Origin: Roseicella sp. DB1501 | GTDB lineage: Bacteria > Pseudomonadota > Alphaproteobacteria > Acetobacterales > Acetobacteraceae | NCBI RefSeq assembly: GCF_013112485.1 | Contig: NZ_JABFHG010000011.1 | Location: 1-64,000 of the forward strand | Direction: 5' to 3' | Length of the DNA: 64,000 nucleotides | Shown here: positions 1 to 64,000 of the stretch, one piece after another | Layout of the letters: every line of letters begins with the position of its first letter | How positions within the stretch are numbered: the stretch's first letter is position 1 | The notes under the pieces: generated by a model | The model's database searches: none | The model's input: only the letters and a program-made list of their open reading frames with translations | Told to the model about the DNA's origin: nothing | Translations under genes and position numbers: made by a program

Positions 1-137
1 ATCGTGCCCTTCCGACCGTCATAAGAACCCGCTCCGAGCGGTTCCGCCACGTCAGCTTCGTCCGTCATGCCCGCTATCTCGGCAGGCAAGCCCGGGCATC
101 TCAAGGCCACTGATGGCTGACGCTTACGCCGTGAAGT

Positions 138-1154
138 CTATGTTTGGGGGATCACAGACGGGCCATTGACCATCGCCCTCTGCCAGTATCCACAGAAATC
201 CACGCTCGGCCCCGCCATCATCGCCAGCCCGACCACACGCTTGACCTGCGCCCCGTTCGGATCGCGCCGATGATCCTCGCGCCAGCCGGCTTCCTGGGCG
301 TAGCGCACGAGGTAGGTCCCGGCGATGTGGTGATGGTGGCCGATCTCGCCCCGGCGCATCCGCGAGAAGAAGCTTTCGGCGCCGTTCGTGTGGGTGCCGT
401 CCAAGCTGTAGGCGACCTGATGGTTGATCCGCTTCACCACGTAATGGGCGTGCAGCGCATCCCAGGAGCTGGCTTCGTCGGCGTGGATTTCCGTCTCGGC
501 CGCGACGCGGCTGCGGATGAAGGACAGGGCGGCGGCTTCGGACGGGAAGGCGGTCGGCAGGGTCAGGCTGTCGCGCTGCCGGATCACCACCACGCACTTG
601 CGCTTGCCGGTCTGGTTCACAGCCAAGCGGCGGTCCTTGCGGTCCTCCTTGCGGTTGGCCGGCTTCACGTAGCCGCCGAAGTAGCCGCCGTCGATCTCGA
701 CAACCTCGCCCTTGCCGCCGAGCCGGCTCCCCTTCATCTCGGTTGCCATCGCCTCGCGCAGCTTATGCGCCAAGACCCAGCTCGTCTTGTACTGGACGCC
801 GAGGTCGCGGGAGAGGGCCAGGGCGCTCTTGCCCTTCACCTCGTTGCAGAAGATCACGATGGCCGCCAGGTAGGTTTGCAGCGGCATCTTGTGGTGCGCG
901 AACAGCGTGCCCGAGGTCAGGGAGAAGTCCTTGCGGCACGCCTTGCAGCGGTAGCGCAGGGAGCCGTTCGGCCGCCGGGCCTCGTAGCAGGTGGGGCAGC
1001 CGCAATGCGGGCAGACGGCCTTGCCGCCCGTGTCGGACCAACGGATGGACGCGAACATCGCCTCGGCATCCCGGTCCGACATGCGCAGGATGGACGCGAT
1101 GGTCAGCGTCCTTGCGCGTGCGGAGAGGAGGAAATGCTGGGCCAATGTCGCCAT
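138..1154 (-). CDS. IS1595-family (ISXO2-like) transposase
   Basis: DDE-type transposase of 338 residues that moves its own insertion sequence. The start chosen is the Met before ATLAQHFLLS, the usual beginning of this family; the frame stays open 20 codons further upstream. A four-cysteine zinc ribbon (CPHCGCPTC, then CKAC) lies at about residues 48-75. The catalytic core follows: VEIDGGYFGG near 150 gives the first Asp, IHADEASSWD near 225 the second, and NGAESFFSRMRRGEIG the final Glu/His region. All motifs are present and the frame is intact, so the enzyme may be active. Terminal inverted repeats were not located. A DUF6471 gene is divergent from it across about 100 bases. The family call is confident. 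Confidence 0.9.
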   Translation of the reverse strand: MATLAQHFLLSARARTLTIASILRMSDRDAEAMFASIRWSDTGGKAVCPHCGCPTCYEARRPNGSLRYRCKACRKDFSLTSGTLFAHHKMPLQTYLAAIVIFCNEVKGKSALALSRDLGVQYKTSWVLAHKLREAMATEMKGSRLGGKGEVVEIDGGYFGGYVKPANRKEDRKDRRLAVNQTGKRKCVVVIRQRDSLTLPTAFPSEAAALSFIRSRVAAETEIHADEASSWDALHAHYVVKRINHQVAYSLDGTHTNGAESFFSRMRRGEIGHHHHIAGTYLVRYAQEAGWREDHRRDPNGAQVKRVVGLAMMAGPSVDFCGYWQRAMVNGPSVIPQT

Positions 1155-1252
1155 ATCCGGTGTCGATACATCGAATATGGTGATAATCTGCGTTGTGGTC
1201 AAGCCAGAAAACACCGAATATGATGATATCCACCCTGGATTCGGTGAGGCGC

Positions 1253-1477
1253 ATGGATGACACGGACTGGCAGGCGAAAGTGAAGGGCATCCTCCGGGCC
1301 GAGCTAAAGCGGCGGAACCTCGGCTACCGGGAACTGGCCGAGCGGCTGGAAGCCCTCGGCGTGCATGAGAATGAGCGGAACATCGCCAATAAGATCAGTC
1401 GGGGCGGATTTTCGGCTGTATTCTTCGTCCAATGTTTGGAGGCGATAGGGACAAAGGAAATCAGGTTTGATTATTGA
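1253..1477 (+). CDS. DUF6471 domain protein
   Basis: Small protein of 74 residues matching what I know of DUF6471: WQAKVKGILRAELKRRNLGYRELAERL at the start, then NIANKISRGGFSAVFFVQCLEAIG. The layout suggests a helix-turn-helix-like fold with a short basic first half, so DNA binding is plausible but unproven. The start is the Met before DDTDWQ, preceded by GGTGAGG; the frame is open 20 codons upstream into the transposase promoter. It is divergent from the IS1595 transposase and may be a passenger gene of that element, or simply a chromosomal neighbour. Confidence 0.75.
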   Translation: MDDTDWQAKVKGILRAELKRRNLGYRELAERLEALGVHENERNIANKISRGGFSAVFFVQCLEAIGTKEIRFDY

Positions 1478-1498
1478 TTCCGGATTCCCATGACTTGG

Positions 1499-1849
1499 TT
1501 ATGTCCACTCCCATGTGGAGGCCAGCATCAAAGTTGGTTTGAAGTCAGAACTCCAGATCGAGGACTTTTGACGCCAGTAGAAAAAATACGAAGAGCCCGT
1601 ATTTTCAGAACGCTTTTCACTTCTTTGCCCGTCCTTTGAATAAAGAACTACGTAATCTCCTGCCTTCACAGGAATTGTTTCAAACCAATAGGCGTGATTA
1701 ACAGGACCACTATATACCTTTCCGTCAGGTGATCTTCTCGTGCATAATAGGATATACTTACCTATGGCAACATCTGCCACAGCCCGCAGAACAACCCGTT
1801 CACTCTCAAGATCGCCTGCGGCTTCCACGCCAACAATCTTCAGAGTCAT
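1499..1849 (-). CDS. Unknown protein, second gene of a low-GC operon
   Basis: Predicted 116-residue protein, rich in beta-type sequence and aromatic residues. The second half has a striking aromatic pattern: HAYWFETIPVKAGDYVVLY near residues 53-71, then SSYFFYWRQKSSIW, then a final STWEW. No signal peptide or membrane segment is visible. The start is fixed by a four-base ATGA overlap with the stop of the gene before it (1846-1849), so the two are probably translationally coupled. GC is far below the window average and codon use differs, which points to transfer. Function not recognised. Its membrane partner and its place in an accessory patch make a role in defence or stress imaginable, no more. 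Confidence 0.7.
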   Translation of the reverse strand: MTLKIVGVEAAGDLESERVVLRAVADVAIGKYILLCTRRSPDGKVYSGPVNHAYWFETIPVKAGDYVVLYSKDGQRSEKRSENTGSSYFFYWRQKSSIWSSDFKPTLMLASTWEWT

Positions 1850-2295
1850 GAGAGTACCTTCGCAAGCACACCGGTGATAACAAGAATTGCGGATAGTACG
1901 CAAAATACAACCCCAAGCGACCATGCATTGACTATTGAAAGGTAGCTAGGGGATGCGCCAAGCCCTGCAGAACCCACTGCCAGACAAACATACGACAAAA
2001 TATCAATCCATTTTGACTTTTTGTTCTGCTCAGATAGTCTTGCAATCTCCACTCTTTGATCGTGGTATAAGGATGCGATTTTCTTTTGCTCAGCATTGTC
2101 TTGTTCAAGGCGCTCAATGTCTGCAATCAAAAAACGAGCAACAGCTGGTACTGCCACCTCCTCGTCATTAAGGTCCCTTCGTGCTGACTGCAGAAATCCA
2201 CGCGCAGGCTCCTTCTTTTCCGTTGCCGCAGCGATGTCTGGAGAAATGGGAGTGCTCCCACTCTCTTCGGTCGCTGAAGTCGTCCGAGGTGCCAT
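1846..2295 (-). CDS. Unknown membrane protein with coiled coil, first gene of a low-GC operon
   Basis: Predicted 149-residue protein. After a disordered N-terminus comes a helical, coiled-coil-like stretch at about residues 52-92 (IADIERLEQDNAEQKKIASL and onward), then two hydrophobic segments at about 97-117 and 122-147, the last ending at the C-terminus. This suggests a cytoplasmic coiled coil anchored by a membrane hairpin. The start is the Met before APRTTS; Met codons further upstream in the same open frame are possible. It overlaps the next gene by ATGA. GC is low compared with the window. I do not recognise the family. Confidence 0.65.
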   Translation of the reverse strand: MAPRTTSATEESGSTPISPDIAAATEKKEPARGFLQSARRDLNDEEVAVPAVARFLIADIERLEQDNAEQKKIASLYHDQRVEIARLSEQNKKSKWIDILSYVCLAVGSAGLGASPSYLSIVNAWSLGVVFCVLSAILVITGVLAKVLS

Positions 2296-2390
2296 GGGAA
2301 AGCGATAAATTGCGCAAGGAGGGCGGTCAATCATGCCCACAAAGCCCATTCGCCGTGTTGAGCCCTCCGCGCCGTAGGGCAACGTCATAG

Positions 2391-3497
2391 GTGACGAGAA
2401 CGCTGAGGTGCGCCTTGCGGCCACTACTAGCAGCCCTCGCGGCAGGCGCCGGCTTGTTCGCGTACATGGCGGGCAGTCGCTCACATGGGCGCCACCCAAC
2501 TCAGCCAAGGTATGACACCGATCAGCGCCGCAGTACCGCCACTAACGGCGACCAAGAAAGCCAGCGGGATCAACCAGACTGGGCCAAGGCAGCGGAACGT
2601 GAAGCCGAGGACCGAGCCGCCCAACGCAAACGCGACGAAAGCGACGAGCAGGGGCGTCCCGGGCCAAAGCGCGATGGGCGTGAGAGGGAGGATAGCAAAA
2701 CCGCCGCACAGCAGCCCCAACCCCGTGATGACCGGGTTGAGTCCAGTGACCGAACGGCCCGCGCGCTTGAAGCTATATTCGAGGAGTATAAACGCCAGAG
2801 CGCCGAAGAACGCCGACAGCGCCCACAGGAGGATGCGCGCAACGAGAACGTTGCCCGTCTGGCTTTGGCGTCCACGATTGTAGCCGGCGCCGTGCTCGTA
2901 ACCTCCGTGTGGCAATCGCTCTCGGTCCAAGGACAGCTCAACGCGGCCGTCACCACCAACAGAGCTTGGATTGCCATAGAGCCCAAAATGGAAACGCCTA
3001 TTGCCTTCAACGCCAAAGGCGGGCAGTTCGAAATCAGCGTAACTTTGAAGAACGTAGGCCACTCGCCCGCCACCGACGTACGCGTTGCGGCCCTCGGCAG
3101 CGCGTTGGAATTCGGAGTGCCCCGCTCTGCGGTAACAGAGATAACGCCCGCATGCGAACGAGCGCGCGATGATTTCCTGGCGCCTCTTGCCCTGTTCCCC
3201 GACGAAACCCAAACGCGCACATTTGAGGTGCGCATAAGCGAAGGCGTTTTGGAACGCAGTGTAATGCCTGATACCGGCCCACGGGGTGATACGGTGATCC
3301 CGCTTCTGTACGTTTGTACGACCTACAGGGACGCGGGCAATGGCGGGGCACAAGCACGAACTGGCCTCGCCTACACCATCGGCCTGAAGGGCGAGCGCAT
3401 TGGTTCTATCAAGTCGGTTCCCATCGCGCCCACCAACGCGACCGCAAGCGACTTCCTGATTAAGCGAGACTTCTACGGCGCGAGCATTGTTGAATAA
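2391..3497 (+). CDS. Predicted membrane protein of unknown function
   Basis: The frame opens with GTG at 2391 and encodes up to 368 residues. The C-terminal two thirds look authentic: a membrane helix at about residues 156-175 (LALASTIVAGAVLVTSVWQS), then VTTNRAWIAIEP and a beta-rich domain with VTLKNVGHSPATDVRV. This is a layout I know from uncharacterised alphaproteobacterial proteins that have a helix followed by an extracytoplasmic domain starting NRAWI. The first 150 residues are charged and low in complexity, so the true start may lie further in. The opposite strand has an equally long frame whose end looks like four membrane helices, but it lacks a start near that part. It lies next to the epimerase break. 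Confidence 0.55.
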   Translation: MTRTLRCALRPLLAALAAGAGLFAYMAGSRSHGRHPTQPRYDTDQRRSTATNGDQESQRDQPDWAKAAEREAEDRAAQRKRDESDEQGRPGPKRDGREREDSKTAAQQPQPRDDRVESSDRTARALEAIFEEYKRQSAEERRQRPQEDARNENVARLALASTIVAGAVLVTSVWQSLSVQGQLNAAVTTNRAWIAIEPKMETPIAFNAKGGQFEISVTLKNVGHSPATDVRVAALGSALEFGVPRSAVTEITPACERARDDFLAPLALFPDETQTRTFEVRISEGVLERSVMPDTGPRGDTVIPLLYVCTTYRDAGNGGAQARTGLAYTIGLKGERIGSIKSVPIAPTNATASDFLIKRDFYGASIVE

Positions 3498-3559
3498 GCC
3501 GCTCGCCAGCAGGCCAGCCAACAAACTCAACACGCACGAAACATTGCGGGTCTTCGCAC

Positions 3560-4105
3560 GTGGGGCGTGGTGGCAGGTGCTACCTGATACCGGACATGTC
3601 CTATGGCTGGGCGAAGCTGACCGCCGAATACCTCGCCCGCCTCGCCCATGCCCGGCACGGGCTGCGCACGGTCTGCTTCCGGCCCTTCTCCGGCTACGGC
3701 GAGGACCAGGACGCCGCCTATCCCTTCCCGGCCATCTGCCGCCGCGTGCTGGCGGGGCGCGGCGCGGCGGAGCTCGCCGTCTGGGGCAGCGGCCGGCAGA
3801 TGCGCGACTTCATCCATGTCGATGACTGCATCCGCGGCGTGCTGACGATGATGGACCGGATCGAGGATGGCAGCGCGGTCAACCTCTCGACCGGCATCCT
3901 GACCAGCTTCACCGACCTCGCCGCCATGGCGGCCGAGTTGGCCGGTTGGCGGCCGGCGGTGCGCGGCCTCGCCGGGCAGCCGGAGGGGGTCTTCGCCCGC
4001 GGCGGGGATACGCGGTTGCAGGAGTCGCTCGGCTTCCGCGCCGCCATCCCGCTGCCGGAGGGCCTCGCCCGGGCGCTGGCGCATCTCGACCGGGCCGGGC
4101 CATGA
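3560..4105 (+). pseudogene. NAD-dependent epimerase/dehydratase, 5'-truncated remnant
   Basis: Similarity to extended short-chain dehydrogenases (nucleotide-sugar epimerases or GDP-fucose-synthase-like) begins abruptly at about 3590 with the catalytic YGWAK motif. It continues through RPFSGYG, the substrate loop, and RDFIHVDDCIRGVL to the normal C-terminus. The entire NAD-binding Rossmann half (about 150 residues with the GxxGxxG motif) is missing, and upstream sequence belongs to the accessory patch. A fragment of at most 181 residues cannot bind NAD in the usual way. The end overlaps the next gene by ATGA, showing that the two once formed an operon for a surface glycan. Truncation by insertion or deletion is inferred. 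Confidence 0.8.
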
Positions 4106-5010
4106 GCATCCGGCGGGTCGCGGTCTTCCACTGCACCGCGCGGGTCGGCTCGGCCTGGTGCTGCGCCGAGGGGATCTCCCTCACCCTCGCCGCCATGGGC
4201 TACCAGGTGATGGATTGCGGCCATCCGGGCGCGGGCGGCCCGCCGGTCGAGGCGCTGCGCGGGGCTGACTTCATCCTCCTCGGCGCCGTCGAATGGTATG
4301 GCGAGATGCTGGAGCAGCGCTACGGCGCCGCCTGGGCGGCGCTGCCCATGCCGAAGCTCGCCTGGTACGCGGAATCGGCGCATCGGGACGACCGCGACTT
4401 CCCCTTCGGCCGCTACCGGGCCCTGGCCGACCGGCATTATTTCCCGGCGGCGCAGGATGCGATGGAGTTCGGCGGCACCTGGCTGCCCTTCGGCGCCGAT
4501 CCGGTGCTCTTCGCGCCGCGCCCGGTGCCGAAGCGGCACGACGCCGCCTTCCTCGGCTCGCTCTACCCGAAGCGCGTCGAATACCTGCGGCGCATCGGCC
4601 TGCCGCTCGCCCGCATGGCACCGGTGGCCGATCCGGATCCGGTCCGCAGCTTCGCGCGGCTGGCCGAGGCCTATTGCAGCACCCGGATCTTCGTGAACCT
4701 GCCGGCCTATTCGCGGCTGCTGGTCACCAAGGTGACCGAGGTGATGGCCTGCGGCACGCTGCTGCTGACGCCGGCCATGGACCATCCCAGCGGCCTTGCG
4801 AATATGGCGCAATTCGAGGATCGCCGGCACCTGGTCTACTACCCGCCCGACCGGCCGGAGGTGCTGGAAGGCCTGATCGCCCATTATCTTGCGCGGCCGC
4901 AGGAGCGTGAGGCGATCGCCGCGGCCGGCCGCGCCGAAATCCTCCGGGCCCATAGCCTGGAGGCGCGGCTGCGGCGCCTGCTGGCGGATGCCGAGGCCCT
5001 ACAGGGCTGA
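4102..5010 (+). CDS. Glycosyltransferase, CgeB-like (GT-B C-terminal type)
   Basis: Protein of 302 residues. The start is set by the ATGA overlap with the epimerase remnant. The N-terminus (RRVAVFHCTARVGSAWCCAEG) is a Rossmann-like beginning. The second half carries the nucleotide-sugar region common to CgeB-like and family 4 enzymes: RIFVNLPAYSRLLVTKVTEVMACGTLLLT at about residues 193-221, followed by a short helical tail. It probably transfers a sugar during surface polysaccharide or glycoprotein synthesis in the cytoplasm; donor and acceptor cannot be read from the sequence. Having lost an intact upstream partner and probably its promoter, it may be poorly expressed. Confidence 0.75.
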   Translation: MSIRRVAVFHCTARVGSAWCCAEGISLTLAAMGYQVMDCGHPGAGGPPVEALRGADFILLGAVEWYGEMLEQRYGAAWAALPMPKLAWYAESAHRDDRDFPFGRYRALADRHYFPAAQDAMEFGGTWLPFGADPVLFAPRPVPKRHDAAFLGSLYPKRVEYLRRIGLPLARMAPVADPDPVRSFARLAEAYCSTRIFVNLPAYSRLLVTKVTEVMACGTLLLTPAMDHPSGLANMAQFEDRRHLVYYPPDRPEVLEGLIAHYLARPQEREAIAAAGRAEILRAHSLEARLRRLLADAEALQG

Positions 5011-5064
5011 CCTCCGCCGGGCACGGGCCACGGGGAGAGGCCGGGCCCCTCCCCGCACGCCGTA

Positions 5065-5181
5065 TCAGGTGCCGAGATGCACGCCACCCCTCTGCTCATC
5101 GAAGCCCTCGCGCCGGGCTTCATGGTCGACTGCGATGTTCACGCAGACGAGGAGGGCAGTGCTGACGAGGAACGTGACCAT
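5065..5181 (-). CDS. Possible 38-residue membrane protein
   Basis: Short frame starting MVTFLVSTALLVCVNIAVD, a single membrane helix, followed by a charged tail with EARREGFDEQRG. A GGAG ribosome-binding site lies about 8 bases before the ATG. It sits alone in the 252-base gap between the glycosyltransferase and the amidase, and no second gene competes for the space. No family recognised; it could be a chance frame. Confidence 0.35.
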   Translation of the reverse strand: MVTFLVSTALLVCVNIAVDHEARREGFDEQRGGVHLGT

Positions 5182-5262
5182 GGGTGACAACTCCGCGTTG
5201 CCGTTCCTCCCATCGCTCCCCGTCATGTTGCACCGCAGCATGGGGCGCTGCAAGGAAAATCG

Positions 5263-6471
5263 TCAGAGTTCCGCAAGGGCCGCGTGGCGGGTGCCGAGAT
5301 AGGCGGTGATCGTCTCGGCCAGCGCCTTGGCGAGCTTCTTGCGGTGGTCCACCCGGTTCAGCGCCGCCTCATCCGCCGGATGCGAGAGGAAGCCCATCTC
5401 CACCAGCGCCGAGGGCACGTCCGGCGCCTTCAGCACGACGAAGCCGGCGCGCCGGTGGGTATGGGGCAGCAGCGGCACCTCGCCACCGAGCGCCGCCACC
5501 GCGAAGCGCGCCAGCTGCTCCGAGCCGGAGCGCGTCTCCTGCCGCATGAGGCTGAGCAGGATCCGCTGCACCTCCGGCGGCACCGAGGGCAGGCGCAGCC
5601 CGCCGCGCTGGTCGGCAGCGTTCTCCCGCCTGGCCAGGGCCGCCGAGAACCGGTCGGTCGCCGTCTCCGACAGGGTGTAGACGCTGGCGCCGCGCGCCCC
5701 CGGCGCGGAATCGGCATGCAGCGAGAGGAACAGCGCCGCCTCCCGCTGCCGCGCCAGCTCGATCCGCTGGCCGAGCGGGATGAAGACGTCGCGGGAGCGG
5801 GTGAGCAGCACGCGGCATCGCCCCCCCGCCTCGAGCTGCCGCTTCAGCTCGAGCGCCGCCGCCAGGGTGATGCGCTTCTCCTGCGTGCCGCGGACGCCGA
5901 TCGCGCCGGGATCCTTGCCGCCATGGCCGGGATCGAGCACCACCAGCGGCAGGCTGGTGCGCGGCCGCGCCGCTGCCGCCAGGCTGCGGCCATCGGCGAT
6001 GCGCGCGAAGCCGGAGGCCGGCCCGGGCGCCAGCTCGATGATCAGGCCATGGCTGGAGACGCGCGTGACCGGCAGGGCGACCGGCCGCGTCAGCAGGATC
6101 GCCAGCCGGTGGCCGCTGCCGCGACGGTGCTGCTCCAGCCGCGTCACCAGCCCCTTGCCCGCCTGCCGCGCCGGCCAGCCCTTCGGCGCCTGCGGCATGT
6201 CGAGCAGCAGGCGCGGCGGGTCGAGCGCGGCCGAGAGCCGCCATGGCGCGGCATGCGCCAGCGGCAGCGTCAGCCGGGTGCGGCCCCGCGCCACGGTGAG
6301 AACCGGCCCGGCCCCCGCCGCCCCCGCGAGGACGGCGGCCATGAGGGTGAGCAGCCCTCGTCGTCCCAGATCGGGCCGCCCCAGATCGGAGGATCCCTCC
6401 CCCGCCGTCACGCCGCAGGCTCCCTCCAGCGGCCCGGACCCGTCCCCTGGTCCGGTCGAACTCTGCCCCAT
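5263..6471 (-). CDS. N-acetylmuramoyl-L-alanine amidase (AmiC type)
   Basis: Zinc amidase of 402 residues that cleaves the peptide from N-acetylmuramic acid in the periplasm during cell separation. The N-terminus has a twin-arginine-type signal, GRRGLLTLMAAVLAG at about residues 36-50. An AMIN-like domain follows (about 60-155), then the Amidase_3 domain: VVLDPGHGGKDPGAIG (His183), GTQEKR (Glu198), SLHADS (third zinc ligand) and the catalytic Glu in ALVEMGFLSH. All metal ligands are present. The start is the Met before GQSST; the frame is open for 250 further codons upstream, but that extension has no domain features. It is transcribed divergently from rne. Confidence 0.9.
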   Translation of the reverse strand: MGQSSTGPGDGSGPLEGACGVTAGEGSSDLGRPDLGRRGLLTLMAAVLAGAAGAGPVLTVARGRTRLTLPLAHAAPWRLSAALDPPRLLLDMPQAPKGWPARQAGKGLVTRLEQHRRGSGHRLAILLTRPVALPVTRVSSHGLIIELAPGPASGFARIADGRSLAAAARPRTSLPLVVLDPGHGGKDPGAIGVRGTQEKRITLAAALELKRQLEAGGRCRVLLTRSRDVFIPLGQRIELARQREAALFLSLHADSAPGARGASVYTLSETATDRFSAALARRENAADQRGGLRLPSVPPEVQRILLSLMRQETRSGSEQLARFAVAALGGEVPLLPHTHRRAGFVVLKAPDVPSALVEMGFLSHPADEAALNRVDHRKKLAKALAETITAYLGTRHAALAEL

Positions 6472-7323
6472 CCTTGCATCATCCCCCGAAGATGCAGGGC
6501 GTGGTCTACCATTCCGGACCGGGGCGGCGCCATGCCCGTGCCGTTCGGGACCCGTGCCGGCGATCACGGCCTCCAGCCGCGGCAGGACGTGCTTGCCCTG
6601 CGCCCCGGCAATGCGGTCGGAGGGTTGCGAGGCGGACAGGCAGGCTATGAAGGCACCGGCATTCGGCCCCGCGGGCAAGGGCTGCGGGACCGCCGTGGCG
6701 AATCGGCAACGGGCCTTCAGCCCGCCCCGCCGCCAGCAGCCTTGTGAAACCGGCCCCCCCTCGCCTATTGTGATTCGCCCCGGCGGCGCCCGCTGCCGGC
6801 GGAGATCTGGGCGCAGCCGCGCCGGCAGGCGTAACCCCGGCATCCGGGGGGCCGAGGATGCGGCGCGCGGCAATGGCCTGGCTTGGGGTGGCGGTTCACA
6901 ACCGCGCCCGCGTTTCGCCGGGTTGCCATGTCGGGTCCGCCCCTTCCGGGGCCGTCCGGCTCGCCCTCTCCGCTCCTGCGGGACCTGTCGCGCCATGACC
7001 CTCGGCAGTCCCTGGAATACACGGGGCTGCTCCCGGTGCCAGCGTGACCGACGCCGTTTCGCCCGCGCGATTGCGGGCGTCGCGCCTTGCGCGTGGGCAC
7101 GAACCTGGGGCGTCCCGGGGGACCGCTGCCTGCCGCGATCGGCGTGCCGGTGTCCCGTGGCTGCCCCGCCGAGAGAGGACGGGACGCCGGCGCATGGGAA
7201 CACCTGCATGACGCAAGTCAGCATGATGGGTGTCGGCGCCGCGCAGTCGTCCTCGATCGGGCCACGCCACCCCGATCCGCCGTGCCGCGCCTCCGCGCCG
7301 GCCGGCGCGGAGCCACCGCTTCA
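6472..7323. other. Long rne leader / amidase-rne divergent region
   Basis: This 852-base gap holds no convincing gene. A promoter-like pair facing rne sits at 6742-6770, so the rne message would carry a leader of about 540 bases. Long 5' leaders that control RNase E's own mRNA are known in enterobacteria; a similar role here is inference. Several short GC-rich hairpins are possible, but no known riboswitch was recognised. Confidence 0.5.
6742..6770 (+). promoter_or_regulatory. Candidate rne promoter
   Basis: TTGTGA (6742-6747), a 17-base spacer, then CTATTG (6765-6770) resembles a housekeeping sigma promoter facing rne. It is one of the few AT-rich spots in the gap. Unproven. Confidence 0.35.
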
Positions 7324-10300
7324 ATGACCAAGCGCATGCTGATCGACGCATCCCACGCGGAAGAGACCCGCGTGGTGGTGCTGGACGGCAACCGGCTCGA
7401 GGAATTCGACCTCGAAGCCGCAACCAAGCGGCCCCTCAAGGGCAACATCTACCTGGCCAAGGTGGTCCGGGTGGAACCCAGCCTGCAGGCCGCCTTCGTC
7501 GAGTATGGCGGCAACCGGCACGGCTTCCTCGCCTTCAGCGAGATCCATCCCGATTACTACCAGATCCCTGTCGCCGACCGGCAGCGCCTGCTCGAGATGC
7601 AGGCCGCCGAGGCGCGCGAGGAGGAGGAGGACGAGGATACGGCGCCGGAATCGGCCATGGACCGCGCCGAGGGCGGTGCCCGGCACGCACAGGCCGAACC
7701 CTCCGAGGCCGAGGCCGCGCCGACCTCGCCCCAGGATGATGACGCCCCAAGGGAGGAGAGCCAGGGGGAGGAGAGCCAGGGGGAGGAGAGCCAGGGGGAC
7801 GAAGCCCAAGGGGACGTAAGCCAGGCGGACGACGAACACCGGCAGGACGCCGCCGAGGCGCCGATGCCCGCGGCGAGCGACGAGACGCTGGCCAGCACCG
7901 AGCTGGCCGCCGTCGGCCCCGACGTCCCGGCCATGGAGAGGCCGGACGAGCCCGCTCCGGAGACCGCCGCCCCCGCCGAGGCCACGGCGCCGGAGGAGGA
8001 GCCGGCCGCTGCCGAGGGCGAGTTCCAGCCGCCCGCGACGGAGGCCGCGCCGCTGGCCCGCGGCCTCGGCGAGCAGCCCGAGCTCGGCGCACCGCTGCGC
8101 AACGGTCACGATCGCAACGGCCATGACGGCCATGCCGGCCGCCACCACGCCGCCGAGGAGGCGGAGGAGGAGGATGCGCCGCCGCCCGAGACCATCGGCG
8201 GCGAGGGCACCGAGGATGTCTCGCGCGAGCGCCGCATCCCGCCCCGCTTCCTCCGCCACTACAAGATCCAGGAGGTGATCCGCCGCCGGCAGATCATGCT
8301 GGTGCAGGTGGTCAAGGAGGAGCGCGGCACCAAGGGCGCGGCGCTCACCACCTACATCTCGCTCGCCGGCCGCTTCTCCGTGCTGATGCCGAACAGCCCG
8401 CGCGGCGGCGGCGTCTCCCGCAAGATCACCTCGGCCACCGACCGCAAGCGCCTGCGGGAGGTGATCGACGAGCTCGGCCTGCCGCAGGGGATGAGCCTGA
8501 TCGTGCGCACCGCCGGGGCGCAGCGGCCGAAGCCCGAGATCCGGCGCGACTGCGAGTACCTGCTCCGCCTCTGGGACAGCATCCGCGAGCGCACGCTGGA
8601 ATCCACCGCGCCGGCGCTGATCTACGAGGAGGCGGACCTCATCAAGCGCAGCATCCGCGACGTCTTCTCGCGCGACGTCGAGGAGGTGCTGGTGGATGGC
8701 GAGGACGCCTTCCGCGAGGCGCGCGAGTTCATGCGCATGCTGATGCCGCAGCAGACGCGCAAGATCCAGCTCTTCCGCGACGGCGGCCTCTTCGCGCGGC
8801 ACCAGGTCGAGCAGCAGCTCGACGCCATGCATTCGCCGACCGTGCAGCTCCGCTCCGGCGGCTACGTCGTCATCAACCAGACCGAGGCGCTGGTCGCCAT
8901 CGACGTGAACTCCGGCCGCTCGACGCGCGAGCGGCATATCGAGGACACGGCGCTGCGCACCAACCTGGAGGCGGCGGACGAGATCGCCCGCCAGCTCCGC
9001 CTGCGCGACCTCGCCGGCCTCATCGTCATCGACTTCATCGACATGGAGTCGAGCAAGCATGACGGCATGGTGGAGCGCCGGCTGAAGGAGGCGCTGCGCC
9101 ACGACCGCGCCCGCATCCAGGTCGGCCGCATCAGCCATTTCGGCCTGCTCGAGATGTCGCGCCAGCGGCTGCGGCCGAGCCTGACCGAGACCACCTTCGT
9201 CATCTGCCCGCATTGCCAGGGCCGCGGCCAGGTGCGCTCGGTCGAGAGCAGCGCCCTGCAGGTGCTGCGCGCCATCGAGGAGGAGGGCGCCAGGCGCCGC
9301 GCCTCGGAGATCGCGGTGCATGTGCACAGCAGCTGCGCGCTCTACCTGCTGAACCGCAAGCGCGACAAGCTGGCGCAGATCGAGGCGCGCTTCGGCATGT
9401 CCGTGGTTTTCGAGCCGGACGACACGCTGCTGCCGCCGGGCCTGCGCATCGAGCGGCTGCGCGCCGCCGATCCGGGCCGCCAGATCGAGGCGCCGCCGGC
9501 GGCGCTGCGCATGGACTACGCGCCGGAGCCCGAGCCGGAGGAGGCCGAGGAGGTCGAGGCGGAGGAGACGGAGGCCGAGGCCGCGGCGGAGGGCGAGGGC
9601 GAGAGCGAGGGCGACCGGGACAACCGCCGCCGCCGCCGCCGTCGCCGCCGCCGCACCAACGGGACCCGGTCCGACGAGGGCACGCAGGAGGCCGCCGGCG
9701 AGACGGAGGGCGATGAGGCCGAGGGTGAGGACGGCGAGGCGGAAGCCGCGACCGGCGCCGAGCCCTCCGCCCCCGCCGAGGCGCCGGCCGCGGGCGAGAT
9801 GTCGGCGGATGCCGTCGAGGCGGGGACCGAGCCCGGTGGCGAGGCCGAGGGCGAGCAGGGCCAGCGCCGCCGCCGCCGCGGGCGCCGCGGGCGCAGCGCG
9901 CCGGAGGGCCGCGCGGAAGGCGAGGCACCGGCCCGGCCGGCGCAGCCCGTGGCCGCGCGCTATTCCGGCCCGACCCCGGCCGACCCCTTCGCCGGGCATG
10001 TCGATGACATCCTCGCCGCGATGGAAGCCGCGGAGGCCGCGGCCGAGGCGGCCGCCGCCGCCAGCCGCCGGGCCCGCGCCACCGCCGCGGCGGCGCCGGT
10101 CGTGGAGCAGGAGACGGCGGCTCCCGCCGAGGCGCCGCCCGAGGTCGAGGCCATCACCACCGCGCCGGAAGCCGGCCTGACCGAAGCGGCGATGCTGCCG
10201 CCGGCCGAGGCGGATGCCAAACCGGCGGATGTTCAGGCCGAGGATGGTGCGCCGACGCCCGAGGCCGAGGCTCCGGCCGCCGCCGTGGCGGCGGATGCGC

Positions 10301-10470
10301 CGGAACCGCAGGCCACCGCGCCGATCGAGCCGCCGGCCGCATCGGAGCCGGTATCGGCGCCGGAGGCACAGCCGGAGCCGGAGGTCGTCCAGGGCCAGAT
10401 CATCCAGCCGGTCAGCATCGACGCGCTCGACGACGCCGCGCCGCGCCGTCGCGGCTGGTGGAAACGGTAA
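7324..10470 (+). CDS. rne: Ribonuclease E
   Basis: Endoribonuclease of 1048 residues and scaffold of the RNA degradosome. It starts MTKRMLIDASH, the standard alphaproteobacterial beginning; the open frame upstream lacks features. The S1 domain is split by an acidic insertion (about residues 98-300) between HGFLAFSEIHPDYYQ and RRRQIMLVQVVKEERG. The DNase-I-like catalytic subdomain carries VAIDVNSG (Asp at about 526) and VIDFIDMES (Asp at about 570), the magnesium ligands. The Zn-link CPHCQGRGQV lies near 628. The C-terminal 300 residues are disordered: Ala/Glu-rich with two arginine blocks (ten Arg near 773, and QRRRRRGRRGR near 850) likely to bind RNA. A strong hairpin follows the stop directly. 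It is within the usual length range. Confidence 0.97.
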   Translation: MTKRMLIDASHAEETRVVVLDGNRLEEFDLEAATKRPLKGNIYLAKVVRVEPSLQAAFVEYGGNRHGFLAFSEIHPDYYQIPVADRQRLLEMQAAEAREEEEDEDTAPESAMDRAEGGARHAQAEPSEAEAAPTSPQDDDAPREESQGEESQGEESQGDEAQGDVSQADDEHRQDAAEAPMPAASDETLASTELAAVGPDVPAMERPDEPAPETAAPAEATAPEEEPAAAEGEFQPPATEAAPLARGLGEQPELGAPLRNGHDRNGHDGHAGRHHAAEEAEEEDAPPPETIGGEGTEDVSRERRIPPRFLRHYKIQEVIRRRQIMLVQVVKEERGTKGAALTTYISLAGRFSVLMPNSPRGGGVSRKITSATDRKRLREVIDELGLPQGMSLIVRTAGAQRPKPEIRRDCEYLLRLWDSIRERTLESTAPALIYEEADLIKRSIRDVFSRDVEEVLVDGEDAFREAREFMRMLMPQQTRKIQLFRDGGLFARHQVEQQLDAMHSPTVQLRSGGYVVINQTEALVAIDVNSGRSTRERHIEDTALRTNLEAADEIARQLRLRDLAGLIVIDFIDMESSKHDGMVERRLKEALRHDRARIQVGRISHFGLLEMSRQRLRPSLTETTFVICPHCQGRGQVRSVESSALQVLRAIEEEGARRRASEIAVHVHSSCALYLLNRKRDKLAQIEARFGMSVVFEPDDTLLPPGLRIERLRAADPGRQIEAPPAALRMDYAPEPEPEEAEEVEAEETEAEAAAEGEGESEGDRDNRRRRRRRRRRTNGTRSDEGTQEAAGETEGDEAEGEDGEAEAATGAEPSAPAEAPAAGEMSADAVEAGTEPGGEAEGEQGQRRRRRGRRGRSAPEGRAEGEAPARPAQPVAARYSGPTPADPFAGHVDDILAAMEAAEAAAEAAAAASRRARATAAAAPVVEQETAAPAEAPPEVEAITTAPEAGLTEAAMLPPAEADAKPADVQAEDGAPTPEAEAPAAAVAADAPEPQATAPIEPPAASEPVSAPEAQPEPEVVQGQIIQPVSIDALDDAAPRRRGWWKR
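7753..7827 (+). repeat. 15-bp tandem repeat inside rne
   Basis: Three perfect units encoding EESQG (7753-7797) are followed by two decayed units (DEAQG, DVSQA). It lies in the acidic insertion of the S1 domain and keeps frame, so copy number could vary between strains. Confidence 0.9.
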
Positions 10471-10490
10471 GGGGAGCCGCCAGGCTCCCC
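10471..10490 (+). terminator. Hairpin directly after rne
   Basis: GGGGAGCC, loop GCCA, GGCTCCCC: a perfect 8-bp stem starting on the base after the TAA. There is no T-tract, so it may work with the two-hairpin repeat that follows 26 bases later, or protect the 3' end. Confidence 0.6.
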
Positions 10491-10513
10491 GCCAGGCGCG
10501 GTCCAGGACTGGC

Positions 10514-10623
10514 CTGGAGCGTGATCGCTTGGGGTGGAAACACCGAAAAGCGCGACTCACGCGATCAAACAACGGCCTGGACCATGATCCGTGACCCCGT
10601 GTGGGCGGATCATGGTCCAGAGC
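10514..10623 (+). repeat. Two-hairpin dispersed repeat, copy A (after rne)
   Basis: First module: TGATCGC (about 10522) pairs with GCGATCA (about 10561). Second module: GGACCATGATCCG pairs with CGGATCATGGTCC through a 14-base loop, a perfect 13-bp stem. It lies about 45 bases after the rne stop and in the same orientation as rne. Copies B, C and D are at 33.2, 41.9 and 43.1 kb. Confidence 0.9.
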
Positions 10624-10841
10624 GTGGGAGGCCATGCCGCGCGAACGGCCCCATGCTCCGGCGTCCAGCCTGCAATCGGCGGATGGGGTTGTGGTGTCGG
10701 CCGGTCAGGCGCGCGATGCGGCGCCCTGGTCATGTCCCGAAGGTGCCATTACGGCGACGGTCCGCATGACGGTGGGATGGACGGCCGCCGCATCCACGGC
10801 GCTTGCGCGGCAGGGCAGGCACAGGCCGGCCTCATACCAAC

Positions 10842-10957
10842 GGCCGTTGATGTCGGCACATCAACGGCCGCCATCGCTATCCCCGGGGCACCGGGCGGTT
10901 TGCCCGGTGAATTCTGGCTATGCCGATCGGGCGCTCGGCATGAATGGCCCATTCATG
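10842..10957. repeat. Cluster of four consecutive palindromes
   Basis: Four perfect inverted repeats follow one another: 10842-10869 (GGCCGTTGATGT / ACATCAACGGCC, 12 bp), 10889-10909 (CACCGGGC / GCCCGGTG), 10921-10940 (TGCCGA / TCGGCA) and 10939-10957 (CATGAATG / CATTCATG). They fill the space before the end of the gene at 10967. The region from 10624 to 10841 holds no gene that I can support. Confidence 0.8.
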
Positions 10958-10966
10958 CCGCTGGCC

Positions 10967-11302
10967 TCACGCCCGCACGGCGACTGGCACGGCCTCGGTC
11001 ATCTGCTGCAGGTCGCGCAGCGTGGAGCGCAGCAGCTCCACCTCCTCCTCCGAGAGCGGGCCGTCGCGCTCGTCGCCGGCTCGGCGCACCACCGTCGCCA
11101 GCTTCAGCACCGCCTCGGCCATGGTGGCGGCACGGGCATCGGCCAGCGCCGCGAGGGTGCGCGTCTCGGCCTCCAGCAGCAGGTCCAACAGGTCCTCATC
11201 CTCGGTCTCAGCCGATTCGACCTGGATCAACCGGGCGGACAGGGCCGGGATGTCGGCGGCGGGCGGAATCGGGAGCGGGCGGAGGGGAATGACCTGGGAC
11301 AT
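10967..11302 (-). CDS. Small acidic helical protein, unknown
   Basis: Predicted 111-residue protein, almost entirely helical: a proline-rich start (MSQVIPLRPLPIPP), an acidic stretch ESAETEDEDLLDLLLEAET at about residues 29-47, then amphipathic helices to the C-terminus with PLSEEEVELLRSTLRDL. No signal peptide or membrane segment. It follows the 77-residue gene at 11342-11575 by 39 bases on the same strand, probably as one operon. Family not recognised; the smooth helical pattern and GC-rich codon use argue that it is a real gene. Confidence 0.65.
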   Translation of the reverse strand: MSQVIPLRPLPIPPAADIPALSARLIQVESAETEDEDLLDLLLEAETRTLAALADARAATMAEAVLKLATVVRRAGDERDGPLSEEEVELLRSTLRDLQQMTEAVPVAVRA

Positions 11303-11341
11303 GAATGAAGCTCCGGCATGAAAGGGGAATGAGCGGGAAAA

Positions 11342-11575
11342 TCAAGGGTTCTTCAGCCCGGCGCCGTTCTGCACCGGCAGGACGCAGACGGGCGGGCACT
11401 GCGTCACTTGGCCGCCGCGGGCCTGGAAGGCGGCGACAAGGGCCGCGACCTCGGCCTCGCCTGGTTTCGGCAAATCCTGGCACCGCGCCTTATGGGCGAG
11501 GATCGTGGCAAGGGTGGTTCGGCGAGCCTGCGCGGCGGAGGCAGCGGGGGACAGCGGGCGATGGGCGGCGCTCAT
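11342..11575 (-). CDS. Small protein, unknown
   Basis: Predicted 77-residue protein with a basic, Ala-rich helical first half (SAAQARRTTLATILAHKARC) and a short C-terminal motif TQCPPVCVLPVQNGAG. The Cys-Pro-Pro-x-Cys pair might bind metal or form a disulfide, but no signal peptide is seen. It is the first gene of a probable two-gene operon. Its ribosome-binding site GAGGA, 6 bases from the ATG, can pair with an upstream CCTCACA, suggesting translational control. Function unknown. Confidence 0.6.
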   Translation of the reverse strand: MSAAHRPLSPAASAAQARRTTLATILAHKARCQDLPKPGEAEVAALVAAFQARGGQVTQCPPVCVLPVQNGAGLKNP

Positions 11576-11582
11576 CTTCAGT

Positions 11583-11626
11583 CCTCACAAATGCGCGATC
11601 CGCATATTGCATACGAAAATGTGAGG
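11583..11626 (-). promoter_or_regulatory. Possible Shine-Dalgarno-hiding hairpin
   Basis: On the minus strand CCTCACA (11620-11626 complement) is followed 30 bases later by TGTGAGG (11583-11589 complement). The second arm contains the ribosome-binding site of the 77-residue gene. Pairing would block translation. The AT-rich loop around 11600-11619 may also hold the promoter. Confidence 0.45.
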
Positions 11627-11719
11627 AACCCGACAAGCGTTATTCTCGAGATTTCGCGATCATTCGCCAGTCAAACTTGCATCGGTGGCGACAATTCCTG
11701 GCGGCGGTCGTTCGGACGC

Positions 11720-12073
11720 TCAGCCGCCGCCATGGACGGCCCGCGAATCCGCCGGCGCCTGCTCCCGCCGTTCCGTCATGCCGTAATCCCGCAGCACCGC
11801 CGCCACCCGGAGCCGATAGCCGGCGAAGATCCCGTCCCGTCCCGCCGCCTGCGCGCCGCGATGCGCGGCCTGGGCCCGCCAGCGGGCGACCGCGGCCTCA
11901 TCCTCCCAGAAGGAGAGGCTCAGCAGCTTCCGCGGGTCGCTGAGGCTGCGGAAGCGCTCGACGGAGATGAAGCCAGGCATCGCCTCCAGCACCGGACGCA
12001 GCCGCGCCGCATGGTCGAGATAGGCCTCCATCCGGCCCTCGGCCGGCTCCACCTCGAAGATCACCGCGATCAT
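11720..12073 (-). CDS. Antibiotic biosynthesis monooxygenase (ABM) family protein
   Basis: Single-domain protein of 117 residues with the dimeric ferredoxin-like ABM fold. MIAVIFEVEPAEGRMEAYLD begins the first strand and helix, MPGFISVERFRSLSDPRKLLSLSFWEDEAAVARWR is the signature middle part, and HRGAQAAGRDGIFAGYRLRVAAVLRDYG ends the domain. Members range from quinol oxygenases to heme-degrading enzymes; the true substrate is not visible. The start is the Met before IAVIFEV; the 13 codons upstream are not conserved in character. It is transcribed away from the ArsR-type regulator 110 bases off, which could control both sides. Confidence 0.85.
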   Translation of the reverse strand: MIAVIFEVEPAEGRMEAYLDHAARLRPVLEAMPGFISVERFRSLSDPRKLLSLSFWEDEAAVARWRAQAAHRGAQAAGRDGIFAGYRLRVAAVLRDYGMTERREQAPADSRAVHGGG

Positions 12074-12183
12074 GGCCCTTGGCTCCCGTCCCTCGACGCG
12101 CCAGCCTGCCACGGCATGGCACTGCCCGTCCTTCGCCCGGCCCCGAAGCGCCGCGGCCAGGACCGGGCTAGGCTGCCGCCATC

Positions 12184-12888
12184 ATGACCAGCCCCGCCGC
12201 CTTCGCCGCCACCGCCGCCCTGCTCGCTGAGCCGCCGCGCGCCGCCATGCTGCAGGCCCTGCTCTCGGGCGAAGCCCTGACGGCGGGCGAGCTCGCCCGG
12301 GTGGCCGGCATCGGCGCGCCGGCGGCGAGCGCGCATCTGGCGCGACTCGTCGAGGGCGGGCTGGTCGCGGTGCATCCGCAGGGCCGCCATCGCTACCACC
12401 GCCTCGCCTCGGAAGAGGTAGCGGCGGCGATCGAGACGCTGGGCGGCCTCGCCGCCGCGGTCGCGCCGCCGCCCCGCCGCTGGCCGCATGGCGAGGAATT
12501 CCGCGCCGCCCGGCTCTGCTACGACCATATGGCGGGGCGACTCGGTGTCGCGCTGCATGCCGGGCTGACGGGGCGCGGCTGGATCGCCCCCTCCCCCGGC
12601 GGCTGGGCCGCCACCGCGGCCGGCGAGGCGGGGCTGGCCGCGCTCGGCATCGACCTGCCGGCGGCCCGCAGCGCCCGCCGCTTCGCCTGCGACTGCATGG
12701 ACTGGTCGGAGCGCCGGCCGCATCTCGCCGGCGGACTGGGGCGGGAGCTCGCCGCCTGCTGCCTGCGCCGGCACTGGGTGGCCCGCCTGCCCGGCATGCG
12801 GGAGGGCGACCCGCTGGCCCGCCGCCGCCTGCGCCTCACCCCGGAAGGGGCGCGACGGCTGCACGAGGCGCTCGGGGTGGCGGCCTGA
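12184..12888 (+). CDS. ArsR-family transcriptional regulator
   Basis: DNA-binding protein of 234 residues. The winged helix-turn-helix is at about residues 8-90: LAEPPRAAMLQALLSGEALTAGELARVAGI, recognition helix APAASAHLARLVEGGLV, and wing PQGRHRYHRLAS. The long C-terminal region is unlike classical ArsR and includes FACDCMDWSERRPHLAGGLG, which could sense a metal or thiol through its two Cys. The stop overlaps the start of the MFS gene (TGATG), so regulator and transporter are one operon, a common layout for self-regulated efflux. The ligand is unknown. Confidence 0.85.
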   Translation: MTSPAAFAATAALLAEPPRAAMLQALLSGEALTAGELARVAGIGAPAASAHLARLVEGGLVAVHPQGRHRYHRLASEEVAAAIETLGGLAAAVAPPPRRWPHGEEFRAARLCYDHMAGRLGVALHAGLTGRGWIAPSPGGWAATAAGEAGLAALGIDLPAARSARRFACDCMDWSERRPHLAGGLGRELAACCLRRHWVARLPGMREGDPLARRRLRLTPEGARRLHEALGVAA

Positions 12889-14135
12889 TGCCGGGCGAGA
12901 CCAGCCTGGCGCGGCCCCTGACCGGCCTCGCCCCCGCCGCGAAGCTGCTGGTCGCCCTGGCGCTGATGACCGGCGCGAGCCAGTTCCACCGCGCCGCGCT
13001 CGGCGTGGTCGGGCCGGAGCTCACCGCCACGCTGCAGGCCGGGCCGGGGCTGCTTGGGGCGGCGAACGGCGCCTTCTTCCTCGCCCTGCTGCTGCTGCAG
13101 GTGCCGGTCGGGCTGGCGCTCGACCGCATCGGGCCGCGCCGCACCGTCGCCTGGCTGGCGGCGCCGGCGGCGCTCGGGGCGCTCGGCCAGGCGCTGGCGC
13201 CGGAGGCCGGCTGGTTCCTCGCCGCCCGCTTCCTGCTCGGCCTCGGCTGCGCCGCCTCCTTCATGGCCTCGGTCGTGCTCTGCGCCCGCTGGCATGCCGG
13301 GGCGGGGCTGACCACCGCCCTGGCCCGGGTCTTCGCCCTCAGCCAGGGCGGCGTGCTGCTCGCCGGCGCGCCCTTCGCGGCGCTGGCGGGGGCGATCGGC
13401 TGGCGCGGCGCCTATGCGCTCTCGGGCCTCGTCACCCTCGGCCTCGCCCTGCTCTGGTGGGGCTGGGTGCGGGACGACCCGCCGGACCGCCCGGCGCCGC
13501 ACCGCCCGGCCGAGACGCTGCTCCAGGCGCTGCGCGGCCAGCTCACCGTCTGGCGCACGCCCGGGCTGCTGCCGGTGCTGGCGATGCATTCCGTCGGCTA
13601 TGCCGCCATGGCGACGGTGCTGGCCGTCTGGGCCGGCCCCTGGCTGGCCGAGGCCTATGGCTTGGCGCCGGGGCCGCGCGGCATGGTGCTGCTCGGCATG
13701 GGGCTGGCGATGGTCGCCGGGCTGCTCGGCATCGGGCCGCTGGAGCGGCGGCTGAACACGCGGAAATGGCTGGTCGCCGGCATGGCCGGCGGGGCGGTGC
13801 TGGTGCTGCTGGCCCTCGCCACCTGGCCGCACCCGCCCCTGCCGGCGGCCATCGTCCTGCTGGTCGGGCTCTGCCTCCTCTCCTGCTATCCGGTGGTGGT
13901 GGTGGCGCATGGCCGCTCGCTCTTTCCCGACCATCTGGTCGGGCGCGGCGCCACGACGGTGAACCTGGCGCAGACGCTCGGCTCGGCGGCGCTGCCGGCG
14001 CTGACGGGCTGGGCGGTCGCCTTCGCGCCGGCGGGACAGGCCTGGCCGATCGCCTTCGGGGTGCTGGCGGCCGCCCTCGCCCTCGGCCTCGCCGGCTATC
14101 TCACCGGCCGGGATGCGCCGCCGCGGCCGGGCTGA
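12888..14135 (+). CDS. MFS transporter
   Basis: Inner-membrane transporter of 415 residues with about 12 membrane helices. The MFS signature between helices 2 and 3 is visible as GLALDRIGPRRTVAWL at about residues 72-87, and a second copy-like loop GIGPLERRLNTRKWLV lies in the second half. Substrate unknown; the size and sequence fit drug or small-molecule exporters. It is co-translated with the ArsR regulator, which probably represses it until a ligand binds. Its last 40 bases overlap the convergent aminotransferase gene, so no terminator separates them. Confidence 0.85.
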   Translation: MPGETSLARPLTGLAPAAKLLVALALMTGASQFHRAALGVVGPELTATLQAGPGLLGAANGAFFLALLLLQVPVGLALDRIGPRRTVAWLAAPAALGALGQALAPEAGWFLAARFLLGLGCAASFMASVVLCARWHAGAGLTTALARVFALSQGGVLLAGAPFAALAGAIGWRGAYALSGLVTLGLALLWWGWVRDDPPDRPAPHRPAETLLQALRGQLTVWRTPGLLPVLAMHSVGYAAMATVLAVWAGPWLAEAYGLAPGPRGMVLLGMGLAMVAGLLGIGPLERRLNTRKWLVAGMAGGAVLVLLALATWPHPPLPAAIVLLVGLCLLSCYPVVVVAHGRSLFPDHLVGRGATTVNLAQTLGSAALPALTGWAVAFAPAGQAWPIAFGVLAAALALGLAGYLTGRDAPPRPG

Positions 14136-15307
14136 GCCTGCCGTCCCAGCCAAGCCGCCAGCCGGCGCGGCGCCTCGGCCATGTCGGCCTCCGGCCCGCA
14201 ATAGCTGAAGCGCAGGAAGCGGCTGCCGCGGTCGCGGTCGAAATCGACGCCGGGCGTGGCGGCGATGCCGGCCTCGGCCAGCATGCGCTGGCAGAAGGCG
14301 ACCGAGTCGTTGGTCAGGTGCCCGACATCGGCCCAGAGATAGAAGGCGCCATCGGCGGGCGAGAGCCGGTCGAAGCCCGCCCGCGGCAGCGCCGCGAGCA
14401 GCCCGGCGCGGGCGCGGCGGTAGCGCGCGACATTGGCCTCCAGCTCCTCGCGGCAGTCGAAGGCCGCCTCGGCCGCCACCTGCGCCACATGCGGCGCCGA
14501 GATGACCATGTTCTGCGCCAGGCACTCGACCGGCCGGACCAGGTCCTCCGGCAGCACCAGCCAGCCGATGCGCCAGCCGGTCATGGAGAAGTATTTCGAG
14601 AAGCTGTTGACCACGATGGCGCTGCCCGAGACCGCGGCGGCGGTCGTCTCGGGCACCTCGCCATAGGTGAGGCCGTGGTAGATTTCGTCCGAGATGAGCC
14701 GCACACTGCGCCGCTCGCACCAGGCGGCGATGGCGGCGAACTCCGCCGGTGGCAGCATGGTGCCGGCCGGGTTGCAGGGGCTGGCGAGGATCAGCCCGGC
14801 CGGCGCCGGGTCCAGCGCCTCGAGCATGGCAACGGTCGGCTGCCAGCGCGTCTCCGGCCCGCAAGGCAAGAGCTGCGGCCGCATGCCAAGGGCGGTCAGG
14901 ATATTCGCGTAAGGCGGGTAGAAGGGCGCGGCCATCGCCACCGCATCGCCCGGGTCGAAGGCGGCGAGGAAGGCGAGCGGGAAGGCGCCCGAGGCGCCGA
15001 CGGTCACCGCCACCCGCGCCTCCGGCACCGCGGCGCCGTAGCGCTCGGCATAGTGGCGGGCGATGCGGGCGCGCAGGCTGCGCAGCCCGAAGGCCTCGGT
15101 ATAGCCCATGGGCTGCCCGGCCGAGAGGGCGCGGATCGCCGCCTCGGCGGCGCCGCGCGGCGCGCCGGTGCCGGGCTGGCCGACCTCCATGCGCAGGATG
15201 CCCGGCGCGCCGGGCGGCAGCGCCGCGGCGCGCTGGTTGGCGGCGCTGATCACGTCCATCACCAGGAAGGGCGGCGCTTCCGCCCCCCGGCCCACCTTGA
15301 GCGGCAT
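14096..15307 (-). CDS. Pyridoxal-phosphate aminotransferase, class I/II
   Basis: Fold-type I aminotransferase of 403 residues that moves an amino group between an amino acid and a 2-oxoacid in the cytoplasm. Visible motifs: GYTEAFGLRSLRARIARHY near 70, VGASGAF (cofactor phosphate), ASPCNPAGTMLP, SDEIYHGLTY (Asp and Tyr contacting the ring) and VVNSFSKYFSMTGWRIGW with the Schiff-base Lys. A later start at the Met before DVISAANQ (15259) is possible. Substrate specificity cannot be read. The C-terminal 13 codons overlap the MFS gene on the other strand. It is followed upstream by the lipoprotein gene 24 bases away on the same strand. Confidence 0.9.
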   Translation of the reverse strand: MPLKVGRGAEAPPFLVMDVISAANQRAAALPPGAPGILRMEVGQPGTGAPRGAAEAAIRALSAGQPMGYTEAFGLRSLRARIARHYAERYGAAVPEARVAVTVGASGAFPLAFLAAFDPGDAVAMAAPFYPPYANILTALGMRPQLLPCGPETRWQPTVAMLEALDPAPAGLILASPCNPAGTMLPPAEFAAIAAWCERRSVRLISDEIYHGLTYGEVPETTAAAVSGSAIVVNSFSKYFSMTGWRIGWLVLPEDLVRPVECLAQNMVISAPHVAQVAAEAAFDCREELEANVARYRRARAGLLAALPRAGFDRLSPADGAFYLWADVGHLTNDSVAFCQRMLAEAGIAATPGVDFDRDRGSRFLRFSYCGPEADMAEAPRRLAAWLGRQAQPGRGGASRPVR

Positions 15308-15331
15308 GGCGTCCTTTCTACTCGTCCCCCT

Positions 15332-16771
15332 CTACTCGTCCACTGCGCCGAGCGCGACGCCGTAGCCGCGCGGATCGCTGGCGATGAGGCAGCGGTCCGG
15401 CCGCCCGGGCAGGTAGTTCTGGCAGGCGGCGAGCTGGGTGCGGGCGGTGCCGGGCGCGCCGGACTCGATCGCCACTTCGGGTGCCAGGCCCCGGAAGAGC
15501 TGCAGCGCCGCCGGCCCGGCCACGCCGATCGCCGCCGCCTCCTGGCCCGAGGCCGCGGCAGCGAGGCGGAAGGCCTTGAAATTCGGGTTGTAGGCGATGG
15601 CCGCCGAGAGCAGCGGCGGCTGCACCGCGCCGAGGCCGGGGGCGGCAGCGAGCAGGAAGCCCATCCCCGGCGCCATCCGGCCGGTGCCGAAGAGGTTGTT
15701 CATGGTGAAGGCGCAGGAGACCGCATTGCCCCGCCGGTCGAAGGCGACGAGCCCGGTCGAGGCCGGCAGCGTCCCGAGCCGGGCGGGCGGCAGGTTCGTC
15801 GCGGTGACGACGCTGCGCGGATCGCCGCCCTGGCTGCGGAAGGCCGCGACCGCCGCCAGGCCGCGCTCGGCGCCCGCGCCGATATCGGCGCCGCCGCGCA
15901 GCGCCTCGAAGGCCGCCGCCGCCGCCACGCCACCATCGGCCGGCGGCGGCAGGAAGGCGATGCGGTCGCCGCCGCGGCTGGCGAGGTCGATGGGCTTCTC
16001 GAGCCCCGGCAGCGCCGCCCGCAGCTCGTCGAAGGTGAGGCTGCCGCCGGCTTGGGGCGAGACCTCCGCCAGCCGCCGCGCCAGCATGCCCTGATGCAGG
16101 TCGCCGACGCCGGCGAGGCGAAGCTGGCCGAGGGTGCCGGCGAGCTCCGGCTGCAGCATGGTCTCGCCCGCCTGCTTCGGGCCACCACCCGGGCGGCCGA
16201 AGACTGCCGCGGCGCCGGGATCGGCGAGCAGCGGGCCGGCGACCGCGGCGAGATCGGCGGCGAGGCCGCGGCTCACCTCCGTGCCGAAGCGGGCGCGCTG
16301 CTCGGCCGGCGCCATCAGCTCCTCGAAGGGCCGGCCGGGCTTGCGGGTGTGCAGGGCGAAGAGGCCGCGGGCGAGCAGCGGCACCGCCGCCGGGCGGTCG
16401 GCGCCGGCCGGCACGCCCTGGCGCGGGCCAGGCAGGAAGACCACGGCCTCGGGCGCGCCCTTGTCGGGGTCGAAGACCAGGCAGGCGCCGCCGCCGCCGA
16501 TCCCGACGCGCGAGGGCAGGGTCACGCTCATCACGAAGCCGGCGGCGACCGCCGCATCCACCGCCGTGCCGCCGGCCGAGAGCACCTGCCGCCCCGCCAG
16601 GGCGGCCGCCGGGTCCTCGGCCGCGATGCCGCCGAGGAAGCCGCGGACGAAGCCGGGCTGGCCCTCGGGCGGCCCGCCCGGGCCGAAGGGATTCAGCCCC
16701 GACAGGGTCTCGCAGCCCGGCAGGGCCAGGGCGCAGAGACCGAGGGCCGCGGCGCGCAGGCGATGCGTCAT
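15332..16771 (-). CDS. Gamma-glutamyltransferase-like lipoprotein
   Basis: Protein of 479 residues, shorter than typical gamma-glutamyltransferases. The start MTHRLRAA leads into a lipoprotein signal with lipobox LALPGC (Cys20). The large-subunit part begins AGRQVLSAGGTAVDAAVAAGFVMSV and GIGGGGACLVFD. The region equivalent to the self-cleavage site reads LPASTGLVAFDRRGNAVSCAFTMNNLFG. The usual Thr-Thr-His is reduced to Ser-Thr-Gly, although the nucleophilic Thr position may be kept. It may be a diverged hydrolase or a non-processed homologue. It probably lies in the periplasm and is transcribed just before the aminotransferase. The longer upstream open frame lacks features. Confidence 0.8.
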   Translation of the reverse strand: MTHRLRAAALGLCALALPGCETLSGLNPFGPGGPPEGQPGFVRGFLGGIAAEDPAAALAGRQVLSAGGTAVDAAVAAGFVMSVTLPSRVGIGGGGACLVFDPDKGAPEAVVFLPGPRQGVPAGADRPAAVPLLARGLFALHTRKPGRPFEELMAPAEQRARFGTEVSRGLAADLAAVAGPLLADPGAAAVFGRPGGGPKQAGETMLQPELAGTLGQLRLAGVGDLHQGMLARRLAEVSPQAGGSLTFDELRAALPGLEKPIDLASRGGDRIAFLPPPADGGVAAAAAFEALRGGADIGAGAERGLAAVAAFRSQGGDPRSVVTATNLPPARLGTLPASTGLVAFDRRGNAVSCAFTMNNLFGTGRMAPGMGFLLAAAPGLGAVQPPLLSAAIAYNPNFKAFRLAAAASGQEAAAIGVAGPAALQLFRGLAPEVAIESGAPGTARTQLAACQNYLPGRPDRCLIASDPRGYGVALGAVDE

Positions 16772-17171
16772 CCCGCGCGCGGGGGACCCGATGCCCGGCT
16801 GTTGGGTGGCCTGGGCCCTCATCTCGGCGCTGCTCGTCATGCTGGCGTCCCTGGTCCCCATCTCACGCGCCGGCGCGGCGTCTCCCGCTGCGCGCGCCTC
16901 ACCTCGCGCGCCCCATCTCGCACAGGTGGCCGGCGCACACCCCTGGCGGTCGCCGCCCGACCGCGGCGCGGCGCACGCAGGTGCAGGCGCGGCCCATAAA
17001 CGCCTTCGCCACCACCGGCAACCGCGGGATCGCGCGGAAACGCGCCCGGCCGTGTGGCGGCCAGGATCGGCACATAGGATCGGCGAACAGGATTTGCCTC
17101 GCCGGCCGAAGCGCGACACCCTAAGCCGGGCGCAGGGCGGCCGCAGCCGCCATGGTCCGGAGACGAGCACG
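16772..17171. other. Divergent promoter region, no gene seen
   Basis: This 400-base gap separates the divergent lipoprotein and DsbA-like genes. Both strands stay open because of the high GC, but no frame shows a start with a ribosome-binding site and a plausible protein. AT-richer patches near 17015 and 17075 are the best places for promoters. Confidence 0.5.
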
Positions 17172-17924
17172 ATGATGCGCCTATCCCGGCTGGTTCTGCT
17201 GGCCGGCCTCGCCTTTGCCTCGCCCGCGCTTGCCCAGACGGCGGGGCCTGGCCTCACGCCCGCGCAGCGCCAGGAAGTCATCGCCGTGCTGCGCGATGCG
17301 CTGAAGCAGGATCCGAGCATCCTGCGCGATGCGCTGGTGGCGCTGGAGCAGGCGGAGAACCAGGAGCGCCTGGGCGCCCAGCGCGCCGCCATCACCGAGC
17401 ATGCGGCGGCGCTGTTCCGCGATGCCGAGGATCCGGTGAAGGGCAACCCCCAGGGCAAGGTGACGCTGGTCGAGTTCTTCGACGCCCGCTGCGGCTATTG
17501 CAAGCAGATGCAACCGGCGATGGACGCGCTGCTGCAGCGCCAGAAGGATGTGCGGCTGGTGCTGAAGGACCTGCCGATCCTCGGCCCGAACAGCTTGCTG
17601 GCGAGCCGCGCCCTGCTCGCGGCGCAGCGCCAGGGCCGCTATGCCGAGCTGCACGAGGCGCTGATGCGGCTGCGCGAGGACCCGACCGAGCCGGTGCTGA
17701 AGCGCGAGGCGGAGAAGGTCGGGCTCGACTGGGCGCGGCTGCGCCGCGACATGGACGATCCGGCGATCGCCCGCCGGATCGAGGCGAATACGCGCCTTGC
17801 CGGCGCGCTGAAGATCCAGGGCACGCCGGCGCTGGTGATCGGCGACAGCCTGGTCCCGGGCGCCGTCGACCTGGCGACGCTCGAGAGGCTGGTCGGCGAG
17901 GCGCGCAACCGCCAGGGCGGCTGA
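17172..17924 (+). CDS. Periplasmic thiol:disulfide oxidoreductase, DsbA/Com1-like
   Basis: Thioredoxin-fold protein of 250 residues exported to the periplasm. A Sec signal peptide (RLSRLVLLAGLAFASPALAQ) ends near residue 22. A helical linker (about 28-90) is typical of the Com1/BdbD-like group. The thioredoxin domain follows with the active site CGYC (Cys107, Cys110), the helical insertion, and the cis-Pro loop QGTPALVIGD. It makes or isomerises disulfides in secreted proteins. The start is the first of two adjacent ATG codons (MM). It is divergent from the lipoprotein gene, and 48 bases before the MBL gene on the same strand. Confidence 0.9.
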   Translation: MMRLSRLVLLAGLAFASPALAQTAGPGLTPAQRQEVIAVLRDALKQDPSILRDALVALEQAENQERLGAQRAAITEHAAALFRDAEDPVKGNPQGKVTLVEFFDARCGYCKQMQPAMDALLQRQKDVRLVLKDLPILGPNSLLASRALLAAQRQGRYAELHEALMRLREDPTEPVLKREAEKVGLDWARLRRDMDDPAIARRIEANTRLAGALKIQGTPALVIGDSLVPGAVDLATLERLVGEARNRQGG

Positions 17925-17972
17925 CGGGCGACTGACAGCCGGGCAAAGACCCCCATCCGGCGGAGGCGCCGC

Positions 17973-18791
17973 ATGCCGCATTTCCTCTGCGCCACCTGCA
18001 GCACCCAATTCGCGGCGAGCGAGACGCCGCCGCCGCGCTGCCCGATCTGCGAGGACGAACGGCAATACGTGCCGGCCTCTGGCCAGCGCTGGACCACGCT
18101 CGAGGCGCTGCGCGCGGGCCATGCCAACACCTGGCGCGAGCTGGAACCGGGGCTGCTCGCCCTGCGCAGCGTCCCGGCCTTCGGCATCGACCAGCGGGCG
18201 CTGCTGGTGCGCACGCCCGCGGGCAACCTGCTCTGGGACTGCATCGCGCTGCTGGACGCGGCGACGGCCGGCCTCATCGGCGCGCTCGGCGGCCTCGCCG
18301 GCATCGCCATCAGCCATCCGCACTATTATTCGACCATGGTCGAATGGGGCCACGCCTTCGGCGTGCCGGTCTGGCTGCATGCGGCCGACCGCGCGCATGT
18401 GGCGCGGCCCGATCCCTGCCTGCGCTTCTGGGAGGGCGAGTCGGCGGCCGTGCTGCCGGAGATCACGCTGCACCGGCTCGGCGGGCATTTCGCCGGCGGG
18501 ACCGTGGCGCATTGGCGGGGCGGCGCCGACGGCAAGGGGGCGCTGCTCTCGGGCGACATCCTGCAGGTGCTGCCCGATCGCCGCTTCATCGGCTTCATGC
18601 GCAGCTACCCCTGCCTGATCCCGCTGCCACCGGCGGAGATACGACGCATGACCGCGCAATGCCTCGCCCTGGACTGGGAGGCGATCTACGGCGCCTTCCA
18701 CGAGCGGGAGATCGTGGCAGGCGGCAAACCCGCCCTCGCGCGCAGCGCTGGGCGCTACTGCGCCTGGGTGGAGCGGATGGTCGAACCCTGA
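17973..18791 (+). CDS. MBL-fold protein with N-terminal zinc ribbon
   Basis: Protein of 272 residues. A rubredoxin-like zinc ribbon, CATC and CPIC, lies at residues 6-26. It is followed by a metallo-beta-lactamase-like domain in which the usual HxHxDH motif is reduced to SHPHYYSTMVEW. Later elements LGGHFAGGTVAHW and LLSGDILQVL resemble the second His and the Asp of the family. The altered motif suggests changed metal binding or a non-hydrolytic role. No signal peptide, so cytoplasmic. It follows the DsbA-like gene closely; a functional link is not obvious. Confidence 0.8.
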   Translation: MPHFLCATCSTQFAASETPPPRCPICEDERQYVPASGQRWTTLEALRAGHANTWRELEPGLLALRSVPAFGIDQRALLVRTPAGNLLWDCIALLDAATAGLIGALGGLAGIAISHPHYYSTMVEWGHAFGVPVWLHAADRAHVARPDPCLRFWEGESAAVLPEITLHRLGGHFAGGTVAHWRGGADGKGALLSGDILQVLPDRRFIGFMRSYPCLIPLPPAEIRRMTAQCLALDWEAIYGAFHEREIVAGGKPALARSAGRYCAWVERMVEP

Positions 18792-18929
18792 CCGCCCGGC
18801 CGCGCCGCGCCCGCACCCGCCCTGGGCGGCTTCACCGCCGCGGCATCGGGCGGTTTCGCGGCGCATCCGGCGGTGTCGCCGGATTGCCGGGGCCCGCGCC
18901 GCGTATAGACTGCCCATGGGAGACAAGGG

Positions 18930-20087
18930 ATGCATGAAGAGGCAGTCACGCTGCTGCAGCGGCTCGTGTCCTTCGACACGACGAGCCGCAACAGCAATCT
19001 GCCCCTCATCCGATGGGTGGAAGCCTGGCTCGCGGCGCAAGGCGTCGAGAGCCGCGTGATGCTCGACGGCACGGGGGAGAAGGCGAATCTCCACGCGGTG
19101 GTCGGGCCGCATGTGCCGGGCGGCATCGCCCTGTCGGCGCATGTCGACTGCGTGCCGGTGGACGGCCAGGACTGGCGCGCCGACCCTTTCCAGCTACGGC
19201 GCGAGGGCGGCCGGCTGATCGGCCGCGGCACCGCCGACATGAAGGGCTTCGCCGCCTGCGCGCTGGCCATGCTGCCGCGCTTCGCCGCCATGGATCTCCG
19301 GCGCCCGGTGCATCTCTGCCTGACGCATGACGAGGAAACGACCGGCGCCGGCGCGCGGGCGCTGGTGCCGCGCCTCGGCGAGGATCTGCCGCCGCCCGCC
19401 GCCTGCATCGTCGGCGAGCCGACCGGCATGGCGCCGGTCATCGCGCAGAAGGGCTATGCGAGTTGGGACGTCACGGTCACCGGCCTGTCCGGGCATTCCT
19501 CCCGCACCACCGAGACGGCGAATGCGCTGCAGGCGGCGGCGGAGGGCGTTGCCTGGCTCAGCGCCCGCGCCCGCGACTTCGCCGCGACCGGCCGCCGCGC
19601 CGAGGGCTTCGTGCCGCCCTGGACGACGGTGCATGTCGGCACCTTCCAGGCCGGCACCGGCCTCAACATGGTGCCCGACCATGCCAGCTTCGCCTTCGAG
19701 GTCCGCAGCGTGCCGGGCGACGACCCCGAGGCGGTGGTCGCCGGGCTGCGCCGCTTCCTCGAGGAGACGGTGCTGCCGCCGCTGCGCGCCGTGGCGCCGG
19801 GCGTCGGCGCCACCATCACGCCGCGCTCGCTGCTGCCCGCCTTCGACCTGCCGGAGGATGCGACGCTCGCCCTCGAGGTGCAGCGGCTGACCGGCCGCAA
19901 CAGCGTCGCGCGCGTCAGCTACGGCACCGAGGCGGGCTTCTTCGAAGCGGCCGGCATCGCCACCATCGTCTGCGGCCCGGGGCACATCGCCCAGGCGCAC
20001 CAGCCGGAGGAATGGGTGGCGGAGGAGCAGATCGCCGCCTGCCTCGATGTGCTCGACCGCCTCGGCGGCACGCTGGCGGCCGGATGA
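18930..20087 (+). CDS. argE: Acetylornithine deacetylase
   Basis: M20-family zinc peptidase of 385 residues that would remove acetate from N-acetylornithine in arginine synthesis. Motifs: ALSAHVDCVPVDGQDW (first metal His and Asp, about 70-85), GRGTADMKGFAA (bridging Asp), CLTHDEETTGAGARALV (catalytic Glu-Glu) and VGEPTGMAPVIAQKG. The dimerisation part has SGHSSRT, and the last ligand is in GPGHIAQAHQPEEW. It is close to the usual ArgE length. A clear GGGAGA ribosome-binding site precedes the ATG. It overlaps the following deacylase gene by ATGA. Note that argJ is also present, which recycles the acetyl group; having both is not unusual, but ArgE may then serve another N-acyl substrate. Confidence 0.85.
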   Translation: MHEEAVTLLQRLVSFDTTSRNSNLPLIRWVEAWLAAQGVESRVMLDGTGEKANLHAVVGPHVPGGIALSAHVDCVPVDGQDWRADPFQLRREGGRLIGRGTADMKGFAACALAMLPRFAAMDLRRPVHLCLTHDEETTGAGARALVPRLGEDLPPPAACIVGEPTGMAPVIAQKGYASWDVTVTGLSGHSSRTTETANALQAAAEGVAWLSARARDFAATGRRAEGFVPPWTTVHVGTFQAGTGLNMVPDHASFAFEVRSVPGDDPEAVVAGLRRFLEETVLPPLRAVAPGVGATITPRSLLPAFDLPEDATLALEVQRLTGRNSVARVSYGTEAGFFEAAGIATIVCGPGHIAQAHQPEEWVAEEQIAACLDVLDRLGGTLAAG

Positions 20088-21121
20088 GCGAGGAGCGGGA
20101 CCAGCTCACCCCCGCCCTGGCGGCGCTGCTGCAAAGCGGCCCGCTGCCCCTCCGGCCGCGGCTCGATGTTCGGATCGCGCCGCCCGACCTGCAGCCCTGG
20201 CGCGGCGGCAACGCCATGCCCGGCGTCTGGAGCTTCACCGCCGCCGCGCCGGGCCCGCATGTCGCGGTGATGGCGGCGACGCATGGCAACGAGATCGGCG
20301 GCGCGGTGATGCTCGACCGTTGGCTGCGCGGCGGGCTGCGGCCCCGGCGCGGCCGGCTCTCGCTCATCCTCGGCAACCTCGATGCGCTCGCCCGCTTCGA
20401 TGCCGAGGACCCGACGGCGAGCCGCTTCATCGACGAGGACCTGAACCGGCTCTGGGACGAGGAGACCCTCGCCGGCGGCCGCCGCTCGAACGAGTTGCGG
20501 CGCGCCCGGGCGCTGCGGCCGCTGCTCGATACGGTCGACCTGCTGCTCGACCTGCATTCCATGCTCTGGCCGTCCGAGCCGCTCTTCCTGACCGGCACGT
20601 CGCCGCGCGCGGCGCAGCTGGCGCACAGCCTCGGCCTGCCGGCGCTTGTGGTGGCCGATGAGGGTCATCATGCCGGGCCGCGCATCATCGACTATGCGCG
20701 CTTCTCCGACCCGGCGGGGCGCTGCACCGCGATGCTGCTGGAAGCCGGCTCGCACTGGGAGGCGGAGACGGTCGCGATGATGGAGGCCGTCGCGGCGCAG
20801 CTGCTGCGGCGGACCGGCCTCGCCGCCGCCGGGGAGCCGCTCCTCTCGCCGCCGTCCGCCGGGCCTACGCCGCGCATCGCCCGGGTCACGCGCACGGTGA
20901 CGGTGCGGAGCCCCGGCTTCGCCTTCCTGCGGCCCTATCGTGGCGGCCATGTCGTCGCGGAGCGGAACACCCTCATCGCCCTCGACGGCGAGGAGGAGAT
21001 CCGCACGCCGCACGACGATTGCCTCCTGGTGATGCCGAGCCTGCGGGTCATGCCGGGCCAGACCGCAGTGCGGCTGGCACGGTTCCTCGGCATTCCGAAC
21101 GGCGAGCCGGCGCCGATCTGA
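20084..21121 (+). CDS. Succinylglutamate desuccinylase/aspartoacylase-family hydrolase
   Basis: Zinc-dependent deacylase of 345 residues (M14-like AstE/AspA fold). THGNEIGG supplies the His and Glu metal ligands near residue 65, LDLHSML the second His near 150, and a Glu in MLLEAGSHWE is likely catalytic. The C-terminal beta domain (about 255-340) matches the family's lid. Translationally coupled to the argE-type gene (ATGA), so both may work on N-acylated amino acids, one as peptidase-type and one as aspartoacylase-type. The substrate is not determined. Confidence 0.85.
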   Translation: MSEERDQLTPALAALLQSGPLPLRPRLDVRIAPPDLQPWRGGNAMPGVWSFTAAAPGPHVAVMAATHGNEIGGAVMLDRWLRGGLRPRRGRLSLILGNLDALARFDAEDPTASRFIDEDLNRLWDEETLAGGRRSNELRRARALRPLLDTVDLLLDLHSMLWPSEPLFLTGTSPRAAQLAHSLGLPALVVADEGHHAGPRIIDYARFSDPAGRCTAMLLEAGSHWEAETVAMMEAVAAQLLRRTGLAAAGEPLLSPPSAGPTPRIARVTRTVTVRSPGFAFLRPYRGGHVVAERNTLIALDGEEEIRTPHDDCLLVMPSLRVMPGQTAVRLARFLGIPNGEPAPI

Positions 21122-21159
21122 GATCGGCGGCCAGGCTGCGCCGGTTCATTCGCTGTCCG

Positions 21160-21930
21160 TCATTCGGGTGCCGGCTCACCCTCCCGCGCCTCGCCGAAGC
21201 GGGCGAGCAGCGCCAGGCAGGCGGCGGCGGCCGCCTCGACCGCCGCGCCATCCGTGCCCTTCGCCACCAGCGCGACGCCGCCGCCCTTGCCGCGGTAATA
21301 GGGGTAGCTGCCGAGGTCGAGCGCCGGGTACTGCGCCTGGATGGCGGCGAGGCCCTCGGCGATCTGGCCCTCATAGACGTAATCCGCATGCACGGTGTGC
21401 GAGCGGATGGGCTGGCCGCCCGCGAGGCCCGGCGCCAGCGCCTCGAACATCGAGCGCATGATGCGGGGCACGCCCGCCATCACATGCACGTTCTCCATCG
21501 AGAAGCCGGGCGCCGTGGTCTCGCCGCAGCGGATCGGCACGGCGCCGCGCGGCAGCGTCGCCATGCGCAGCCGGGCGGCGTTCATCTCCACCGGCGGGTC
21601 GCGCCGGGCATAGTCGGCGGCCATGATGGCGCGCGTCTCCTCATGCACCTCCCAGGGGACGCCGAAGGCCTTGGCGACGCATTCGCTGGTGATGTCGTCA
21701 TGCGTCGGGCCGATGCCGCCGGTGGTGAAGACATGCGTGAAGCGCGCCCGGCACTCGTTCACCGTGGCGATGATGGTGTCCTCGACATCGGGGATGACGC
21801 GCGCCTCGCGCATCGGGATGCCGATCTCGCCAAGGCGCGTCGCCAGGAATTGCAGGTTGGCGTCGCGGGTGCGACCCGAGAGCACCTCGTTGCCGATGAT
21901 CAGCAGGCAGGCGGTGGGATTGGCGGTCAT
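21160..21930 (-). CDS. CinA N-terminal-type (MoaB-like) protein
   Basis: Protein of 256 residues equal to the N-terminal domain of CinA. It has the MoaB/MogA fold: LLIIGNEVLSGRTRDANLQFLA, then TTGGIGPTHDDITSECVAKAFG (phosphate and pterin-like pocket), and a second domain with GFSMENVHVMAGVPRIMRSM. The C-terminal nicotinamide-nucleotide amidase domain of full CinA is absent, as in many alphaproteobacteria. In related enzymes this domain hydrolyses ADP-ribose. The start is the Met before TANPTACLL. Upstream lies a 24-bp tandem duplication. Confidence 0.9.
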   Translation of the reverse strand: MTANPTACLLIIGNEVLSGRTRDANLQFLATRLGEIGIPMREARVIPDVEDTIIATVNECRARFTHVFTTGGIGPTHDDITSECVAKAFGVPWEVHEETRAIMAADYARRDPPVEMNAARLRMATLPRGAVPIRCGETTAPGFSMENVHVMAGVPRIMRSMFEALAPGLAGGQPIRSHTVHADYVYEGQIAEGLAAIQAQYPALDLGSYPYYRGKGGGVALVAKGTDGAAVEAAAAACLALLARFGEAREGEPAPE

Positions 21931-21944
21931 CGTGCTTCCTGGAC

Positions 21945-21992
21945 GTCGCGGGGGAGCGGAGGGAGTTGGTCGCGGGGGAGCGGAGGGAGTTG
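21945..21992. repeat. 24-bp perfect tandem duplication
   Basis: Two identical 24-base units (21945-21968 and 21969-21992) containing GTCGCGGGGGAGCGGAGGG lie 15 bases before the start of the CinA-type gene. They contain purine-rich segments on one strand and could be a recent slippage product or a duplicated control site. Confidence 0.85.
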
Positions 21993-22138
21993 CCCGACGA
22001 GGCCCCTCGGCGCCTCGCCGTCGTCCCGGCTCCGCAGGGCAGGCCGTTGCCGGGCGATGATAATACGCGGCCCCTCGCCGCCTAGGGTGATTCCACGCCG
22101 GCCCGGCAGGGCCAGGGGGCCATGCCTGCCCGGCGGGG

Positions 22139-23296
22139 TCAGAGGAAGTCCCGCAGCATGGCGACCAGCGGCTTGTCGGCCGGCGGCATGGCATAGCCGC
22201 CGAGCTTCTGCGGCCGCACCCAGGCCAGCGCCTGGCCCTCGACCGGCCGCACCACGCCGCTCCAGCGCCGGCAGAGATAGAGCGGCATCAGCAGGTGGAA
22301 GGCTTCGTAGCCATGCGAGGCGAAGGTGAAGGGGCCGAGGCAGGCCTCGGTGACGTCGATATCAAGCTCCTCCTTGAGCTCGCGGATCAACGCCTGCTCC
22401 GGCGTCTCCCCCGGCTGCACCTTGCCGCCGGGGAACTCCCAGAGCCCGGCCAGCGGCTTGCCCTCCGGGCGGCGGGCGAGCAGCACGCGGCCATCGGCAT
22501 CGACCAGGGCGACGGCGGCCACCAGCAGCACCGGCTTCGCGCCGGACGGTGCCGCACTGGGCATGGCGAGGGGTGCGGCGGGCGCGGCTGAAGGTGCAGG
22601 CGGGGACGGCGCGGCGGGAGGGGCCGTCGCCTCCCCGGCCGGCCGGCCCTCGAACAGCAGCACCGGCATGGGGCCGCCGCGCGAGAGGAAGGTCTGCACC
22701 CCCTCCCCCGCCGGCGCCAGCCCCAGCCGGCGCAGCACGGCCTGGGAACGCTGGTTGTCCTTCAGCGCGCTGGCGCGGATGGTGGCGATGCCGAGCTCGG
22801 CCCGCGCCCAGGCGCAAAGCCGGGTCACCGCCTCCGACGCCACGCCATGCCCCCAGAAGCGGCGGCCGACCCAATAGCCCAGCTCGGCCGCGCGGCCGTC
22901 GCGTGAGCGGCTCAGCCCGACGCAGCCGATCAGGTGCTCCGCCCCGTTCTCCTCGCCGATGATCGCCAGGTGCCAGGCCTGCCCGGCGGCGATCTGCGCC
23001 CAGGTGGATTCGATCCAGGTCTCCGCCAGCTCCCGCGGATAGGGGAAGGGCACGCGGGCCAGGGTCTTGGCCACCTCCCAGTCATTGACCAGCCGGTGCA
23101 GCGCCGGCGCGTCCTCGAGCCGCAGGGGGCGAAGGGTCAGCCGCTCGGTCCGGAGTGGCGGGAAGTCGGGGAACGGCACGGTCACGGGATGGAGGCGCTC
23201 GCAGCGGGGGGGGCCAGGAATGGCCAGCCGCCCGCGCCTGTCAACGGAGCGGGAGGGCCGGCTGGCGCCGCGGCGAGGGACAAGGATGACGGCCAC
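22139..23296 (-). CDS. GNAT acetyltransferase fused to Nudix hydrolase
   Basis: Two-domain protein of up to 385 residues. The N-terminal GNAT domain (about 45-205) resembles ribosomal-protein N-acetyltransferases: RTERLTLRPLRLEDAPALH, GYWVGRRFWGHGVASEAV (acetyl-CoA loop) and NQRSQAVLRRLGL. An Ala/Pro linker of about 40 residues follows. The C-terminal Nudix domain (about 255-385) is MutT-like, with a complete Nudix box GGKVQPGETPEQALIRELKEELDI that cleans oxidised or other nucleoside triphosphates. The start chosen is GTG at 23296, with GAGGGG seven bases upstream; a GTG at 23185 just before the GNAT domain is the alternative. Both catalytic sets look intact. Confidence 0.88.
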   Translation of the reverse strand: MAVILVPRRGASRPSRSVDRRGRLAIPGPPRCERLHPVTVPFPDFPPLRTERLTLRPLRLEDAPALHRLVNDWEVAKTLARVPFPYPRELAETWIESTWAQIAAGQAWHLAIIGEENGAEHLIGCVGLSRSRDGRAAELGYWVGRRFWGHGVASEAVTRLCAWARAELGIATIRASALKDNQRSQAVLRRLGLAPAGEGVQTFLSRGGPMPVLLFEGRPAGEATAPPAAPSPPAPSAAPAAPLAMPSAAPSGAKPVLLVAAVALVDADGRVLLARRPEGKPLAGLWEFPGGKVQPGETPEQALIRELKEELDIDVTEACLGPFTFASHGYEAFHLLMPLYLCRRWSGVVRPVEGQALAWVRPQKLGGYAMPPADKPLVAMLRDFL

Positions 23297-23737
23297 GCCA
23301 CGCTCCCCTCATGGACAGCAATCGGTGGCGGCTGACGATCAGGGCGTTGCAGCTTCACGGCACTTTTTTTTCATTATAGTATCGAAACACGAAGACACTC
23401 GACTTGATCCGAGGTCAAGCAGCGCCGCGCTCCCCTGTCGCAAGCTGAAGGCCTGCGGTGGGCCTGCCCGGCGGCAACGAGACGGCGATCAACCACCCCT
23501 TGTTCCGGTGCGCCCGGCAAGGCCGGTCGCATGTCACCGGTCCGCAAGGAACGAGGGACGCGTACATGGCGAAGGACCATGGTCGCTTCGCTACGAATGA
23601 GCATCAACATTGCCGCAAGATTATCGAAGCAGAAAGGTTGCCGATCGTGCCTCTCGATGCCGGCGCCGCGGTGGCCAAGGCATGCCAATCCGGCCTGCAT
23701 CGTCGGCACACCTCGCAAAGTGGCTCGAGAGCAGGGC
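23297..23737. promoter_or_regulatory. AT-rich promoter region and leader of the glycan operon
   Basis: Around 23360-23400 the base composition drops sharply: eight T in a row, then TATAGT (23375-23380), a likely -10 element facing the glycan genes. The following 350 bases have no frame that looks like a protein, although the downstream frame stays open back to 23531. A long leader or an unrecognised start is possible. Confidence 0.4.
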
Positions 23738-24865
23738 ATGACACGGTTGGATCACTTCGAGATGTCACCATCGCAACCCTGGCCGCGGATGGACGACATC
23801 GTCTTCACCTCCGATCTGCTGAAGATCGACGACCGCTTGGCAGAGAGGCTTCCCAATCCGCAGTCCATCAACATCGAATGGTTGCACGCCCTCTTCGCGC
23901 CGATCCTCGCCTCGCTCACCGGAAGCAACTGCCGCATTTACGCCGCGGAAGACTACCCCAATCCCTTGTCGCGGCTCGCGGTGTACCGTCGGCTGCAACG
24001 CGACTTCAGCTCGGCCGGGTGGGCATCACTCTATGATAGGCTCGACGACCCGGACGTCGAGTGCGCCCTCGCAAGCCGCTTCGCCGGCGCGCTGATCGTC
24101 TCCTTCGAAATGCCTCCTTACCTCGAAGCCATCCTGCGCCGGCACGAGATCGGCTTCATCGACCTGACGATCCATCCGATCCGCTACCTTGCGGACTATA
24201 TGTTCGGGATCCGCAGCAACATCGAGGCGGTGAGCCAACGGCTGCACGCGACGCAGATCGACCCGGAGCATTTCCAGGATGCCGCGCGGATTTCCGCCGC
24301 CCGCTCGGTGCGGGTCTGGCGCCGCAAGCCGATCGAGCCGGGCTCGGCAGTCTTCCTCGGGCAAATCGAGATCGACGCCTCCCTTATCCACCAAGGGCGA
24401 CTGCATGATGTGGAGGCAGTCGAAGGCGCGCTCCTTGATCTGTCCACCCGCCATCGCAAGGTTTATTACAAGGCGCATCCGCATCGGAAGGATCTCGATC
24501 GCATCAAGCAGCTGGTCGCCTCGCTGCCGCGCGTCGAATGGCTGGACGCGAATATCTACGACCTGCTTGCGTTACCGGAGATCGATGTCGTGGCGAGCCT
24601 TTCCTCGGGCACGCTGGTCGAGGCCGGCTTCTTCGGACGCAACACGCGGCGCTATCTTGCCAGGTCGCCGCTGGTCGACGTCAGCGGCGCGGCGCATGAG
24701 GAGGTGTTCAGGCGCGGCCAGTATGTCGCCGCGCCACCGGCCGTCTTCGGCAAGGCCTATTGGGCCTATCTGCTAGGCGCCTCCGATGAGGCACCTCCGG
24801 TGCACAGCTTCGACCTGATGCGCGATGCGCTCAGAACGACGCTCAACATGCAGTGGGGCCGCTGA
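23738..24865 (+). CDS. Putative capsule/surface-polysaccharide glycosyltransferase
   Basis: Protein of 375 residues. The start is the Met before TRLDHFEM, with GAGAGCAGG upstream. The second half looks like the nucleotide-sugar-binding part of capsule-type or sialyl/Kdo transferases: RKVYYKAHPHRKDLDRI (the His-Pro motif) at about 245-262, WLDANIYDLLALPEIDVVASLSSGTLVEAGFFG with the Ser-Ser-Gly-Thr loop. No signal peptide or membrane segment, so it acts at the cytoplasmic face. The stop overlaps the next gene's start (TGATG), and that gene is also a glycosyltransferase. Family assignment is by motif only; donor and acceptor are unknown. Confidence 0.6.
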   Translation: MTRLDHFEMSPSQPWPRMDDIVFTSDLLKIDDRLAERLPNPQSINIEWLHALFAPILASLTGSNCRIYAAEDYPNPLSRLAVYRRLQRDFSSAGWASLYDRLDDPDVECALASRFAGALIVSFEMPPYLEAILRRHEIGFIDLTIHPIRYLADYMFGIRSNIEAVSQRLHATQIDPEHFQDAARISAARSVRVWRRKPIEPGSAVFLGQIEIDASLIHQGRLHDVEAVEGALLDLSTRHRKVYYKAHPHRKDLDRIKQLVASLPRVEWLDANIYDLLALPEIDVVASLSSGTLVEAGFFGRNTRRYLARSPLVDVSGAAHEEVFRRGQYVAAPPAVFGKAYWAYLLGASDEAPPVHSFDLMRDALRTTLNMQWGR

Positions 24866-26601
24866 TGAGCGCCGCGGATGCTCCTGGGCCTGGCATCGTC
24901 TACGACCTCACACGCCTCGTCAAGCGCGCCGGAGCACGGACGCCCACGGGGATCGACCGGGTCGATCTGCGCTACGCCCTGCGCGCGGCCGCGGGGGAAT
25001 GGGGCCCTGCCCTGCCGGCCCTGCAACTCGGCGGCGAGATGATAGCGGTTCCGCATTCGGCCGCCCGCCGGCTTCTCGCCCACCTCTCCAGTTGCTGGCT
25101 GGAAGGCGGCGCCAGCGAGCCGGCGATCGAGATGCTCCTGCGCGATGCCGGGCTGGCCGAGCCGGTGCCGGCAAGCCGGCGGCTTGCGGGCGCAAAGGCA
25201 GTCCAGACCTTCGCCCTGCAGCACGACCGCGCCTTCTACCTGAACGTCTCGCACCACGGTCTCGGGGAGGGCGAAATGCTCGCCCGGTTGCACGCGCGGC
25301 TGGGCGGCGGCTGCGTCTTCTTCGTGCACGACCTCATCCCAATCGAGTATCCTGAATATGTCCGCCCGGGCGATCAGCAGCGGCACGCGGCACGGATGGC
25401 AACCGTGCTGACGCTGGCTAGTCTGGTGATCGTGAATTCCGAGGCGACGCGCCGGTCGCTCGAGAACTGGGCCGAACGGAACGGCTACGCGCCCCCGCTC
25501 TGCCAAGTCGCCCATATAGGGATCGAGCCGGGCTTCGAGCAGCCGGCCCCTGCCGACTTGCCGCCGATCGAGACGCCCTATTTCGTGTATGTCAGTACGA
25601 TCGAGCCTCGCAAGAACCACGTCACCCTGTTGCACCTGTGGCGGGACATGGCCAGGAAGCTGCCGGCCGAGCGCGTCCCGAAGCTGGTCCTGATCGGTCG
25701 CCGGGGTTGGGAATGCGAACATGTCTTTGCGCTTCTCGACCGTTGCGATCTATTGCAACCGCATGTCATCGAGCTGAGCCATCTCGACGACGCGACCATG
25801 CTCCGCTGGTTGCGGGGCGCCCGGGCCGCCCTCTTCCCCAGCTTCGCCGAAGGTTGGGGGATGCCGGTAGTGGAGGCTCTCTCGCTGGGCGTGCCGGTGA
25901 TCTGCTCGCGCATTCCAGCCTTTGAGGAGGCCACGCAGGGGCTCGGGGAGATGCTGGATCCGCTCGATGTCCCGGCTTGGCACGATCGGATTCTGGCCTA
26001 TGCCAGCGAGCCGGCCGACGCGCGCTCTACTCGGCAAGCCCGGCTGCGCGATTTCGCGCGTCCGCAATGGGCATCGCATTTCGCCGCGGTGCAGGCCGCG
26101 GTCGCGGCGAGAGACGGCAAGCGCCTACCCACCACCCGCCTGCCCGAGGCCTGGCAGTTGGCCGGGCCGGAGGTCACGCGCCCCGGGCTGGATGCGGACC
26201 CGACCTTCGGAAGCTACGCCGATGCGGTGTTGGCCGGCGACATGCGGCGCGATGCCAAGGATTGGGCGGCGGCCGCCCGGGCTTATCGACGTGCCCTCGA
26301 GTTACAGCCAGACGAGGGCCACATCTGGGTGCAGCTCGGCCATATGGCGAAGGAGGCAGGCGCGTCGCAGCTCGCCTACAACGCCTATAGCGAGGCGTTG
26401 CGCCTCTTGCCCGATGATGCGGACCTGCATTTGCAGTTCGGGCATTTCTTCAGAACCATCCGGCAAACGCCCCAGGCGCTCGCCTATTACGAGGCCGCCC
26501 TTCTGCTGGACCCGCACTCCGAGGATGCACGGCGTCACGTCGACGGGGTGCGGGCCGAACTGTTGAACCATCCGCCGATGGCAGCGCGGGTTCCGGCCTG
26601 A
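24865..26601 (+). CDS. Family 4-type glycosyltransferase with C-terminal TPR repeats
   Basis: Protein of 578 residues. The N-terminal half is a GT-B glycosyltransferase: GIVYDLTRLVKRAG and TPTGIDRVDLRYALRAA at the start, FFVHDLIPIEYPEY near 155, FVYVSTIEPRKNHVTLL near 235 as the switch to the donor domain, and FPSFAEGWGMPVVEALSLGVPVI near 325 with the nucleotide-sugar Glu. After about residue 445 come at least three TPR-like helix pairs (DWAAAARAYRRALELQPDEG, ASQLAYNAYSEALRLLPDDA, TPQALAYYEAALLLDPHSED). The repeats probably bind a partner protein or acceptor. It is co-translated with the preceding gene. Confidence 0.85.
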   Translation: MSAADAPGPGIVYDLTRLVKRAGARTPTGIDRVDLRYALRAAAGEWGPALPALQLGGEMIAVPHSAARRLLAHLSSCWLEGGASEPAIEMLLRDAGLAEPVPASRRLAGAKAVQTFALQHDRAFYLNVSHHGLGEGEMLARLHARLGGGCVFFVHDLIPIEYPEYVRPGDQQRHAARMATVLTLASLVIVNSEATRRSLENWAERNGYAPPLCQVAHIGIEPGFEQPAPADLPPIETPYFVYVSTIEPRKNHVTLLHLWRDMARKLPAERVPKLVLIGRRGWECEHVFALLDRCDLLQPHVIELSHLDDATMLRWLRGARAALFPSFAEGWGMPVVEALSLGVPVICSRIPAFEEATQGLGEMLDPLDVPAWHDRILAYASEPADARSTRQARLRDFARPQWASHFAAVQAAVAARDGKRLPTTRLPEAWQLAGPEVTRPGLDADPTFGSYADAVLAGDMRRDAKDWAAAARAYRRALELQPDEGHIWVQLGHMAKEAGASQLAYNAYSEALRLLPDDADLHLQFGHFFRTIRQTPQALAYYEAALLLDPHSEDARRHVDGVRAELLNHPPMAARVPA

Positions 26602-26723
26602 AGGGCGCAGCACTGGCCGGCGACGTTCCTCGGCGATGGGCGGACCGGCGATCGCAAGCCGTCGTGCCGGCTCCGCTTCGGGCGCGCGGCACGACAACGG
26701 CAATCATGCGGCTGGCAGGCTCC

Positions 26724-27962
26724 CTACGACCGATACGACCCGTTGATGTCGATATACCCATGCGTCAGGTCGCAGGTCCAAACCCTGGCCTGGCCCTCGC
26801 CGAGACCGATATCAACGGTGATCTCGACCTCCCGCCCCTTCATATGGGCGACCACCGGCGTCTCGTCGTAGCCGGGCACCACGCCGCCCTCGCGCGCCAT
26901 CCAGGTGCCGCCGACCGCGACGCTCAGGCGGTCGCGGTCGGCCGGCTCGCCGGCCTTGCCGACCGCCATGACGATGCGGCCCCAATTCGCGTCCTCACCG
27001 GCGATCGCCGTCTTGACCAGCGGCGAGTTCGCAATGGCCATGGCGATGCGGTGCGCAGAGGCGTCGCTCACCGCCCCGGTGACGTTGATCTCGATCAGCT
27101 TCTGCGCCCCCTCGCCGTCGCGCGCGACCATGAGGGCGAGGTCCATCAGCACCGCATCCAGCGCCCGGGCAACATCGGAGAGGATCTCGCCGCCCGCCTC
27201 CGGCACCGCCGGGTGCCGCGCCTGGCCGGTGGCGAAGAGCAGCAGCGTGTCGCTAGTCGAGGTGTCGGAATCGACGGTGACGCAGTTGAAGCTCCGCGCC
27301 GTCCCGGCGGCGAGCAGCGCCTGCAGCGCCAGTGCCGGTATCGCGGCATCGGTGGCGACGAAGCTCAGCATGGTCGCCATGTCGGGCGCGATCATGCCGC
27401 TGCCCTTGGCGATGCCGGCGATCGTCACCGTCGTCTCGCCGATCCGGGCGGTGCGCACCGCCGCCTTGGGGAAGGTGTCGGTGGTCATGATGCCGCGCGC
27501 CGCTTCCGGCCAGCGATCCGATGCCAGCCCCGCATGCAGCGCCGGCAGGGCGGCGGTGAGCTTGCCATGCGGCAGGGTCTCGCCGATCACGCCGGTCGAG
27601 GCCAGGAAGACCTCCTCCGGCTGGCAACCGACGAGGCCCGCCGCCGCCTCGGCGGTCGCGCGCACCGCCTCGCGCCCGGCGCGGCCGGTGAAGACATTGG
27701 CGTTGCCGGCATTGACCACCAGCGCCCGCGCCGTGCCGCCCGGCAGGACGGCCCGGCACCACTCGACTGGCGCGCCGGGACACTTGTTCTGGGTGAAGAC
27801 GCCCGCGACGGTGGTGCCGGGGGCGAACTCCATCATCGTCAGGTCGGCCCGCCCCTTGTAGCGGATGCCCGCCTCGATCGTGCCGAGGCGGAGCCCGGCG
27901 ATGCGCGGCATGTCCGGCAGGGGCAGGGCGAGGGGGGAGACGGGCAGATCGGTGCCGGCCAT
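26724..27962 (-). CDS. argJ: Bifunctional glutamate N-acetyltransferase / amino-acid acetyltransferase
   Basis: Enzyme of 412 residues that recycles the acetyl group from acetylornithine to glutamate in cytoplasmic arginine synthesis. It is made as a precursor that cuts itself before the Thr of [14 protein letters not shown] (Thr197), yielding alpha and beta chains; the site is intact. Other family marks are [39 protein letters not shown] and the C-terminal [14 protein letters not shown]. The start is the Met before AGTDLPVS. It lies 96 bases downstream of a parvulin gene on the same strand; the gap contains a short tandem repeat of GCAACGCTGCGCTG. Confidence 0.96.
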
Positions 27963-28058
27963 GGCGGGCTCCTCAAGGCTAGCAACGCTGCGCTGGCAAC
28001 GCTGCGCTGGCAACGGTTGATCCAACCGGGGGCGGCGGGCCGCCGCCCCCGCCGAGCC

Positions 28059-29078
28059 TCAGCGCCGCTGCGGCGCCGGCCTGGCGCCGCCGGCGGCGGG
28101 CGGCGCCGCCTGGTCGAGCAGCGAGCCGCCGGCGCCCGGCGCCGCCTGGCCCGGGATCTCCACCTTGGCATTCGCCCGCACCTGCTGCACCACCTTGTCC
28201 ACCTGCTCCTGCAGCATCTGCTGGCGAAGCTGCTGGCGGCTCTCCTCGAAGCTCGGCACCGGCGCGGTGCGGCGGGCCTCGACCTTGATGACGTGCCAGC
28301 CGAAGGGGCTCTGGACCGGCGCGGCGCTGACCTCGCCGGGCTTCATGGCGAAGGCGGCCTCGGCGAATTCCGGCACCATGTCGGAGCGCTTGAAGAAGCC
28401 GAGGTCGCCGCCGTCGCGCGAGCCGGGATCGGTCGAGAGCCGCCGCGCCACCGCGGCGAAATCCTCGCCTCCCTTCACCGCGGCGAGCGCCGCCTTCGCC
28501 TCGCTCTCCGTCTTGAGGAGGATGTGGCGCGCATGCACCTCCTCCTCGCCCTGGCGCTTGCCGCTCTCCTGCTCGTAGCGGGCGCGGAGCGTGCTGTCGG
28601 TGACGCTGGTCGCCACCGCGCGGGCGAGGAAGCTCTGCTGCAGCTCCTGGTCGGAGGCGCGCTGCATGCGGCGTCGGACATCCGCATCCTTGTCGAGGCC
28701 GGCGCTGCGCGCGGCATCGGTCAGGGCCCGCTCGGTGACCGTCCGCTCGATGAGCTGCCGCTGCGCCTCGGGCGGGATCATCTGCAGCAGCATGGCGGGC
28801 GGGGTCTGCCGCATCTCGGCCGGCAGCACGTCCTGCGCGGTCGCGAGCACGTCGGACATGCGGATCTCATGGCCGTCGACCCGGGCGACGACGGGGTCGT
28901 CGGCGGCCGGCGGCTGGGCGGCGGTCGGGCCGGGCGAGGGCGCGGCGGCCTTCCCTGGGGCCTGGTTTCCTGGGGCCTGGTTTCCTGGGGTCTGGTTTCC
29001 TGGGGTCTGGGCCCGGGCGGCGAAGGGGGCCAGCGGCAGCAGCAGCGCGGCCGCCAGCAGGGAGGGATGGAGACGCAT
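28059..29078 (-). CDS. Periplasmic peptidyl-prolyl isomerase, parvulin type
   Basis: Exported foldase of 339 residues. The Sec signal peptide [24 protein letters not shown] is followed by a Pro/Gly/Asn-rich linker made of four PGNQ-like repeats. A SurA/PrsA-type helical N-domain (about 65-175) precedes one parvulin domain (about 178-275) with [65 protein letters not shown]. The tail is Gln- and Ala-rich. It probably helps outer-membrane or secreted proteins to fold. It is divergent from secA across 268 bases, so secretion motor and foldase share an upstream region. Confidence 0.92.
28954..29010 (-). repeat. 15-bp tandem repeat inside the parvulin gene
   Basis: Nearly four 15-base units, with two variants (GGGGCC and GGGGTC), encode the repeated pentapeptide [10 protein letters not shown] in the linker after the signal peptide. 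Frame is kept, so copy number could drift without harm. Confidence 0.9.
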
Positions 29079-29346
29079 GCGGAACGGCACCCTTCGAACG
29101 GCGCGGGACAATGGCGGAAGCCCTTCCCGCCGGCAACAGCCGAGACTGCCGCCAGCGTTGACCTGGACGCCGCCCTTGCCTATCTGTCGCAGCGCGCCGG
29201 GGTCGCGCAGCACCCGCCGCCCGGTAGGGCCCGGGGCCCGGTTCGGCCGCCCCGCCCCCTATCCGTCACCACCCCGTCTCGCCTGCGGCACCGGCAGGCC
29301 CGTGGCCCGCGCGGGGCCGGCGCCATCCCGGAGTAGCAAGGCCCGC

Positions 29347-32079
29347 ATGTTCGGACGCATCGCCCGCGCCATTTTCGGCACCGCCAACGACCGGGCCCTG
29401 AAGGGCCTGCAGGCCCGCGTGCCGGAGATCAACGCGCTGGAGCCGGCCCTCGCCGCCCTGTCGGACGAGGCGCTGCAGGCCCGCACGGCCGATTTCCGCG
29501 ATCGCCTGGCCAAGGGCGCCAGCCTCGACGACATCATGCCGGAGGCCTTCGCCACGGTGCGCGAGGCGGCGAAGCGCGTGCTCGGCCTGCGCCATTTCGA
29601 CGTGCAGCTCGTTGGCGGCATGGTCCTGCATGCCGGCAAGATCGCCGAGATGAAGACCGGCGAGGGCAAGACCCTGGTGGCGACGCTGCCGGTCTATCTC
29701 AACGCCCTCACTGGCCGCGGCGTGCACGTGGTCACGGTGAACGACTACCTGGCGCGGCGCGACGCCGAGTGGATGGGGCGGCTCTACCGCTTCCTCGGCC
29801 TCAGCACCGGCATCATCGTCCATGGCCTGACGGACGAGGAGCGGCGCGCCGCCTACGCCGCCGACGTCACCTACGGCACCAATAACGAGTTCGGCTTCGA
29901 CTATCTCCGCGACAACATGAAGTACCGCCTGAAGGAGATGGTCCAGCGCGACTTCAACTTCGCCATCGTCGACGAGGTGGACAGCATCCTCATCGACGAG
30001 GCGCGCACGCCGCTCATCATCAGCGGCCCCTCGGAGGACAGTTCCGACCTCTACCGGCGGGTGGACGAGGTCGTGAAGCTGCTGGTCGCCGACAAGGCGA
30101 CCTACGACAAGGACGAGAAGCAGCGCACCGCCAACCTGACCGAGGAGGGTTCCGAGCGGATCGAGGAGGCGCTGCGCGAGGCCGGGCTGCTCGAGGAAGG
30201 CAACCTCTACGACTTCCACAACGTCACGCTGGTCCACCACGTCAACCAGTCGCTGCGCGCGCATGTGCTCTTCGCCCGCGACGTGGACTACATCGTGCGC
30301 GACGACAAGGTGGTGATCATCGACGAGTTCACCGGCCGCATGATGGAGGGCCGGCGCTACTCGGACGGGCTGCACCAGGCGCTGGAGGCGAAGGAGCACG
30401 TCACCGTCCAGCCCGAGAACCAGACCCTCGCCTCCATCACCTTCCAGAACTACTTCCGGCTCTACCCGAAGCTTGCCGGCATGACCGGCACCGCCTCGAC
30501 CGAGGCGGACGAGTTCGCCGAGATCTACAAGCTCGACGTGCTCGAGATCCCGACCAACGTGCCGGTCGCCCGCAAGGATGACGACGACGAGGTCTACCGC
30601 TCGGCGCGCGAGAAGTACGACGCGGTGATCACCCTGATCGAGGAGGCCCGCACCCGCGGCCAGCCGCTGCTAGTCGGCACCACCTCGATCGAGAAGTCCG
30701 AGCTGATCTCGGAGCTGCTGAAGCAGCGCAAGATCCCGCACAACGTGCTGAACGCCCGCTACCACGAGCAGGAGGCGGAGATCATCGCCCAGGCCGGCGG
30801 CCCCGGCGCGGTCACCATCGCCACGAACATGGCCGGGCGCGGCACCGACATCAAGCTCGGCGGCAATGCCGAGGCGCTGGCGCGGCAGGAGACCGGCCAG
30901 TCCGACGGCCCGGATTACGAGTCGGCGCTCGCGCGCCACAAGGCGGCGGTCGAGGCGGCGCAGGAGCGGGTGAAGCAGGCCGGCGGCCTCTTCGTCATCG
31001 GCACCGAGCGGCATGAGAGCCGGCGCATCGACAACCAGCTCCGCGGCCGCTCCGGCCGCCAGGGCGACCCGGGCAACAGCCGCTTCTTCCTCTCGCTCGA
31101 GGATGATCTGATGCGCATCTTCGGCAGCGACCGCATGGGCGGGATGCTGCAGAAGCTCGGCCTCAAGGAGGGCGAGGCGATCGTCCATCCCTGGATCAAC
31201 CGGGCGCTCGAGAAGGCGCAGAAGAAGGTCGAGGCGCGCAATTTCGACACCCGCAAGAACCTGCTGAAATACGACGACGTCATGAACGACCAGCGGCGCG
31301 AGGTCTATGCGCAGCGCAAGGCGTTCATGAAGTCCGAGGACGTCTCCGAGACCGTCGCCGAGATGCGCCGCGAGAGCATCGCCGACATGGTCGACCGGGC
31401 GATCCCGGAGAATGCCTATCCCGAGCAATGGGACCTCGAGGGCCTGGCGCAGAAGGTGCGGGAGAGCCTCGGCCTCGACCTGCCCGTCCAGGACTGGGCG
31501 AAGGAGGAGGGCATCGACGAGACCCGGCTGCGCGAGCGGCTGGAGGCGGCAGCCGAGCAGCACTACGCCGCCAAGGTGGCGAATTTCGGCCCCGGCACCA
31601 TGCGGCTGGTCGAGAAGTCGCTGCTGCTGCAGATCTTCGACGCCGTCTGGAAGGAGCACCTGCTGGCGCTCGACCATCTGCGCCAGGGCATCGGGCTGCG
31701 CGCCTATGGCCAGCGGGACCCGCTGAACGAGTACAAGTCCGAGGCCTTCGGCCTGTTCAACGCCATGCTCGCCGAGCTGCGGGAGCGGGTGACGAGCCTG
31801 CTGATGCGCATCGAGCTCCAGCCGGATGCGCCGCTGCCCTCGCCCGAGCCGGTGCGGGTGATGGACATGCGCCATCCGGAGCCGGCCATGGCTGAGCTCG
31901 AGATGGCCGGCGAGGGCGGGCCGGGCTACGCCCCCGTGCCGATGGGCACGGCCGATGCCCCACGCCGCGCCGAGGCGGTGGACCCCGCCGATCCCTCGAC
32001 CTGGTCGCGCACCGCGCGCAACGCGCCATGCCCCTGCGGCAGCGGCAAGAAGTACAAGCACTGCCACGGCCGGGCCTGA
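29347..32079 (+). CDS. secA: Preprotein translocase ATPase SecA
   Basis: Motor of Sec export, 910 residues, the standard length. Start [11 protein letters not shown]; the long open frame upstream is not protein-like. NBD1 has Walker A MKTGEGKT (about 101-108) and [11 protein letters not shown] (about 209-219). The preprotein-binding region follows, then NBD2 with [10 protein letters not shown] and [18 protein letters not shown], and the helical scaffold and wing domains. The C-terminus ends in the SEC-C zinc motif [13 protein letters not shown], which binds SecB and lipids. All motifs are intact. The stop is 41 bases before the pseudouridine synthase. Confidence 0.98.
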
Positions 32080-32120
32080 CCGCTGCCCTTCGTCGCCGGG
32101 GCGCGCCGGGGGGGCCTGCC

Positions 32121-32807
32121 ATGCCCCGGCCCGCCGCGGCCCTCGATCCGCCCGTCCGCCTGCTCCATCGCGACGACCGGCTGCTGATCCTCGACAAGCC
32201 GGCCGGCCTCGCCGTGCATGCCGGCCCGCGCGGCGGCGCCTCGCTGGAGGACTGGCTGCCGCGCCTCGCCCTCGGCAAGCGCCGCCTGCCGCAGCCGGCG
32301 CACCGGCTGGATGCGGATACCGCCGGCTGCCTCGTGCTCGGCCGCACCAAGCCGGCCCTGGCCGCGCTCGGCGCGCTCTTCGCCGCCGGCCGGGTGGAGA
32401 AGACCTATTGGGCGGTGGTCCGCGGCGCCCCGCCGGGGGAGACGGGCGAGCTGGCGGCGCCGCTGGCCAAGCGCAGCACGGCGAAGGCGGGCTGGTGGAT
32501 GGTGGTGGACCCGGCGGGCCAGCCGGCGGTGACCGCTTGGCGGCGGCTCGGCGGCACGGCGAGCCTGACCTGGCTTGAGCTCCGCCCCCGCACCGGCCGC
32601 ACCCACCAGCTCCGCGTGCATTGCGCGCATCTCGGCTGCCCGATCCTCGGCGACCCGCGCTACGGCCCGCCCGGCGAGGCCGTGCCGCTGCACCTGCTGG
32701 CCCGCGCCATCGCCCTGCCGCTCGACCCGCCCGTCGCCGCCACCGCGCCGCCGCCGCCGCACATGCAGGCGGCGCTGCGGGCCTGCGGCTGGGAGGCAGG
32801 CGCATGA
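32121..32807 (+). CDS. RluA-family pseudouridine synthase
   Basis: Protein of 228 residues that converts uridine to pseudouridine in structured RNA. Motif I is LLILDKPAGLAVHAGPRGG, the catalytic loop is AHRLDADTAGCLVLGRT with the essential Asp in RLD, followed by KTYWAVVRG and RTGRTHQLRVHCAHLGCPILGD. No S4 domain is present, so it belongs to the short RluA/C-like group; the target base is unknown. The start is the Met before PRPAAALD, with a G-rich stretch upstream. It overlaps the next gene by ATGA and is likely read through from secA. Confidence 0.92.
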   Translation: MPRPAAALDPPVRLLHRDDRLLILDKPAGLAVHAGPRGGASLEDWLPRLALGKRRLPQPAHRLDADTAGCLVLGRTKPALAALGALFAAGRVEKTYWAVVRGAPPGETGELAAPLAKRSTAKAGWWMVVDPAGQPAVTAWRRLGGTASLTWLELRPRTGRTHQLRVHCAHLGCPILGDPRYGPPGEAVPLHLLARAIALPLDPPVAATAPPPPHMQAALRACGWEAGA

Positions 32808-33214
32808 TCCGGCGCCCCGCCTTACTGCTGTCGGCCCTGCTGCTGCCAGCCCTGCTGCTGCCAGCCCTGCTCCTCGCCGCGCCGGCCATGGCGCAGCAGC
32901 CGCGCTGCGGCTTCGGCCTTGGGCTGGAGGCGATGCGCCAGGCCGAGCAGGCGCTGCGGGCCGGCGCGGCGGCGCCCGGACTGCTGCCCGCCCGCGCGGC
33001 GGCGGAGACGGCGCAGGCGGCCCTCGCCGAGGCGGCTGGGCGGCTGCAGGGCTGCGGCTGCGCCCGCGCCGCGGAGCTCACCGGCGAGGCGGTGCGGCTG
33101 GCGGAGCAGGCCCCCTTCGAATCCTCGCTGGACCGCCTCGCCCGCGTGCTGGACCGCGCCCGCCTCTCGCTCGGCCTCGCCCGCGACCGGCTCGGCCGCG
33201 AGGGCTGCGGCTAG
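32804..33214 (+). CDS. Small secreted protein, unknown
   Basis: Predicted 136-residue protein. A long signal peptide with hydrophobic core ALLLSALLLPALLLPALLLA ends at AMAQQ near residue 30. The mature part is a helical, Ala-rich domain with four or five Cys (CGFGLG, CGCARA, and a final GREGCG). The core of the signal contains a 15-bp tandem duplication (32836-32865). It is co-translated with the pseudouridine synthase. The stop codon TAG lies inside the edge of repeat copy B. Probably periplasmic; function not recognised. Confidence 0.7.
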   Translation: MIRRPALLLSALLLPALLLPALLLAAPAMAQQPRCGFGLGLEAMRQAEQALRAGAAAPGLLPARAAAETAQAALAEAAGRLQGCGCARAAELTGEAVRLAEQAPFESSLDRLARVLDRARLSLGLARDRLGREGCG

Positions 33215-33320
33215 AGCGTGATCGCTTAAGGTGGACTCACCGAACAGCGTGACTCACGCGATCAAGCAACGGCCTGGACCATGATCCGCCACCCTGTGTG
33301 AGCGGATCATGGTCTGGAGC
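33211..33320 (+). repeat. Two-hairpin dispersed repeat, copy B
   Basis: Starts CTAGAGCGTGATCGC, in which TAG is the stop of the preceding gene. First module: TGATCGC pairs with GCGATCA about 35 bases on. Second: GGACCATGATCCG pairs with CGGATCATGGTCT (13 bp, the last pair G-U in RNA). Same orientation as the upstream gene. Confidence 0.92.
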
Positions 33321-33354
33321 ATTCCCCGTTCACCTGCGTTCACGGCAAATGCTC
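33317..33354. repeat. Orphan hairpin related to the repeat's second module
   Basis: GAGCATTCCCCG and CGGCAAATGCTC pair at 10 of 12 positions around a 14-base loop. On the minus strand the loop reads TGAACGCAGGTGAA, close to TGAACCGGAGTGAA of copies C and D. The stem sequence differs from the full copies although the shape is kept. It abuts copy B. The following 78 bases to the yaiI stop hold nothing recognised. Confidence 0.75.
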
Positions 33355-33432
33355 TAGCAGCTTGTTTGCAGAGCAAATTCACGCCTCCGGGCGAGGCCGC
33401 CCTGCGGCGATCTGCTTTGATTCGCCCCTGCT

Positions 33433-33924
33433 CTATTCGAAGCTCACCCAGGGCCGGGGCGGCGCCGCCCCGGCATCGCGCCTCGCCGCGGCGATTGCCG
33501 CATCGAGGGCCGAGAGGAAGCGCGAGCGGTCGGCCGCCGTCAGCGGCGCCGGGCCGCCGGTCTGCATCCCGCGCTCGCGCATCTCGGTGGCCACGGCGCG
33601 GCCGGCGAGGGCATTGCCGATATTGTCCGGCGTCCAGGGCCGCCCCTTGAAGCCGAGCGCCCTGGCGCCGCGCGCCAGACAGCGGGCGGCGAGCGGGATG
33701 TCGGCGGTGACGCAGACATCGCCGCGGGTGATCCGCTCGGCGATCCAGTCATCCGCCGCATCCGGCCCCTCGGGCACCAGCACCATCTCGACCAGCGGCA
33801 GGCCGGGCGGCCGGACCGGGCGGCTGCCATTGCTGACGACGCGCACCGGCAGGCCGAGCCGCGTCGCCACCCGGAACACCTCCTCCCGCACCGGGCAGGC
33901 ATCGCCATCCACGTAAAGGATCAT
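33433..33924 (-). CDS. yaiI: YaiI/YqxD family protein (DUF188)
   Basis: Conserved protein of 163 residues, normal for the family. It opens with the signature MILYVDGDACPVREEV, continues with VRVVSNG, and has the middle motif DAADDWIAERITRGDVCVTADIPLAARCLARGARAL and the end motif RPWTPDNIGNALAGRAVATEMR. The fold is PIN-like, with Asp residues placed as in nucleases, but no reaction is established. The start overlaps the stop of the acyltransferase gene by ATGA, so both are one operon read leftwards. Confidence 0.93.
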   Translation of the reverse strand: MILYVDGDACPVREEVFRVATRLGLPVRVVSNGSRPVRPPGLPLVEMVLVPEGPDAADDWIAERITRGDVCVTADIPLAARCLARGARALGFKGRPWTPDNIGNALAGRAVATEMRERGMQTGGPAPLTAADRSRFLSALDAAIAAARRDAGAAPPRPWVSFE

Positions 33925-35162
33925 GCCCCGCTATTGGGGGTCGCGGCCGCCGGCCGCAAGCCCGCCGCCCCCGCCTCGTCGCCCCGCCCGGCCCGGCGCG
34001 CCGCCTGCCGTCGCCCGGCGGCGATGCCCGGCTGCTCCACCCGGAGCGCGGCGAGGCTCGCCAGCAGCACCAGCAGCGGGCAGGCGAGGAGGAGGAGCCC
34101 GCAATACAGCGCCTCGCTGCCGCGCCCGGGATCCAGCCAGGCGCCGAGCCGGTCGGCGACCAGCCACAGCACCAGCCCGTGCAGCAGGTAGAGGCTGTAG
34201 CTCGCCTGGCCGAGCCAGATCGCCGCCGGCCGGTCGAGGGCGCCGCAGAGGGTGTTGCCGCAGGCCACGGTGGCGAAGAAGACGGTCAGCAGCAGGGTCG
34301 CCGGCGGGGCATAGGCGGTGTCGAGGCCGAGCAGCACGATGCCGAGGCAGAGCAGCGCCGGCGGCACCGCCCAGCCGCTGCGGCAGGCCGCCCGCAGCGC
34401 CGGCTGCCGCACCGCATGCGCCGCGGCGATCCCGCCGGCGAAACTGGCCAGCACCGGTCCCTGAAAGGGCCAGCGATCGCCGGCCAGCGCCACCATGCCG
34501 GTGAGGAGGAGCAGGCAGGCGAGGACCGCCCCTGGCCGCATCGCCCGGAAGGCGAGCATCGCGGCGAGCGGCAGCACGGCGTAGAACAGCACCTCATAGG
34601 GCAGCGACCAGGCGGCATAGGCGAGCAGCCGCCCGGTCCCGGCGAAGCCGTCGAGATCGGCCGGCGCCGGATAGGCGAAGAGCAGCCAGGCGCCGATTCC
34701 CCGCAGCGTCTCGTCCAGGGGCTGCTGCCAGCGGAAGCCGGCCGAGGCCAGCACCGCCAGCAGCACGCCGGCGAGCGCCAGCAGCCAGGCGGGGTAGAGC
34801 CGCCAGAGCCGGCCGATCAGGAAGCCGCCCCAGTCGATCCGCCCGCGCCGCTCCAGCACCCGGCCCCAGAACAGGAAGGCCGTCACCATGAAGAAGAGCG
34901 CGACGCCGACCTGGCCGAGCTGCCCGTAGAGCCGCGAGGGCGGCAGCGCCCAGCCGCGGCCGAGCAGGAAGAACCAGGTGATGACGGCGTGGTGGACGAA
35001 GACGCCGAGGGCGAGCAGGCCGCGCAGCCCGTCCAGCGCCGGGTTGCGGCCCGCCTCGGCGGCGAGCACCAGGCGCGCCGCCGGCGAGAGCCGCAACACC
35101 AGCCCGGCCGTGGCGAGCGCCAGGGCGAGCAGCGCGAGGACGAGAAGCGGCGAGAGGATCAT
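33921..35162 (-). CDS. Acyltransferase 3 family membrane protein
   Basis: Integral inner-membrane O-acyltransferase of 413 residues with about ten helices. Family marks: NPALDGLRGLLALGVFVHHAVITW near residue 40 (the Arg-Gly and catalytic His), GQVGVALFFMVTAFLFWGRVL, and late YSLYLLHGLVLWLVADRLG. It would acetylate or acylate a surface glycan or lipid. The start is the Met before ILSPLLVLAL, because the 71 codons upstream are Arg/Cys-rich and not membrane-like. It is divergent from the RND efflux operon across 436 bases, and co-translated with yaiI, whose role here is not evident. Confidence 0.88.
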   Translation of the reverse strand: MILSPLLVLALLALALATAGLVLRLSPAARLVLAAEAGRNPALDGLRGLLALGVFVHHAVITWFFLLGRGWALPPSRLYGQLGQVGVALFFMVTAFLFWGRVLERRGRIDWGGFLIGRLWRLYPAWLLALAGVLLAVLASAGFRWQQPLDETLRGIGAWLLFAYPAPADLDGFAGTGRLLAYAAWSLPYEVLFYAVLPLAAMLAFRAMRPGAVLACLLLLTGMVALAGDRWPFQGPVLASFAGGIAAAHAVRQPALRAACRSGWAVPPALLCLGIVLLGLDTAYAPPATLLLTVFFATVACGNTLCGALDRPAAIWLGQASYSLYLLHGLVLWLVADRLGAWLDPGRGSEALYCGLLLLACPLLVLLASLAALRVEQPGIAAGRRQAARRAGRGDEAGAAGLRPAAATPNSGA

Positions 35163-35598
35163 GCGACCACGGCGGCTCCCGGCACGACAGCGGCGGCGTC
35201 CCGGCCCGAACGCCATCCGCTCAGGGCGCGGCCGGGCAGGCTGCCGAGACGGCCTCCGGTTTCTCCATCTCCCGCGCCGCAGCGGGGCGCAAGCGCGGCG
35301 CCGCTCATCGCACCCGCAGCTCCGTCCGCGCCGCCTTCCCCAGCCGCATCCAATTGCCGCGGCGGGATCGGGCATCCGCTCAATTTTTCATCCAAACGGC
35401 TTGATCGTCGCATAAATCGGTCGACCGCGTGGGACGCCGCGCCGCCAGCCGTATAGGATGCGATGTCCCCGGGGGCCAACCGGGGGTGTTCCCGAGGTCT
35501 GTTCCCGAGGTCCGGGCCCGGCCTGGGCGCGAGGCAACTGCAATGCGCCCAACAATCATGGATCCTGGGGTCATGCATCCGGAGGGTTAAGGAGCCGA
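35163..35598. promoter_or_regulatory. Divergent region with a 13-bp tandem repeat
   Basis: Between the acyltransferase and the efflux operon. TGTTCCCGAGGTC occurs twice head to tail (35487-35499, 35500-35512), just after a CCCCGGGGG / CCGGGGG hairpin. It could be a duplicated operator for the RND operon. An AT-rich patch near 35375-35420 is the likeliest promoter area. No gene is supported. Confidence 0.4.
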
Positions 35599-36729
35599 AT
35601 GACGCCAAGCCTGCCGCCGCCGCTGCAGCGCACCCTCTGCGCCATCCTGCTCGCCCTCGGCCCGGCGGCGGGGGCCTTCGCGCAGACCTCCGGCAGCGCG
35701 GTGCCGGTCACCACGGATCCGGTGCGGATCGGCCCGGTGCCGGTCGAGATCCTCGCCAACGGCATCGTCGCCTCGGAATCGGTGGTCACCATCCGTACCC
35801 GCGTCGACGGGCAGATCGAGAAGGTCCTGGTCACCGAGGGGCAGATGGTCCGCCGCAGCCAGCCGCTCTTCGTGCTCGACAGCCGGATGAACCAGGCCCT
35901 GCTGGCGCAGCAGGAGGCGCAGCTCGCCCGAGACAAGGCGCAGGCGGCGCGGGCCGATGCCGATCAGAAGCGCTACCAGTCGCTGCGCGGCGAGAGCTTC
36001 GCCTCGCAGCAGCGCTTCGAGCAGGCGCAGGCGGATGCGCTCGCCGGCGTCGCCACGGTCCGCGCCACCGAGGCGCTGATCGCCCAGACCCGGCTCAGCA
36101 TCGACTACGCCACCATCGCCGCCGAGATGGACGGGGTGCTCGGCGCCATCCCGCTGCGCGCCGGCAATTTCGTCCGACAGGCGGAGAACACCGCCATCAC
36201 CACCCTCACCCAGATCGACCCGATCCTGGTCAGCTTCGCGGTGCCGGAGCGCTGGCTACCGACGATCCAGGGGGCCATGCGCGCCGGGCCGCCGGTGGTG
36301 GTCCGGGCCAGGGCGCAGGCGGATTCGGCGGCGGCGGCGGAGGGGCAGCTCGTCTTCGTCGACAGCGCGGTGGATACCAGCACCGGAACCATCCAGCTGA
36401 AGGGCCGCTTCCAGAATGGCGATCGCCGGCTCTGGCCCGGCCAGTACGTGGAGGTGAGCCTGGCGCCGCGGACCGATCCGGCGGCGATCACCGTCGCCGC
36501 CCCGGCGGTGCAGACCGGCCAGCATGGCCGCTACGTCTTCGTCCTCGCCCCTGACGGCACGGCGCGGCGCCGCACGGTCGAGTATCTCCGCACCGCCGGC
36601 GACCGGGCGGTGGTGAAGGGCGAGCTGGCGGCGGGCGAGAAGGTGATCGTCGACGGCGCGCAGCGGGTGACGGAGGGCATGCGCGCGGTGGAGCGCGCCC
36701 CGGCCGCGCGCGTCTCCAGTCTGCAATAG
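35599..36729 (+). CDS. RND efflux periplasmic adaptor (HlyD/MFP family)
   Basis: Periplasmic adaptor of 376 residues linking the RND pump to an outer-membrane channel. Signal peptide to about residue 29 (LLALGPAAGAFAQ). The lipoyl-type half motif VVTIRTRVDGQIEKVLVTEGQMV is followed by an alpha-helical hairpin rich in Gln and Ala (about 100-170), then LSIDYATIAAEMDGVLGAIPLRAGNFV and the beta-barrel region. No lipobox Cys, unlike AcrA. AAGGAG lies 5 bases before the ATG. The pump gene follows after 20 bases. No outer-membrane partner is encoded nearby, so a shared TolC is likely. Confidence 0.93.
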   Translation: MTPSLPPPLQRTLCAILLALGPAAGAFAQTSGSAVPVTTDPVRIGPVPVEILANGIVASESVVTIRTRVDGQIEKVLVTEGQMVRRSQPLFVLDSRMNQALLAQQEAQLARDKAQAARADADQKRYQSLRGESFASQQRFEQAQADALAGVATVRATEALIAQTRLSIDYATIAAEMDGVLGAIPLRAGNFVRQAENTAITTLTQIDPILVSFAVPERWLPTIQGAMRAGPPVVVRARAQADSAAAAEGQLVFVDSAVDTSTGTIQLKGRFQNGDRRLWPGQYVEVSLAPRTDPAAITVAAPAVQTGQHGRYVFVLAPDGTARRRTVEYLRTAGDRAVVKGELAAGEKVIVDGAQRVTEGMRAVERAPAARVSSLQ

Positions 36730-36749
36730 CACCGGGCGGGGCGGGACAG

Positions 36750-39700
36750 ATGAACATCTCGGAACTCTGCATCCGCCGTCCGGTGATGACGGTGCTGCTC
36801 TCGCTGGCCGCCATCGTGGCCGGGGCCGTCGCCTATACGCGGCTGCCGGTCGCCGCCGTGCCGCGGGTGGATTTCCCGGTCATCACCATCTTCGCCAACT
36901 TCCCCGGCGCCAGCCCGGAGACCATGGCGACCAGCGTCGCCCTGCCGCTCGAGCGCGAGCTGTCGACCATCGCCGGCGTCGACACCATGTCCTCCATCAA
37001 CGGCCAGGACACGACGCAGATCACGGTGCAGTTCGTGCTCGGCCGCAACATCGACGCGGCGGCGCAGGACGTGCAGGCGGCGATGACACGCGCCCAGCGT
37101 CGTCTGCCCATCGATATGACCATCCCGCCGAGCTACCGCAAGGTGAACCCGGCGGATGCCCCGGTGGTGCTGCTGACCCTTTCGGGCGGCGACGCGCCGC
37201 TCTACCGGCTGAACGACATCGCCAGCACCATCATCGGCCCTGCCCTCTCGCGCGTGCCGGGCGTGGCGCAGGTGCAGACCTATGGCGAGCAGCTCTATTC
37301 CGTCCGCGTGCGGCTCGACCCCGACCGCACCGCCGCCATGGGCCTCGCCTTCGACACGCTGCAGAACAGCATCGCGGCGGCCAATTCCAACACCCCGGTC
37401 GGGCTGCTGAACGGCACCCGGCAGCAGCTCACGCTGCGCGCCAACGACCAGCCGCAGAGCGCCGCCGAGTTCGGCCAGCTCGTCGTCGCTGGCCGGGCCC
37501 AGGCGCCGGTGCGGCTCTCCGAGATCGCCAAGGTGGCCGACGGGGTGCAGAACGAGCGCGTCGCCGCCTGGCGCAACGACAAGCGCGCCCTGGTGCTCGC
37601 CGTGCTGCGCCAGCCGGACGCCAACACGGTCGAGGTGGTGGACGGGGTGAAGTCCAGCATCCTCGCCCTGCAATCCGCCCTGCCGCCCGGGGTCGAGCTC
37701 AACGTCATGCTCGACCGCTCCCGCTCGATCCGCGACGCGGTGCACGACGTGCAGGAGAGCCTGCTGATCGCTATCGGGCTGGTGGTGTTGGTCTGCTTCC
37801 TCTTCCTGCGGCGGCTGACGGCGACGCTGATCCCGACCGTCGCGGTGCCCATCAGCCTCTGCGTCGCCTTCGGGTTGATGTACGTCCTGGGCTACGGCAT
37901 CGACAACGTGACGCTGCTCGGCCTGACCATCGCGGTCGGGCTGGTGGTGGACGACGCGATCGTGGTGCTGGAGGCGATCGTCCGCCATATCGAGGCGGGG
38001 ATGGCGCCGATGCAGGCGGCGATCCGCGGCGCGCGCGAGATCGGCTTCACCGTCCTCTCCATCACCCTCTCCCTCATCGCCGTCTTCCTGCCGATCCTGC
38101 TGATGGGCGGCGTGGTCGGGCGGGTCTTCAACGCCTTCGCCGCCACCGTCTCGCTCGCGGTCATCGCCTCCTGCATCGTCTCCCTCACCCTGACGCCGCT
38201 GATGGCCAGCCGTCTGCGCGGCCACCATGCGCCGGGCAAGCGCCCGCCGCTGCTCGACCGCGTGCTGGAGGGCGGCTTCCAGGGGATCGAGCGCGGCTAT
38301 GCCTGGATGCTGGACAGGGCGCTGCGCTTCCGGCTGGCGGTCTGGGCGCTCTTCCTCCTCTCCCTCGGCGCCGCCGCCTATGTGGCGGTGGTCATCCCCA
38401 AGGGCTTCTTCCCGGTCGAGGATACCGGCTTCATCCTGATCAACACCGAGGGGCCGCGCGGCGCCTCCATGGCGGCGATGGCGGAGGTGCAGGGCCGGCT
38501 GAGCGAGGCGCTGCTGAAGACGCCCCATGTGACCAATGTCGTCTCCAACCTCGGCGCGGTGGGCGGCAGCATCTCCATCAACCAGGGCCGTCTCTTCGTC
38601 GAGCTGAAGCCGCGCCAGGAGCGGCCGCCGGTCGAGCACGTGATCCAGGAGCTGCGGCGGACGGCGAACGGCTTCCCCGGCCTCCGGGTCTTCATGCAGC
38701 CGATCCAGAACATCAATTTCGGCGCCCGGCAGACCCGCACCCAGTATCTCTACTCCCTGCAGGGCCTGCGGCTCGACGAGCTCTATGACTGGGCGCCGCG
38801 GCTGGAGGAGCGGCTGCAGAAGCTGCCGCAACTGCAGGACGTGAACACCGACCTGCAGCTCGACAGCCCGGTGGTGCTGGTCAATGTCGACCGCGACCGG
38901 GCGACGACGCTCGGCGTCACGGTGGACCAGGTGCGGCAGGCGCTGTTCTCGGCCTTCGGCGCCCGGCAGATCTCCACCATCTACGGCCAGGCGAATGCCT
39001 ATCCGGTGATCCTGGAGGCGCTGCCGGAGGACCAGCGGGACGAGACCGGCCTCGCCAAGCTCTATGTCCGCTCGAATACCGGCAGGCTGGTGCCGCTCTC
39101 GGCCGTCGCCTCGATCGAGCGGCGCTCGGGCCCGCTCAACGTCTCGCATCAGGGCCAGCTGCCAGCAGTCGTCATCGGCTTCAACACCCCGCCCGGCGTC
39201 GCGCTCGGCGATGCGGTGCAGGCGATCCGCGCGGTCGAGCGGGAGATGGGCCTGCCGCCGAGCGTCGTCACCGGCTTCTCCGGCGCCGCGCAGGTCTTCC
39301 AGGAGGCGCTGGCCGGCCAGGGCATGCTGGTGCTGACCGCCGTGCTCATCATGTATGTCGTGCTCGGCGTGCTGTACGAAAGCCTGATCCACCCGCTGAC
39401 CATCCTCTCGGGCCTGCCGGCGGCGGCGCTCGGCGCCTTCGCCACGCTCTACCTCTTCGGCCTCGACCTCTCGGTGATCGCGGTCATCGGCGTGCTGCTG
39501 CTGATCGGGCTGGTGAAGAAGAACGCCATCATGATCGTCGACGTGGCGCTGCAGCGGCAGCGGGCCGGCTCGCCGGCGCTGACGGCGGTACGCGAGGCCT
39601 GCCTGCTGCGCTTCCGGCCGATCCTGATGACCACGCTTGCGGCCGGCGCCGGCGCCATCCCGATCGCGGCCGGCTGGGGCGCGGCGGCGGAGCTGCGGCA

Positions 39701-39851
39701 GCCACTCGGCCTCGCCGTGGTGGGCGGCCTGGCGGTGAGCCAGGTGCTCACCCTCTTCGTCACGCCGGTGCTCTATCTCGGCTTCGACAGCCTGGCGCGG
39801 AAGCTGAGCTTCGGCCGCGGCGCGGTGCCGGCGGCGGCGCCGGCCGAATGA
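36750..39851 (+). CDS. RND multidrug efflux permease (MdtB/C-like)
   Basis: Proton-driven pump of 1033 residues, full family length, with 12 membrane helices and two large periplasmic loops. Start MNISELCIRRPVMTVLLSLAA is the usual first helix. In helix 4, GLTIAVGLVVDDAIVVLEAIVRHIEAG (about 390-415) contains the two Asp of the proton relay. The matching helix 10-11 area has VIGVLLLIGLVKKNAIMIVDVAL with the essential Lys. Resembles MdtB/MdtC and other HAE1 pumps, which export dyes, bile salts or novobiocin; the actual substrate is unknown. It overlaps the cupin gene by ATGA. Confidence 0.95.
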   Translation: MNISELCIRRPVMTVLLSLAAIVAGAVAYTRLPVAAVPRVDFPVITIFANFPGASPETMATSVALPLERELSTIAGVDTMSSINGQDTTQITVQFVLGRNIDAAAQDVQAAMTRAQRRLPIDMTIPPSYRKVNPADAPVVLLTLSGGDAPLYRLNDIASTIIGPALSRVPGVAQVQTYGEQLYSVRVRLDPDRTAAMGLAFDTLQNSIAAANSNTPVGLLNGTRQQLTLRANDQPQSAAEFGQLVVAGRAQAPVRLSEIAKVADGVQNERVAAWRNDKRALVLAVLRQPDANTVEVVDGVKSSILALQSALPPGVELNVMLDRSRSIRDAVHDVQESLLIAIGLVVLVCFLFLRRLTATLIPTVAVPISLCVAFGLMYVLGYGIDNVTLLGLTIAVGLVVDDAIVVLEAIVRHIEAGMAPMQAAIRGAREIGFTVLSITLSLIAVFLPILLMGGVVGRVFNAFAATVSLAVIASCIVSLTLTPLMASRLRGHHAPGKRPPLLDRVLEGGFQGIERGYAWMLDRALRFRLAVWALFLLSLGAAAYVAVVIPKGFFPVEDTGFILINTEGPRGASMAAMAEVQGRLSEALLKTPHVTNVVSNLGAVGGSISINQGRLFVELKPRQERPPVEHVIQELRRTANGFPGLRVFMQPIQNINFGARQTRTQYLYSLQGLRLDELYDWAPRLEERLQKLPQLQDVNTDLQLDSPVVLVNVDRDRATTLGVTVDQVRQALFSAFGARQISTIYGQANAYPVILEALPEDQRDETGLAKLYVRSNTGRLVPLSAVASIERRSGPLNVSHQGQLPAVVIGFNTPPGVALGDAVQAIRAVEREMGLPPSVVTGFSGAAQVFQEALAGQGMLVLTAVLIMYVVLGVLYESLIHPLTILSGLPAAALGAFATLYLFGLDLSVIAVIGVLLLIGLVKKNAIMIVDVALQRQRAGSPALTAVREACLLRFRPILMTTLAAGAGAIPIAAGWGAAAELRQPLGLAVVGGLAVSQVLTLFVTPVLYLGFDSLARKLSFGRGAVPAAAPAE

Positions 39852-40180
39852 AGATCCCGCCCCTTCCCTTCACCGTCACCGACTGGTCGGCGATGCCGGA
39901 AACCCGGCATCCCGGCGAGACCGGCGAGGCGATCTGGAGGACGCTCGAGATCGGCGACCTGCGCGTGCGCATGGTGGAATACACGCCGGGCTACCTCGCC
40001 GACCATTGGTGCGACCGCGGCCATGTGCTGCTGGTGCTGGAGGGCGAGCTGGAGACCGAGCTGCGCGACGGCCGCCGCTTCGTGCTGCGGCCGGGGATGA
40101 GCTACCAGGTTTCCGATTTCGGCGACGCCGCCCACCGCTCCTCCACCCGCACCGGCGCGAAGCTTTTCATCGTCGACTGA
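39848..40180 (+). CDS. DHCW-motif cupin-fold protein
   Basis: Small cupin of 110 residues. It shows the family's namesake region YTPGYLADHWCDRGHVLLVLEGELETELRDGR, where the Asp-His-Trp-Cys order and the following His are likely metal ligands. It continues to LRPGMSYQVSDFGDAAHRS and a final strand KLFIVD. A single conserved beta-barrel domain, cytoplasmic, enzymatic role unknown. It starts inside the pump's stop codon (ATGA), so it is made together with the RND system although no functional tie is known. A strong hairpin lies 54 bases after its stop. Confidence 0.9.
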   Translation: MKIPPLPFTVTDWSAMPETRHPGETGEAIWRTLEIGDLRVRMVEYTPGYLADHWCDRGHVLLVLEGELETELRDGRRFVLRPGMSYQVSDFGDAAHRSSTRTGAKLFIVD

Positions 40181-40233
40181 GCGCGCCGCGGTCACGCCCG
40201 CAGCGCACCTCTCCATCCGTCGCCTCCCGTTGC

Positions 40234-40258
40234 CCTGCCGCGGCTTCGCCGCGGCAGG
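40234..40258. terminator. Hairpin after the RND operon
   Basis: CCTGCCGCGGC, loop TTC, GCCGCGGCAGG: a perfect 11-bp stem between the convergent cupin and MFS genes. There is no T-tract, but position and strength fit a two-way terminator. Confidence 0.6.
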
Positions 40259-40344
40259 CTGTGACGGATCCCGGGCCCGGGGCGAATCCCGGGCCCCCCG
40301 CGAAGACGCGAAGCGGCTTCGTGGGGGTTAAGTCGTGGGGAGCA

Positions 40345-41817
40345 TCATTCCGCCGGCAGGCGCTTGGACGGGCCGGTGCCGTGGCCGCTCACCGCCTCGC
40401 CCGCATCGGGGGCCAGCCGGGCGAAGAAGGGCGCCGAGGCGAGGATCACCAGCCCGGCCACCAGGAAGCCGGCAACGAAATCGGGCCCGGCCGGGGCGTG
40501 CCGGCCGGCCAGCTCCGCGCTCGCCTCCAGCGTCGTCGTCGCCAGCACCACGCCGAGCGCCGGGGCGAGCTGCTGCGCGGTGCCGGCGAAGCTGGTCGCC
40601 GCCGAGAGGCGCGGCGGCGGCACATCGGCGAAGGCCAGGGTGTTGAGGGCGGTAAATTGCAGGCTGCGGAACAGCCCGCCCAGCGCCAGCACGGCGAAGA
40701 GCAGCGGCGCGGGCCAGGCCGGGGTGAAGGCTGCCGGCAGCGCCACGCCGACCGCCGCCAGCAGTGAGGCGCCGATCAGCGCCTGGCGGAAGCCGAAGCG
40801 TTTCAGCACCGGCCGGGCCAGCGGCTTCATCGCCAGCGCCCCGAGGGCCGTGGCGAAGGAGACGAGCCCGGCCTCCGAGGCGCTGCGGCCGAAGCCGACC
40901 TGCAGCAGCATCGGCACCAGGAAGGGCGAGGTGCCGGCGCCGATGCGGAACAGGCTGCCGGCCAGGGTCGAGGTGTTGAAGGTCGGGATGCGCAGCAGCG
41001 AGATGTCGAGCGCCGGCCGCTTCGCCCGCCGGCAATGCCGGATCGCCGCCCAGCCGAACACCGCCCCGAGCACGAGCCCGGCCTGCGGCAGGCCGGGCGG
41101 CACCACGCCGCGGCCGATCGTCTCCAGCCCGAACATGAAGAGGGCGAGCGCCAGGCCGATCAGCAGCAAGCCGGGGAGGTCCGGCGGGCCGGGATTGCTG
41201 GGCGCGACGGGCGGGATCTTCCAGGCCACCATGACGAGGCCGAGGGCGCCGATCGGCACATTGATGAGAAAGACCGATTGCCAGCCGAAGGCATCCGTCA
41301 GGAGGCCGCCGAGCGGCGGGCCGCTGATCGGCCCGATCATCGCCGGCATGGTGAGCCAGGCCATGGCGCTCAGCATCTCGTCCTTGCGGATCTGCCGCAG
41401 CAGCAGCAGCCGCGCGACCGGCACCATCATGGCGCCGCCGACGCCCTGCAGGACGCGCGCGCCGATGAGCTCGGCGACACCGCTCGCCCGGCCGCAGAGG
41501 ACGGAGGCGAGGGTGAAGACGACGATCGCCACCATGAAGACGCGCTTGGCGCCGAAACGGTCGGCCACCCAGCCGGAGACCGGGATGAAGACGGTGAGCG
41601 CGACGAGATAGGAAGTGATGGCCGCGCCGAGCCGCGCCGGCTCCACGTTCAGATCCCGCGCCATGGCCGGCAGCGCCGTCGTCACCGCGCTGCTGTCGAG
41701 GTTCTGCATGAAGAGGGCGCTGGCGACGATGGCGGCGATCAGCCGCGGATCGGCCTTCGTTTCGGGCGCGGGCAGTGGGCTGGGGGAGGCGGGGTCCGCC
41801 CCGCCGGAGTCGGTCAT
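40345..41817 (-). CDS. MFS drug exporter, DHA2 (EmrB/QacA-like)
   Basis: Inner-membrane proton antiporter of 490 residues with about 14 helices. Marks: SALFMQNLDSSAVTTALPAMARDLNV at the start (motif D1 of 14-helix pumps), SGWVADRFGAKRVFMVAIV (motif A), RVLQGVGGAMMVPVARLLLLRQIRKDEML (motif B) and PAMIGPISGPPLGGLLTDAFGWQSVFLINVPIG (motif C, typical of exporters). The substrate is unknown. It stands alone; 46 bases upstream of its start lies repeat copy C, which ends the previous gene on the same strand. Confidence 0.92.
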   Translation of the reverse strand: MTDSGGADPASPSPLPAPETKADPRLIAAIVASALFMQNLDSSAVTTALPAMARDLNVEPARLGAAITSYLVALTVFIPVSGWVADRFGAKRVFMVAIVVFTLASVLCGRASGVAELIGARVLQGVGGAMMVPVARLLLLRQIRKDEMLSAMAWLTMPAMIGPISGPPLGGLLTDAFGWQSVFLINVPIGALGLVMVAWKIPPVAPSNPGPPDLPGLLLIGLALALFMFGLETIGRGVVPPGLPQAGLVLGAVFGWAAIRHCRRAKRPALDISLLRIPTFNTSTLAGSLFRIGAGTSPFLVPMLLQVGFGRSASEAGLVSFATALGALAMKPLARPVLKRFGFRQALIGASLLAAVGVALPAAFTPAWPAPLLFAVLALGGLFRSLQFTALNTLAFADVPPPRLSAATSFAGTAQQLAPALGVVLATTTLEASAELAGRHAPAGPDFVAGFLVAGLVILASAPFFARLAPDAGEAVSGHGTGPSKRLPAE

Positions 41818-41862
41818 CCGACCAAACTAGCCCGCGGCCGGTCCCGGGGAAACCGCCGCGGC

Positions 41863-41970
41863 GCCTGGGCCATGGTCCGTTCACTCCGGTTCACGGACCA
41901 TGGCCCAGGCCGTTGTTCGATCGCGTGAGTCTCGCCTTCGATGAGTCCACCTCAGGCGATCACGCTCCAG
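41863..41970 (-). repeat. Two-hairpin dispersed repeat, copy C
   Basis: Reads on the minus strand, as does the gene before it. The long stem is GGGCCATGGTCCG / CGGACCATGGCCC, a perfect 13 bp around TGAACCGGAGTGAA. Two base pairs differ from copies A and B and both are compensated on the other arm. It starts 5 bases after the oxidoreductase stop. Confidence 0.92.
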
Positions 41971-41975
41971 CCCCA

Positions 41976-42980
41976 TCACGGCCGCAGCACCACCCGGCCG
42001 ACGGCGTTGCGGCCCCGCACCTCGGCCATGGCGGCGCGGAATTCCGGCAGCGGGAAGCTCGCATGCACCTCCGGCTTCAGGGCGCCGGCCGCCCACCAGT
42101 CGATGAGCTGCTGCCAGAGCGCCCGCACCCGCGGCGCATGGATCTGCCGGTTGTCGCCCGGCGACCAGCCGACATAGGTGCCCCAATTCACCCCCGCGAC
42201 GGCGATGTTCTTCAGCAGCAGCAGGTTGAGCGGCAGGCTCGGGATGCCGCCGGCGGCGAAGCCGATGGTCACCATCATGCCGCCATCGCCGAGGCAGCGG
42301 AGGTTGTCGTCGAAGACCGGGCCGCCGAGGGTATCGAGCAGGGCACTGACGCCGGCGCCGCCGGTCGCCTGCCGCACCGTCTCGCGGAAGGGCTCGGCGC
42401 TGTCGAGCACGAGGTCGGCGCCGCGCGACAGCGGAACCTGCCGCTTCGCCGCGCCGCAGCGGGCGATCACCCGGGCGCCGAGCGCCTTGGCGATCTCGAC
42501 CCCGGCGAGGCCGACGCCGGCCGCCGCGCCATGCACCAGCACCCAGGGCGCGCCCTGGTCCGGTGCCAGCCGCGCCCGCCACAGCAGGGCCGAGGCGGCG
42601 GTCGGGTAGCTGATCGGCATGGCGACCGCCGGCGCCAGCGGCAGCCCGTCCGGGATCGGCATGACATGGATGGCGTCGGCGACCGCCTCCTCTGCCAGCC
42701 CGCCCCAGTCGAGCACGGCGAAGACGCGGGTGCCGGGCGGCAGCGGGTCCGGCACGTCCGGCGCGCTCTCGATCACCGTGCCCGCCACCTCGGTGCCCGG
42801 GGTGAAGGGCAGCGGCGGCTTGCGCTGGTACTTGCCGGCGACAACGAGCTGGGTGGCGAAGGAGACGCCAGCCGCCTCCACCCGGATCCGCACGCCGCCG
42901 GGCCGCAGCGCCGGCGGCGGCACCTCCTTCAGCTCGAGCGCGTCGAACTCGCGCCAGCTCTCGCAGACCAATGCGCGCAT
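41976..42980 (-). CDS. NADPH:quinone oxidoreductase-type zinc-free MDR
   Basis: Medium-chain reductase of 334 residues, close to quinone oxidoreductase and YhdH/crotonyl-type enzymes. The GroES-like half has LRPGGVRIRVEAAGVSFATQLVVAGKY and PFTPGTEVAGTVIE. The NADPH site is VLVHGAAAGVGLAGVEIAKALGARVIARCG at about 168-197, with the AAxGVG fingerprint. No zinc-binding Cys cluster, as expected. It would reduce quinones or enones in the cytoplasm. Flanked on both sides by repeat copies (C after its stop, D before its start), and transcribed in the same direction as the TctC gene upstream. Confidence 0.9.
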   Translation of the reverse strand: MRALVCESWREFDALELKEVPPPALRPGGVRIRVEAAGVSFATQLVVAGKYQRKPPLPFTPGTEVAGTVIESAPDVPDPLPPGTRVFAVLDWGGLAEEAVADAIHVMPIPDGLPLAPAVAMPISYPTAASALLWRARLAPDQGAPWVLVHGAAAGVGLAGVEIAKALGARVIARCGAAKRQVPLSRGADLVLDSAEPFRETVRQATGGAGVSALLDTLGGPVFDDNLRCLGDGGMMVTIGFAAGGIPSLPLNLLLLKNIAVAGVNWGTYVGWSPGDNRQIHAPRVRALWQQLIDWWAAGALKPEVHASFPLPEFRAAMAEVRGRNAVGRVVLRP

Positions 42981-43012
42981 GCCAGTGTCTCCCCGCGGAC
43001 TGCGTGGCGTTT

Positions 43013-43116
43013 TCAGACCATGATCCGTTCACTCCGGTTCACGGATCATGGTCTAAATTATTGTTTGATCGCGTGATTCACGCCTTCGGAGTCCACCTCA
43101 GGCGATCACGCTCTAG
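43013..43116 (-). repeat. Two-hairpin dispersed repeat, copy D
   Basis: Minus-strand element beginning CTAGAGCGTGATCGC, whose TAG is the stop codon of the TctC gene, as in copy B. The long stem AGACCATGATCCG / CGGATCATGGTCT is perfect at 13 bp; its first pair is A-T where copy A has G-C. The linker between modules is more decayed than in the other copies. Confidence 0.92.
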
Positions 43117-44099
43117 TCGAGCGTCAGCCGGGCCTCGCGCACGAGCCTGCCCCACCGCTCGGATTCCCGGGCGCAGAAGGCGGCGAAATCCGCGGGGCTG
43201 TCCGCCACCGGCTCGGCGCCGAGGGTGGCGAGCCGCTCCCGCACCTCCGGCATGGCGACCGCCGCGGCAACCGTCCGCTGCAGCCGCTGCACGATCGGCA
43301 TCGGCATGCGCGGCGGCGCCCAGATCGCGTACCAAGTGGCGATGTCGAAGCCCGGCAAGCCGGATTCGGCGATGGTCGGCAGGTCCGGATAGGCGGCGAT
43401 GCGATGCGCCGTCGTCACCGCCAGCGGTCGCAGCAGCCCGGCCCGCACGGCCGAGGCGCTGCTCGGCACGCTGTCGAAGATGAGCTGGACCTGCCCCGCG
43501 ATCAGGTCCTGCACCGCCGGCCCGGCGCCGCGATAGGGCACGTGGACCATCTCGGTCCCGGTCATCAGCTTGAACATCTCGCCCGCGAGATGCAGCGCCG
43601 AGGCATTGCCGGAGGAGGCGTAGGAGACGCGGCCGGGATTGACCCTGAGATAGGCGATGAGCTCCGGGATGCTCCGCACCGGCAGCTGCGGGTTCACCAC
43701 CGCGACCAGCGGCACCGAGGCCATGTTCGTCACCGGCGTGAAATCGGCGAGCGCGTCATAGGGCAGGCTGCGGTTCAGATGCGGGATGATGACGTGGATG
43801 GAGGCGTTCATCAGGAAGCTTTGCCCGTCCGGCGCCGCCCGGGCGATCGTCTCGGCGCCGATGGTGCCGGAGGCGCCCGGCCGGTTCTCCACCACCATGG
43901 GCTGGCCCAGCTCCTGCGCCAGCCGGGCCGCGACGACGCGGCCGAGGATGTCGGTCGGGCCGCCGGGCGGATAGGGCACGACGAAGCGCACCGGCCGGCC
44001 GGGCCATGCCGCGGCCTCCTCCGCCGCCCGGCCGCGGGCGGCCGGCGCCGCCAGCAGGCCGCCGAGCAGCAGGCGCCGCGCGAAACCCGTGCCCGTCAT
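43113..44099 (-). CDS. Bug/TctC-type tripartite tricarboxylate transporter binding protein
   Basis: Periplasmic solute-binding protein of 328 residues. Signal region RRLLLGGLLAAPAARGRA, then the family opening WPGRPVRFVVPYPPGGPTDILGRVVAARLAQELGQPMVVENRPGASGTIGAE, and YASSGNASALHLAGEMFKLMTGTEMVHVPYRGAGPAVQDLIAGQVQLIFD. Such orphan Bug proteins are numerous in Roseomonas-type and Bordetella genomes and bind carboxylates or amides. No TctA/TctB membrane parts are nearby. It is divergent from a CoA-transferase gene by 59 bases, suggesting that the ligand could be the acid handled there. Confidence 0.94.
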   Translation of the reverse strand: MTGTGFARRLLLGGLLAAPAARGRAAEEAAAWPGRPVRFVVPYPPGGPTDILGRVVAARLAQELGQPMVVENRPGASGTIGAETIARAAPDGQSFLMNASIHVIIPHLNRSLPYDALADFTPVTNMASVPLVAVVNPQLPVRSIPELIAYLRVNPGRVSYASSGNASALHLAGEMFKLMTGTEMVHVPYRGAGPAVQDLIAGQVQLIFDSVPSSASAVRAGLLRPLAVTTAHRIAAYPDLPTIAESGLPGFDIATWYAIWAPPRMPMPIVQRLQRTVAAAVAMPEVRERLATLGAEPVADSPADFAAFCARESERWGRLVREARLTLD

Positions 44100-44158
44100 C
44101 CCTTCCCCTCCCCGCCGTTCCGGGCAGGATAGGCGGGAACCAGGACAGGGGAAACGCC

Positions 44159-45289
44159 ATGGCCGAAAGGCTGCAGCCCTATCGGGACCTCTTCGTGCTC
44201 GATGCCAGCCAGGGCATCGCCGGGCCCTATTGCGCGACCCAGCTCGCCGCCTGCGGCGCCGCCGTGGTGAAGATCGAGCCGCCCGCGGGCGACTGGTCGC
44301 GCGGCCTCTCGACGCGGGAGGGCACGCAGAGCGTCATGCATGTCACCTTCAACCGCGGCAAGCGCAGCGTGGTGCTCGACCTGCAGGCGGAGCAGGGCCA
44401 GGCGGCGATGCGCCGCCTCGCCGCCCGCGCCGACGTGATGATCGAGGCCTTCCGCCCCGGCGTCGCCCGGCGCCTCGGCCTGGTGCCGGAGGCGGGGAAG
44501 CCGGATGTCGTCTTCCTCTCCATCTCCGGCTTCGGCCAGCAGGGGCCGCATTCGGAGCGGCCCTGCACCGACAGCGTGATGCAGGCCTATAGCGGCATGG
44601 TCTCGCTCAATATCGGCATGGACGGCGTGCCGCACCGCACCGGCCAGATCATGATGGTCGACATGGTCACCGGCCTCTCGGCCTTCATCGCCGTGCAGGC
44701 GGCGCTGGCCGAGCAGGCACGCGACCGGGGGGCGGGCGCCGCGCCGCAGCGGCGTGTGCTCGACGTCTCGCTCATGCAGAGCGCGGCGGCGCTGATGGCC
44801 TTCAACATCGCCGAGCAGGGGCTGCTCGGCCGGGTGCCGCCGGCGGCCAACCTGCCGGCCGGCACCTATCAGGGCAGCGACGGCCGCTGGTTCATGGTGG
44901 CGCTGCTGCGGGAGCCGGAATACCACCAGCTCTGCGACATCATTGGCCGGCCGGAGCTGGCGCAGGATCCGCGCTTCGCCAGCTTCGCCGCCCGGGCCGA
45001 GCACCGCGAGGCGCTGCTGCCGGAGATCCGCGCCGCCATCGCCGCCCGCCCAGCGGCGGAATGGGTGCAGCGCTTCCAGGCGGCGCGCATGCTCTGCGAC
45101 CTCGTCAACACGCCGCTCGACTGGCTCGCCGACCCGCATGCCCGGGCGGTGGAGGCGGCGCTGCCGCTAGCCCAGCCGGGCCTCGGCACCCTGCCCTATC
45201 CGCGCCTGCCGGGGCTCGGGCCCTGGAGCGAGCCGGCGCCCGCGCTCGGCGAGCATACCGAGGCGGTGCTGGCGGAGATCGGCCTGTGA
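44159..45289 (+). CDS. CaiB/BaiF (class III) CoA transferase
   Basis: Cytoplasmic enzyme of 376 residues that moves CoA between carboxylic acids. Visible: VLDASQGIAGPYCATQLAACGAAVVKIEPPAGDWSRG, then SVMHVTFNRGKRSVVLDLQ, DVMIEAFRPGVARRLGL, LSISGFGQQGPHSERPCTD, and VLDVSLMQSAAALM. The catalytic Asp of the family is expected in the segment around PCTDSVMQAYSG. It is slightly shorter than the 400-residue standard. The start is the Met before AERLQPYRD; the open frame before it is not family-like. Substrate unknown. Divergent from the Bug protein and 139 bases before the amidohydrolase. Confidence 0.92.
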   Translation: MAERLQPYRDLFVLDASQGIAGPYCATQLAACGAAVVKIEPPAGDWSRGLSTREGTQSVMHVTFNRGKRSVVLDLQAEQGQAAMRRLAARADVMIEAFRPGVARRLGLVPEAGKPDVVFLSISGFGQQGPHSERPCTDSVMQAYSGMVSLNIGMDGVPHRTGQIMMVDMVTGLSAFIAVQAALAEQARDRGAGAAPQRRVLDVSLMQSAAALMAFNIAEQGLLGRVPPAANLPAGTYQGSDGRWFMVALLREPEYHQLCDIIGRPELAQDPRFASFAARAEHREALLPEIRAAIAARPAAEWVQRFQAARMLCDLVNTPLDWLADPHARAVEAALPLAQPGLGTLPYPRLPGLGPWSEPAPALGEHTEAVLAEIGL

Positions 45290-45342
45290 TGCCGGCTTTC
45301 CCGCATCCCGGCCTGCAGCCGGCGCGGCGCCTGGATGGGTGC

Positions 45343-45382
45343 CGCTGCAAGTGCAGCGAAGCCAAGCAAGCCGGAGGCTTGC
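45343..45382. repeat. Double hairpin between CoA transferase and amidohydrolase
   Basis: CGCTGCA / TGCAGCG with a two-base loop (45343-45358) is followed by GCAAGCC / GGCTTGC with loop GGA (45366-45382). Both stems are perfect 7 bp. Possible terminator or repeat element; no second copy seen in the window. Confidence 0.6.
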
Positions 45383-45428
45383 GCCCGGCGTCTGAGGGAC
45401 AAGAAGGCTTTACCTTCCCGCGCCCAGC

Positions 45429-46745
45429 ATGAGCCACGCCCTGACCGAGCTTGTCGCGGCGCAGGCGGCGCTGGCCCAGCGGCTGCTCGACCGGCTGGCG
45501 GAGATCGGCGCCGATCCGCCCGGCATCACCCGCGAGGCCTTCGGCCCCGGCGAGAACGCGGCGCATGCGCTGATCGCCGAGACGGGCGAGGCGCTCGGCC
45601 TCGAGCGCCGGGTGGATGCGGCAGCCAATCTCAGCCTGCGCTGGCCGGGGCGCGACCCGGCGGCGCCGCCGATCCTCATCGGCTCGCATCTCGACAGCGT
45701 GGTGCAGGGCGGCAATTTCGACGGCGCGGCGGGCGTGGTCGCCGGCCTCGCCGCCATCGCCGCGCTGCAGGCCGCCGGCATCCGGCCGCGCTGCGATATC
45801 GAGGTGCTGGCGCTGCGCTGCGAGGAGGCGGTGTGGTTTGGCCTCGGCCTGATCGGCAGCCGCGGCCTGCTGGCCCGGCTGCCGCCCGGGGCGCTGGAAC
45901 CTGGAGCGCTGGAACCTGGGGCGCTGGAGCTGCGCCATGCCCGCAGCGGGGCGACGCTCGCCGAATGCATCGCGGCCTGCGGCGGCGATCCGGACCGGCT
46001 GCGGCAGGGGGTGCCGCTGCGCGACCCGGCGCGGCTCGGCGCCTATCTCGAGCTGCATATCGAGCAGGCGCCGCAGCTGGTGGAGGCGGAGGCGCCGGTC
46101 GGGCTCTGCCTCGCCAATCCCGGCAATGTCCGGCACCCGCAGATCCGCATCACCGGCGAGGAGGCGCATACCGGGCTGCCACACCGCTTCCGCCGCGACG
46201 CCGCCCTCGCCGGGGCCGAGCTCGCCTTGGCGCTGGAAGGGCTCTGGGTGCAGGAGGAGGCGGCCGGTCGGCCGATGGCGGTCACCATCGGCCGCTTCCA
46301 CACCCAGGCCGAGCGGCACAGCCTGACCATGGTCTCCGGCCGCTTCGAGCTCAGCCTCGATCTCCGCGCCTATGACCCGGCGCATCTCGAGGCGCTGGAG
46401 GGGCGGCTGGCCGAGATCCTCGCCGGGGTCGCGGCGCGGCGCGCGGTGGGGATCGATCCCGGCCCGCGCAGCGCCGCATCGCCGGGGATGATGGACCCGG
46501 CGATCCTGGAGGCGCTGGCTGCCGCCGCGGCGCGGGCCGGGCTCACGGCGCCGCGGCTCAACAGCCCGGGCAGCCACGACGCCAACAACTTCGCCGCCGC
46601 CGGGGTGCCGACCGGCATGCTGCTGATCAGGAACCGCAACGGCAGCCACAACCCGGCCGAGGCGATGGAGACGGCCGACCTGATGGCCGCGACCGAATTG
46701 CTGACGGAATGGCTGGCGGAGCGGGCCGGCGATGCGGCGGCCTGA
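45429..46745 (+). CDS. M20 amidohydrolase (carbamoylase/hydantoinase type)
   Basis: Zinc amidase of 438 residues like N-carbamoyl-amino-acid or allantoate hydrolases. First metal motif PILIGSHLDSVVQGGNFDGAAGVVAGLAAIAAL at about 77-110, then EVLALRCEEAVWFGLGLIGSRGL with the catalytic Glu pair, ELHIEQAPQLVEAEAPVGL, dimerisation domain with GEEAHTGLPHRFRRDA, and last ligand region LNSPGSHDANNFAAAGVPTGMLLIRN, followed by SHNPAEAM. A PGALE repeat is inserted near residue 155. It would free amino acids or ureido acids from N-carbamoyl precursors. It is in line with the CoA transferase gene. Confidence 0.9.
   Translation: MSHALTELVAAQAALAQRLLDRLAEIGADPPGITREAFGPGENAAHALIAETGEALGLERRVDAAANLSLRWPGRDPAAPPILIGSHLDSVVQGGNFDGAAGVVAGLAAIAALQAAGIRPRCDIEVLALRCEEAVWFGLGLIGSRGLLARLPPGALEPGALEPGALELRHARSGATLAECIAACGGDPDRLRQGVPLRDPARLGAYLELHIEQAPQLVEAEAPVGLCLANPGNVRHPQIRITGEEAHTGLPHRFRRDAALAGAELALALEGLWVQEEAAGRPMAVTIGRFHTQAERHSLTMVSGRFELSLDLRAYDPAHLEALEGRLAEILAGVAARRAVGIDPGPRSAASPGMMDPAILEALAAAAARAGLTAPRLNSPGSHDANNFAAAGVPTGMLLIRNRNGSHNPAEAMETADLMAATELLTEWLAERAGDAAA
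45888..45929 (+). repeat. 15-bp tandem repeat inside the amidohydrolase gene
   Basis: Nearly three 15-base units (GGGGCGCTGGAACCT with one A/G variant) encode PGALE repeats. They sit in a loop between two conserved motifs, in frame. Confidence 0.85.
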
Positions 46746-46829
46746 TCCCGCATCGGCGATCCACCCGTCGCGGCCCTGGAATCGCGGCCCGGCCTAGCCT
46801 ATATCTGCCCAGCCTGCCGAGAGCGATCC

Positions 46830-47103
46830 CGGCGGCTATGGTGATAAACGCGGCTCGGGATAAGCGTTGCGGACCCGGGGGCAGTGCCCGGCGCCTCCAC
46901 CATCTCAACCGCCCGTGTCGGGGCGGTGGCGAGGGGGCGAAACAGGTTCGACGCGCGTGGTAATGGGGCCGTTTTTGCCCGGCATGGTTCCGCCGTCATC
47001 GGGCCAAATCTAAGTGCGAACGACAACGACGCACTCGCTGTTGCTGCGTAAGCAGTAAACAAGCGCGGTTCGGGGGGCACCGGGCAACAGAAGCCCCCCA
47101 CTT
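46830..47103 (+). ncRNA. ssrA: Two-piece (circularly permuted) tmRNA
   Basis: Rescues stalled ribosomes and tags the product for ClpXP. Gene order is reversed, as in Alphaproteobacteria. The acceptor piece ends CGCCTCC-ACCA (46892-46902). An intervening hairpin ACCGCCC / GGGCGGT follows and would be removed. Then the coding piece starts GGGGGCG at 46933. These two ends pair as a 7-bp acceptor stem in which the third pair is G-U, the alanine identity signal. GAAACAGGTTCGACG is the conserved D-domain. The tag frame at 47016-47051 encodes ANDNDALAVAA and TAA. A GGGGGG / CCCCCC stem closes the 3' side. The outer ends (46830 and 47103) are estimates. Confidence 0.95.
47016..47051 (+). other. tmRNA tag reading frame
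   Basis: GCG resume codon to TAA: eleven residues, ANDNDALAVAA; with the alanine carried by tmRNA the full tag is 12 residues. The ANDN start is the SspB-binding part and the final AVAA the ClpX-binding part. Confidence 0.93.
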
Positions 47104-47174
47104 TCCTCCTCGACCCCTCCTTTCCTCGTTGTCGCAGTCACGTTAACAAACCCTCCCGCTTCCGTGGGTTGATC

Positions 47175-47198
47175 TCCCCTCGGCCAAGAGGGGAAGGG
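47175..47198 (+). promoter_or_regulatory. Hairpin covering the sspB ribosome-binding site
   Basis: TCCCCTC (47175-47181) can pair with GAGGGGA (47188-47194) through a six-base loop. The second arm is the ribosome-binding site of sspB, whose ATG is at 47203. This may limit translation. No T-tract follows, so it is less likely to be a terminator for ssrA. Confidence 0.5.
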
Positions 47199-47202
47199 TT
47201 GC

Positions 47203-47697
47203 ATGATGAACGAGACGATTACCCCGGGCGAAAGCCTGTTGCCCTATTCGGACTGGGCGGAGGAGGCGTTGCGCGCCGTCGCCGTCGAAGCGCTGGACCA
47301 TGCCGCCCGCAGCGGCCTGCCCGGCGAGCACCATTTCTACGTGACCTTCCGCACCGACTATCCCGGCGTCGCCATCCCGGGCCATCTGAAGGCGCGCTAC
47401 CCGCAGGAGATGACCATCGTCCTGCAGCACAAATTCTGGGACCTCAAGGTGGATCGCGGCGCCGGCACCGTCTCGGTCGGCCTGTCCTTCGGTGGCGTGC
47501 CGGCGACCCTCGTTGTCCCGTTCAAGGCCATGACCGCCTTCGCCGATCCGCATGTGCGCTTCGGCCTGCGCTTCTCGACCCCCGAGCCTGCCGCCGCCGC
47601 CGCCCTCGCCCCCGTCGCGGAGGCCGCGGCGATGCCGGAGGAGGCGCCGCAGCCGCAGGTGGTCAGCCTCGACGCCTTCCGGCGCAAGCGCGACTGA
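47203..47697 (+). CDS. sspB: ClpXP adaptor SspB (alphaproteobacterial type)
   Basis: Protein of 164 residues that holds ssrA-tagged substrates and passes them to ClpXP. The folded domain (about 10-120) contains LPGEHHFYVTFRTDYPGVAIPGHLKARYPQEMTIVLQHKFWDLKV and FSVGLSFGGVPATLVVPF-like strands, here VSVGLSFGGVPATLVVPFKAMTAFADPHVRFGL. A flexible Ala/Pro linker ends in VVSLDAFRRKRD, the position of the ClpX-docking tail. It lies about 100 bases downstream of ssrA on the same strand. Met1 or Met2 could be the start. Confidence 0.93.
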   Translation: MMNETITPGESLLPYSDWAEEALRAVAVEALDHAARSGLPGEHHFYVTFRTDYPGVAIPGHLKARYPQEMTIVLQHKFWDLKVDRGAGTVSVGLSFGGVPATLVVPFKAMTAFADPHVRFGLRFSTPEPAAAAALAPVAEAAAMPEEAPQPQVVSLDAFRRKRD

Positions 47698-47865
47698 GGG
47701 CTGGCCCGCGCCCAGCGGGACATGCGATGGGACATCCTGCATCAGGGGGCCATGCCGGTTGGCTTGCGGTCCCCGCTGGAGTAAGCCGCAGGCATCTGAC
47801 GGCGCTGCTCCCCGCCCCTTGCACCCGGCATGGGCCGCGCGGCGCCGAGCGCGCGGAGACTGCCC

Positions 47866-49593
47866 GTGACCCCTCCCCAGGATGCCGCCGTGGAAACGCC
47901 CACGAAGGACGATCTGCGCGGCCCGGCGCAGGATGTCGATGCCGGCCCGGTGACCCAGCCGACCCGCCCCTCCGGCTTCCGCTACAGCCCGATGTTCCCG
48001 CTGGCCGCCGACGCCACCCCCTATCGCAGGCTGCCGATCGAGGGCGTCTCGACCATCGAGGTCGAGGGGAAGCGGGTGCTGAAGGTGACGCCCGCGGCGC
48101 TGGAGCAGCTCGCCTTCCAGGCCTGCCATGACGTCTCCCACCTGCTGCGGCCCGGCCATCTGCAGAGCCTGGCGAACATCCTGAAGGACCCGGAGGCGAG
48201 CGCGAACGACCGCTTCGTCGCGCTCGACCTGCTGAAGAACGCCGCCATCGCCGCCGGCGGCACCCTGCCGATGTGCCAGGACACCGGCACGGCCATCGTC
48301 TTCGGCAAGAAGGGCCAGCGCGTCTGGGTCGAGGGCGACGAGGAGGAGGCCCTCTCCTACGGCGTCGCCCGCACCTATACCGAGACCAACCTGCGCTATT
48401 CGCAGATGGCGCCGCTCTCGATGTTCGAGGAGGTGAACACCGGCAACAACCTGCCGGTCGACTTCACCATCCTCGCCTCGCCCGGCGAGCACCATGCCGA
48501 CGAGTTCCACCTGATGTTCGTGCTGAAGGGCGGCGGCTCGGCCAACAAGACCTTCCTCTACCAGCAGACCCGCGCGGTGCTGAACAAGCCGAAGCTGCTC
48601 GGCTTCATCGAGGAGAAGATCAAGACCCTCGGCACCAGCGCCTGCCCGCCCTACCACCTGGCGATCGTCATCGGCGGCACCACGGCGGAGACCACGCTGA
48701 AGGCGGTGAAGCTCGCCTCCACCCGCTATCTCGACGGGCTGCCGACCGAGGGCGACGCATCAGGCCACGCCATCCGCGACCCGGAGCTGGAGGCGGAGGT
48801 GCACAAGCTGACGCAGAACCTCGGCATCGGCGCGCAGTTCGGCGGCAAGTATTTCTGCCACGACGTCCGCGTCATCCGCCTGCCGCGGCACGGCGCGTCG
48901 CTGCCCATCGGCATCGGCGTCTCCTGCTCGGCCGACCGGCAGATCAAGGCGAAGATCACGCCCGAGGGCGTCTTCCTCGAGCAGCTCGAGCATGACCCGG
49001 CGCAGTACCTGCCGGAGCAGACGGACGAGATCCTGGGCGGCGAGGTGGTGAAGATCGACCTCAACCGCCCGATGGACGAGATCCGCGCCGAACTCTCGAA
49101 GCACCCGGTGAAGACCCGCATCTCGCTCACCGGCACCATGGTGGTGGCGCGCGACATCGCGCATGCCAAGCTGCAGGAGCGGCTGGATGCCGGCCAGGGC
49201 CTGCCCGACCACATCAAGAACCACCCGGTCTACTATGCCGGCCCGGCCAAGACGCCGGCGGGCATGCCGACCGGCAGCTTCGGCCCGACCACCGCGGGGC
49301 GCATGGACAGCTATGTCGAGGCCTTCCAGAAGGCCGGCGGCAGCCTGGTGATGCTGGCCAAGGGCAACCGCAGCAAGGCGGTGCTGAACGCCTGCAAGCG
49401 TTATGGCGGCTTCTATCTCGGCTCCATCGGCGGCCCGGCGGCGCGGCTGGCGCAGGACTGCATCAAGAAGGTCGAGGTGCTGGAATATCCCGAGCTCGGC
49501 ATGGAGGCGATCTGGCGCATCGAGGTGGTCGACTTCCCCGCCTTCATCGTCATGGACGACAAGGGGAACGACTTCTACGAGGGGCTGGAATAG
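47866..49593 (+). CDS. Class I (iron-sulfur) fumarate hydratase
   Basis: 4Fe-4S fumarase of 575 residues, converting fumarate to malate in the TCA cycle; oxygen-sensitive type. The N-terminal alpha part has [27 protein letters not shown] with the first cluster Cys, then [20 protein letters not shown] and [32 protein letters not shown] for the other two. The C-terminal beta part carries [14 protein letters not shown] and [30 protein letters not shown] at 47866 with GGAG upstream is preferred; the ATG at 47830 lacks a ribosome-binding site. The class II enzyme lies 1 kb downstream. Confidence 0.94.
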
Positions 49594-49618
49594 GGCTGGC
49601 CCGAGGGGGAGTTCCGCC

Positions 49619-50053
49619 ATGACCACCCGCCGCCACATCTCCTCCGGCTCCCGCTTCGAGGAGGAGATCGGCTACAGCCGCGCCGTCGTCGATGGCGAGC
49701 ATGTCTGGGTCTCCGGCACCACCGGCTACGACTATGCCCGCATGACCATCGAGGAGGGCGTGGCGGCGCAGGCCGACCAGGCCTTCCGCAACATCGCCGC
49801 GGCGCTGGCCGAGGCCGGCGCCGGGCTGGACGACGTGGTGCGCGTGCTCTTCATCGTGCCGCGGCGGGAGGATTGGGAGCCCTGCTGGCCGGTGGTGAAG
49901 CGCTGGCTCGGCCGCGCCCGGCCGGCCGCCACCCTGATCCATGCCGGGCTGCAGACGGACGCCATGCGCATCGAGATCGAGGTCACGGCCCGCCTGCTGC
50001 ACCCTGCCCACGCGCCGGCCCGCCCACCGGGCGCGGAGCGGCACGAAGGATGA
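49619..50053 (+). CDS. RidA family protein
   Basis: Protein of 144 residues of the YjgF/YER057c/UK114 fold. It has ISSGSRFEEEIGYSRAVVDGEHVWVSGTTGYD at the start, QADQAFRNIAAALAEAGAGLDDVVRVLFIVPRREDW in the middle and ARPAATLIHAGLQTDAMRIEIEVTA at the end. RidA proper deaminates reactive enamines; in this subgroup the Arg of the active site lies in the DAMRIEIEV strand, shifted from the usual GxLVEIE form, so activity is uncertain. The start is the Met before TTRRHIS. It lies 25 bases after the class I fumarase. Confidence 0.9.
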   Translation: MTTRRHISSGSRFEEEIGYSRAVVDGEHVWVSGTTGYDYARMTIEEGVAAQADQAFRNIAAALAEAGAGLDDVVRVLFIVPRREDWEPCWPVVKRWLGRARPAATLIHAGLQTDAMRIEIEVTARLLHPAHAPARPPGAERHEG

Positions 50054-50092
50054 TATCAGGGACCGATTGCCGATTTCAGGAGCCGTAGCATC

Positions 50093-50491
50093 ATGCGCTT
50101 TGCCGTCGACCGCCTCGACCACCTCGTCATCAACTGCCACGATATCGAGACGATGGCGAGCTGGTATCAGCGCGTTCTCGGCATGGAGCGCGAGGATTTC
50201 GGCAGCCCGCCGCGGGTCGCGCTGAAATTCGGCGGCCAGAAGATCAATCTGCGGCCGCATGACGCCAGCACCGAGGATTGGATCGCCGCCGCGACCTGCC
50301 AGCCCGGCACCCAGGATCTCTGCTTCATCGTGGCGGTGACGGTCCCCGACATCGTCGGGCAGTTCCATGCCTGCGGCGTGCGGATCGAGCTCGGCCCGGT
50401 GACGCGCCAGGGCGCCCTCGGCCCGATGGGCTCGGTCTATTGCCGCGACCCCGAGGGCAACCTGATCGAAGTCTCCTCCTACTCGCCCTGA
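50093..50491 (+). CDS. VOC-family (glyoxalase-like) protein
   Basis: Metal-binding vicinal-oxygen-chelate protein of 132 residues. First module: VDRLDHLVINCHDIETMASWYQRVLGMERE, with a His ligand. Second: DLCFIVAVTVPDIVGQFHACGVRIE (here Asp or Cys replaces the usual His-Leu-Cys-Phe) and GSVYCRDPEGNLIEVSSYS with the terminal Glu ligand. Resembles bleomycin-resistance or dioxygenase-like proteins of unknown reaction; close relatives are often called virulence proteins without evidence. It sits between RidA and the class II fumarase, all on one strand. Confidence 0.88.
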   Translation: MRFAVDRLDHLVINCHDIETMASWYQRVLGMEREDFGSPPRVALKFGGQKINLRPHDASTEDWIAAATCQPGTQDLCFIVAVTVPDIVGQFHACGVRIELGPVTRQGALGPMGSVYCRDPEGNLIEVSSYSP

Positions 50492-50594
50492 TCCCTCGTC
50501 CCAGGGGAGCGACGGGCACCGCCGGCGCCGCTCCGCGTTCGGGGAGCAGCATGTCCCGCCCCCGCGCCCGGGGCGGCGCCCAGGGAGACAGGCC

Positions 50595-52039
<1,445 letters not shown>

Positions 52040-52040
<1 letters not shown>

Positions 52041-52297
52041 TGCGGCCGCCTGGCCATCTGCGCAAGCGCAGCTTCCAGCTGGCGGGCCACCGCACCTCGG
52101 TGGCGCTGGAGCCGGAATTCTGGGCCGCGCTGGAACGCGCCGCCCGGCGCCGGGGCCTCAGCCTGGCGGCGCTGGTGACCGAGATCGATACCGCGCGGAC
52201 GGAGGCCTCGCACCCGCTGGCGAGCGCGCTGCGGCTGCACGCGCTGATCGAGGCCGGCCTCGGCGATGCCGGCGAGTCGCCCGCATCCCCACGCTGA
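52040..52297 (+). CDS. Ribbon-helix-helix domain protein
   Basis: Protein of 85 residues with the RHH_4-type DNA-binding fold: KRSFQLAGHRTSVALEPEFWAALERAARRRGLSLAALVTEID gives the strand and two helices, and the C-terminus ends in a loose tail. Likely a dimeric repressor, perhaps of its own operon. The ATG at 52040 shares a base with the fumC stop; TTG three bases upstream is the alternative. Relatives are commonly found beside fumC in alphaproteobacteria, to my knowledge. Confidence 0.88.
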
Positions 52298-52546
52298 CGT
52301 GTCTGCCGCATGGGTCGCAGGCCTCCCTGCCCCGGCCCATGATCATCAACCAGCCTTTCCGGGCTGTCCGGCGGACTGACGCCATCGCCGAGAACGCCCG
52401 CTGCCCTCCGGGGTCGTTGCGGGACTTGCGGTTGTGGGGCAATCTGCGGGACGCCTGGAAGGGCGTGGGAGGAATAACTGGGTCTCGCGGCCAGCCATGC
52501 CCGGACGCTGCCGGGCAAGGGTGCCTGACACAAGGTCACGGCCGCG
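52298..52546 (+). promoter_or_regulatory. Leader of the oxidoreductase operon
   Basis: The 249-base gap holds no gene. TGCCCGG / CCGGGCA (about 52498-52517) forms a 7-bp hairpin close to the first gene. No known riboswitch was recognised. The promoter is probably in the AT-richer part near 52470-52480. Confidence 0.3.
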
Positions 52547-54385
52547 ATGCAGCCCGAAGATCCCCGTGCTGAGGGAAACGTCCGCTTGAAGCCGACCGAT
52601 ATCCGTGACCCGGACACATTCCACAAGGTCGTTGACTGCCAGTGGGCCTGCCCGGCTCACACCCCGGTGCCGGAATACATCCGTCTCATCGCCGCGGGCC
52701 GGTACAGCGACGCCTATATGGTCAACTGGCATTCCAACGTCTTCCCCGGCATCCTCGGGCGGACCTGCGACCGGCCCTGCGAGCCGGCCTGCCGCCGCGG
52801 CCGGGTGGAGGAGGAGCCGGTCGCCATCTGCCGCCTCAAGCGCGTCGCGGCCGACAACAAATCCGACATCCGCGGCCGGCTGACGCCGATCCCGGCGGCG
52901 CGGAACGGCAGGCGCATCGCCTGCATCGGCGCCGGCCCGGCCAGCCTGACCGTCGCCCGCGACCTCGCGCCGCTCGGCTACGAGGTGCATGTCTATGACG
53001 GCGAGGCGCAGGGCGGCGGCTTCATCCGCAGCCAGATCCCGCGCTTCCGCCTCCCCGCCGAGGTGATCGACGAGGAGGTCGGCTACATCACCGACCGCGG
53101 CGGCGTGGTGACGCATTACGGCGAGCGGGTGGGCAGCCTGAAGGCGCTGCTGGCCGAGGGCTATGACGCGGTCTTCGTCGGCTCCGGCGCGCCGCGCGGC
53201 CGCGACCTCGACGTGCCGGGCCGCGCCGAGGCGGCGGCCAACATCCATATCGGCATCGACTGGCTCTCCTCCGTCTCCTTCGGCCACATCAAGGAGATCG
53301 GCCGGCGGGTCATCGTGCTCGGCGGCGGCAACACGGCGATGGATTGCTGCCGCTCGGCCCGCCGCCTCGGCGGCGAGCAGGTCTCGGTCGTCGTCCGCTC
53401 CGGCTTCGAGGAGATGAAGGCGAGCCCCTGGGAGAAGGAGGATGCGATGCGCGAGGGCATCCCGATCCGCAACTTCCTGGTGCCGAAGCAGGTGCTGCAC
53501 GCCGAGGGCCGCCTCACCGGCATGGTCTTCGAGACGGTCAAGGCGGAATACGATGCCAAGGGCCGCCGGCGCCTGGTGCCGAGCGGCGAGCCGGACGTCA
53601 CCATCGAGGCCGACGACGTGCTGGTGGCGATCGGTCAGGAGAACGCCTTCCCCTGGATCGAGCGCGATATCGGCCTGGAATTCGACCAGTGGGGCCTGCC
53701 GGTGCTGGATGCGACGACGCACCAGTCGACCCTGCCGCAGGTTTTCTTTGGGGGCGACGCCGCCTTCGGCCCGAAGAACATCATCTGGGCCGTCGCGCAT
53801 GGCCATGCCGCGGCGATCTCCATCGATCTCTTCTGCCGCGGCGCGGATGTGCGGAACCGGCCGCCGCCGGATGCCCAGCTCGTCAGCCAGAAGATGGGAA
53901 TCCACGAATGGAGCTATGACAACGACGTCTCGCTCGATCTCCGCTTCAAGGTGCCGCACGCGGCCGAGGAGGTGGCGCTGCGCGACATCGCGCTGGAGGT
54001 CGAGCTCGGCTACGACCGGGCGCTCGCCTTCAAGGAGGCGCAGCGCTGCCTGAACTGCGACGTGCAGACGGTCTTCTCCGCCAGCCTCTGCATCGAATGC
54101 GACGCCTGCGTCGATATCTGCCCGACCGACTGCATCACCTTCACCGCAGATGGCGAGGAGCAGGAGCTGCGGCAGCGGCTGAAGGCGCCGGCGCCGAACC
54201 TGGACCAGCCGCTCTATGTCGCGGACGGCCTGAAGACCGGCCGCGTCATGGTCAAGGACGAGGATGTCTGCCTGCATTGCGGCATGTGCGCCGAACGCTG
54301 CCCGACCGGCGCCTGGGACATGCAGAAATTCCTGCTGAAATCCGCCCAGGCCGTGCCGCCGGTGCATGCCCAGGCGGCGGAGTGA
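52547..54385 (+). CDS. NAD(P)/FAD oxidoreductase with two 4Fe-4S clusters (GltD-like electron-transfer subunit)
   Basis: Flavoprotein of 612 residues. N-terminal Cys cluster: DCQWACPAHTPVPEYI and GRTCDRPCEPACRRG, as in the small subunit of glutamate synthase. FAD-site CIGAGPASLTVARDLAPLGYEVHVYD near 125, and second Rossmann fold RVIVLGGGNTAMDCCRSARR near 258. The C-terminus has ferredoxin-like cluster sites CIECDACVDICPTDC and CLHCGMCAERCPTGA. It begins a three-gene operon with the 2-oxoacid oxidoreductase subunits, so it probably passes electrons from the enzyme's thiamine intermediate to NAD(P) or ferredoxin. The start is chosen from GAAGCC-rich upstream context and is uncertain by several codons. 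Confidence 0.9.
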   Translation: MQPEDPRAEGNVRLKPTDIRDPDTFHKVVDCQWACPAHTPVPEYIRLIAAGRYSDAYMVNWHSNVFPGILGRTCDRPCEPACRRGRVEEEPVAICRLKRVAADNKSDIRGRLTPIPAARNGRRIACIGAGPASLTVARDLAPLGYEVHVYDGEAQGGGFIRSQIPRFRLPAEVIDEEVGYITDRGGVVTHYGERVGSLKALLAEGYDAVFVGSGAPRGRDLDVPGRAEAAANIHIGIDWLSSVSFGHIKEIGRRVIVLGGGNTAMDCCRSARRLGGEQVSVVVRSGFEEMKASPWEKEDAMREGIPIRNFLVPKQVLHAEGRLTGMVFETVKAEYDAKGRRRLVPSGEPDVTIEADDVLVAIGQENAFPWIERDIGLEFDQWGLPVLDATTHQSTLPQVFFGGDAAFGPKNIIWAVAHGHAAAISIDLFCRGADVRNRPPPDAQLVSQKMGIHEWSYDNDVSLDLRFKVPHAAEEVALRDIALEVELGYDRALAFKEAQRCLNCDVQTVFSASLCIECDACVDICPTDCITFTADGEEQELRQRLKAPAPNLDQPLYVADGLKTGRVMVKDEDVCLHCGMCAERCPTGAWDMQKFLLKSAQAVPPVHAQAAE

Positions 54386-54392
54386 GCGAGCG

Positions 54393-56231
54393 ATGCCCCG
54401 TCAAGCGGTCAACGACTTCGTCGTCAAATTCGCCAATGTCAACGGCTCCGGCTCGGCCAGCGCCAACCAGCTCTTCGCCAAGTCGATCCTGCGCATGGGC
54501 ATCCCCATCGCTTCGCGCAACATCTTCCCGAGCAACATCCAGGGCCTGCCCACCTGGTTCGAGGTCAGGGTCAGCGGCGAGGGCCATCTCGGCCGCCGCG
54601 GCGGCGTCGACCTCATGGTGGCGATGAACCCGCAGACCTGGGACCGCGACATCGCCGAGATCGATCCGGGCGGCATCCTGCTCTATGACAGCACGCGGCC
54701 GATGCCCGCCTCGCGCTTCCGCGAGGACATCCAGGTCATCGGCGTGCCGCTGACGCAGATCTGCAACGCCAATTACACCGATGCCCGGCAGCGCCAGCTG
54801 CTGAAGAACATCATGTATGTCGGCGCCCTCTCCGCCCTGCTCGGCATCGAGCCGGTGGTGATCGAGCAGCTCCTGGCCGAGCAGTACAAGGGCAAGGAGA
54901 AGCTGGCCAAGCCGAATCGCGACGCCTTCCACATGGGCCGCGACTGGGCGCTCGAGCACCTGTCCTGCCCGCTCGGGCTGCAGCTCGAACGGGCCGATGC
55001 GGTGGGCGACCGCATCTATGTCGAGGGCAATGCCGCGGCGGCGCTCGGCGCGGTCTATGGCGGGGCGACGGTCTGCGCCTGGTATCCGATCACCCCCTCC
55101 ACCTCCCTCGCCGAGGCCTTCGAGCGGCACTGCAAGCGCCTGCGCACCGAGCCGGAGACCGGCCGCAAGCGCTACGCCATCGTGCAGGCGGAGGACGAGC
55201 TGGCCTCCATCGGCATCGTCATCGGCGCCGGCTGGAACGGGGCGCGCTCCTTCACCGCGACCTCCGGCCCCGGCATCTCGCTGATGCAGGAATTCGTCGG
55301 CCTCGCCTATTTCGCCGAGATCCCGGCCGTCATCTTCGACGTCCAGCGCGCCGGCCCGAGCACCGGCATGCCGACCCGCACCCAGCAATCCGACCTGATG
55401 GCCGCCGCCTATGCCAGCCATGGCGACACCAAGCATGTCGTGCTGCTGCCCGAGGATCCGCGCGAATGCTTCGAGTTCGGCGCCGCGAGCTTCGACCTGG
55501 CGGACCGGCTGCAGACGCCGGTCTTCGTACTGCTCGACCTCGATATCGGCATGAATGACTGGCTCTGCGAGCCCTTCGCCTGGGATGACAGCCGGCGGCT
55601 CGACCGCGGCAAGGTGATGACGGCAGGGGCGCTGGAGGAGGGCCGCACCTTCGGCCGCTACCTCGACGTCGACGGCGACGGCATCCCCTACCGCACCTAT
55701 CCCGGCACGCATCCGAGCAAGGGCGCCTTCTTCACCCGCGGCACCTCGCGCGACCGCTTCGCCAAGTACACCGAGGTCGGCAGCGCCTATGTCGACAACA
55801 TGCAGCGGCTGCTGAAGAAATTCGACACCGCGAAGTCGCTGGTGCCGCACCCGGTGGAGCGCCGGGCCGCCGAGCCGACCAGCCTCGGCGTGCTCTATTT
55901 CGGCAGTTCCTCGGCGGCGATGAAGGAGGCGCTCGTGGCGCTGGAAGCAGATGGCGTGCATCTCGACGCCCTGCGCATCCGCGCCTTCCCCTTCCATGAC
56001 GACGTGCTGGACTTCATCGCCCGCCACGAGCGGGTCTTCGTCGTCGAGCAGAACCGCGACGCGCAGCTCCGCACGCTGATCATGACGGAGGGGAATGTCG
56101 ATCCCGCCCGCCTGATTCCCATCCTCCACTACGACGGCACGCCGATCACCGCGCGCTTCATCCGCGCCGCCATCGCCGATCGCGCCTCGACGCTGAAGGT
56201 CGTGCCCTTTGCCGGAGCCGCCGCCGAATGA
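54393..56231 (+). CDS. 2-oxoacid:acceptor oxidoreductase, fused gamma/alpha subunit
   Basis: Subunit of 612 residues. The gamma domain comes first (VKFANVNGSGSASANQLFAKSILRMGIPIASRNIFPSNIQGLPTWFEVRVS, about 8-60). The alpha domain follows at about 200 with AWYPITPSTSLAEAFERH, then IVQAEDELASIGIVIGAGWNGARSFTATSGPGISLMQEFVGLAYFAEIPAV, typical of 2-oxoglutarate and branched-chain types. The start is the Met before PRQAVND; an upstream Met would add nine residues. It oxidatively decarboxylates a 2-oxoacid to acyl-CoA, with electrons passing to a partner. It follows the flavoprotein by 7 bases and overlaps the beta subunit by ATGA. Confidence 0.93.
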   Translation: MPRQAVNDFVVKFANVNGSGSASANQLFAKSILRMGIPIASRNIFPSNIQGLPTWFEVRVSGEGHLGRRGGVDLMVAMNPQTWDRDIAEIDPGGILLYDSTRPMPASRFREDIQVIGVPLTQICNANYTDARQRQLLKNIMYVGALSALLGIEPVVIEQLLAEQYKGKEKLAKPNRDAFHMGRDWALEHLSCPLGLQLERADAVGDRIYVEGNAAAALGAVYGGATVCAWYPITPSTSLAEAFERHCKRLRTEPETGRKRYAIVQAEDELASIGIVIGAGWNGARSFTATSGPGISLMQEFVGLAYFAEIPAVIFDVQRAGPSTGMPTRTQQSDLMAAAYASHGDTKHVVLLPEDPRECFEFGAASFDLADRLQTPVFVLLDLDIGMNDWLCEPFAWDDSRRLDRGKVMTAGALEEGRTFGRYLDVDGDGIPYRTYPGTHPSKGAFFTRGTSRDRFAKYTEVGSAYVDNMQRLLKKFDTAKSLVPHPVERRAAEPTSLGVLYFGSSSAAMKEALVALEADGVHLDALRIRAFPFHDDVLDFIARHERVFVVEQNRDAQLRTLIMTEGNVDPARLIPILHYDGTPITARFIRAAIADRASTLKVVPFAGAAAE

Positions 56232-57283
56232 GCTTCCTTCCCAAGCCCAAGCTGCACCATCCGAAGCTGCCGGTGAACGAGCTCGGCTTCACCCGGCGCG
56301 ACTATGAGGGGGCGATCAGCACCCTCTGCGCCGGCTGCGGCCATGATTCGATCAGCGCCGCCATCATCCAGGCCTGCTGGGAGCTCTCGATCGCGCCGCA
56401 TCGGGTGGCGAAGATGTCCGGCATTGGCTGCTCCTCCAAGACGCCGGACTACTTCCTCGGCGCCAGCCACGGCTTCAACTCGGTGCATGGCCGCATGCCG
56501 AGCGTGCTGACCGGGGCGAACCTCGCCAATCGCGACCTGCTCTATCTCGGCGTCTCGGGCGATGGCGACAGCGCCTCCATCGGCTTCGGCCAGTTCGCGC
56601 ACAGCATTCGCCGCGCCGTGAACATGACCTATATCGTCGAGAACAACGGCGTCTACGGCCTCACCAAGGGGCAGTTCTCGGCCACCTCGGACAAGGGCTC
56701 GAAGGCCAAGAAGGGCGCGGTCAACACCGACGAGGCGATCGACCTGATCGGCATCGCGCTGCAGCTCGGCGCCACCTATGTCGCTCGCAGCTTCTCCGGC
56801 GACAAGGCGCAGCTCGTCCCGCTCATCAAGGGCGCGCTGCGGCATCCCGGCCCGGCCTTCATCGACTGCATCAGCCCCTGCGTCGCCTTCAACAACCATG
56901 AGGGCTCGACCAAGAGCTACGACTTCGTGCGCGAGCACAACGAGGCGATGAACCAGCTCGACGTCATCCTCGGCCGCACGCCCATCACCACCGACTACGC
57001 CCCGGGCGAGGTCCGCGAGGTGACGCAGCACGATGGTTCCGTCCTGCGGCTGCGCAAGCTGCACGAGGATTACGACCCGACCGACCGCGTCGCCGCCATG
57101 AACCATCTGCATGAGCGCAAGGCGGCCGGCGAGATCGTCACCGGCCTGCTCTATGTCGATCCCGAGCCGCAGGACATGCATGCGAACCTCGGCACGGTCG
57201 ACCGGCCGCTGAACGCGCTGGAGGATGCGGCGCTGGTGCCCGGCGCCGTGGCGCTCGAGCGGATCAACGCCGCCCTGCGCTGA
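56228..57283 (+). CDS. 2-oxoacid:acceptor oxidoreductase, beta (thiamine diphosphate) subunit
   Basis: Subunit of 351 residues. STLCAGCGHDSISAAIIQACWEL binds the 4Fe-4S cluster, IGCSSKTPDYFLGASHGFNSVHGRMPSVLTGANLAN follows, and the thiamine site is SGDGDSASIGFGQFAHSIRRAVNMTYIVENNGVYGLTKGQFS, with Gly-Asp-Gly and Asn as Mg and cofactor contacts. It continues with FIDCISPCVAFNNHEGSTKSY. The match is to two-subunit KorAB-like enzymes, so 2-oxoglutarate is the likeliest substrate, but this is inferred. Last gene of the operon; a perfect inverted repeat ends the transcription unit 25 bases later. Confidence 0.94.
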   Translation: MSFLPKPKLHHPKLPVNELGFTRRDYEGAISTLCAGCGHDSISAAIIQACWELSIAPHRVAKMSGIGCSSKTPDYFLGASHGFNSVHGRMPSVLTGANLANRDLLYLGVSGDGDSASIGFGQFAHSIRRAVNMTYIVENNGVYGLTKGQFSATSDKGSKAKKGAVNTDEAIDLIGIALQLGATYVARSFSGDKAQLVPLIKGALRHPGPAFIDCISPCVAFNNHEGSTKSYDFVREHNEAMNQLDVILGRTPITTDYAPGEVREVTQHDGSVLRLRKLHEDYDPTDRVAAMNHLHERKAAGEIVTGLLYVDPEPQDMHANLGTVDRPLNALEDAALVPGAVALERINAALR

Positions 57284-57307
57284 TCACCGCCGCTTTCGGT
57301 GCCCTTC

Positions 57308-57335
57308 CCCGATCGGGTGTCCCCGCCCGATCGGG
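57308..57335. terminator. Bidirectional hairpin terminator
   Basis: CCCGATCGGG occurs twice as an inverted pair with an 8-base loop between the convergent oxidoreductase operon and the gene at 57343. Each arm is itself a palindrome, so cruciform or two small hairpins are alternatives. No T-tract. Confidence 0.6.
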
Positions 57336-57342
57336 ACCAACC

Positions 57343-58527
57343 CTACCGCTTCGTCGCGCAGCCGTTGCGCAGGTAGCCGGATTCCGCCTGCGTCAGGGGC
57401 AGGCCCTGCTGGAAGCGGAACACGGCCGCCGCGCAGGCGCGGTCGATGCGCTCGGCCGCCGGCGGCCGGTTGCTGACCTTCTGCGCCCGCGGGCGCGGCG
57501 CGGGCGGGGTGGCCGGTGCCCGCGGCGGCAAGGGGATCGGCGATGCCGCCAGGGCGACGGCGATGGGCGCGTCGGCGCCCGTCTCCGCATTGTTGCTGTC
57601 GGGCGCCTTCGGCGGCTCGGCCGGCTTCGCCACCACGGGTGGGGAAGGCGGCGCCTCGGCGAGCGGCGCCGCCCGCGGCGGCTCGGTACCGATGGAGGGG
57701 CCGGCCAAGGGAGCGGCGGCCGAGGCTCGCGCCGCGGCGAGCGTCGCCTCCAACTCGGCCGCGAGGGCGGCGACCGCCTCGGCGGCGGATGTCTGGGCAG
57801 GCCGCGCGGGCGGGTCCGACGCGCGTCGCTCGGCCGGCGCCGCACCGATGCCGGCCGGTGCGGCCGCGACGGATACCGTCCGCGGTGGCTCGGACGGCGC
57901 CGGGCTCGTCGTCAGCGTGGCGACCTGCGGCGCCGGATCCGGCTCGGCGCCCGAGAGCAGGATCACGCCGCTCACCACGCCGATGGTGAAGGTGCCGAGC
58001 AGCGCCAGGCCCATGCCGAGCCGGCCGCGCCAGGCGGCGGATCGCGCCGGCGGCGGATCGTCAAGGTCGTAGGGCGGCTCGATCATCGCCTTCGGCCGCC
58101 GGCCGCGCGGCGCCGCGCCCGGCACCACCCAGGCCGGATCGTCCGCCAGCGCGGCGCGGGCCGCGGCGATCCAGGCGCCCTTGCCCGGCACCGTCAGCGG
58201 CGGCAGCTCGGCGAAGCCCTGCGCCATGATGCCAGGGAGGCTGCGCCAGGCGGCGGCTTCGACGCGACCGTGCCAGACCGGTAGGTAGCCAGGAAAGGCC
58301 GGCCAGAAATAGGCGGCGCCGAGGGCCTGGCGCAGCCGCGCCTCGGCGCTCGGCGTGACATTCGGCGAGACGTCCAGCAGCGCGATCCCCGAGGTCGGAT
58401 GCGCCAGGGCCCAGCAGCCGGTGGGAAAGGAGGATTTCGCCATGCCGGCGCGGCAGCGCCCGAGCATGACCCAGCCTTCCGGCAGGGCTCCCAGCAGGCC
58501 GGCATCGTCCGTCGATTGCTGCGACAT
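57343..58527 (-). CDS. Single-pass membrane protein with repetitive linker, unknown
   Basis: Predicted 394-residue protein. The N-terminal 160 residues form a globular cytoplasmic domain (EGWVMLGRCRAGMAKSSFPTGCWALAHPTSGIALLDVSPN) with conserved-looking aromatic motifs. A membrane helix lies at about 175-198 (LGMGLALLGTFTIGVVSGVILL). A long Pro/Ala-rich region without structure follows, then a short end domain with RIDRACAAAVFRFQQGLPLTQAESGYLRNGC and two Cys, likely periplasmic. I do not recognise the family. The start is the Met before SQQSTDDAG; upstream the frame continues without domain features. Confidence 0.7.
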   Translation of the reverse strand: MSQQSTDDAGLLGALPEGWVMLGRCRAGMAKSSFPTGCWALAHPTSGIALLDVSPNVTPSAEARLRQALGAAYFWPAFPGYLPVWHGRVEAAAWRSLPGIMAQGFAELPPLTVPGKGAWIAAARAALADDPAWVVPGAAPRGRRPKAMIEPPYDLDDPPPARSAAWRGRLGMGLALLGTFTIGVVSGVILLSGAEPDPAPQVATLTTSPAPSEPPRTVSVAAAPAGIGAAPAERRASDPPARPAQTSAAEAVAALAAELEATLAAARASAAAPLAGPSIGTEPPRAAPLAEAPPSPPVVAKPAEPPKAPDSNNAETGADAPIAVALAASPIPLPPRAPATPPAPRPRAQKVSNRPPAAERIDRACAAAVFRFQQGLPLTQAESGYLRNGCATKR

Positions 58528-58911
58528 GGCCCCGGGGGGATGCAGTCCTGACTCCTTGCTCAATTCCGGACTCCCCGCTTCCCACCCTCCCGCTTTAAGC
58601 GCGAGAACCGCCAGATGGGATTGAAATGACGTGATAGCGTCAAGAAGGATCGCAGCTGTGACCTTGCCGCCCTCACCGCGGCGACCTCCCGCCGGCAGGA
58701 CATTCGGACGGTCGGACAGGCTGTCCTGAAATAGCCGTGCCTGTAGTCCCTCTCTGCCGCGCCCGACATTTTGCAGTGCAGCACGTTGCTGGCTGCGAAT
58801 CGCGGCATCGCATGCAGCAGCATTAACCTTCACATACGCCGCGGGCAAATCCCGGCCATGCGTCAGGACTCGTTCTTGCCGAAGATGCTGCCGGAGGGAA
58901 CGGTGCGCCGC
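58528..58911. other. Intergenic region, nothing firmly identified
   Basis: This 384-base gap contains the promoter of the leftward membrane-protein gene. An AT-rich patch CATTAACCTTCACATA near 58821-58836 stands out. The weak frames on both strands have no ribosome-binding site or protein-like sequence. Confidence 0.4.
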
Positions 58912-59127
58912 CTAAAGGTCAGCGCGCCAGATCCAAAGGCCGATAAGGCCGCTCACCACGCCGCCGAGGATGGCGGTGCCAAAGCCGCGCAGGCCGAGAT
59001 CGCCCGTGAGGGCGAGCCAGAGGATGAAGACGCCGATCGCCACCGCGATGCCGCCGATGAGCGAGGCGCGGGACGTCTTGATGGCGCCGCCGTCGAGCGG
59101 CGCGAGCTTCGCGGCCATCGCCGTCAC
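58912..59127 (-). CDS. Small two-helix membrane protein, unknown
   Basis: Protein of 71 residues. A cytoplasmic start (AKLAPLDGGAIKTS) is followed by two hydrophobic helices at about 22-41 (LIGGIAVAIGVFILWLALTG) and 48-68 (GFGTAILGGVVSGLIGLWIW). Start: GTG at 59127, whose GTGA overlaps the stop of the hydroxylase-like gene; ATG at 59118 is the alternative. The overlap shows translational coupling, so it is probably an accessory subunit or assembly factor for that enzyme. No family recognised. Confidence 0.7.
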   Translation of the reverse strand: MTAMAAKLAPLDGGAIKTSRASLIGGIAVAIGVFILWLALTGDLGLRGFGTAILGGVVSGLIGLWIWRADL

Positions 59128-59948
59128 TCCGCCGGCATCAGGCCCGGGCGCGGCATGCCGGCCCGCGGGTCGTCGAGCGTGTGCCGCACCCGCTTGAGGT
59201 CGCCACGGACGAAGCGCGCGTCATAGCCGTTGAGCAGATGGCCGAGCAGCCCGCGCCGGAGATCGCTGGTGCCGAAGAGCCAGTCGGCGATCGGATAGGT
59301 CAGGTTGAAATTCCGCTCCATCATGATAGCCGTGTTGTGGTGCGCGGCATGGTGGCGGCGGATGGTGTTGATGAAGGGAATGTGCCTGACGATCCGGTCA
59401 TCCTTCACATGGCAGCAGAAGTGGAAGAACTCGTAATTCAGGTAGAGCGCGGTGTTGGTGATCAGCAGCAGCCAGCCGGCATCGGGGAAGCCGAGCGCCT
59501 GCAGCAGCAGGGCCGGCAGCAGCGACATCGCCAGGAAGGTGATGAGGGCATAGGGCGGGAAGAAGACGATGCGGAAGTCCCGCGCATTGTCGATGGTGTA
59601 TTCGTGCTCGGTGAAGAACTGATGATGCGCCAGGGTGTGGCGCTTGTAGATCCCCATGAAGCCCTTGCAGGGGCGATGCATGACGTATTTGTGGATCCAC
59701 CATTCGAAGACATTGGCGGCGACGAAGGCGACCGGCACGACCAGCCATTCGTACCAGGCCGGCGCCACGATCTGCCGCGCGCAGTACCAGATCGCGGCAC
59801 CGCCGATGGCGTAGATCAGCGCGACATGCGCCCAGCCGTGATAAAGCCGCCCGATCCGCTCGCGGAAATCGGCCCGGAACGCCTGCTGCCGCCGCGAGAG
59901 ACGCTCCCGCTTCAGGGCGGCGGTCGCCTGTGCCGTGGTGCCGTCCAT
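59124..59948 (-). CDS. Sterol desaturase / fatty acid hydroxylase-family protein
   Basis: Membrane di-iron enzyme of 274 residues that hydroxylates or desaturates a lipid. Four His-rich boxes are visible: HKYVMHR near 87, HTLAHHQFF near 104, NYEFFHFCCH near 169, and RRHHAAHHN near 189. Hydrophobic helices lie at about 40-60, 64-82, 134-160. All ligands seem present. The gene has a perfect 20-bp palindrome 25 bases upstream of its start and is followed by the small membrane protein. It may modify membrane lipids, hopanoids or carotenoids; the substrate is not shown. The GntR gene upstream is the likely controller. Confidence 0.9.
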   Translation of the reverse strand: MDGTTAQATAALKRERLSRRQQAFRADFRERIGRLYHGWAHVALIYAIGGAAIWYCARQIVAPAWYEWLVVPVAFVAANVFEWWIHKYVMHRPCKGFMGIYKRHTLAHHQFFTEHEYTIDNARDFRIVFFPPYALITFLAMSLLPALLLQALGFPDAGWLLLITNTALYLNYEFFHFCCHVKDDRIVRHIPFINTIRRHHAAHHNTAIMMERNFNLTYPIADWLFGTSDLRRGLLGHLLNGYDARFVRGDLKRVRHTLDDPRAGMPRPGLMPAE

Positions 59949-59973
59949 CGCATTCTTCCCCAGGGCAGGATGT

Positions 59974-59993
59974 CAGTCTGATATATCAGACTG
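59974..59993. promoter_or_regulatory. Perfect 20-bp palindrome, probable operator
   Basis: CAGTCTGATATATCAGACTG is fully symmetric and lies 25 bases before the start of the hydroxylase-like gene, 45 bases after the stop of the GntR-family gene. Symmetry of this length suggests a dimeric repressor site, most simply for that GntR protein. A partial match GATATATCA occurs at 60816-60824, upstream of the GntR gene. Confidence 0.65.
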
Positions 59994-60038
59994 CATCGCC
60001 GGGGGTCAAGGCGGCCCCGCCCGGCCTGGCGCGCGGCG

Positions 60039-60728
60039 TCACTCCGAAGCGGCGAGGGCCCCGCGGGTGAAGGCCTCGATGAAATCGATCAGCGCGTCGG
60101 AGGCCGCCGCCGCCGCCGCCGCATCGCCCGCGGCGATGGCCCGCGCCAGGGCGGCATGTACCACCGCGGATTCCCCGAAGCCCGAGGCGCGCCGCGAATG
60201 CATGAACCAGAAGCGGCGAGACAGGCCGTGCAGCAGGGCCATGGCGGCGGCGGCGAATTCGTTGCGCGCCGCATCCAGCACCAGCAGGTTCAACTGCCGG
60301 TCCAGCCGCAGGAAGCCGGTCTCGTCCGCCGCCGCCGCGGCCTGCTCCATCTCCCCGGCGATCGCCAGGAACTGCGCCCGCTGCGCCGCATCGGCCCGCT
60401 GCGCCGCGGCGCGGGCGGTCAGCCGCTCGATCTCGCGCCGCACCTCCAGCAGCCGGAGCTGCTCCGCCACATCCACCGCGGCCACGACGATGCCGCGGCG
60501 CGGCAGGATATGCACCAGCCGCTCCCGCGCCAAGCGCTGCAAGGCCTCGCGCACCGGGGTGCGGCCGAAGCCGACCCGGCCGGCGATCTGGGCCTCGCTC
60601 ACCACCTCGCCCGGCGGCACCTGCAGGGTGACGATCGCTTCCTCGATCGCGCGATAGGCCTGCTCGGTCAACGTGGCATCCGCCTCCGGCGGCCGGCCGC
60701 GGCGCGGCAGGGGTGTGGTGTCAGGCAT
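60039..60728 (-). CDS. GntR-family regulator with FCD ligand domain
   Basis: Regulator of 229 residues. The winged helix-turn-helix (about 10-80) has TEQAYRAIEEAIVTLQVPPGEVVSEAQIAGRVGFGRTPVREALQRLARERLVHILPRRGIVV. The FCD domain (about 88-220) is all helical, with LLEVRREIERLTARAAAQRA, DRQLNLLVLDAARNEFAAAAMALL and a possible metal site of Asp and His (HGLSRRFWFMHSR, VHAALARAIAAGD). FCD regulators sense small carboxylates or fatty acyl compounds. A palindrome lies downstream, before the hydroxylase, and a half site upstream of itself, consistent with self-control. Confidence 0.92.
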   Translation of the reverse strand: MPDTTPLPRRGRPPEADATLTEQAYRAIEEAIVTLQVPPGEVVSEAQIAGRVGFGRTPVREALQRLARERLVHILPRRGIVVAAVDVAEQLRLLEVRREIERLTARAAAQRADAAQRAQFLAIAGEMEQAAAAADETGFLRLDRQLNLLVLDAARNEFAAAAMALLHGLSRRFWFMHSRRASGFGESAVVHAALARAIAAGDAAAAAAASDALIDFIEAFTRGALAASE

Positions 60729-60815
60729 GGCACAGCCTATGCGGGAAATCTGGCGTCACGCGCCCTCCATGCATTGACAGACGAACGACCATGGGACACC
60801 CTAGGTCCCGCGGGA

Positions 60816-60824
60816 GATATATCA
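60816..60824. promoter_or_regulatory. Possible second operator half site
   Basis: GATATATCA in the otherwise GC-rich promoter of the GntR gene matches the core of the palindrome at 59974-59993. Symmetry is partial. It would fit self-regulation. Confidence 0.3.
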
Positions 60825-60977
60825 CCGCATCAGAAAAAGCCGAGTTTGGGGAGGTCAGGTAGCGGGCCGCGCGGGCGGTTTCCAGTTGGGGGCGATGGCT
60901 CCCGACGGAACGCCCTGCGTGGCCCGTTTGCTTTTCGCGCCGCGGCAGCGTCCCCATCCGGGCGCGGCGCCGGTTTG

Positions 60978-62273
60978 TTACCCGGCGGTCACGCGCCAGA
61001 CGACATTGCCCACGTCATCGGCCATCAGCACGCTGCCATCCGGGCCGAGGGTCACGCCCACCGGGCGGCCGTAGGATTCGCGCTCGTCGGGCGCGAGGAA
61101 GCCCGAGAGGATGTCCCGCGCGGGCCCGGCCGGGCGGCCATCGGCGAAGGGCACGAAGACCAGCTTGTAGCCGCTCAGCGTGCTGCGGTTCCAGGAGCCG
61201 TGCTGGCCGATCGCCATGCCCTCGGGGAAGCCGGGCAGCGTGCCCGCGGGCAGCCAGCAGAGGCCTAGGGAGGCCGTATGGCCGCCCAGCGCGTAGTCCG
61301 GCGTGATGGCCTTCGCCACCAGGGCCGGGTCCTGCGGCACCCGGTCATCGACCGTCCGCCCCCAGTAGCAATAGGGCCAGCCATAGAAGCCGCCCTCGCG
61401 GACCGAGGTCAGGTAGTCCGGCGGCGTCTCGTCGCCGAGCCCGTCGCGCTCGTTGACGACGGTCCAGAGCGCGCCGGTCGTCGGCTCCCAGGCCATGCCG
61501 ACGGGGTTGCGCAGGCCCGTGGCGAAGGGGCGCAGCCTGCCGCTCTCCAGGTCGTAGGCGTGGATGGCCGCGCGGCCCTCCTCCACCGCCATGCCCTCAT
61601 CGGCGATGTTGGTGAGCGAGCCGACGCCGATATAGAGCGTCCGCCCGTCCGGGCTCGGCAGCAGGCTGCGCGTCCAGTGCCCCCCGGGCTTGAAGCGGGC
61701 GAGCACCCGCCCCGGGCCGGCGAGCCGCGTCGCGCCCGGCTCATAGGGGAAGGCGACCAGGCCGTCGGTGTTCCCGACATAGAAGGTGTCGCCGATCAGC
61801 GCCATGCCGAAGGGCTGGTTGAGATCCTCAAGGAAGGCGTGCCGGGTCTCGGCGACGCCGTCGCCATCCTCGTCCCGCAGCAGCGTGATGCGGTTGGCGC
61901 TGACGCCCATGGCGCCGGCACGCTGCATCGTGCTGACCATGGCGTAGTCGAAGAGCGAGCGAGGCGACCGCGTGACGCTGGTGGCCTCGGCCACCAGCAC
62001 ATCGCCATTGGGCAGCACCTGCAGCCAGCGGGGATGGTCGAGATCGGCGGCGAAGGCGTTGACCCGCAGCCCGGGCGCGGCTTCCGGCACCTTGCCGGCC
62101 GGCCAGCCCCGAGCCGAGGGCATCTTCAGCGTCGGCAGGCTGCCCTGCGGTCGCGGCTGCGGGATCGCCGGCGCATCGCCCCAGGCGGGATCAGGCGCGC
62201 CTTGCGTGAGCCGCCGGGCCGTCAGGGCCGCGCCGCCGACCACCGCGACGATGCGTGCAAACGCCGAAGACAT
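60978..62273 (-). CDS. L-sorbosone dehydrogenase-type PQQ protein
   Basis: Beta-propeller protein of 431 residues of the glucose/sorbosone dehydrogenase fold. A short signal-anchor region (ARIVAVVGGAALTARRL) opens the protein. Blade motifs are LDHPRWLQVLPNGDVLVAEAT, GMALIGDTFYVGNTDGLVAFPYEPG, RSLLPSPDGRTLYIGVGS, ATGLRNPVGMAWEPTTGALWTVVNERDGLGDETPPDYLTSVREGGFYGWPYCYWG and the closing GPDGSVLMADDVGNVVWRV. It would oxidise an aldose or sorbosone in the periplasm with PQQ, typical of acetic acid bacteria. The ATG at 62273 is chosen over a TTG six bases upstream. Confidence 0.92.
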   Translation of the reverse strand: MSSAFARIVAVVGGAALTARRLTQGAPDPAWGDAPAIPQPRPQGSLPTLKMPSARGWPAGKVPEAAPGLRVNAFAADLDHPRWLQVLPNGDVLVAEATSVTRSPRSLFDYAMVSTMQRAGAMGVSANRITLLRDEDGDGVAETRHAFLEDLNQPFGMALIGDTFYVGNTDGLVAFPYEPGATRLAGPGRVLARFKPGGHWTRSLLPSPDGRTLYIGVGSLTNIADEGMAVEEGRAAIHAYDLESGRLRPFATGLRNPVGMAWEPTTGALWTVVNERDGLGDETPPDYLTSVREGGFYGWPYCYWGRTVDDRVPQDPALVAKAITPDYALGGHTASLGLCWLPAGTLPGFPEGMAIGQHGSWNRSTLSGYKLVFVPFADGRPAGPARDILSGFLAPDERESYGRPVGVTLGPDGSVLMADDVGNVVWRVTAG

Positions 62274-62396
62274 GCTCAATGGCCCCTACTCCCGCTGCCT
62301 CGCCGCGACGGCCCCGCGCAGGCGGATGCGCGGGCCCCTCGACCGTGTAGCGCCGTGGCATCGGGACGGCCACGGGGGGGCAGGCGATGACAGCCC

Positions 62397-62687
62397 TCAG
62401 CCGGCCGGCAAGGCCGCCGCGATCTCCTCGCTCGTCAGCATCCAGGCATTGTCCAGCTCGGCGACCACGCGACGCATGAAATCCTCGGTCAGGGCCAGGG
62501 CGCGCGCCGGATCGCCGAGATGGTCGCAGAGCAGGGCGAGGGCGAGCTGCCGCGGCCCGTCGCCCTCATAGGTCCATTCGAAGCCCATGGGCGAGAAGGT
62601 CTTCACCTCGAAGCGCGGATCGAGCGGCGCGCCGTCCACCGTCACCTGCGCCCCGCCGAGGCCGCGGCCGCCCTCGTAGATCTTCAT
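62397..62687 (-). CDS. DUF6166 domain protein
   Basis: Small protein of 96 residues matching DUF6166: MKIYEGGRGLGGAQVTVDGAPLDP, then FSPMGFEWTYEGDGPRQLALALLCDHLGDPARALALTEDFMRRVVAEL and WMLTSEEI. The conserved pattern GFEWxYxGxGPxQLALALLxDHLGD is clear. It is widespread in bacteria and phages and of unknown function. It lies 19 bases downstream of the acyl-CoA synthetase gene on the same strand. Confidence 0.88.
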   Translation of the reverse strand: MKIYEGGRGLGGAQVTVDGAPLDPRFEVKTFSPMGFEWTYEGDGPRQLALALLCDHLGDPARALALTEDFMRRVVAELDNAWMLTSEEIAAALPAG

Positions 62688-62706
62688 CGAGCCCCGTCCT
62701 CCGTCT

Positions 62707-64000
62707 TCAGCCGCCGGCGCGGACCAGCCCGTCCACGGCGAGGCATCCCCAGTCGCCGGCGATCAGCGGGTTCACCTCGGCTTCCTCGATCCGCTCCCCG
62801 GCCGCGGCGAGCAGCACCGAGAAGGCCGAGACCGCGCGCGCCGCCGCCGCGATATCGGCCTTCGGCGCGCCGCGGAAGCCGTCGAGCAGCGGGAAGCCCT
62901 TCAGGCTGCGCAGCATCGCCTCGGCCCGGGCCGGGCTCACCGGCGCGATGTCGAGCGCCACGTCCTTCCACAGCTCGGCCTGCACCCCGCCGGTGCCGAC
63001 CAGCACCAGCGGACCGAACTGCCCGTCGCGCCGCCCGCCGAGGATCAGCTCGACGCCGCCGCGCGACATGCGCTGCACCAGCACCCCGTCCAGCCGCGCC
63101 GAGGGCGCGTGTCGCCGGGCGGAGTCCATGATCTCCGCGAAGGCCGCGCGCACCGCCGCGGCATCGCCGAGGCGAAGCCGCACGCCGCCGACCTCAGTCT
63201 TGTGCGCGATGTCCGGGCTGTCGAGCTTCAGCACCACCGGGAAGCCGAGCGCGGCCGCCGCCTCGGCCGCCGCCTCGGCGCTCGCGGCGCGGCGCTCCTC
63301 CACGACCGGCACGCCGACGCGGGCAAAGAGCGTCTTGGCCTCGGCCTCGGTCAGCACCGCGCCCTTCCCCGGCAGCGCCGCCAACGCCTCGGCCAAGCCG
63401 GCGGGCGCCTCGGGCTCGCCCGCGGGCGGCGTCGCGTAATGCTCCTGCCAGAGCCGCACGGCATTCATCAGCCGGCGCATGGAGCGAAATAGCGGCACCA
63501 CCGGCGAGGCATCCGCCGCCACGGCGCCCGGGCCTTCGAGCTGCTCCGGGATCCAGGCGACGATGATCGGCTTGCCGCACTGCTCCGTCAGGCTGGCGAT
63601 CTCCGCGATGCGCGAGGGCGTGGTCTGGTAGTGGGAGTAGACCTGCGGATAGACGATGACGCCGTATTGCGGGTCGGCGGCCATGGCCAGCACGCATTTG
63701 CCGAAGCTGGTCGGGTCGCCCGCCGCCTGCGCCGTCAGGTCGCAGGGGTTGCGCGGCGCGCCGAAGTCCGGGATCGCCGCTTCCAGCACCGCCTTGGCCG
63801 CGGCGCCGGGCTGCGGCATGGCGAGGCCCAGCGCCTCCGCATGGTCGGCGGCCATGATGCCGGCGCCGCCCGAGGCGGTGACGATGGCGACGCCCGGCGC
63901 CTTCGGCTGGCCGGCCTTGGCGAAGAGGCCGGCGGTCTCGAGCAGCGCGTCGAAATCCTCCACCTCCACCATGCCGGCGCGGCGGAAGGCGGCCGACCAG
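62707..64000 (-). CDS. Acetate--CoA ligase (ADP-forming) family protein, N-terminus cut by window edge
   Basis: At least 430 residues of a larger protein that links acyl-CoA breakdown to ATP. Present: the second CoA-ligase domain (VAIVTASGGAGIMAADHAEALGLAMP, NPCDLTAQAA), the succinyl-CoA synthetase-like hinge, and the ATP-grasp domain GAVLTEAEAKTLFARVGVPVVEERRA, FPVVLKLDSPDIAHKTEVGGVRLRLGD and the end EEAEVNPLI. The reading frame is open beyond 64000 (WSAAFRRAGMVEVEDF spans the edge), so the CoA-binding first part, including the phosphohistidine site, lies outside. It fits the acyl-CoA synthetases of Roseomonas-type genomes. Confidence 0.9.
   Translation of the reverse strand, partial: WSAAFRRAGMVEVEDFDALLETAGLFAKAGQPKAPGVAIVTASGGAGIMAADHAEALGLAMPQPGAAAKAVLEAAIPDFGAPRNPCDLTAQAAGDPTSFGKCVLAMAADPQYGVIVYPQVYSHYQTTPSRIAEIASLTEQCGKPIIVAWIPEQLEGPGAVAADASPVVPLFRSMRRLMNAVRLWQEHYATPPAGEPEAPAGLAEALAALPGKGAVLTEAEAKTLFARVGVPVVEERRAASAEAAAEAAAALGFPVVLKLDSPDIAHKTEVGGVRLRLGDAAAVRAAFAEIMDSARRHAPSARLDGVLVQRMSRGGVELILGGRRDGQFGPLVLVGTGGVQAELWKDVALDIAPVSPARAEAMLRSLKGFPLLDGFRGAPKADIAAAARAVSAFSVLLAAAGERIEEAEVNPLIAGDWGCLAVDGLVRAGG

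Follow-up and report, generated by a model that had tools for sequence, protein, structure and literature searches.

The window, the 64,000-nt stretch of Roseicella sp. DB1501 DNA analysed here, contains a dispersed repeat of approximately 105 bp located next to the 3′ ends of genes (Table 1). Four copies had been recorded in an earlier note on this DNA, and a model search of the window found them at the same places and on the same strands; that count was incomplete as a total, with a fifth, diverged relative (63.5 bits, E 1e-16) having been overlooked. The genes labelled rne, oxidoreductase and TctC upstream of copies 1, 3 and 4 were present as RNase E, zinc-type dehydrogenase and TctC genes, and the ORF before copy 2, labelled there as a secreted protein, which ends at 33214, had no match in the Pfam search. 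A spacing of 0–46 bases after the stop codon had been described, which holds for copies 1 and 3, but copies 2 and 4 include the stop, the TAG being bases 2–4 of the element itself. RNA folding resolved the four copies into two hairpins, with z values of −5.0 to −8.7 and none of 200 shuffles as stable for any copy. The long stem previously noted differs in size: the second stem has up to 16 pairs and a 12-base loop instead of 13 bp and 14 bases.

Table 1. Positions of the repeat copies, their hairpins and stop codons, and the preceding genes in the window.
Feature	Position	Strand	Remarks
Gene before copy 1 (RNase E)	7324–10470	+	Pfam
Element copy 1	10514–10620	+	43 nt 3′ of the RNase E stop codon (TAA); termini CTGG/CCAG
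Hairpin I, copy 1	10519–10562	+	Outer, middle and inner stems with asymmetric bulge
Hairpin II, copy 1	10577–10620	+	Long, up to 16 pairs
Element copy 2	33211–33317	+	CTAG holds the stop TAG of the upstream gene
TAG of copy 2	33212–33214	+	Stop codon of the upstream ORF
Hairpin II, copy 2	33274–33317	+	
Fifth element	33314–33421	−	Diverged, other subfamily; tail-to-tail with copy 2; 4-mer 33314–33317 common to both
Element copy 3	41865–41970	−	5 nt 3′ of the zinc-type dehydrogenase stop codon (TGA)
Hairpin II, copy 3	41865–41908	−	
Gene before copy 3 (zinc-type dehydrogenase)	41976–42980	−	Pfam
Element copy 4	43013–43116	−	CTAG holds the stop TAG of the TctC gene
Hairpin II, copy 4	43013–43056	−	
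TAG of copy 4	43113–43115	−	Stop codon of the TctC gene
Gene before copy 4 (TctC)	43113–44099	−	

The consensus of the element is 107 bp long (CTAG...CTAG) and consists of a bulged hairpin, an AAACAA linker and a long hairpin. The pattern GAGCGTGATCGCNN{0,3}NGGTGGA matched 76 times in the genome, compared with 0 matches for the reversed control, and a 400-kb sample (one contig, positions 1–400000) yielded 20 copies in addition to the four in the window; 40 of the 182 first-look candidates were scored. Read inwards, the consensus ends are CTAGAGC and CTAGACC, and the element is short, non-coding and present in many copies with inverted ends, as are MITEs. Among 72 copies, the 5′ tetramer was CTAG in 39, CTGG in 12, CCAG in 7, TTAG in 7, GTAG in 2 and another sequence in 5. 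In tandem arrays, adjacent copies have their terminal four bases in common. The Rfam search of the window returned tmRNA families only, at curated score, and ten element loci gave no match; identity with an Rfam family was therefore dropped. A search of a plasmid collection with the consensus also gave zero matches.

Genome-wide counts bore out the placement at gene 3′ ends. Using gene calls from a simple purpose-made finder, 37 copies in this genome were located between convergent genes and 5 between divergent genes; the corresponding numbers in other Acetobacteraceae genera were 36 and 1. The survey of the other genera used 79 of 107 rows, leaving out 22 with E ≥ 1.9e-10, five sister-species loci and one incomplete row; both neighbours were called in 59 of the 79, a gene call overlapped the copy in 6, and the remaining 14 had a missing flank or an edge position, with one pair of the 79 having identical surroundings. 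The earlier note also held that the repeat always points in the orientation of its gene. This was true of the four window copies but not of the genome, where copies between tandem genes were sense in 15 cases and antisense in 24, and the other genera gave 14 and 8. The strong sense excess expected from a search of the genome and its relatives was not found, and sense-only orientation was rejected on these counts.

A different regularity was found at the ends of the element. Of 81 copies, 42 have a terminal TAG that acts as the stop codon of a neighbouring gene, sense only in 26 of them, antisense only in 15 and at both ends in 1, and all 43 stop codons formed by element ends in this genome are TAG. 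In the other genera, the stop is inside the terminal tetramer in 32 of 59 copies, with 31 TAG and 2 TAA ends. Under a strict count, stop-serving ends were sense in 27 and antisense in 16 cases here, and 22 versus 11 elsewhere; a looser count, pooled, gave 49 versus 29 (p = 0.03). Fewer 3′ ends are able to serve as stops because only 30 of the 72 3′ tetramers are CTAG and 31 are CCAG, and this scarcity could lie behind the mild sense excess. Stop-borne copies (42/81) were more frequent than stops among non-coding CTGA and CTAG sites (185/492, p = 0.011), suggesting that something beyond targeting contributes.

Comparison with the sister species revealed a turnover of sites. At 15 positions with syntenic flanks, no element was found at the same junction in the sister species, and none of the element-borne stops used in the sister test has an element at that place in the other species. 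For all 13 genes with an element-borne stop, the sister stop falls at the same codon; it is TGA in 10 of the 13, compared with 7 of 36 TAG stops without this element (Fisher p = 3.9e-4), a control in which some of the TAG to TGA cases resemble other repeats. With a control taken from the sister side (9/39 TGA), the p value was 8.6e-4; an earlier, smaller run, repeated here with more sequence, had given 7/10 versus 1/18. The 13-gene set omits sister gene C12 163312, whose TGA stop is near an element fragment and is not the element's TAG. One sister case, C87 40825 (a 43-bp fragment beside a TAG stop, with TAA here), was below the E-value threshold, and its inclusion changes the result to 10/14 (p = 9e-4). 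All ten sister TGA sites read CTGA, nine of them CTGAG, versus 52 of 154 conserved TGA stops. Within the window, the sister counterpart of the gene before copy 2 has TGA at the same codon, copy 2 and the fifth element both being absent from the sister-species site, and the sister genes of TctC, which precedes copy 4, stop with TGA. Few empty sites were fit for junction mapping. Site A was clean; in site B the species lacking the element carries a short tandem repeat, and the flanks of site J have diverged. A CT or TA duplication is compatible with A and B, and CT with J. A pre-existing TAG as the simple target is disfavoured by the sister-stop test; nevertheless, 61 of 72 copies have AG directly after the 3′ end, which leaves room for such a target and fits CTAG, or an AG owned by the element, better than CTGA.

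The fold showed contrasting patterns between and within genomes. In an alignment of 19 sequences (A2; 15 of 20 loci and the four window copies), 23 of 31 pairs had two-sided changes and covariation was 0.441 versus 0.169 when shuffled, although the exclusion of L114, L119, L121 and L122 (incomplete or poor folding by eye) and of L124 (a near duplicate) favours structure. Class-wide, 30 of 31 pairs were two-sided, with a covariation of 0.683 versus 0.181 in an alignment fitted to the structure; alignment A4 includes some loci entered on both strands. Private stem changes within this genome, only 30 in number, broke the pairing in 21 cases and kept it in 9. Stems are thus compensated between lineages but mostly broken by private mutations within the genome. 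Over all copies of this genome, per-site differences were 0.047 and 0.048 in the stems, compared with 0.079–0.111 in the linker and loops, and two-sided paired changes numbered 14 against 5.4 expected under independence in stem I and 13 against 9.5 in stem II. We attribute this low stem divergence and these paired changes to subfamilies as a candidate cause. Selection on the stems after insertion was dropped as an explanation: the private changes gave no sign of it, although the overall divergence leans the opposite way.

The repeat has one consensus and many copies in both orientations, its sites differ from those of the sister species, and its stems covary between lineages. We consider it likely that this is a mobile repeat of the non-autonomous kind, with ends that carry TAG and swap in harmlessly for a stop codon. 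A MITE- or REP-like unit of approximately 103 bp, with TA/CTAG at both ends, two hairpins and the AAACAA linker, would spread through copying by an enzyme whose gene lies elsewhere, probably into short targets of the YT|RR type, for example CTGA or CTAG. As either end would read TAG from the flank, insertion at a stop would give TAG at the same codon and leave the protein unchanged; we infer both where exactly the DNA is cleaved and that TGA becomes TAG at insertion. Selection might then remove copies in coding sequences or promoters, leaving those at gene ends, chiefly between convergent genes. The hairpins may serve copying more than a host function after insertion, since compensation is seen between lineages and not among private mutations. 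An element with a stop in both directions can sit harmlessly at the edge of a gene. Its marking of gene ends most likely reflects safe insertion sites and not a service to messenger RNA, and an apparent mRNA 3′-end signal becomes a testable case of insertion-site choice and selection.

The alternative of a MITE moved by a DDE-type transposase, with an IS630-like TA duplication or an IS5-like 4-bp CTAG duplication, appears rather unlikely. It would account for the inverted ends and for the TA found on either side in other genera, where the outer bases vary; this genome has four DDE_3 genes, one of which (L141) has CTAG-associated ends, and MITEPsy1 provides a precedent as a 100-nt MITE that, in the available part of its description, duplicates CTAG or YTAA (PMC3189936). 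However, among the families searched (DDE_3 and Y1_Tnp), the flanks of the four IS630-type DDE_3 genes had no matching inverted repeats or element ends, and an IS630 partner was dropped for this reason. A four-base CTAG duplication was also set aside, the 5′ and 3′ tetramers being identical in 18 of 72 copies compared with a shuffled mean of 20.0. In addition, the seven copies with TTAG at the 5′ end have CTAG (5) or CCAG (2) at the 3′ end and never TTAG, so a 4-bp duplication is not supported, and the ten empty stop sites are CTGA, without TA.

A functional mRNA 3′-end element, as the earlier note suggested, would be held at gene ends by selection, with hairpins that terminate, protect or process the message. 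REPs have been reported to act in mRNA stabilisation, transcription attenuation and ribosome stalling near stops, according to the accessible text of PMC5082802. The strong 3′-end placement here and in other genera, the very stable hairpins, the stop-borne excess over the target pool, the mild sense excess among stop-borne ends and the lower variation of stems than loops over all copies would agree with such a role, as would one weak terminator-like match in the fifth element (33396–33408, 5 pairs). In contrast, both orientations occur between tandem genes, sites are not common to sister species and private mutations hit the stems too. Of 76 copies, none has a T-rich stretch beyond its 3′ end and two have one beyond the 5′ end when the opposite strand is read; the copies therefore lack the GC-rich hairpin plus T run of an intrinsic terminator. 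A terminator scan of two regions found none at copies 2–4, but it covered loops of 3–8 bases and was thus blind to hairpin II. The placement part of the earlier argument stands and the orientation part does not, nothing observed demands such a function, and we regard it as decidedly unlikely. The case warns that a 3′-end position alone is a poor guide to function.

A classical REP, merely longer and moved by a RAYT (Y1/HUH transposase), is very improbable. An imperfect hairpin with a tetranucleotide at its base, the high copy number and the supply of TAG stops, which GTAG REPs also provide (PMC3733652, in part), recall such elements, but the tag is CTAG, with GTAG at only 2 of 72 5′ ends, and the length is 107 bp compared with 20–40 bp. 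Y1_Tnp (PF01797) had 0 matches in this genome, compared with matches in 5 of 14 control genomes, and was present in 2 and absent from 10 of the 12 element-bearing genomes; RAYT mobilisation was dropped given its absence here. A DNA-level site for methylation, nucleoid protein or gyrase binding kept for the chromosome is extremely improbable, since the higher GANTC content (mean 1.41 per copy, with two in the consensus, versus 0.86 per kb over a 613-kb portion of the genome) is countered by positions not conserved with the sister species and by the absence of GANTC, judged by eye, from several rhizobial-type relatives.

The same two-hairpin architecture as in the mobile repeat proposed here was found in other Alphaproteobacteria, including Sinorhizobium pSymB. 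At E ≤ 0.01, the model built here gave 17 rows for S. meliloti pSymB, corresponding to 16 places since one was matched on both strands; among the matches listed, 12 of 15 have TAG at one or both ends. We tentatively raise the possibility, which is somewhat doubtful at present, of one ancient two-hairpin family throughout the Alphaproteobacteria, with nearly total sequence turnover even within a genus while the fold is kept, moved by a non-Y1 enzyme and specialised for stop codons, replacing TGA with its own TAG in either orientation and leaving proteins unchanged. If true, gene ends would be rewritten without altering proteins. One covariance model might cover repeats so far described genus by genus (candidates are RIME, Br-REP and Bru-RS) and provide a handle for finding the copying enzyme.

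Bru-RS1 and Bru-RS2 of Brucella are alphaproteobacterial palindromic repeats of similar size, and Osteras reportedly described the RIME repeats of Sinorhizobium in 1995. The RIME/Sm repeats resemble the element as intergenic repeats, in rhizobia (PMC2573895, in part), but the sequence is probably quite unlike, and the pSymB places, in a record displayed without annotated repeats, are at most candidate RIMEs. MITEPsy1 of Pseudomonas syringae is similar in length, in having inverted repeats and in inserting at CTAG or YTAA, whereas its inverted repeats are 18 nt long and it duplicates 4 bp of its target, and the available part of its description gives no conserved double hairpin (PMC3189936). 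Br-REP1 and Br-REP2 of Bradyrhizobium are likewise palindromic and located in 3′-UTRs, including those between convergent genes, with fast evolution suggested, but have other consensus sequences, Br-REP1 being among three stem-loops in the accessible text (PMC5082802). No description of a CTAG-ended bipartite family was recognised in the literature searched, subscription papers being mostly outside its reach. GTAG REPs share with the element many copies, a location mostly at gene 3′ ends and between convergent or unidirectional genes, termini that are often TAG stops, compensated stems and an uneven spread among species, and some REP-bearing species also lack RAYTs, as far as the available portion of that report goes (PMC3733652). 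They differ in being one palindrome of 20–40 bp (PMC3733652), compared with 107 bp, two hairpins and an AAACAA linker, and the element has CTAG instead of GTAG, TAG at both ends and a genome without a Y1 match. The supply of TAG stops is thus already described for GTAG REPs, and the element differs from them in its end tetramer and architecture.

The element is best read as a non-autonomous mobile repeat that carries TAG at its ends in both directions; the enzyme mobilising it would be encoded elsewhere. All four copies described in the earlier note were present in the window, and each folded far better than shuffled sequence. The single consensus from 55 complete copies in Roseicella sp. DB1501 (G000) was 107 bp long, with CTAG at both start and end, and comprised two hairpins, first a bulged one (I) and then a long one (II), joined by the linker GCGATCAAACAA. 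Its 5' signature had 76 exact matches in G000 (6.0 Mb, 47 contigs) versus none for the reversed control, and one copy yielded 182 first-look candidates, only 40 of which were scored. In 464 kb of G000, 24 copies were counted: 20 in the first 400,000 positions of contig C1, sampled irrespective of element content, and four in the window. GANTC, the CcrM methylation motif, occurs at consensus positions 24 and 41 (mean 1.41 per copy; 613 kb of G000 averaged 0.86 per kb).

Coordinates of the element copies and other features
Feature	Sequence	Position	Strand
Copy 1	window	10514-10620	+
Copy 2	window	33211-33317	+
Fifth, diverged element	window	33314-33421	-
Copy 3	window	41865-41970	-
Copy 4	window	43013-43116	-
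Gap with hairpin-II fragment in G003	G000 C1	227560	
Head-to-tail element pair	G003 C9	48735-48942	
Head-to-tail element pair	G003 C78	162377-162588	
ARAGORN tRNA-Gly and tRNA-Ser calls, antisense within the RNase E gene; probably false positives in coding sequence	window	7882-8063	-
Different repeat (ca. 110 bp)	window	40217-40326	
Alphaproteobacterial (permuted) tmRNA	window	46773-47142	+
Inverted sequences around IS630-type gene	locus L141	about 1371 and 2522	

The fifth element of the window, found with the class-wide model, lies tail-to-tail with copy 2; the two have four bases in common and are both absent from the corresponding site of the sister species. Two head-to-tail pairs with a period of ca. 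103 occur in G003, a sister species of the same genus, with the four terminal bases common to adjacent copies, as if the CTAG end of an old copy receives a new one. The different repeat in the window has many near copies in G003, and a 14-base piece of it has six matches in 613 kb of G000.

Placement was assessed with a small Markov-based gene finder on 87 non-redundant copies from the window and 80 fetched stretches, 60 of which were picked by sequence pattern irrespective of orientation; one copy overlapped a gene call and five had no neighbour, leaving 81. These were convergent in 37 cases, tandem sense in 15, tandem antisense in 24 and divergent in five, and the 59 of 79 copies from other Acetobacteraceae with both neighbours called gave 36, 14, 8 and 1, respectively. 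The claimed placement at gene 3' ends was thus strong and repeated outside G000 (convergent/divergent 37/5 and 36/1); an orientation always in the sense of the upstream gene is not a rule, given the tandem counts. The 39 G000 copies not touching a stop (13 convergent, 21 tandem, 5 divergent) were few in divergent gaps relative to intergenic length (convergent 9,052, tandem 30,205, divergent 19,642 bases), indicating that these copies avoid divergent regions too.

Of the 81 G000 copies, 42 had a terminal TAG that doubled as the stop of a neighbouring gene. The 5' end alone did so in 26, the 3' end alone, read on the other strand, in 15, and both ends in one; all 43 element-borne stops were TAG. 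By a strict count, 32 of the 59 copies from other Acetobacteraceae genera supplied a stop (31 TAG ends, 2 TAA). Among 50 TAG ends taken from loci in other genomes, 27 closed a reading frame that was open over 100 codons or more; the remaining two frames were open that far in 9 and 5. CTAG is rare in G000, with 92 occurrences in 464 kb versus 1171 expected from base composition (ca. 13-fold below), and 22 of the 92, nearly a quarter, sit at element ends. Since 185 of 492 non-coding CTGA and CTAG sites without an element are stop codons, a preference for such sites, together with the removal of insertions that do harm, accounts for much of the stop-borne share of 52 per cent, but not quite all (p = 0.011).

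Comparison with sister species supported mobility. For 15 of the 47 elements in the G000 and G003 sets, the flanks could be matched in the other species, and none of these 15 was at the same junction there; at one gap on C1, a hairpin-II fragment lies next to the other gene in G003. All 13 genes with an element-supplied stop, both orientations being represented, ended at the same codon in the sister, where the stop was TGA in 10 and TAG in 3. At 36 element-free TAG stops of G000, by comparison, the sister had TAG in 26, TGA in 7 and TAA in 3 (Fisher p = 3.9e-4); the control from the G003 side (n = 39) gave 26, 9 and 4 (p = 8.6e-4), and including one weak fragment case gave 10 of 14 TGA (p = 9e-4). 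All ten TGA sites were CTGA, nine of them CTGAG. TGA looks ancestral at these sites, because genomes G002 and G004 also read TGA at the copy 4 site, as does G004 at that of copy 2. Three junctions readable against an empty sister site, one clean (A), one where the empty species has a short tandem repeat (B) and one with diverged flanks (J), each fit insertion following a CT. AG directly follows the 3' end in 61 of 72 copies and may be part of the target or of the element.

The fold is conserved across lineages. Among 19 sequences, comprising the four window copies and 15 of 20 loci from ten genomes, two-sided changes that preserved pairing were seen in 23 of 31 pairs, and none of 500 shuffles reached any of five measures; unaided RNAalifold predicted 26 pairs, 20 with two-sided changes. 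A model-fitted alignment of 68 matches from across the class, in which some loci appear on both strands, gave two-sided changes in 30 of 31 pairs (reached by 3 of 500 shuffles; the other measures by none). The model had 15, 53 and 23 matches in three sister species belonging to this genus, and the four loci displayed for each carried quite different stem sequences. Within G000 (73 copies), private changes per site were 0.47 and 0.57 in the stems, 0.50 in the linker, 0.58 in loop II and 0.20 in loop I, so that the stems were hit at roughly the rate of the linker and loop II, and 21 of 30 private stem changes break the pair. Counting all differences, however, stems were less variable (0.047 and 0.048) than linker and loops (0.079 to 0.111). 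Paired changes on both sides also exceeded independence (14 vs. 5.4 expected in stem I, 13 vs. 9.5 in stem II); we tentatively attribute both patterns to subfamilies. Since changes are compensated across lineages and private changes in G000 mostly break pairs, our reading, on small numbers, is that the fold serves the making of new copies more than the host afterwards.

Under strict filters (E up to 1e-6, with no more than 13 candidates scored in any genome), the element model matched 21 of 289 genomes sampled from the class, own genome included. Most foreign loci displayed showed, by eye, a TAGAGC hairpin, an AAACAA-like linker, a hairpin and GCTCTA. On S. meliloti pSymB, 16 places (17 rows) matched at E up to 0.01, with a TAG end in 12 of the 15 displayed. 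As for the enzyme, Y1_Tnp, the RAYT-type transposase domain, was found in 2 of 12 element-bearing genomes and in no gene of G000, and the four DDE_3 genes of G000 had no element-matching ends beside them. Locus L141 contains an IS630-type gene (DDE_3) between inverted sequences GCTAGTGGATTGATT and GCTAGTGGTTTGATC, both starting at CTAG, and is possibly a CTAG-targeting insertion sequence; IS630 prefers CTAG. Because strong hairpins lie directly behind many stops, an mRNA 3'-end role is possible as a side effect; nothing in the analysis shows such a role, and none of 76 copies had a T-rich stretch after its 3' end.

The literature searched yielded no description of the element, of its architecture with two hairpins or of its TAG at either end, nor of the evidence for a TGA-to-TAG change or the covariation across the class. 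RIME1 and Bru-RS are about the size of the element. Supplying TAG stops is a behaviour already known for REPs, as described for the termini of GTAG REPs (PMC3733652). Two further sources report a MITE in P. syringae that duplicates CTAG (PMC3189936) and, in Bradyrhizobium, palindromic repeats that lie in 3'-UTRs, resembling the element in their gene 3'-end location, and are suggested to evolve fast (PMC5082802).
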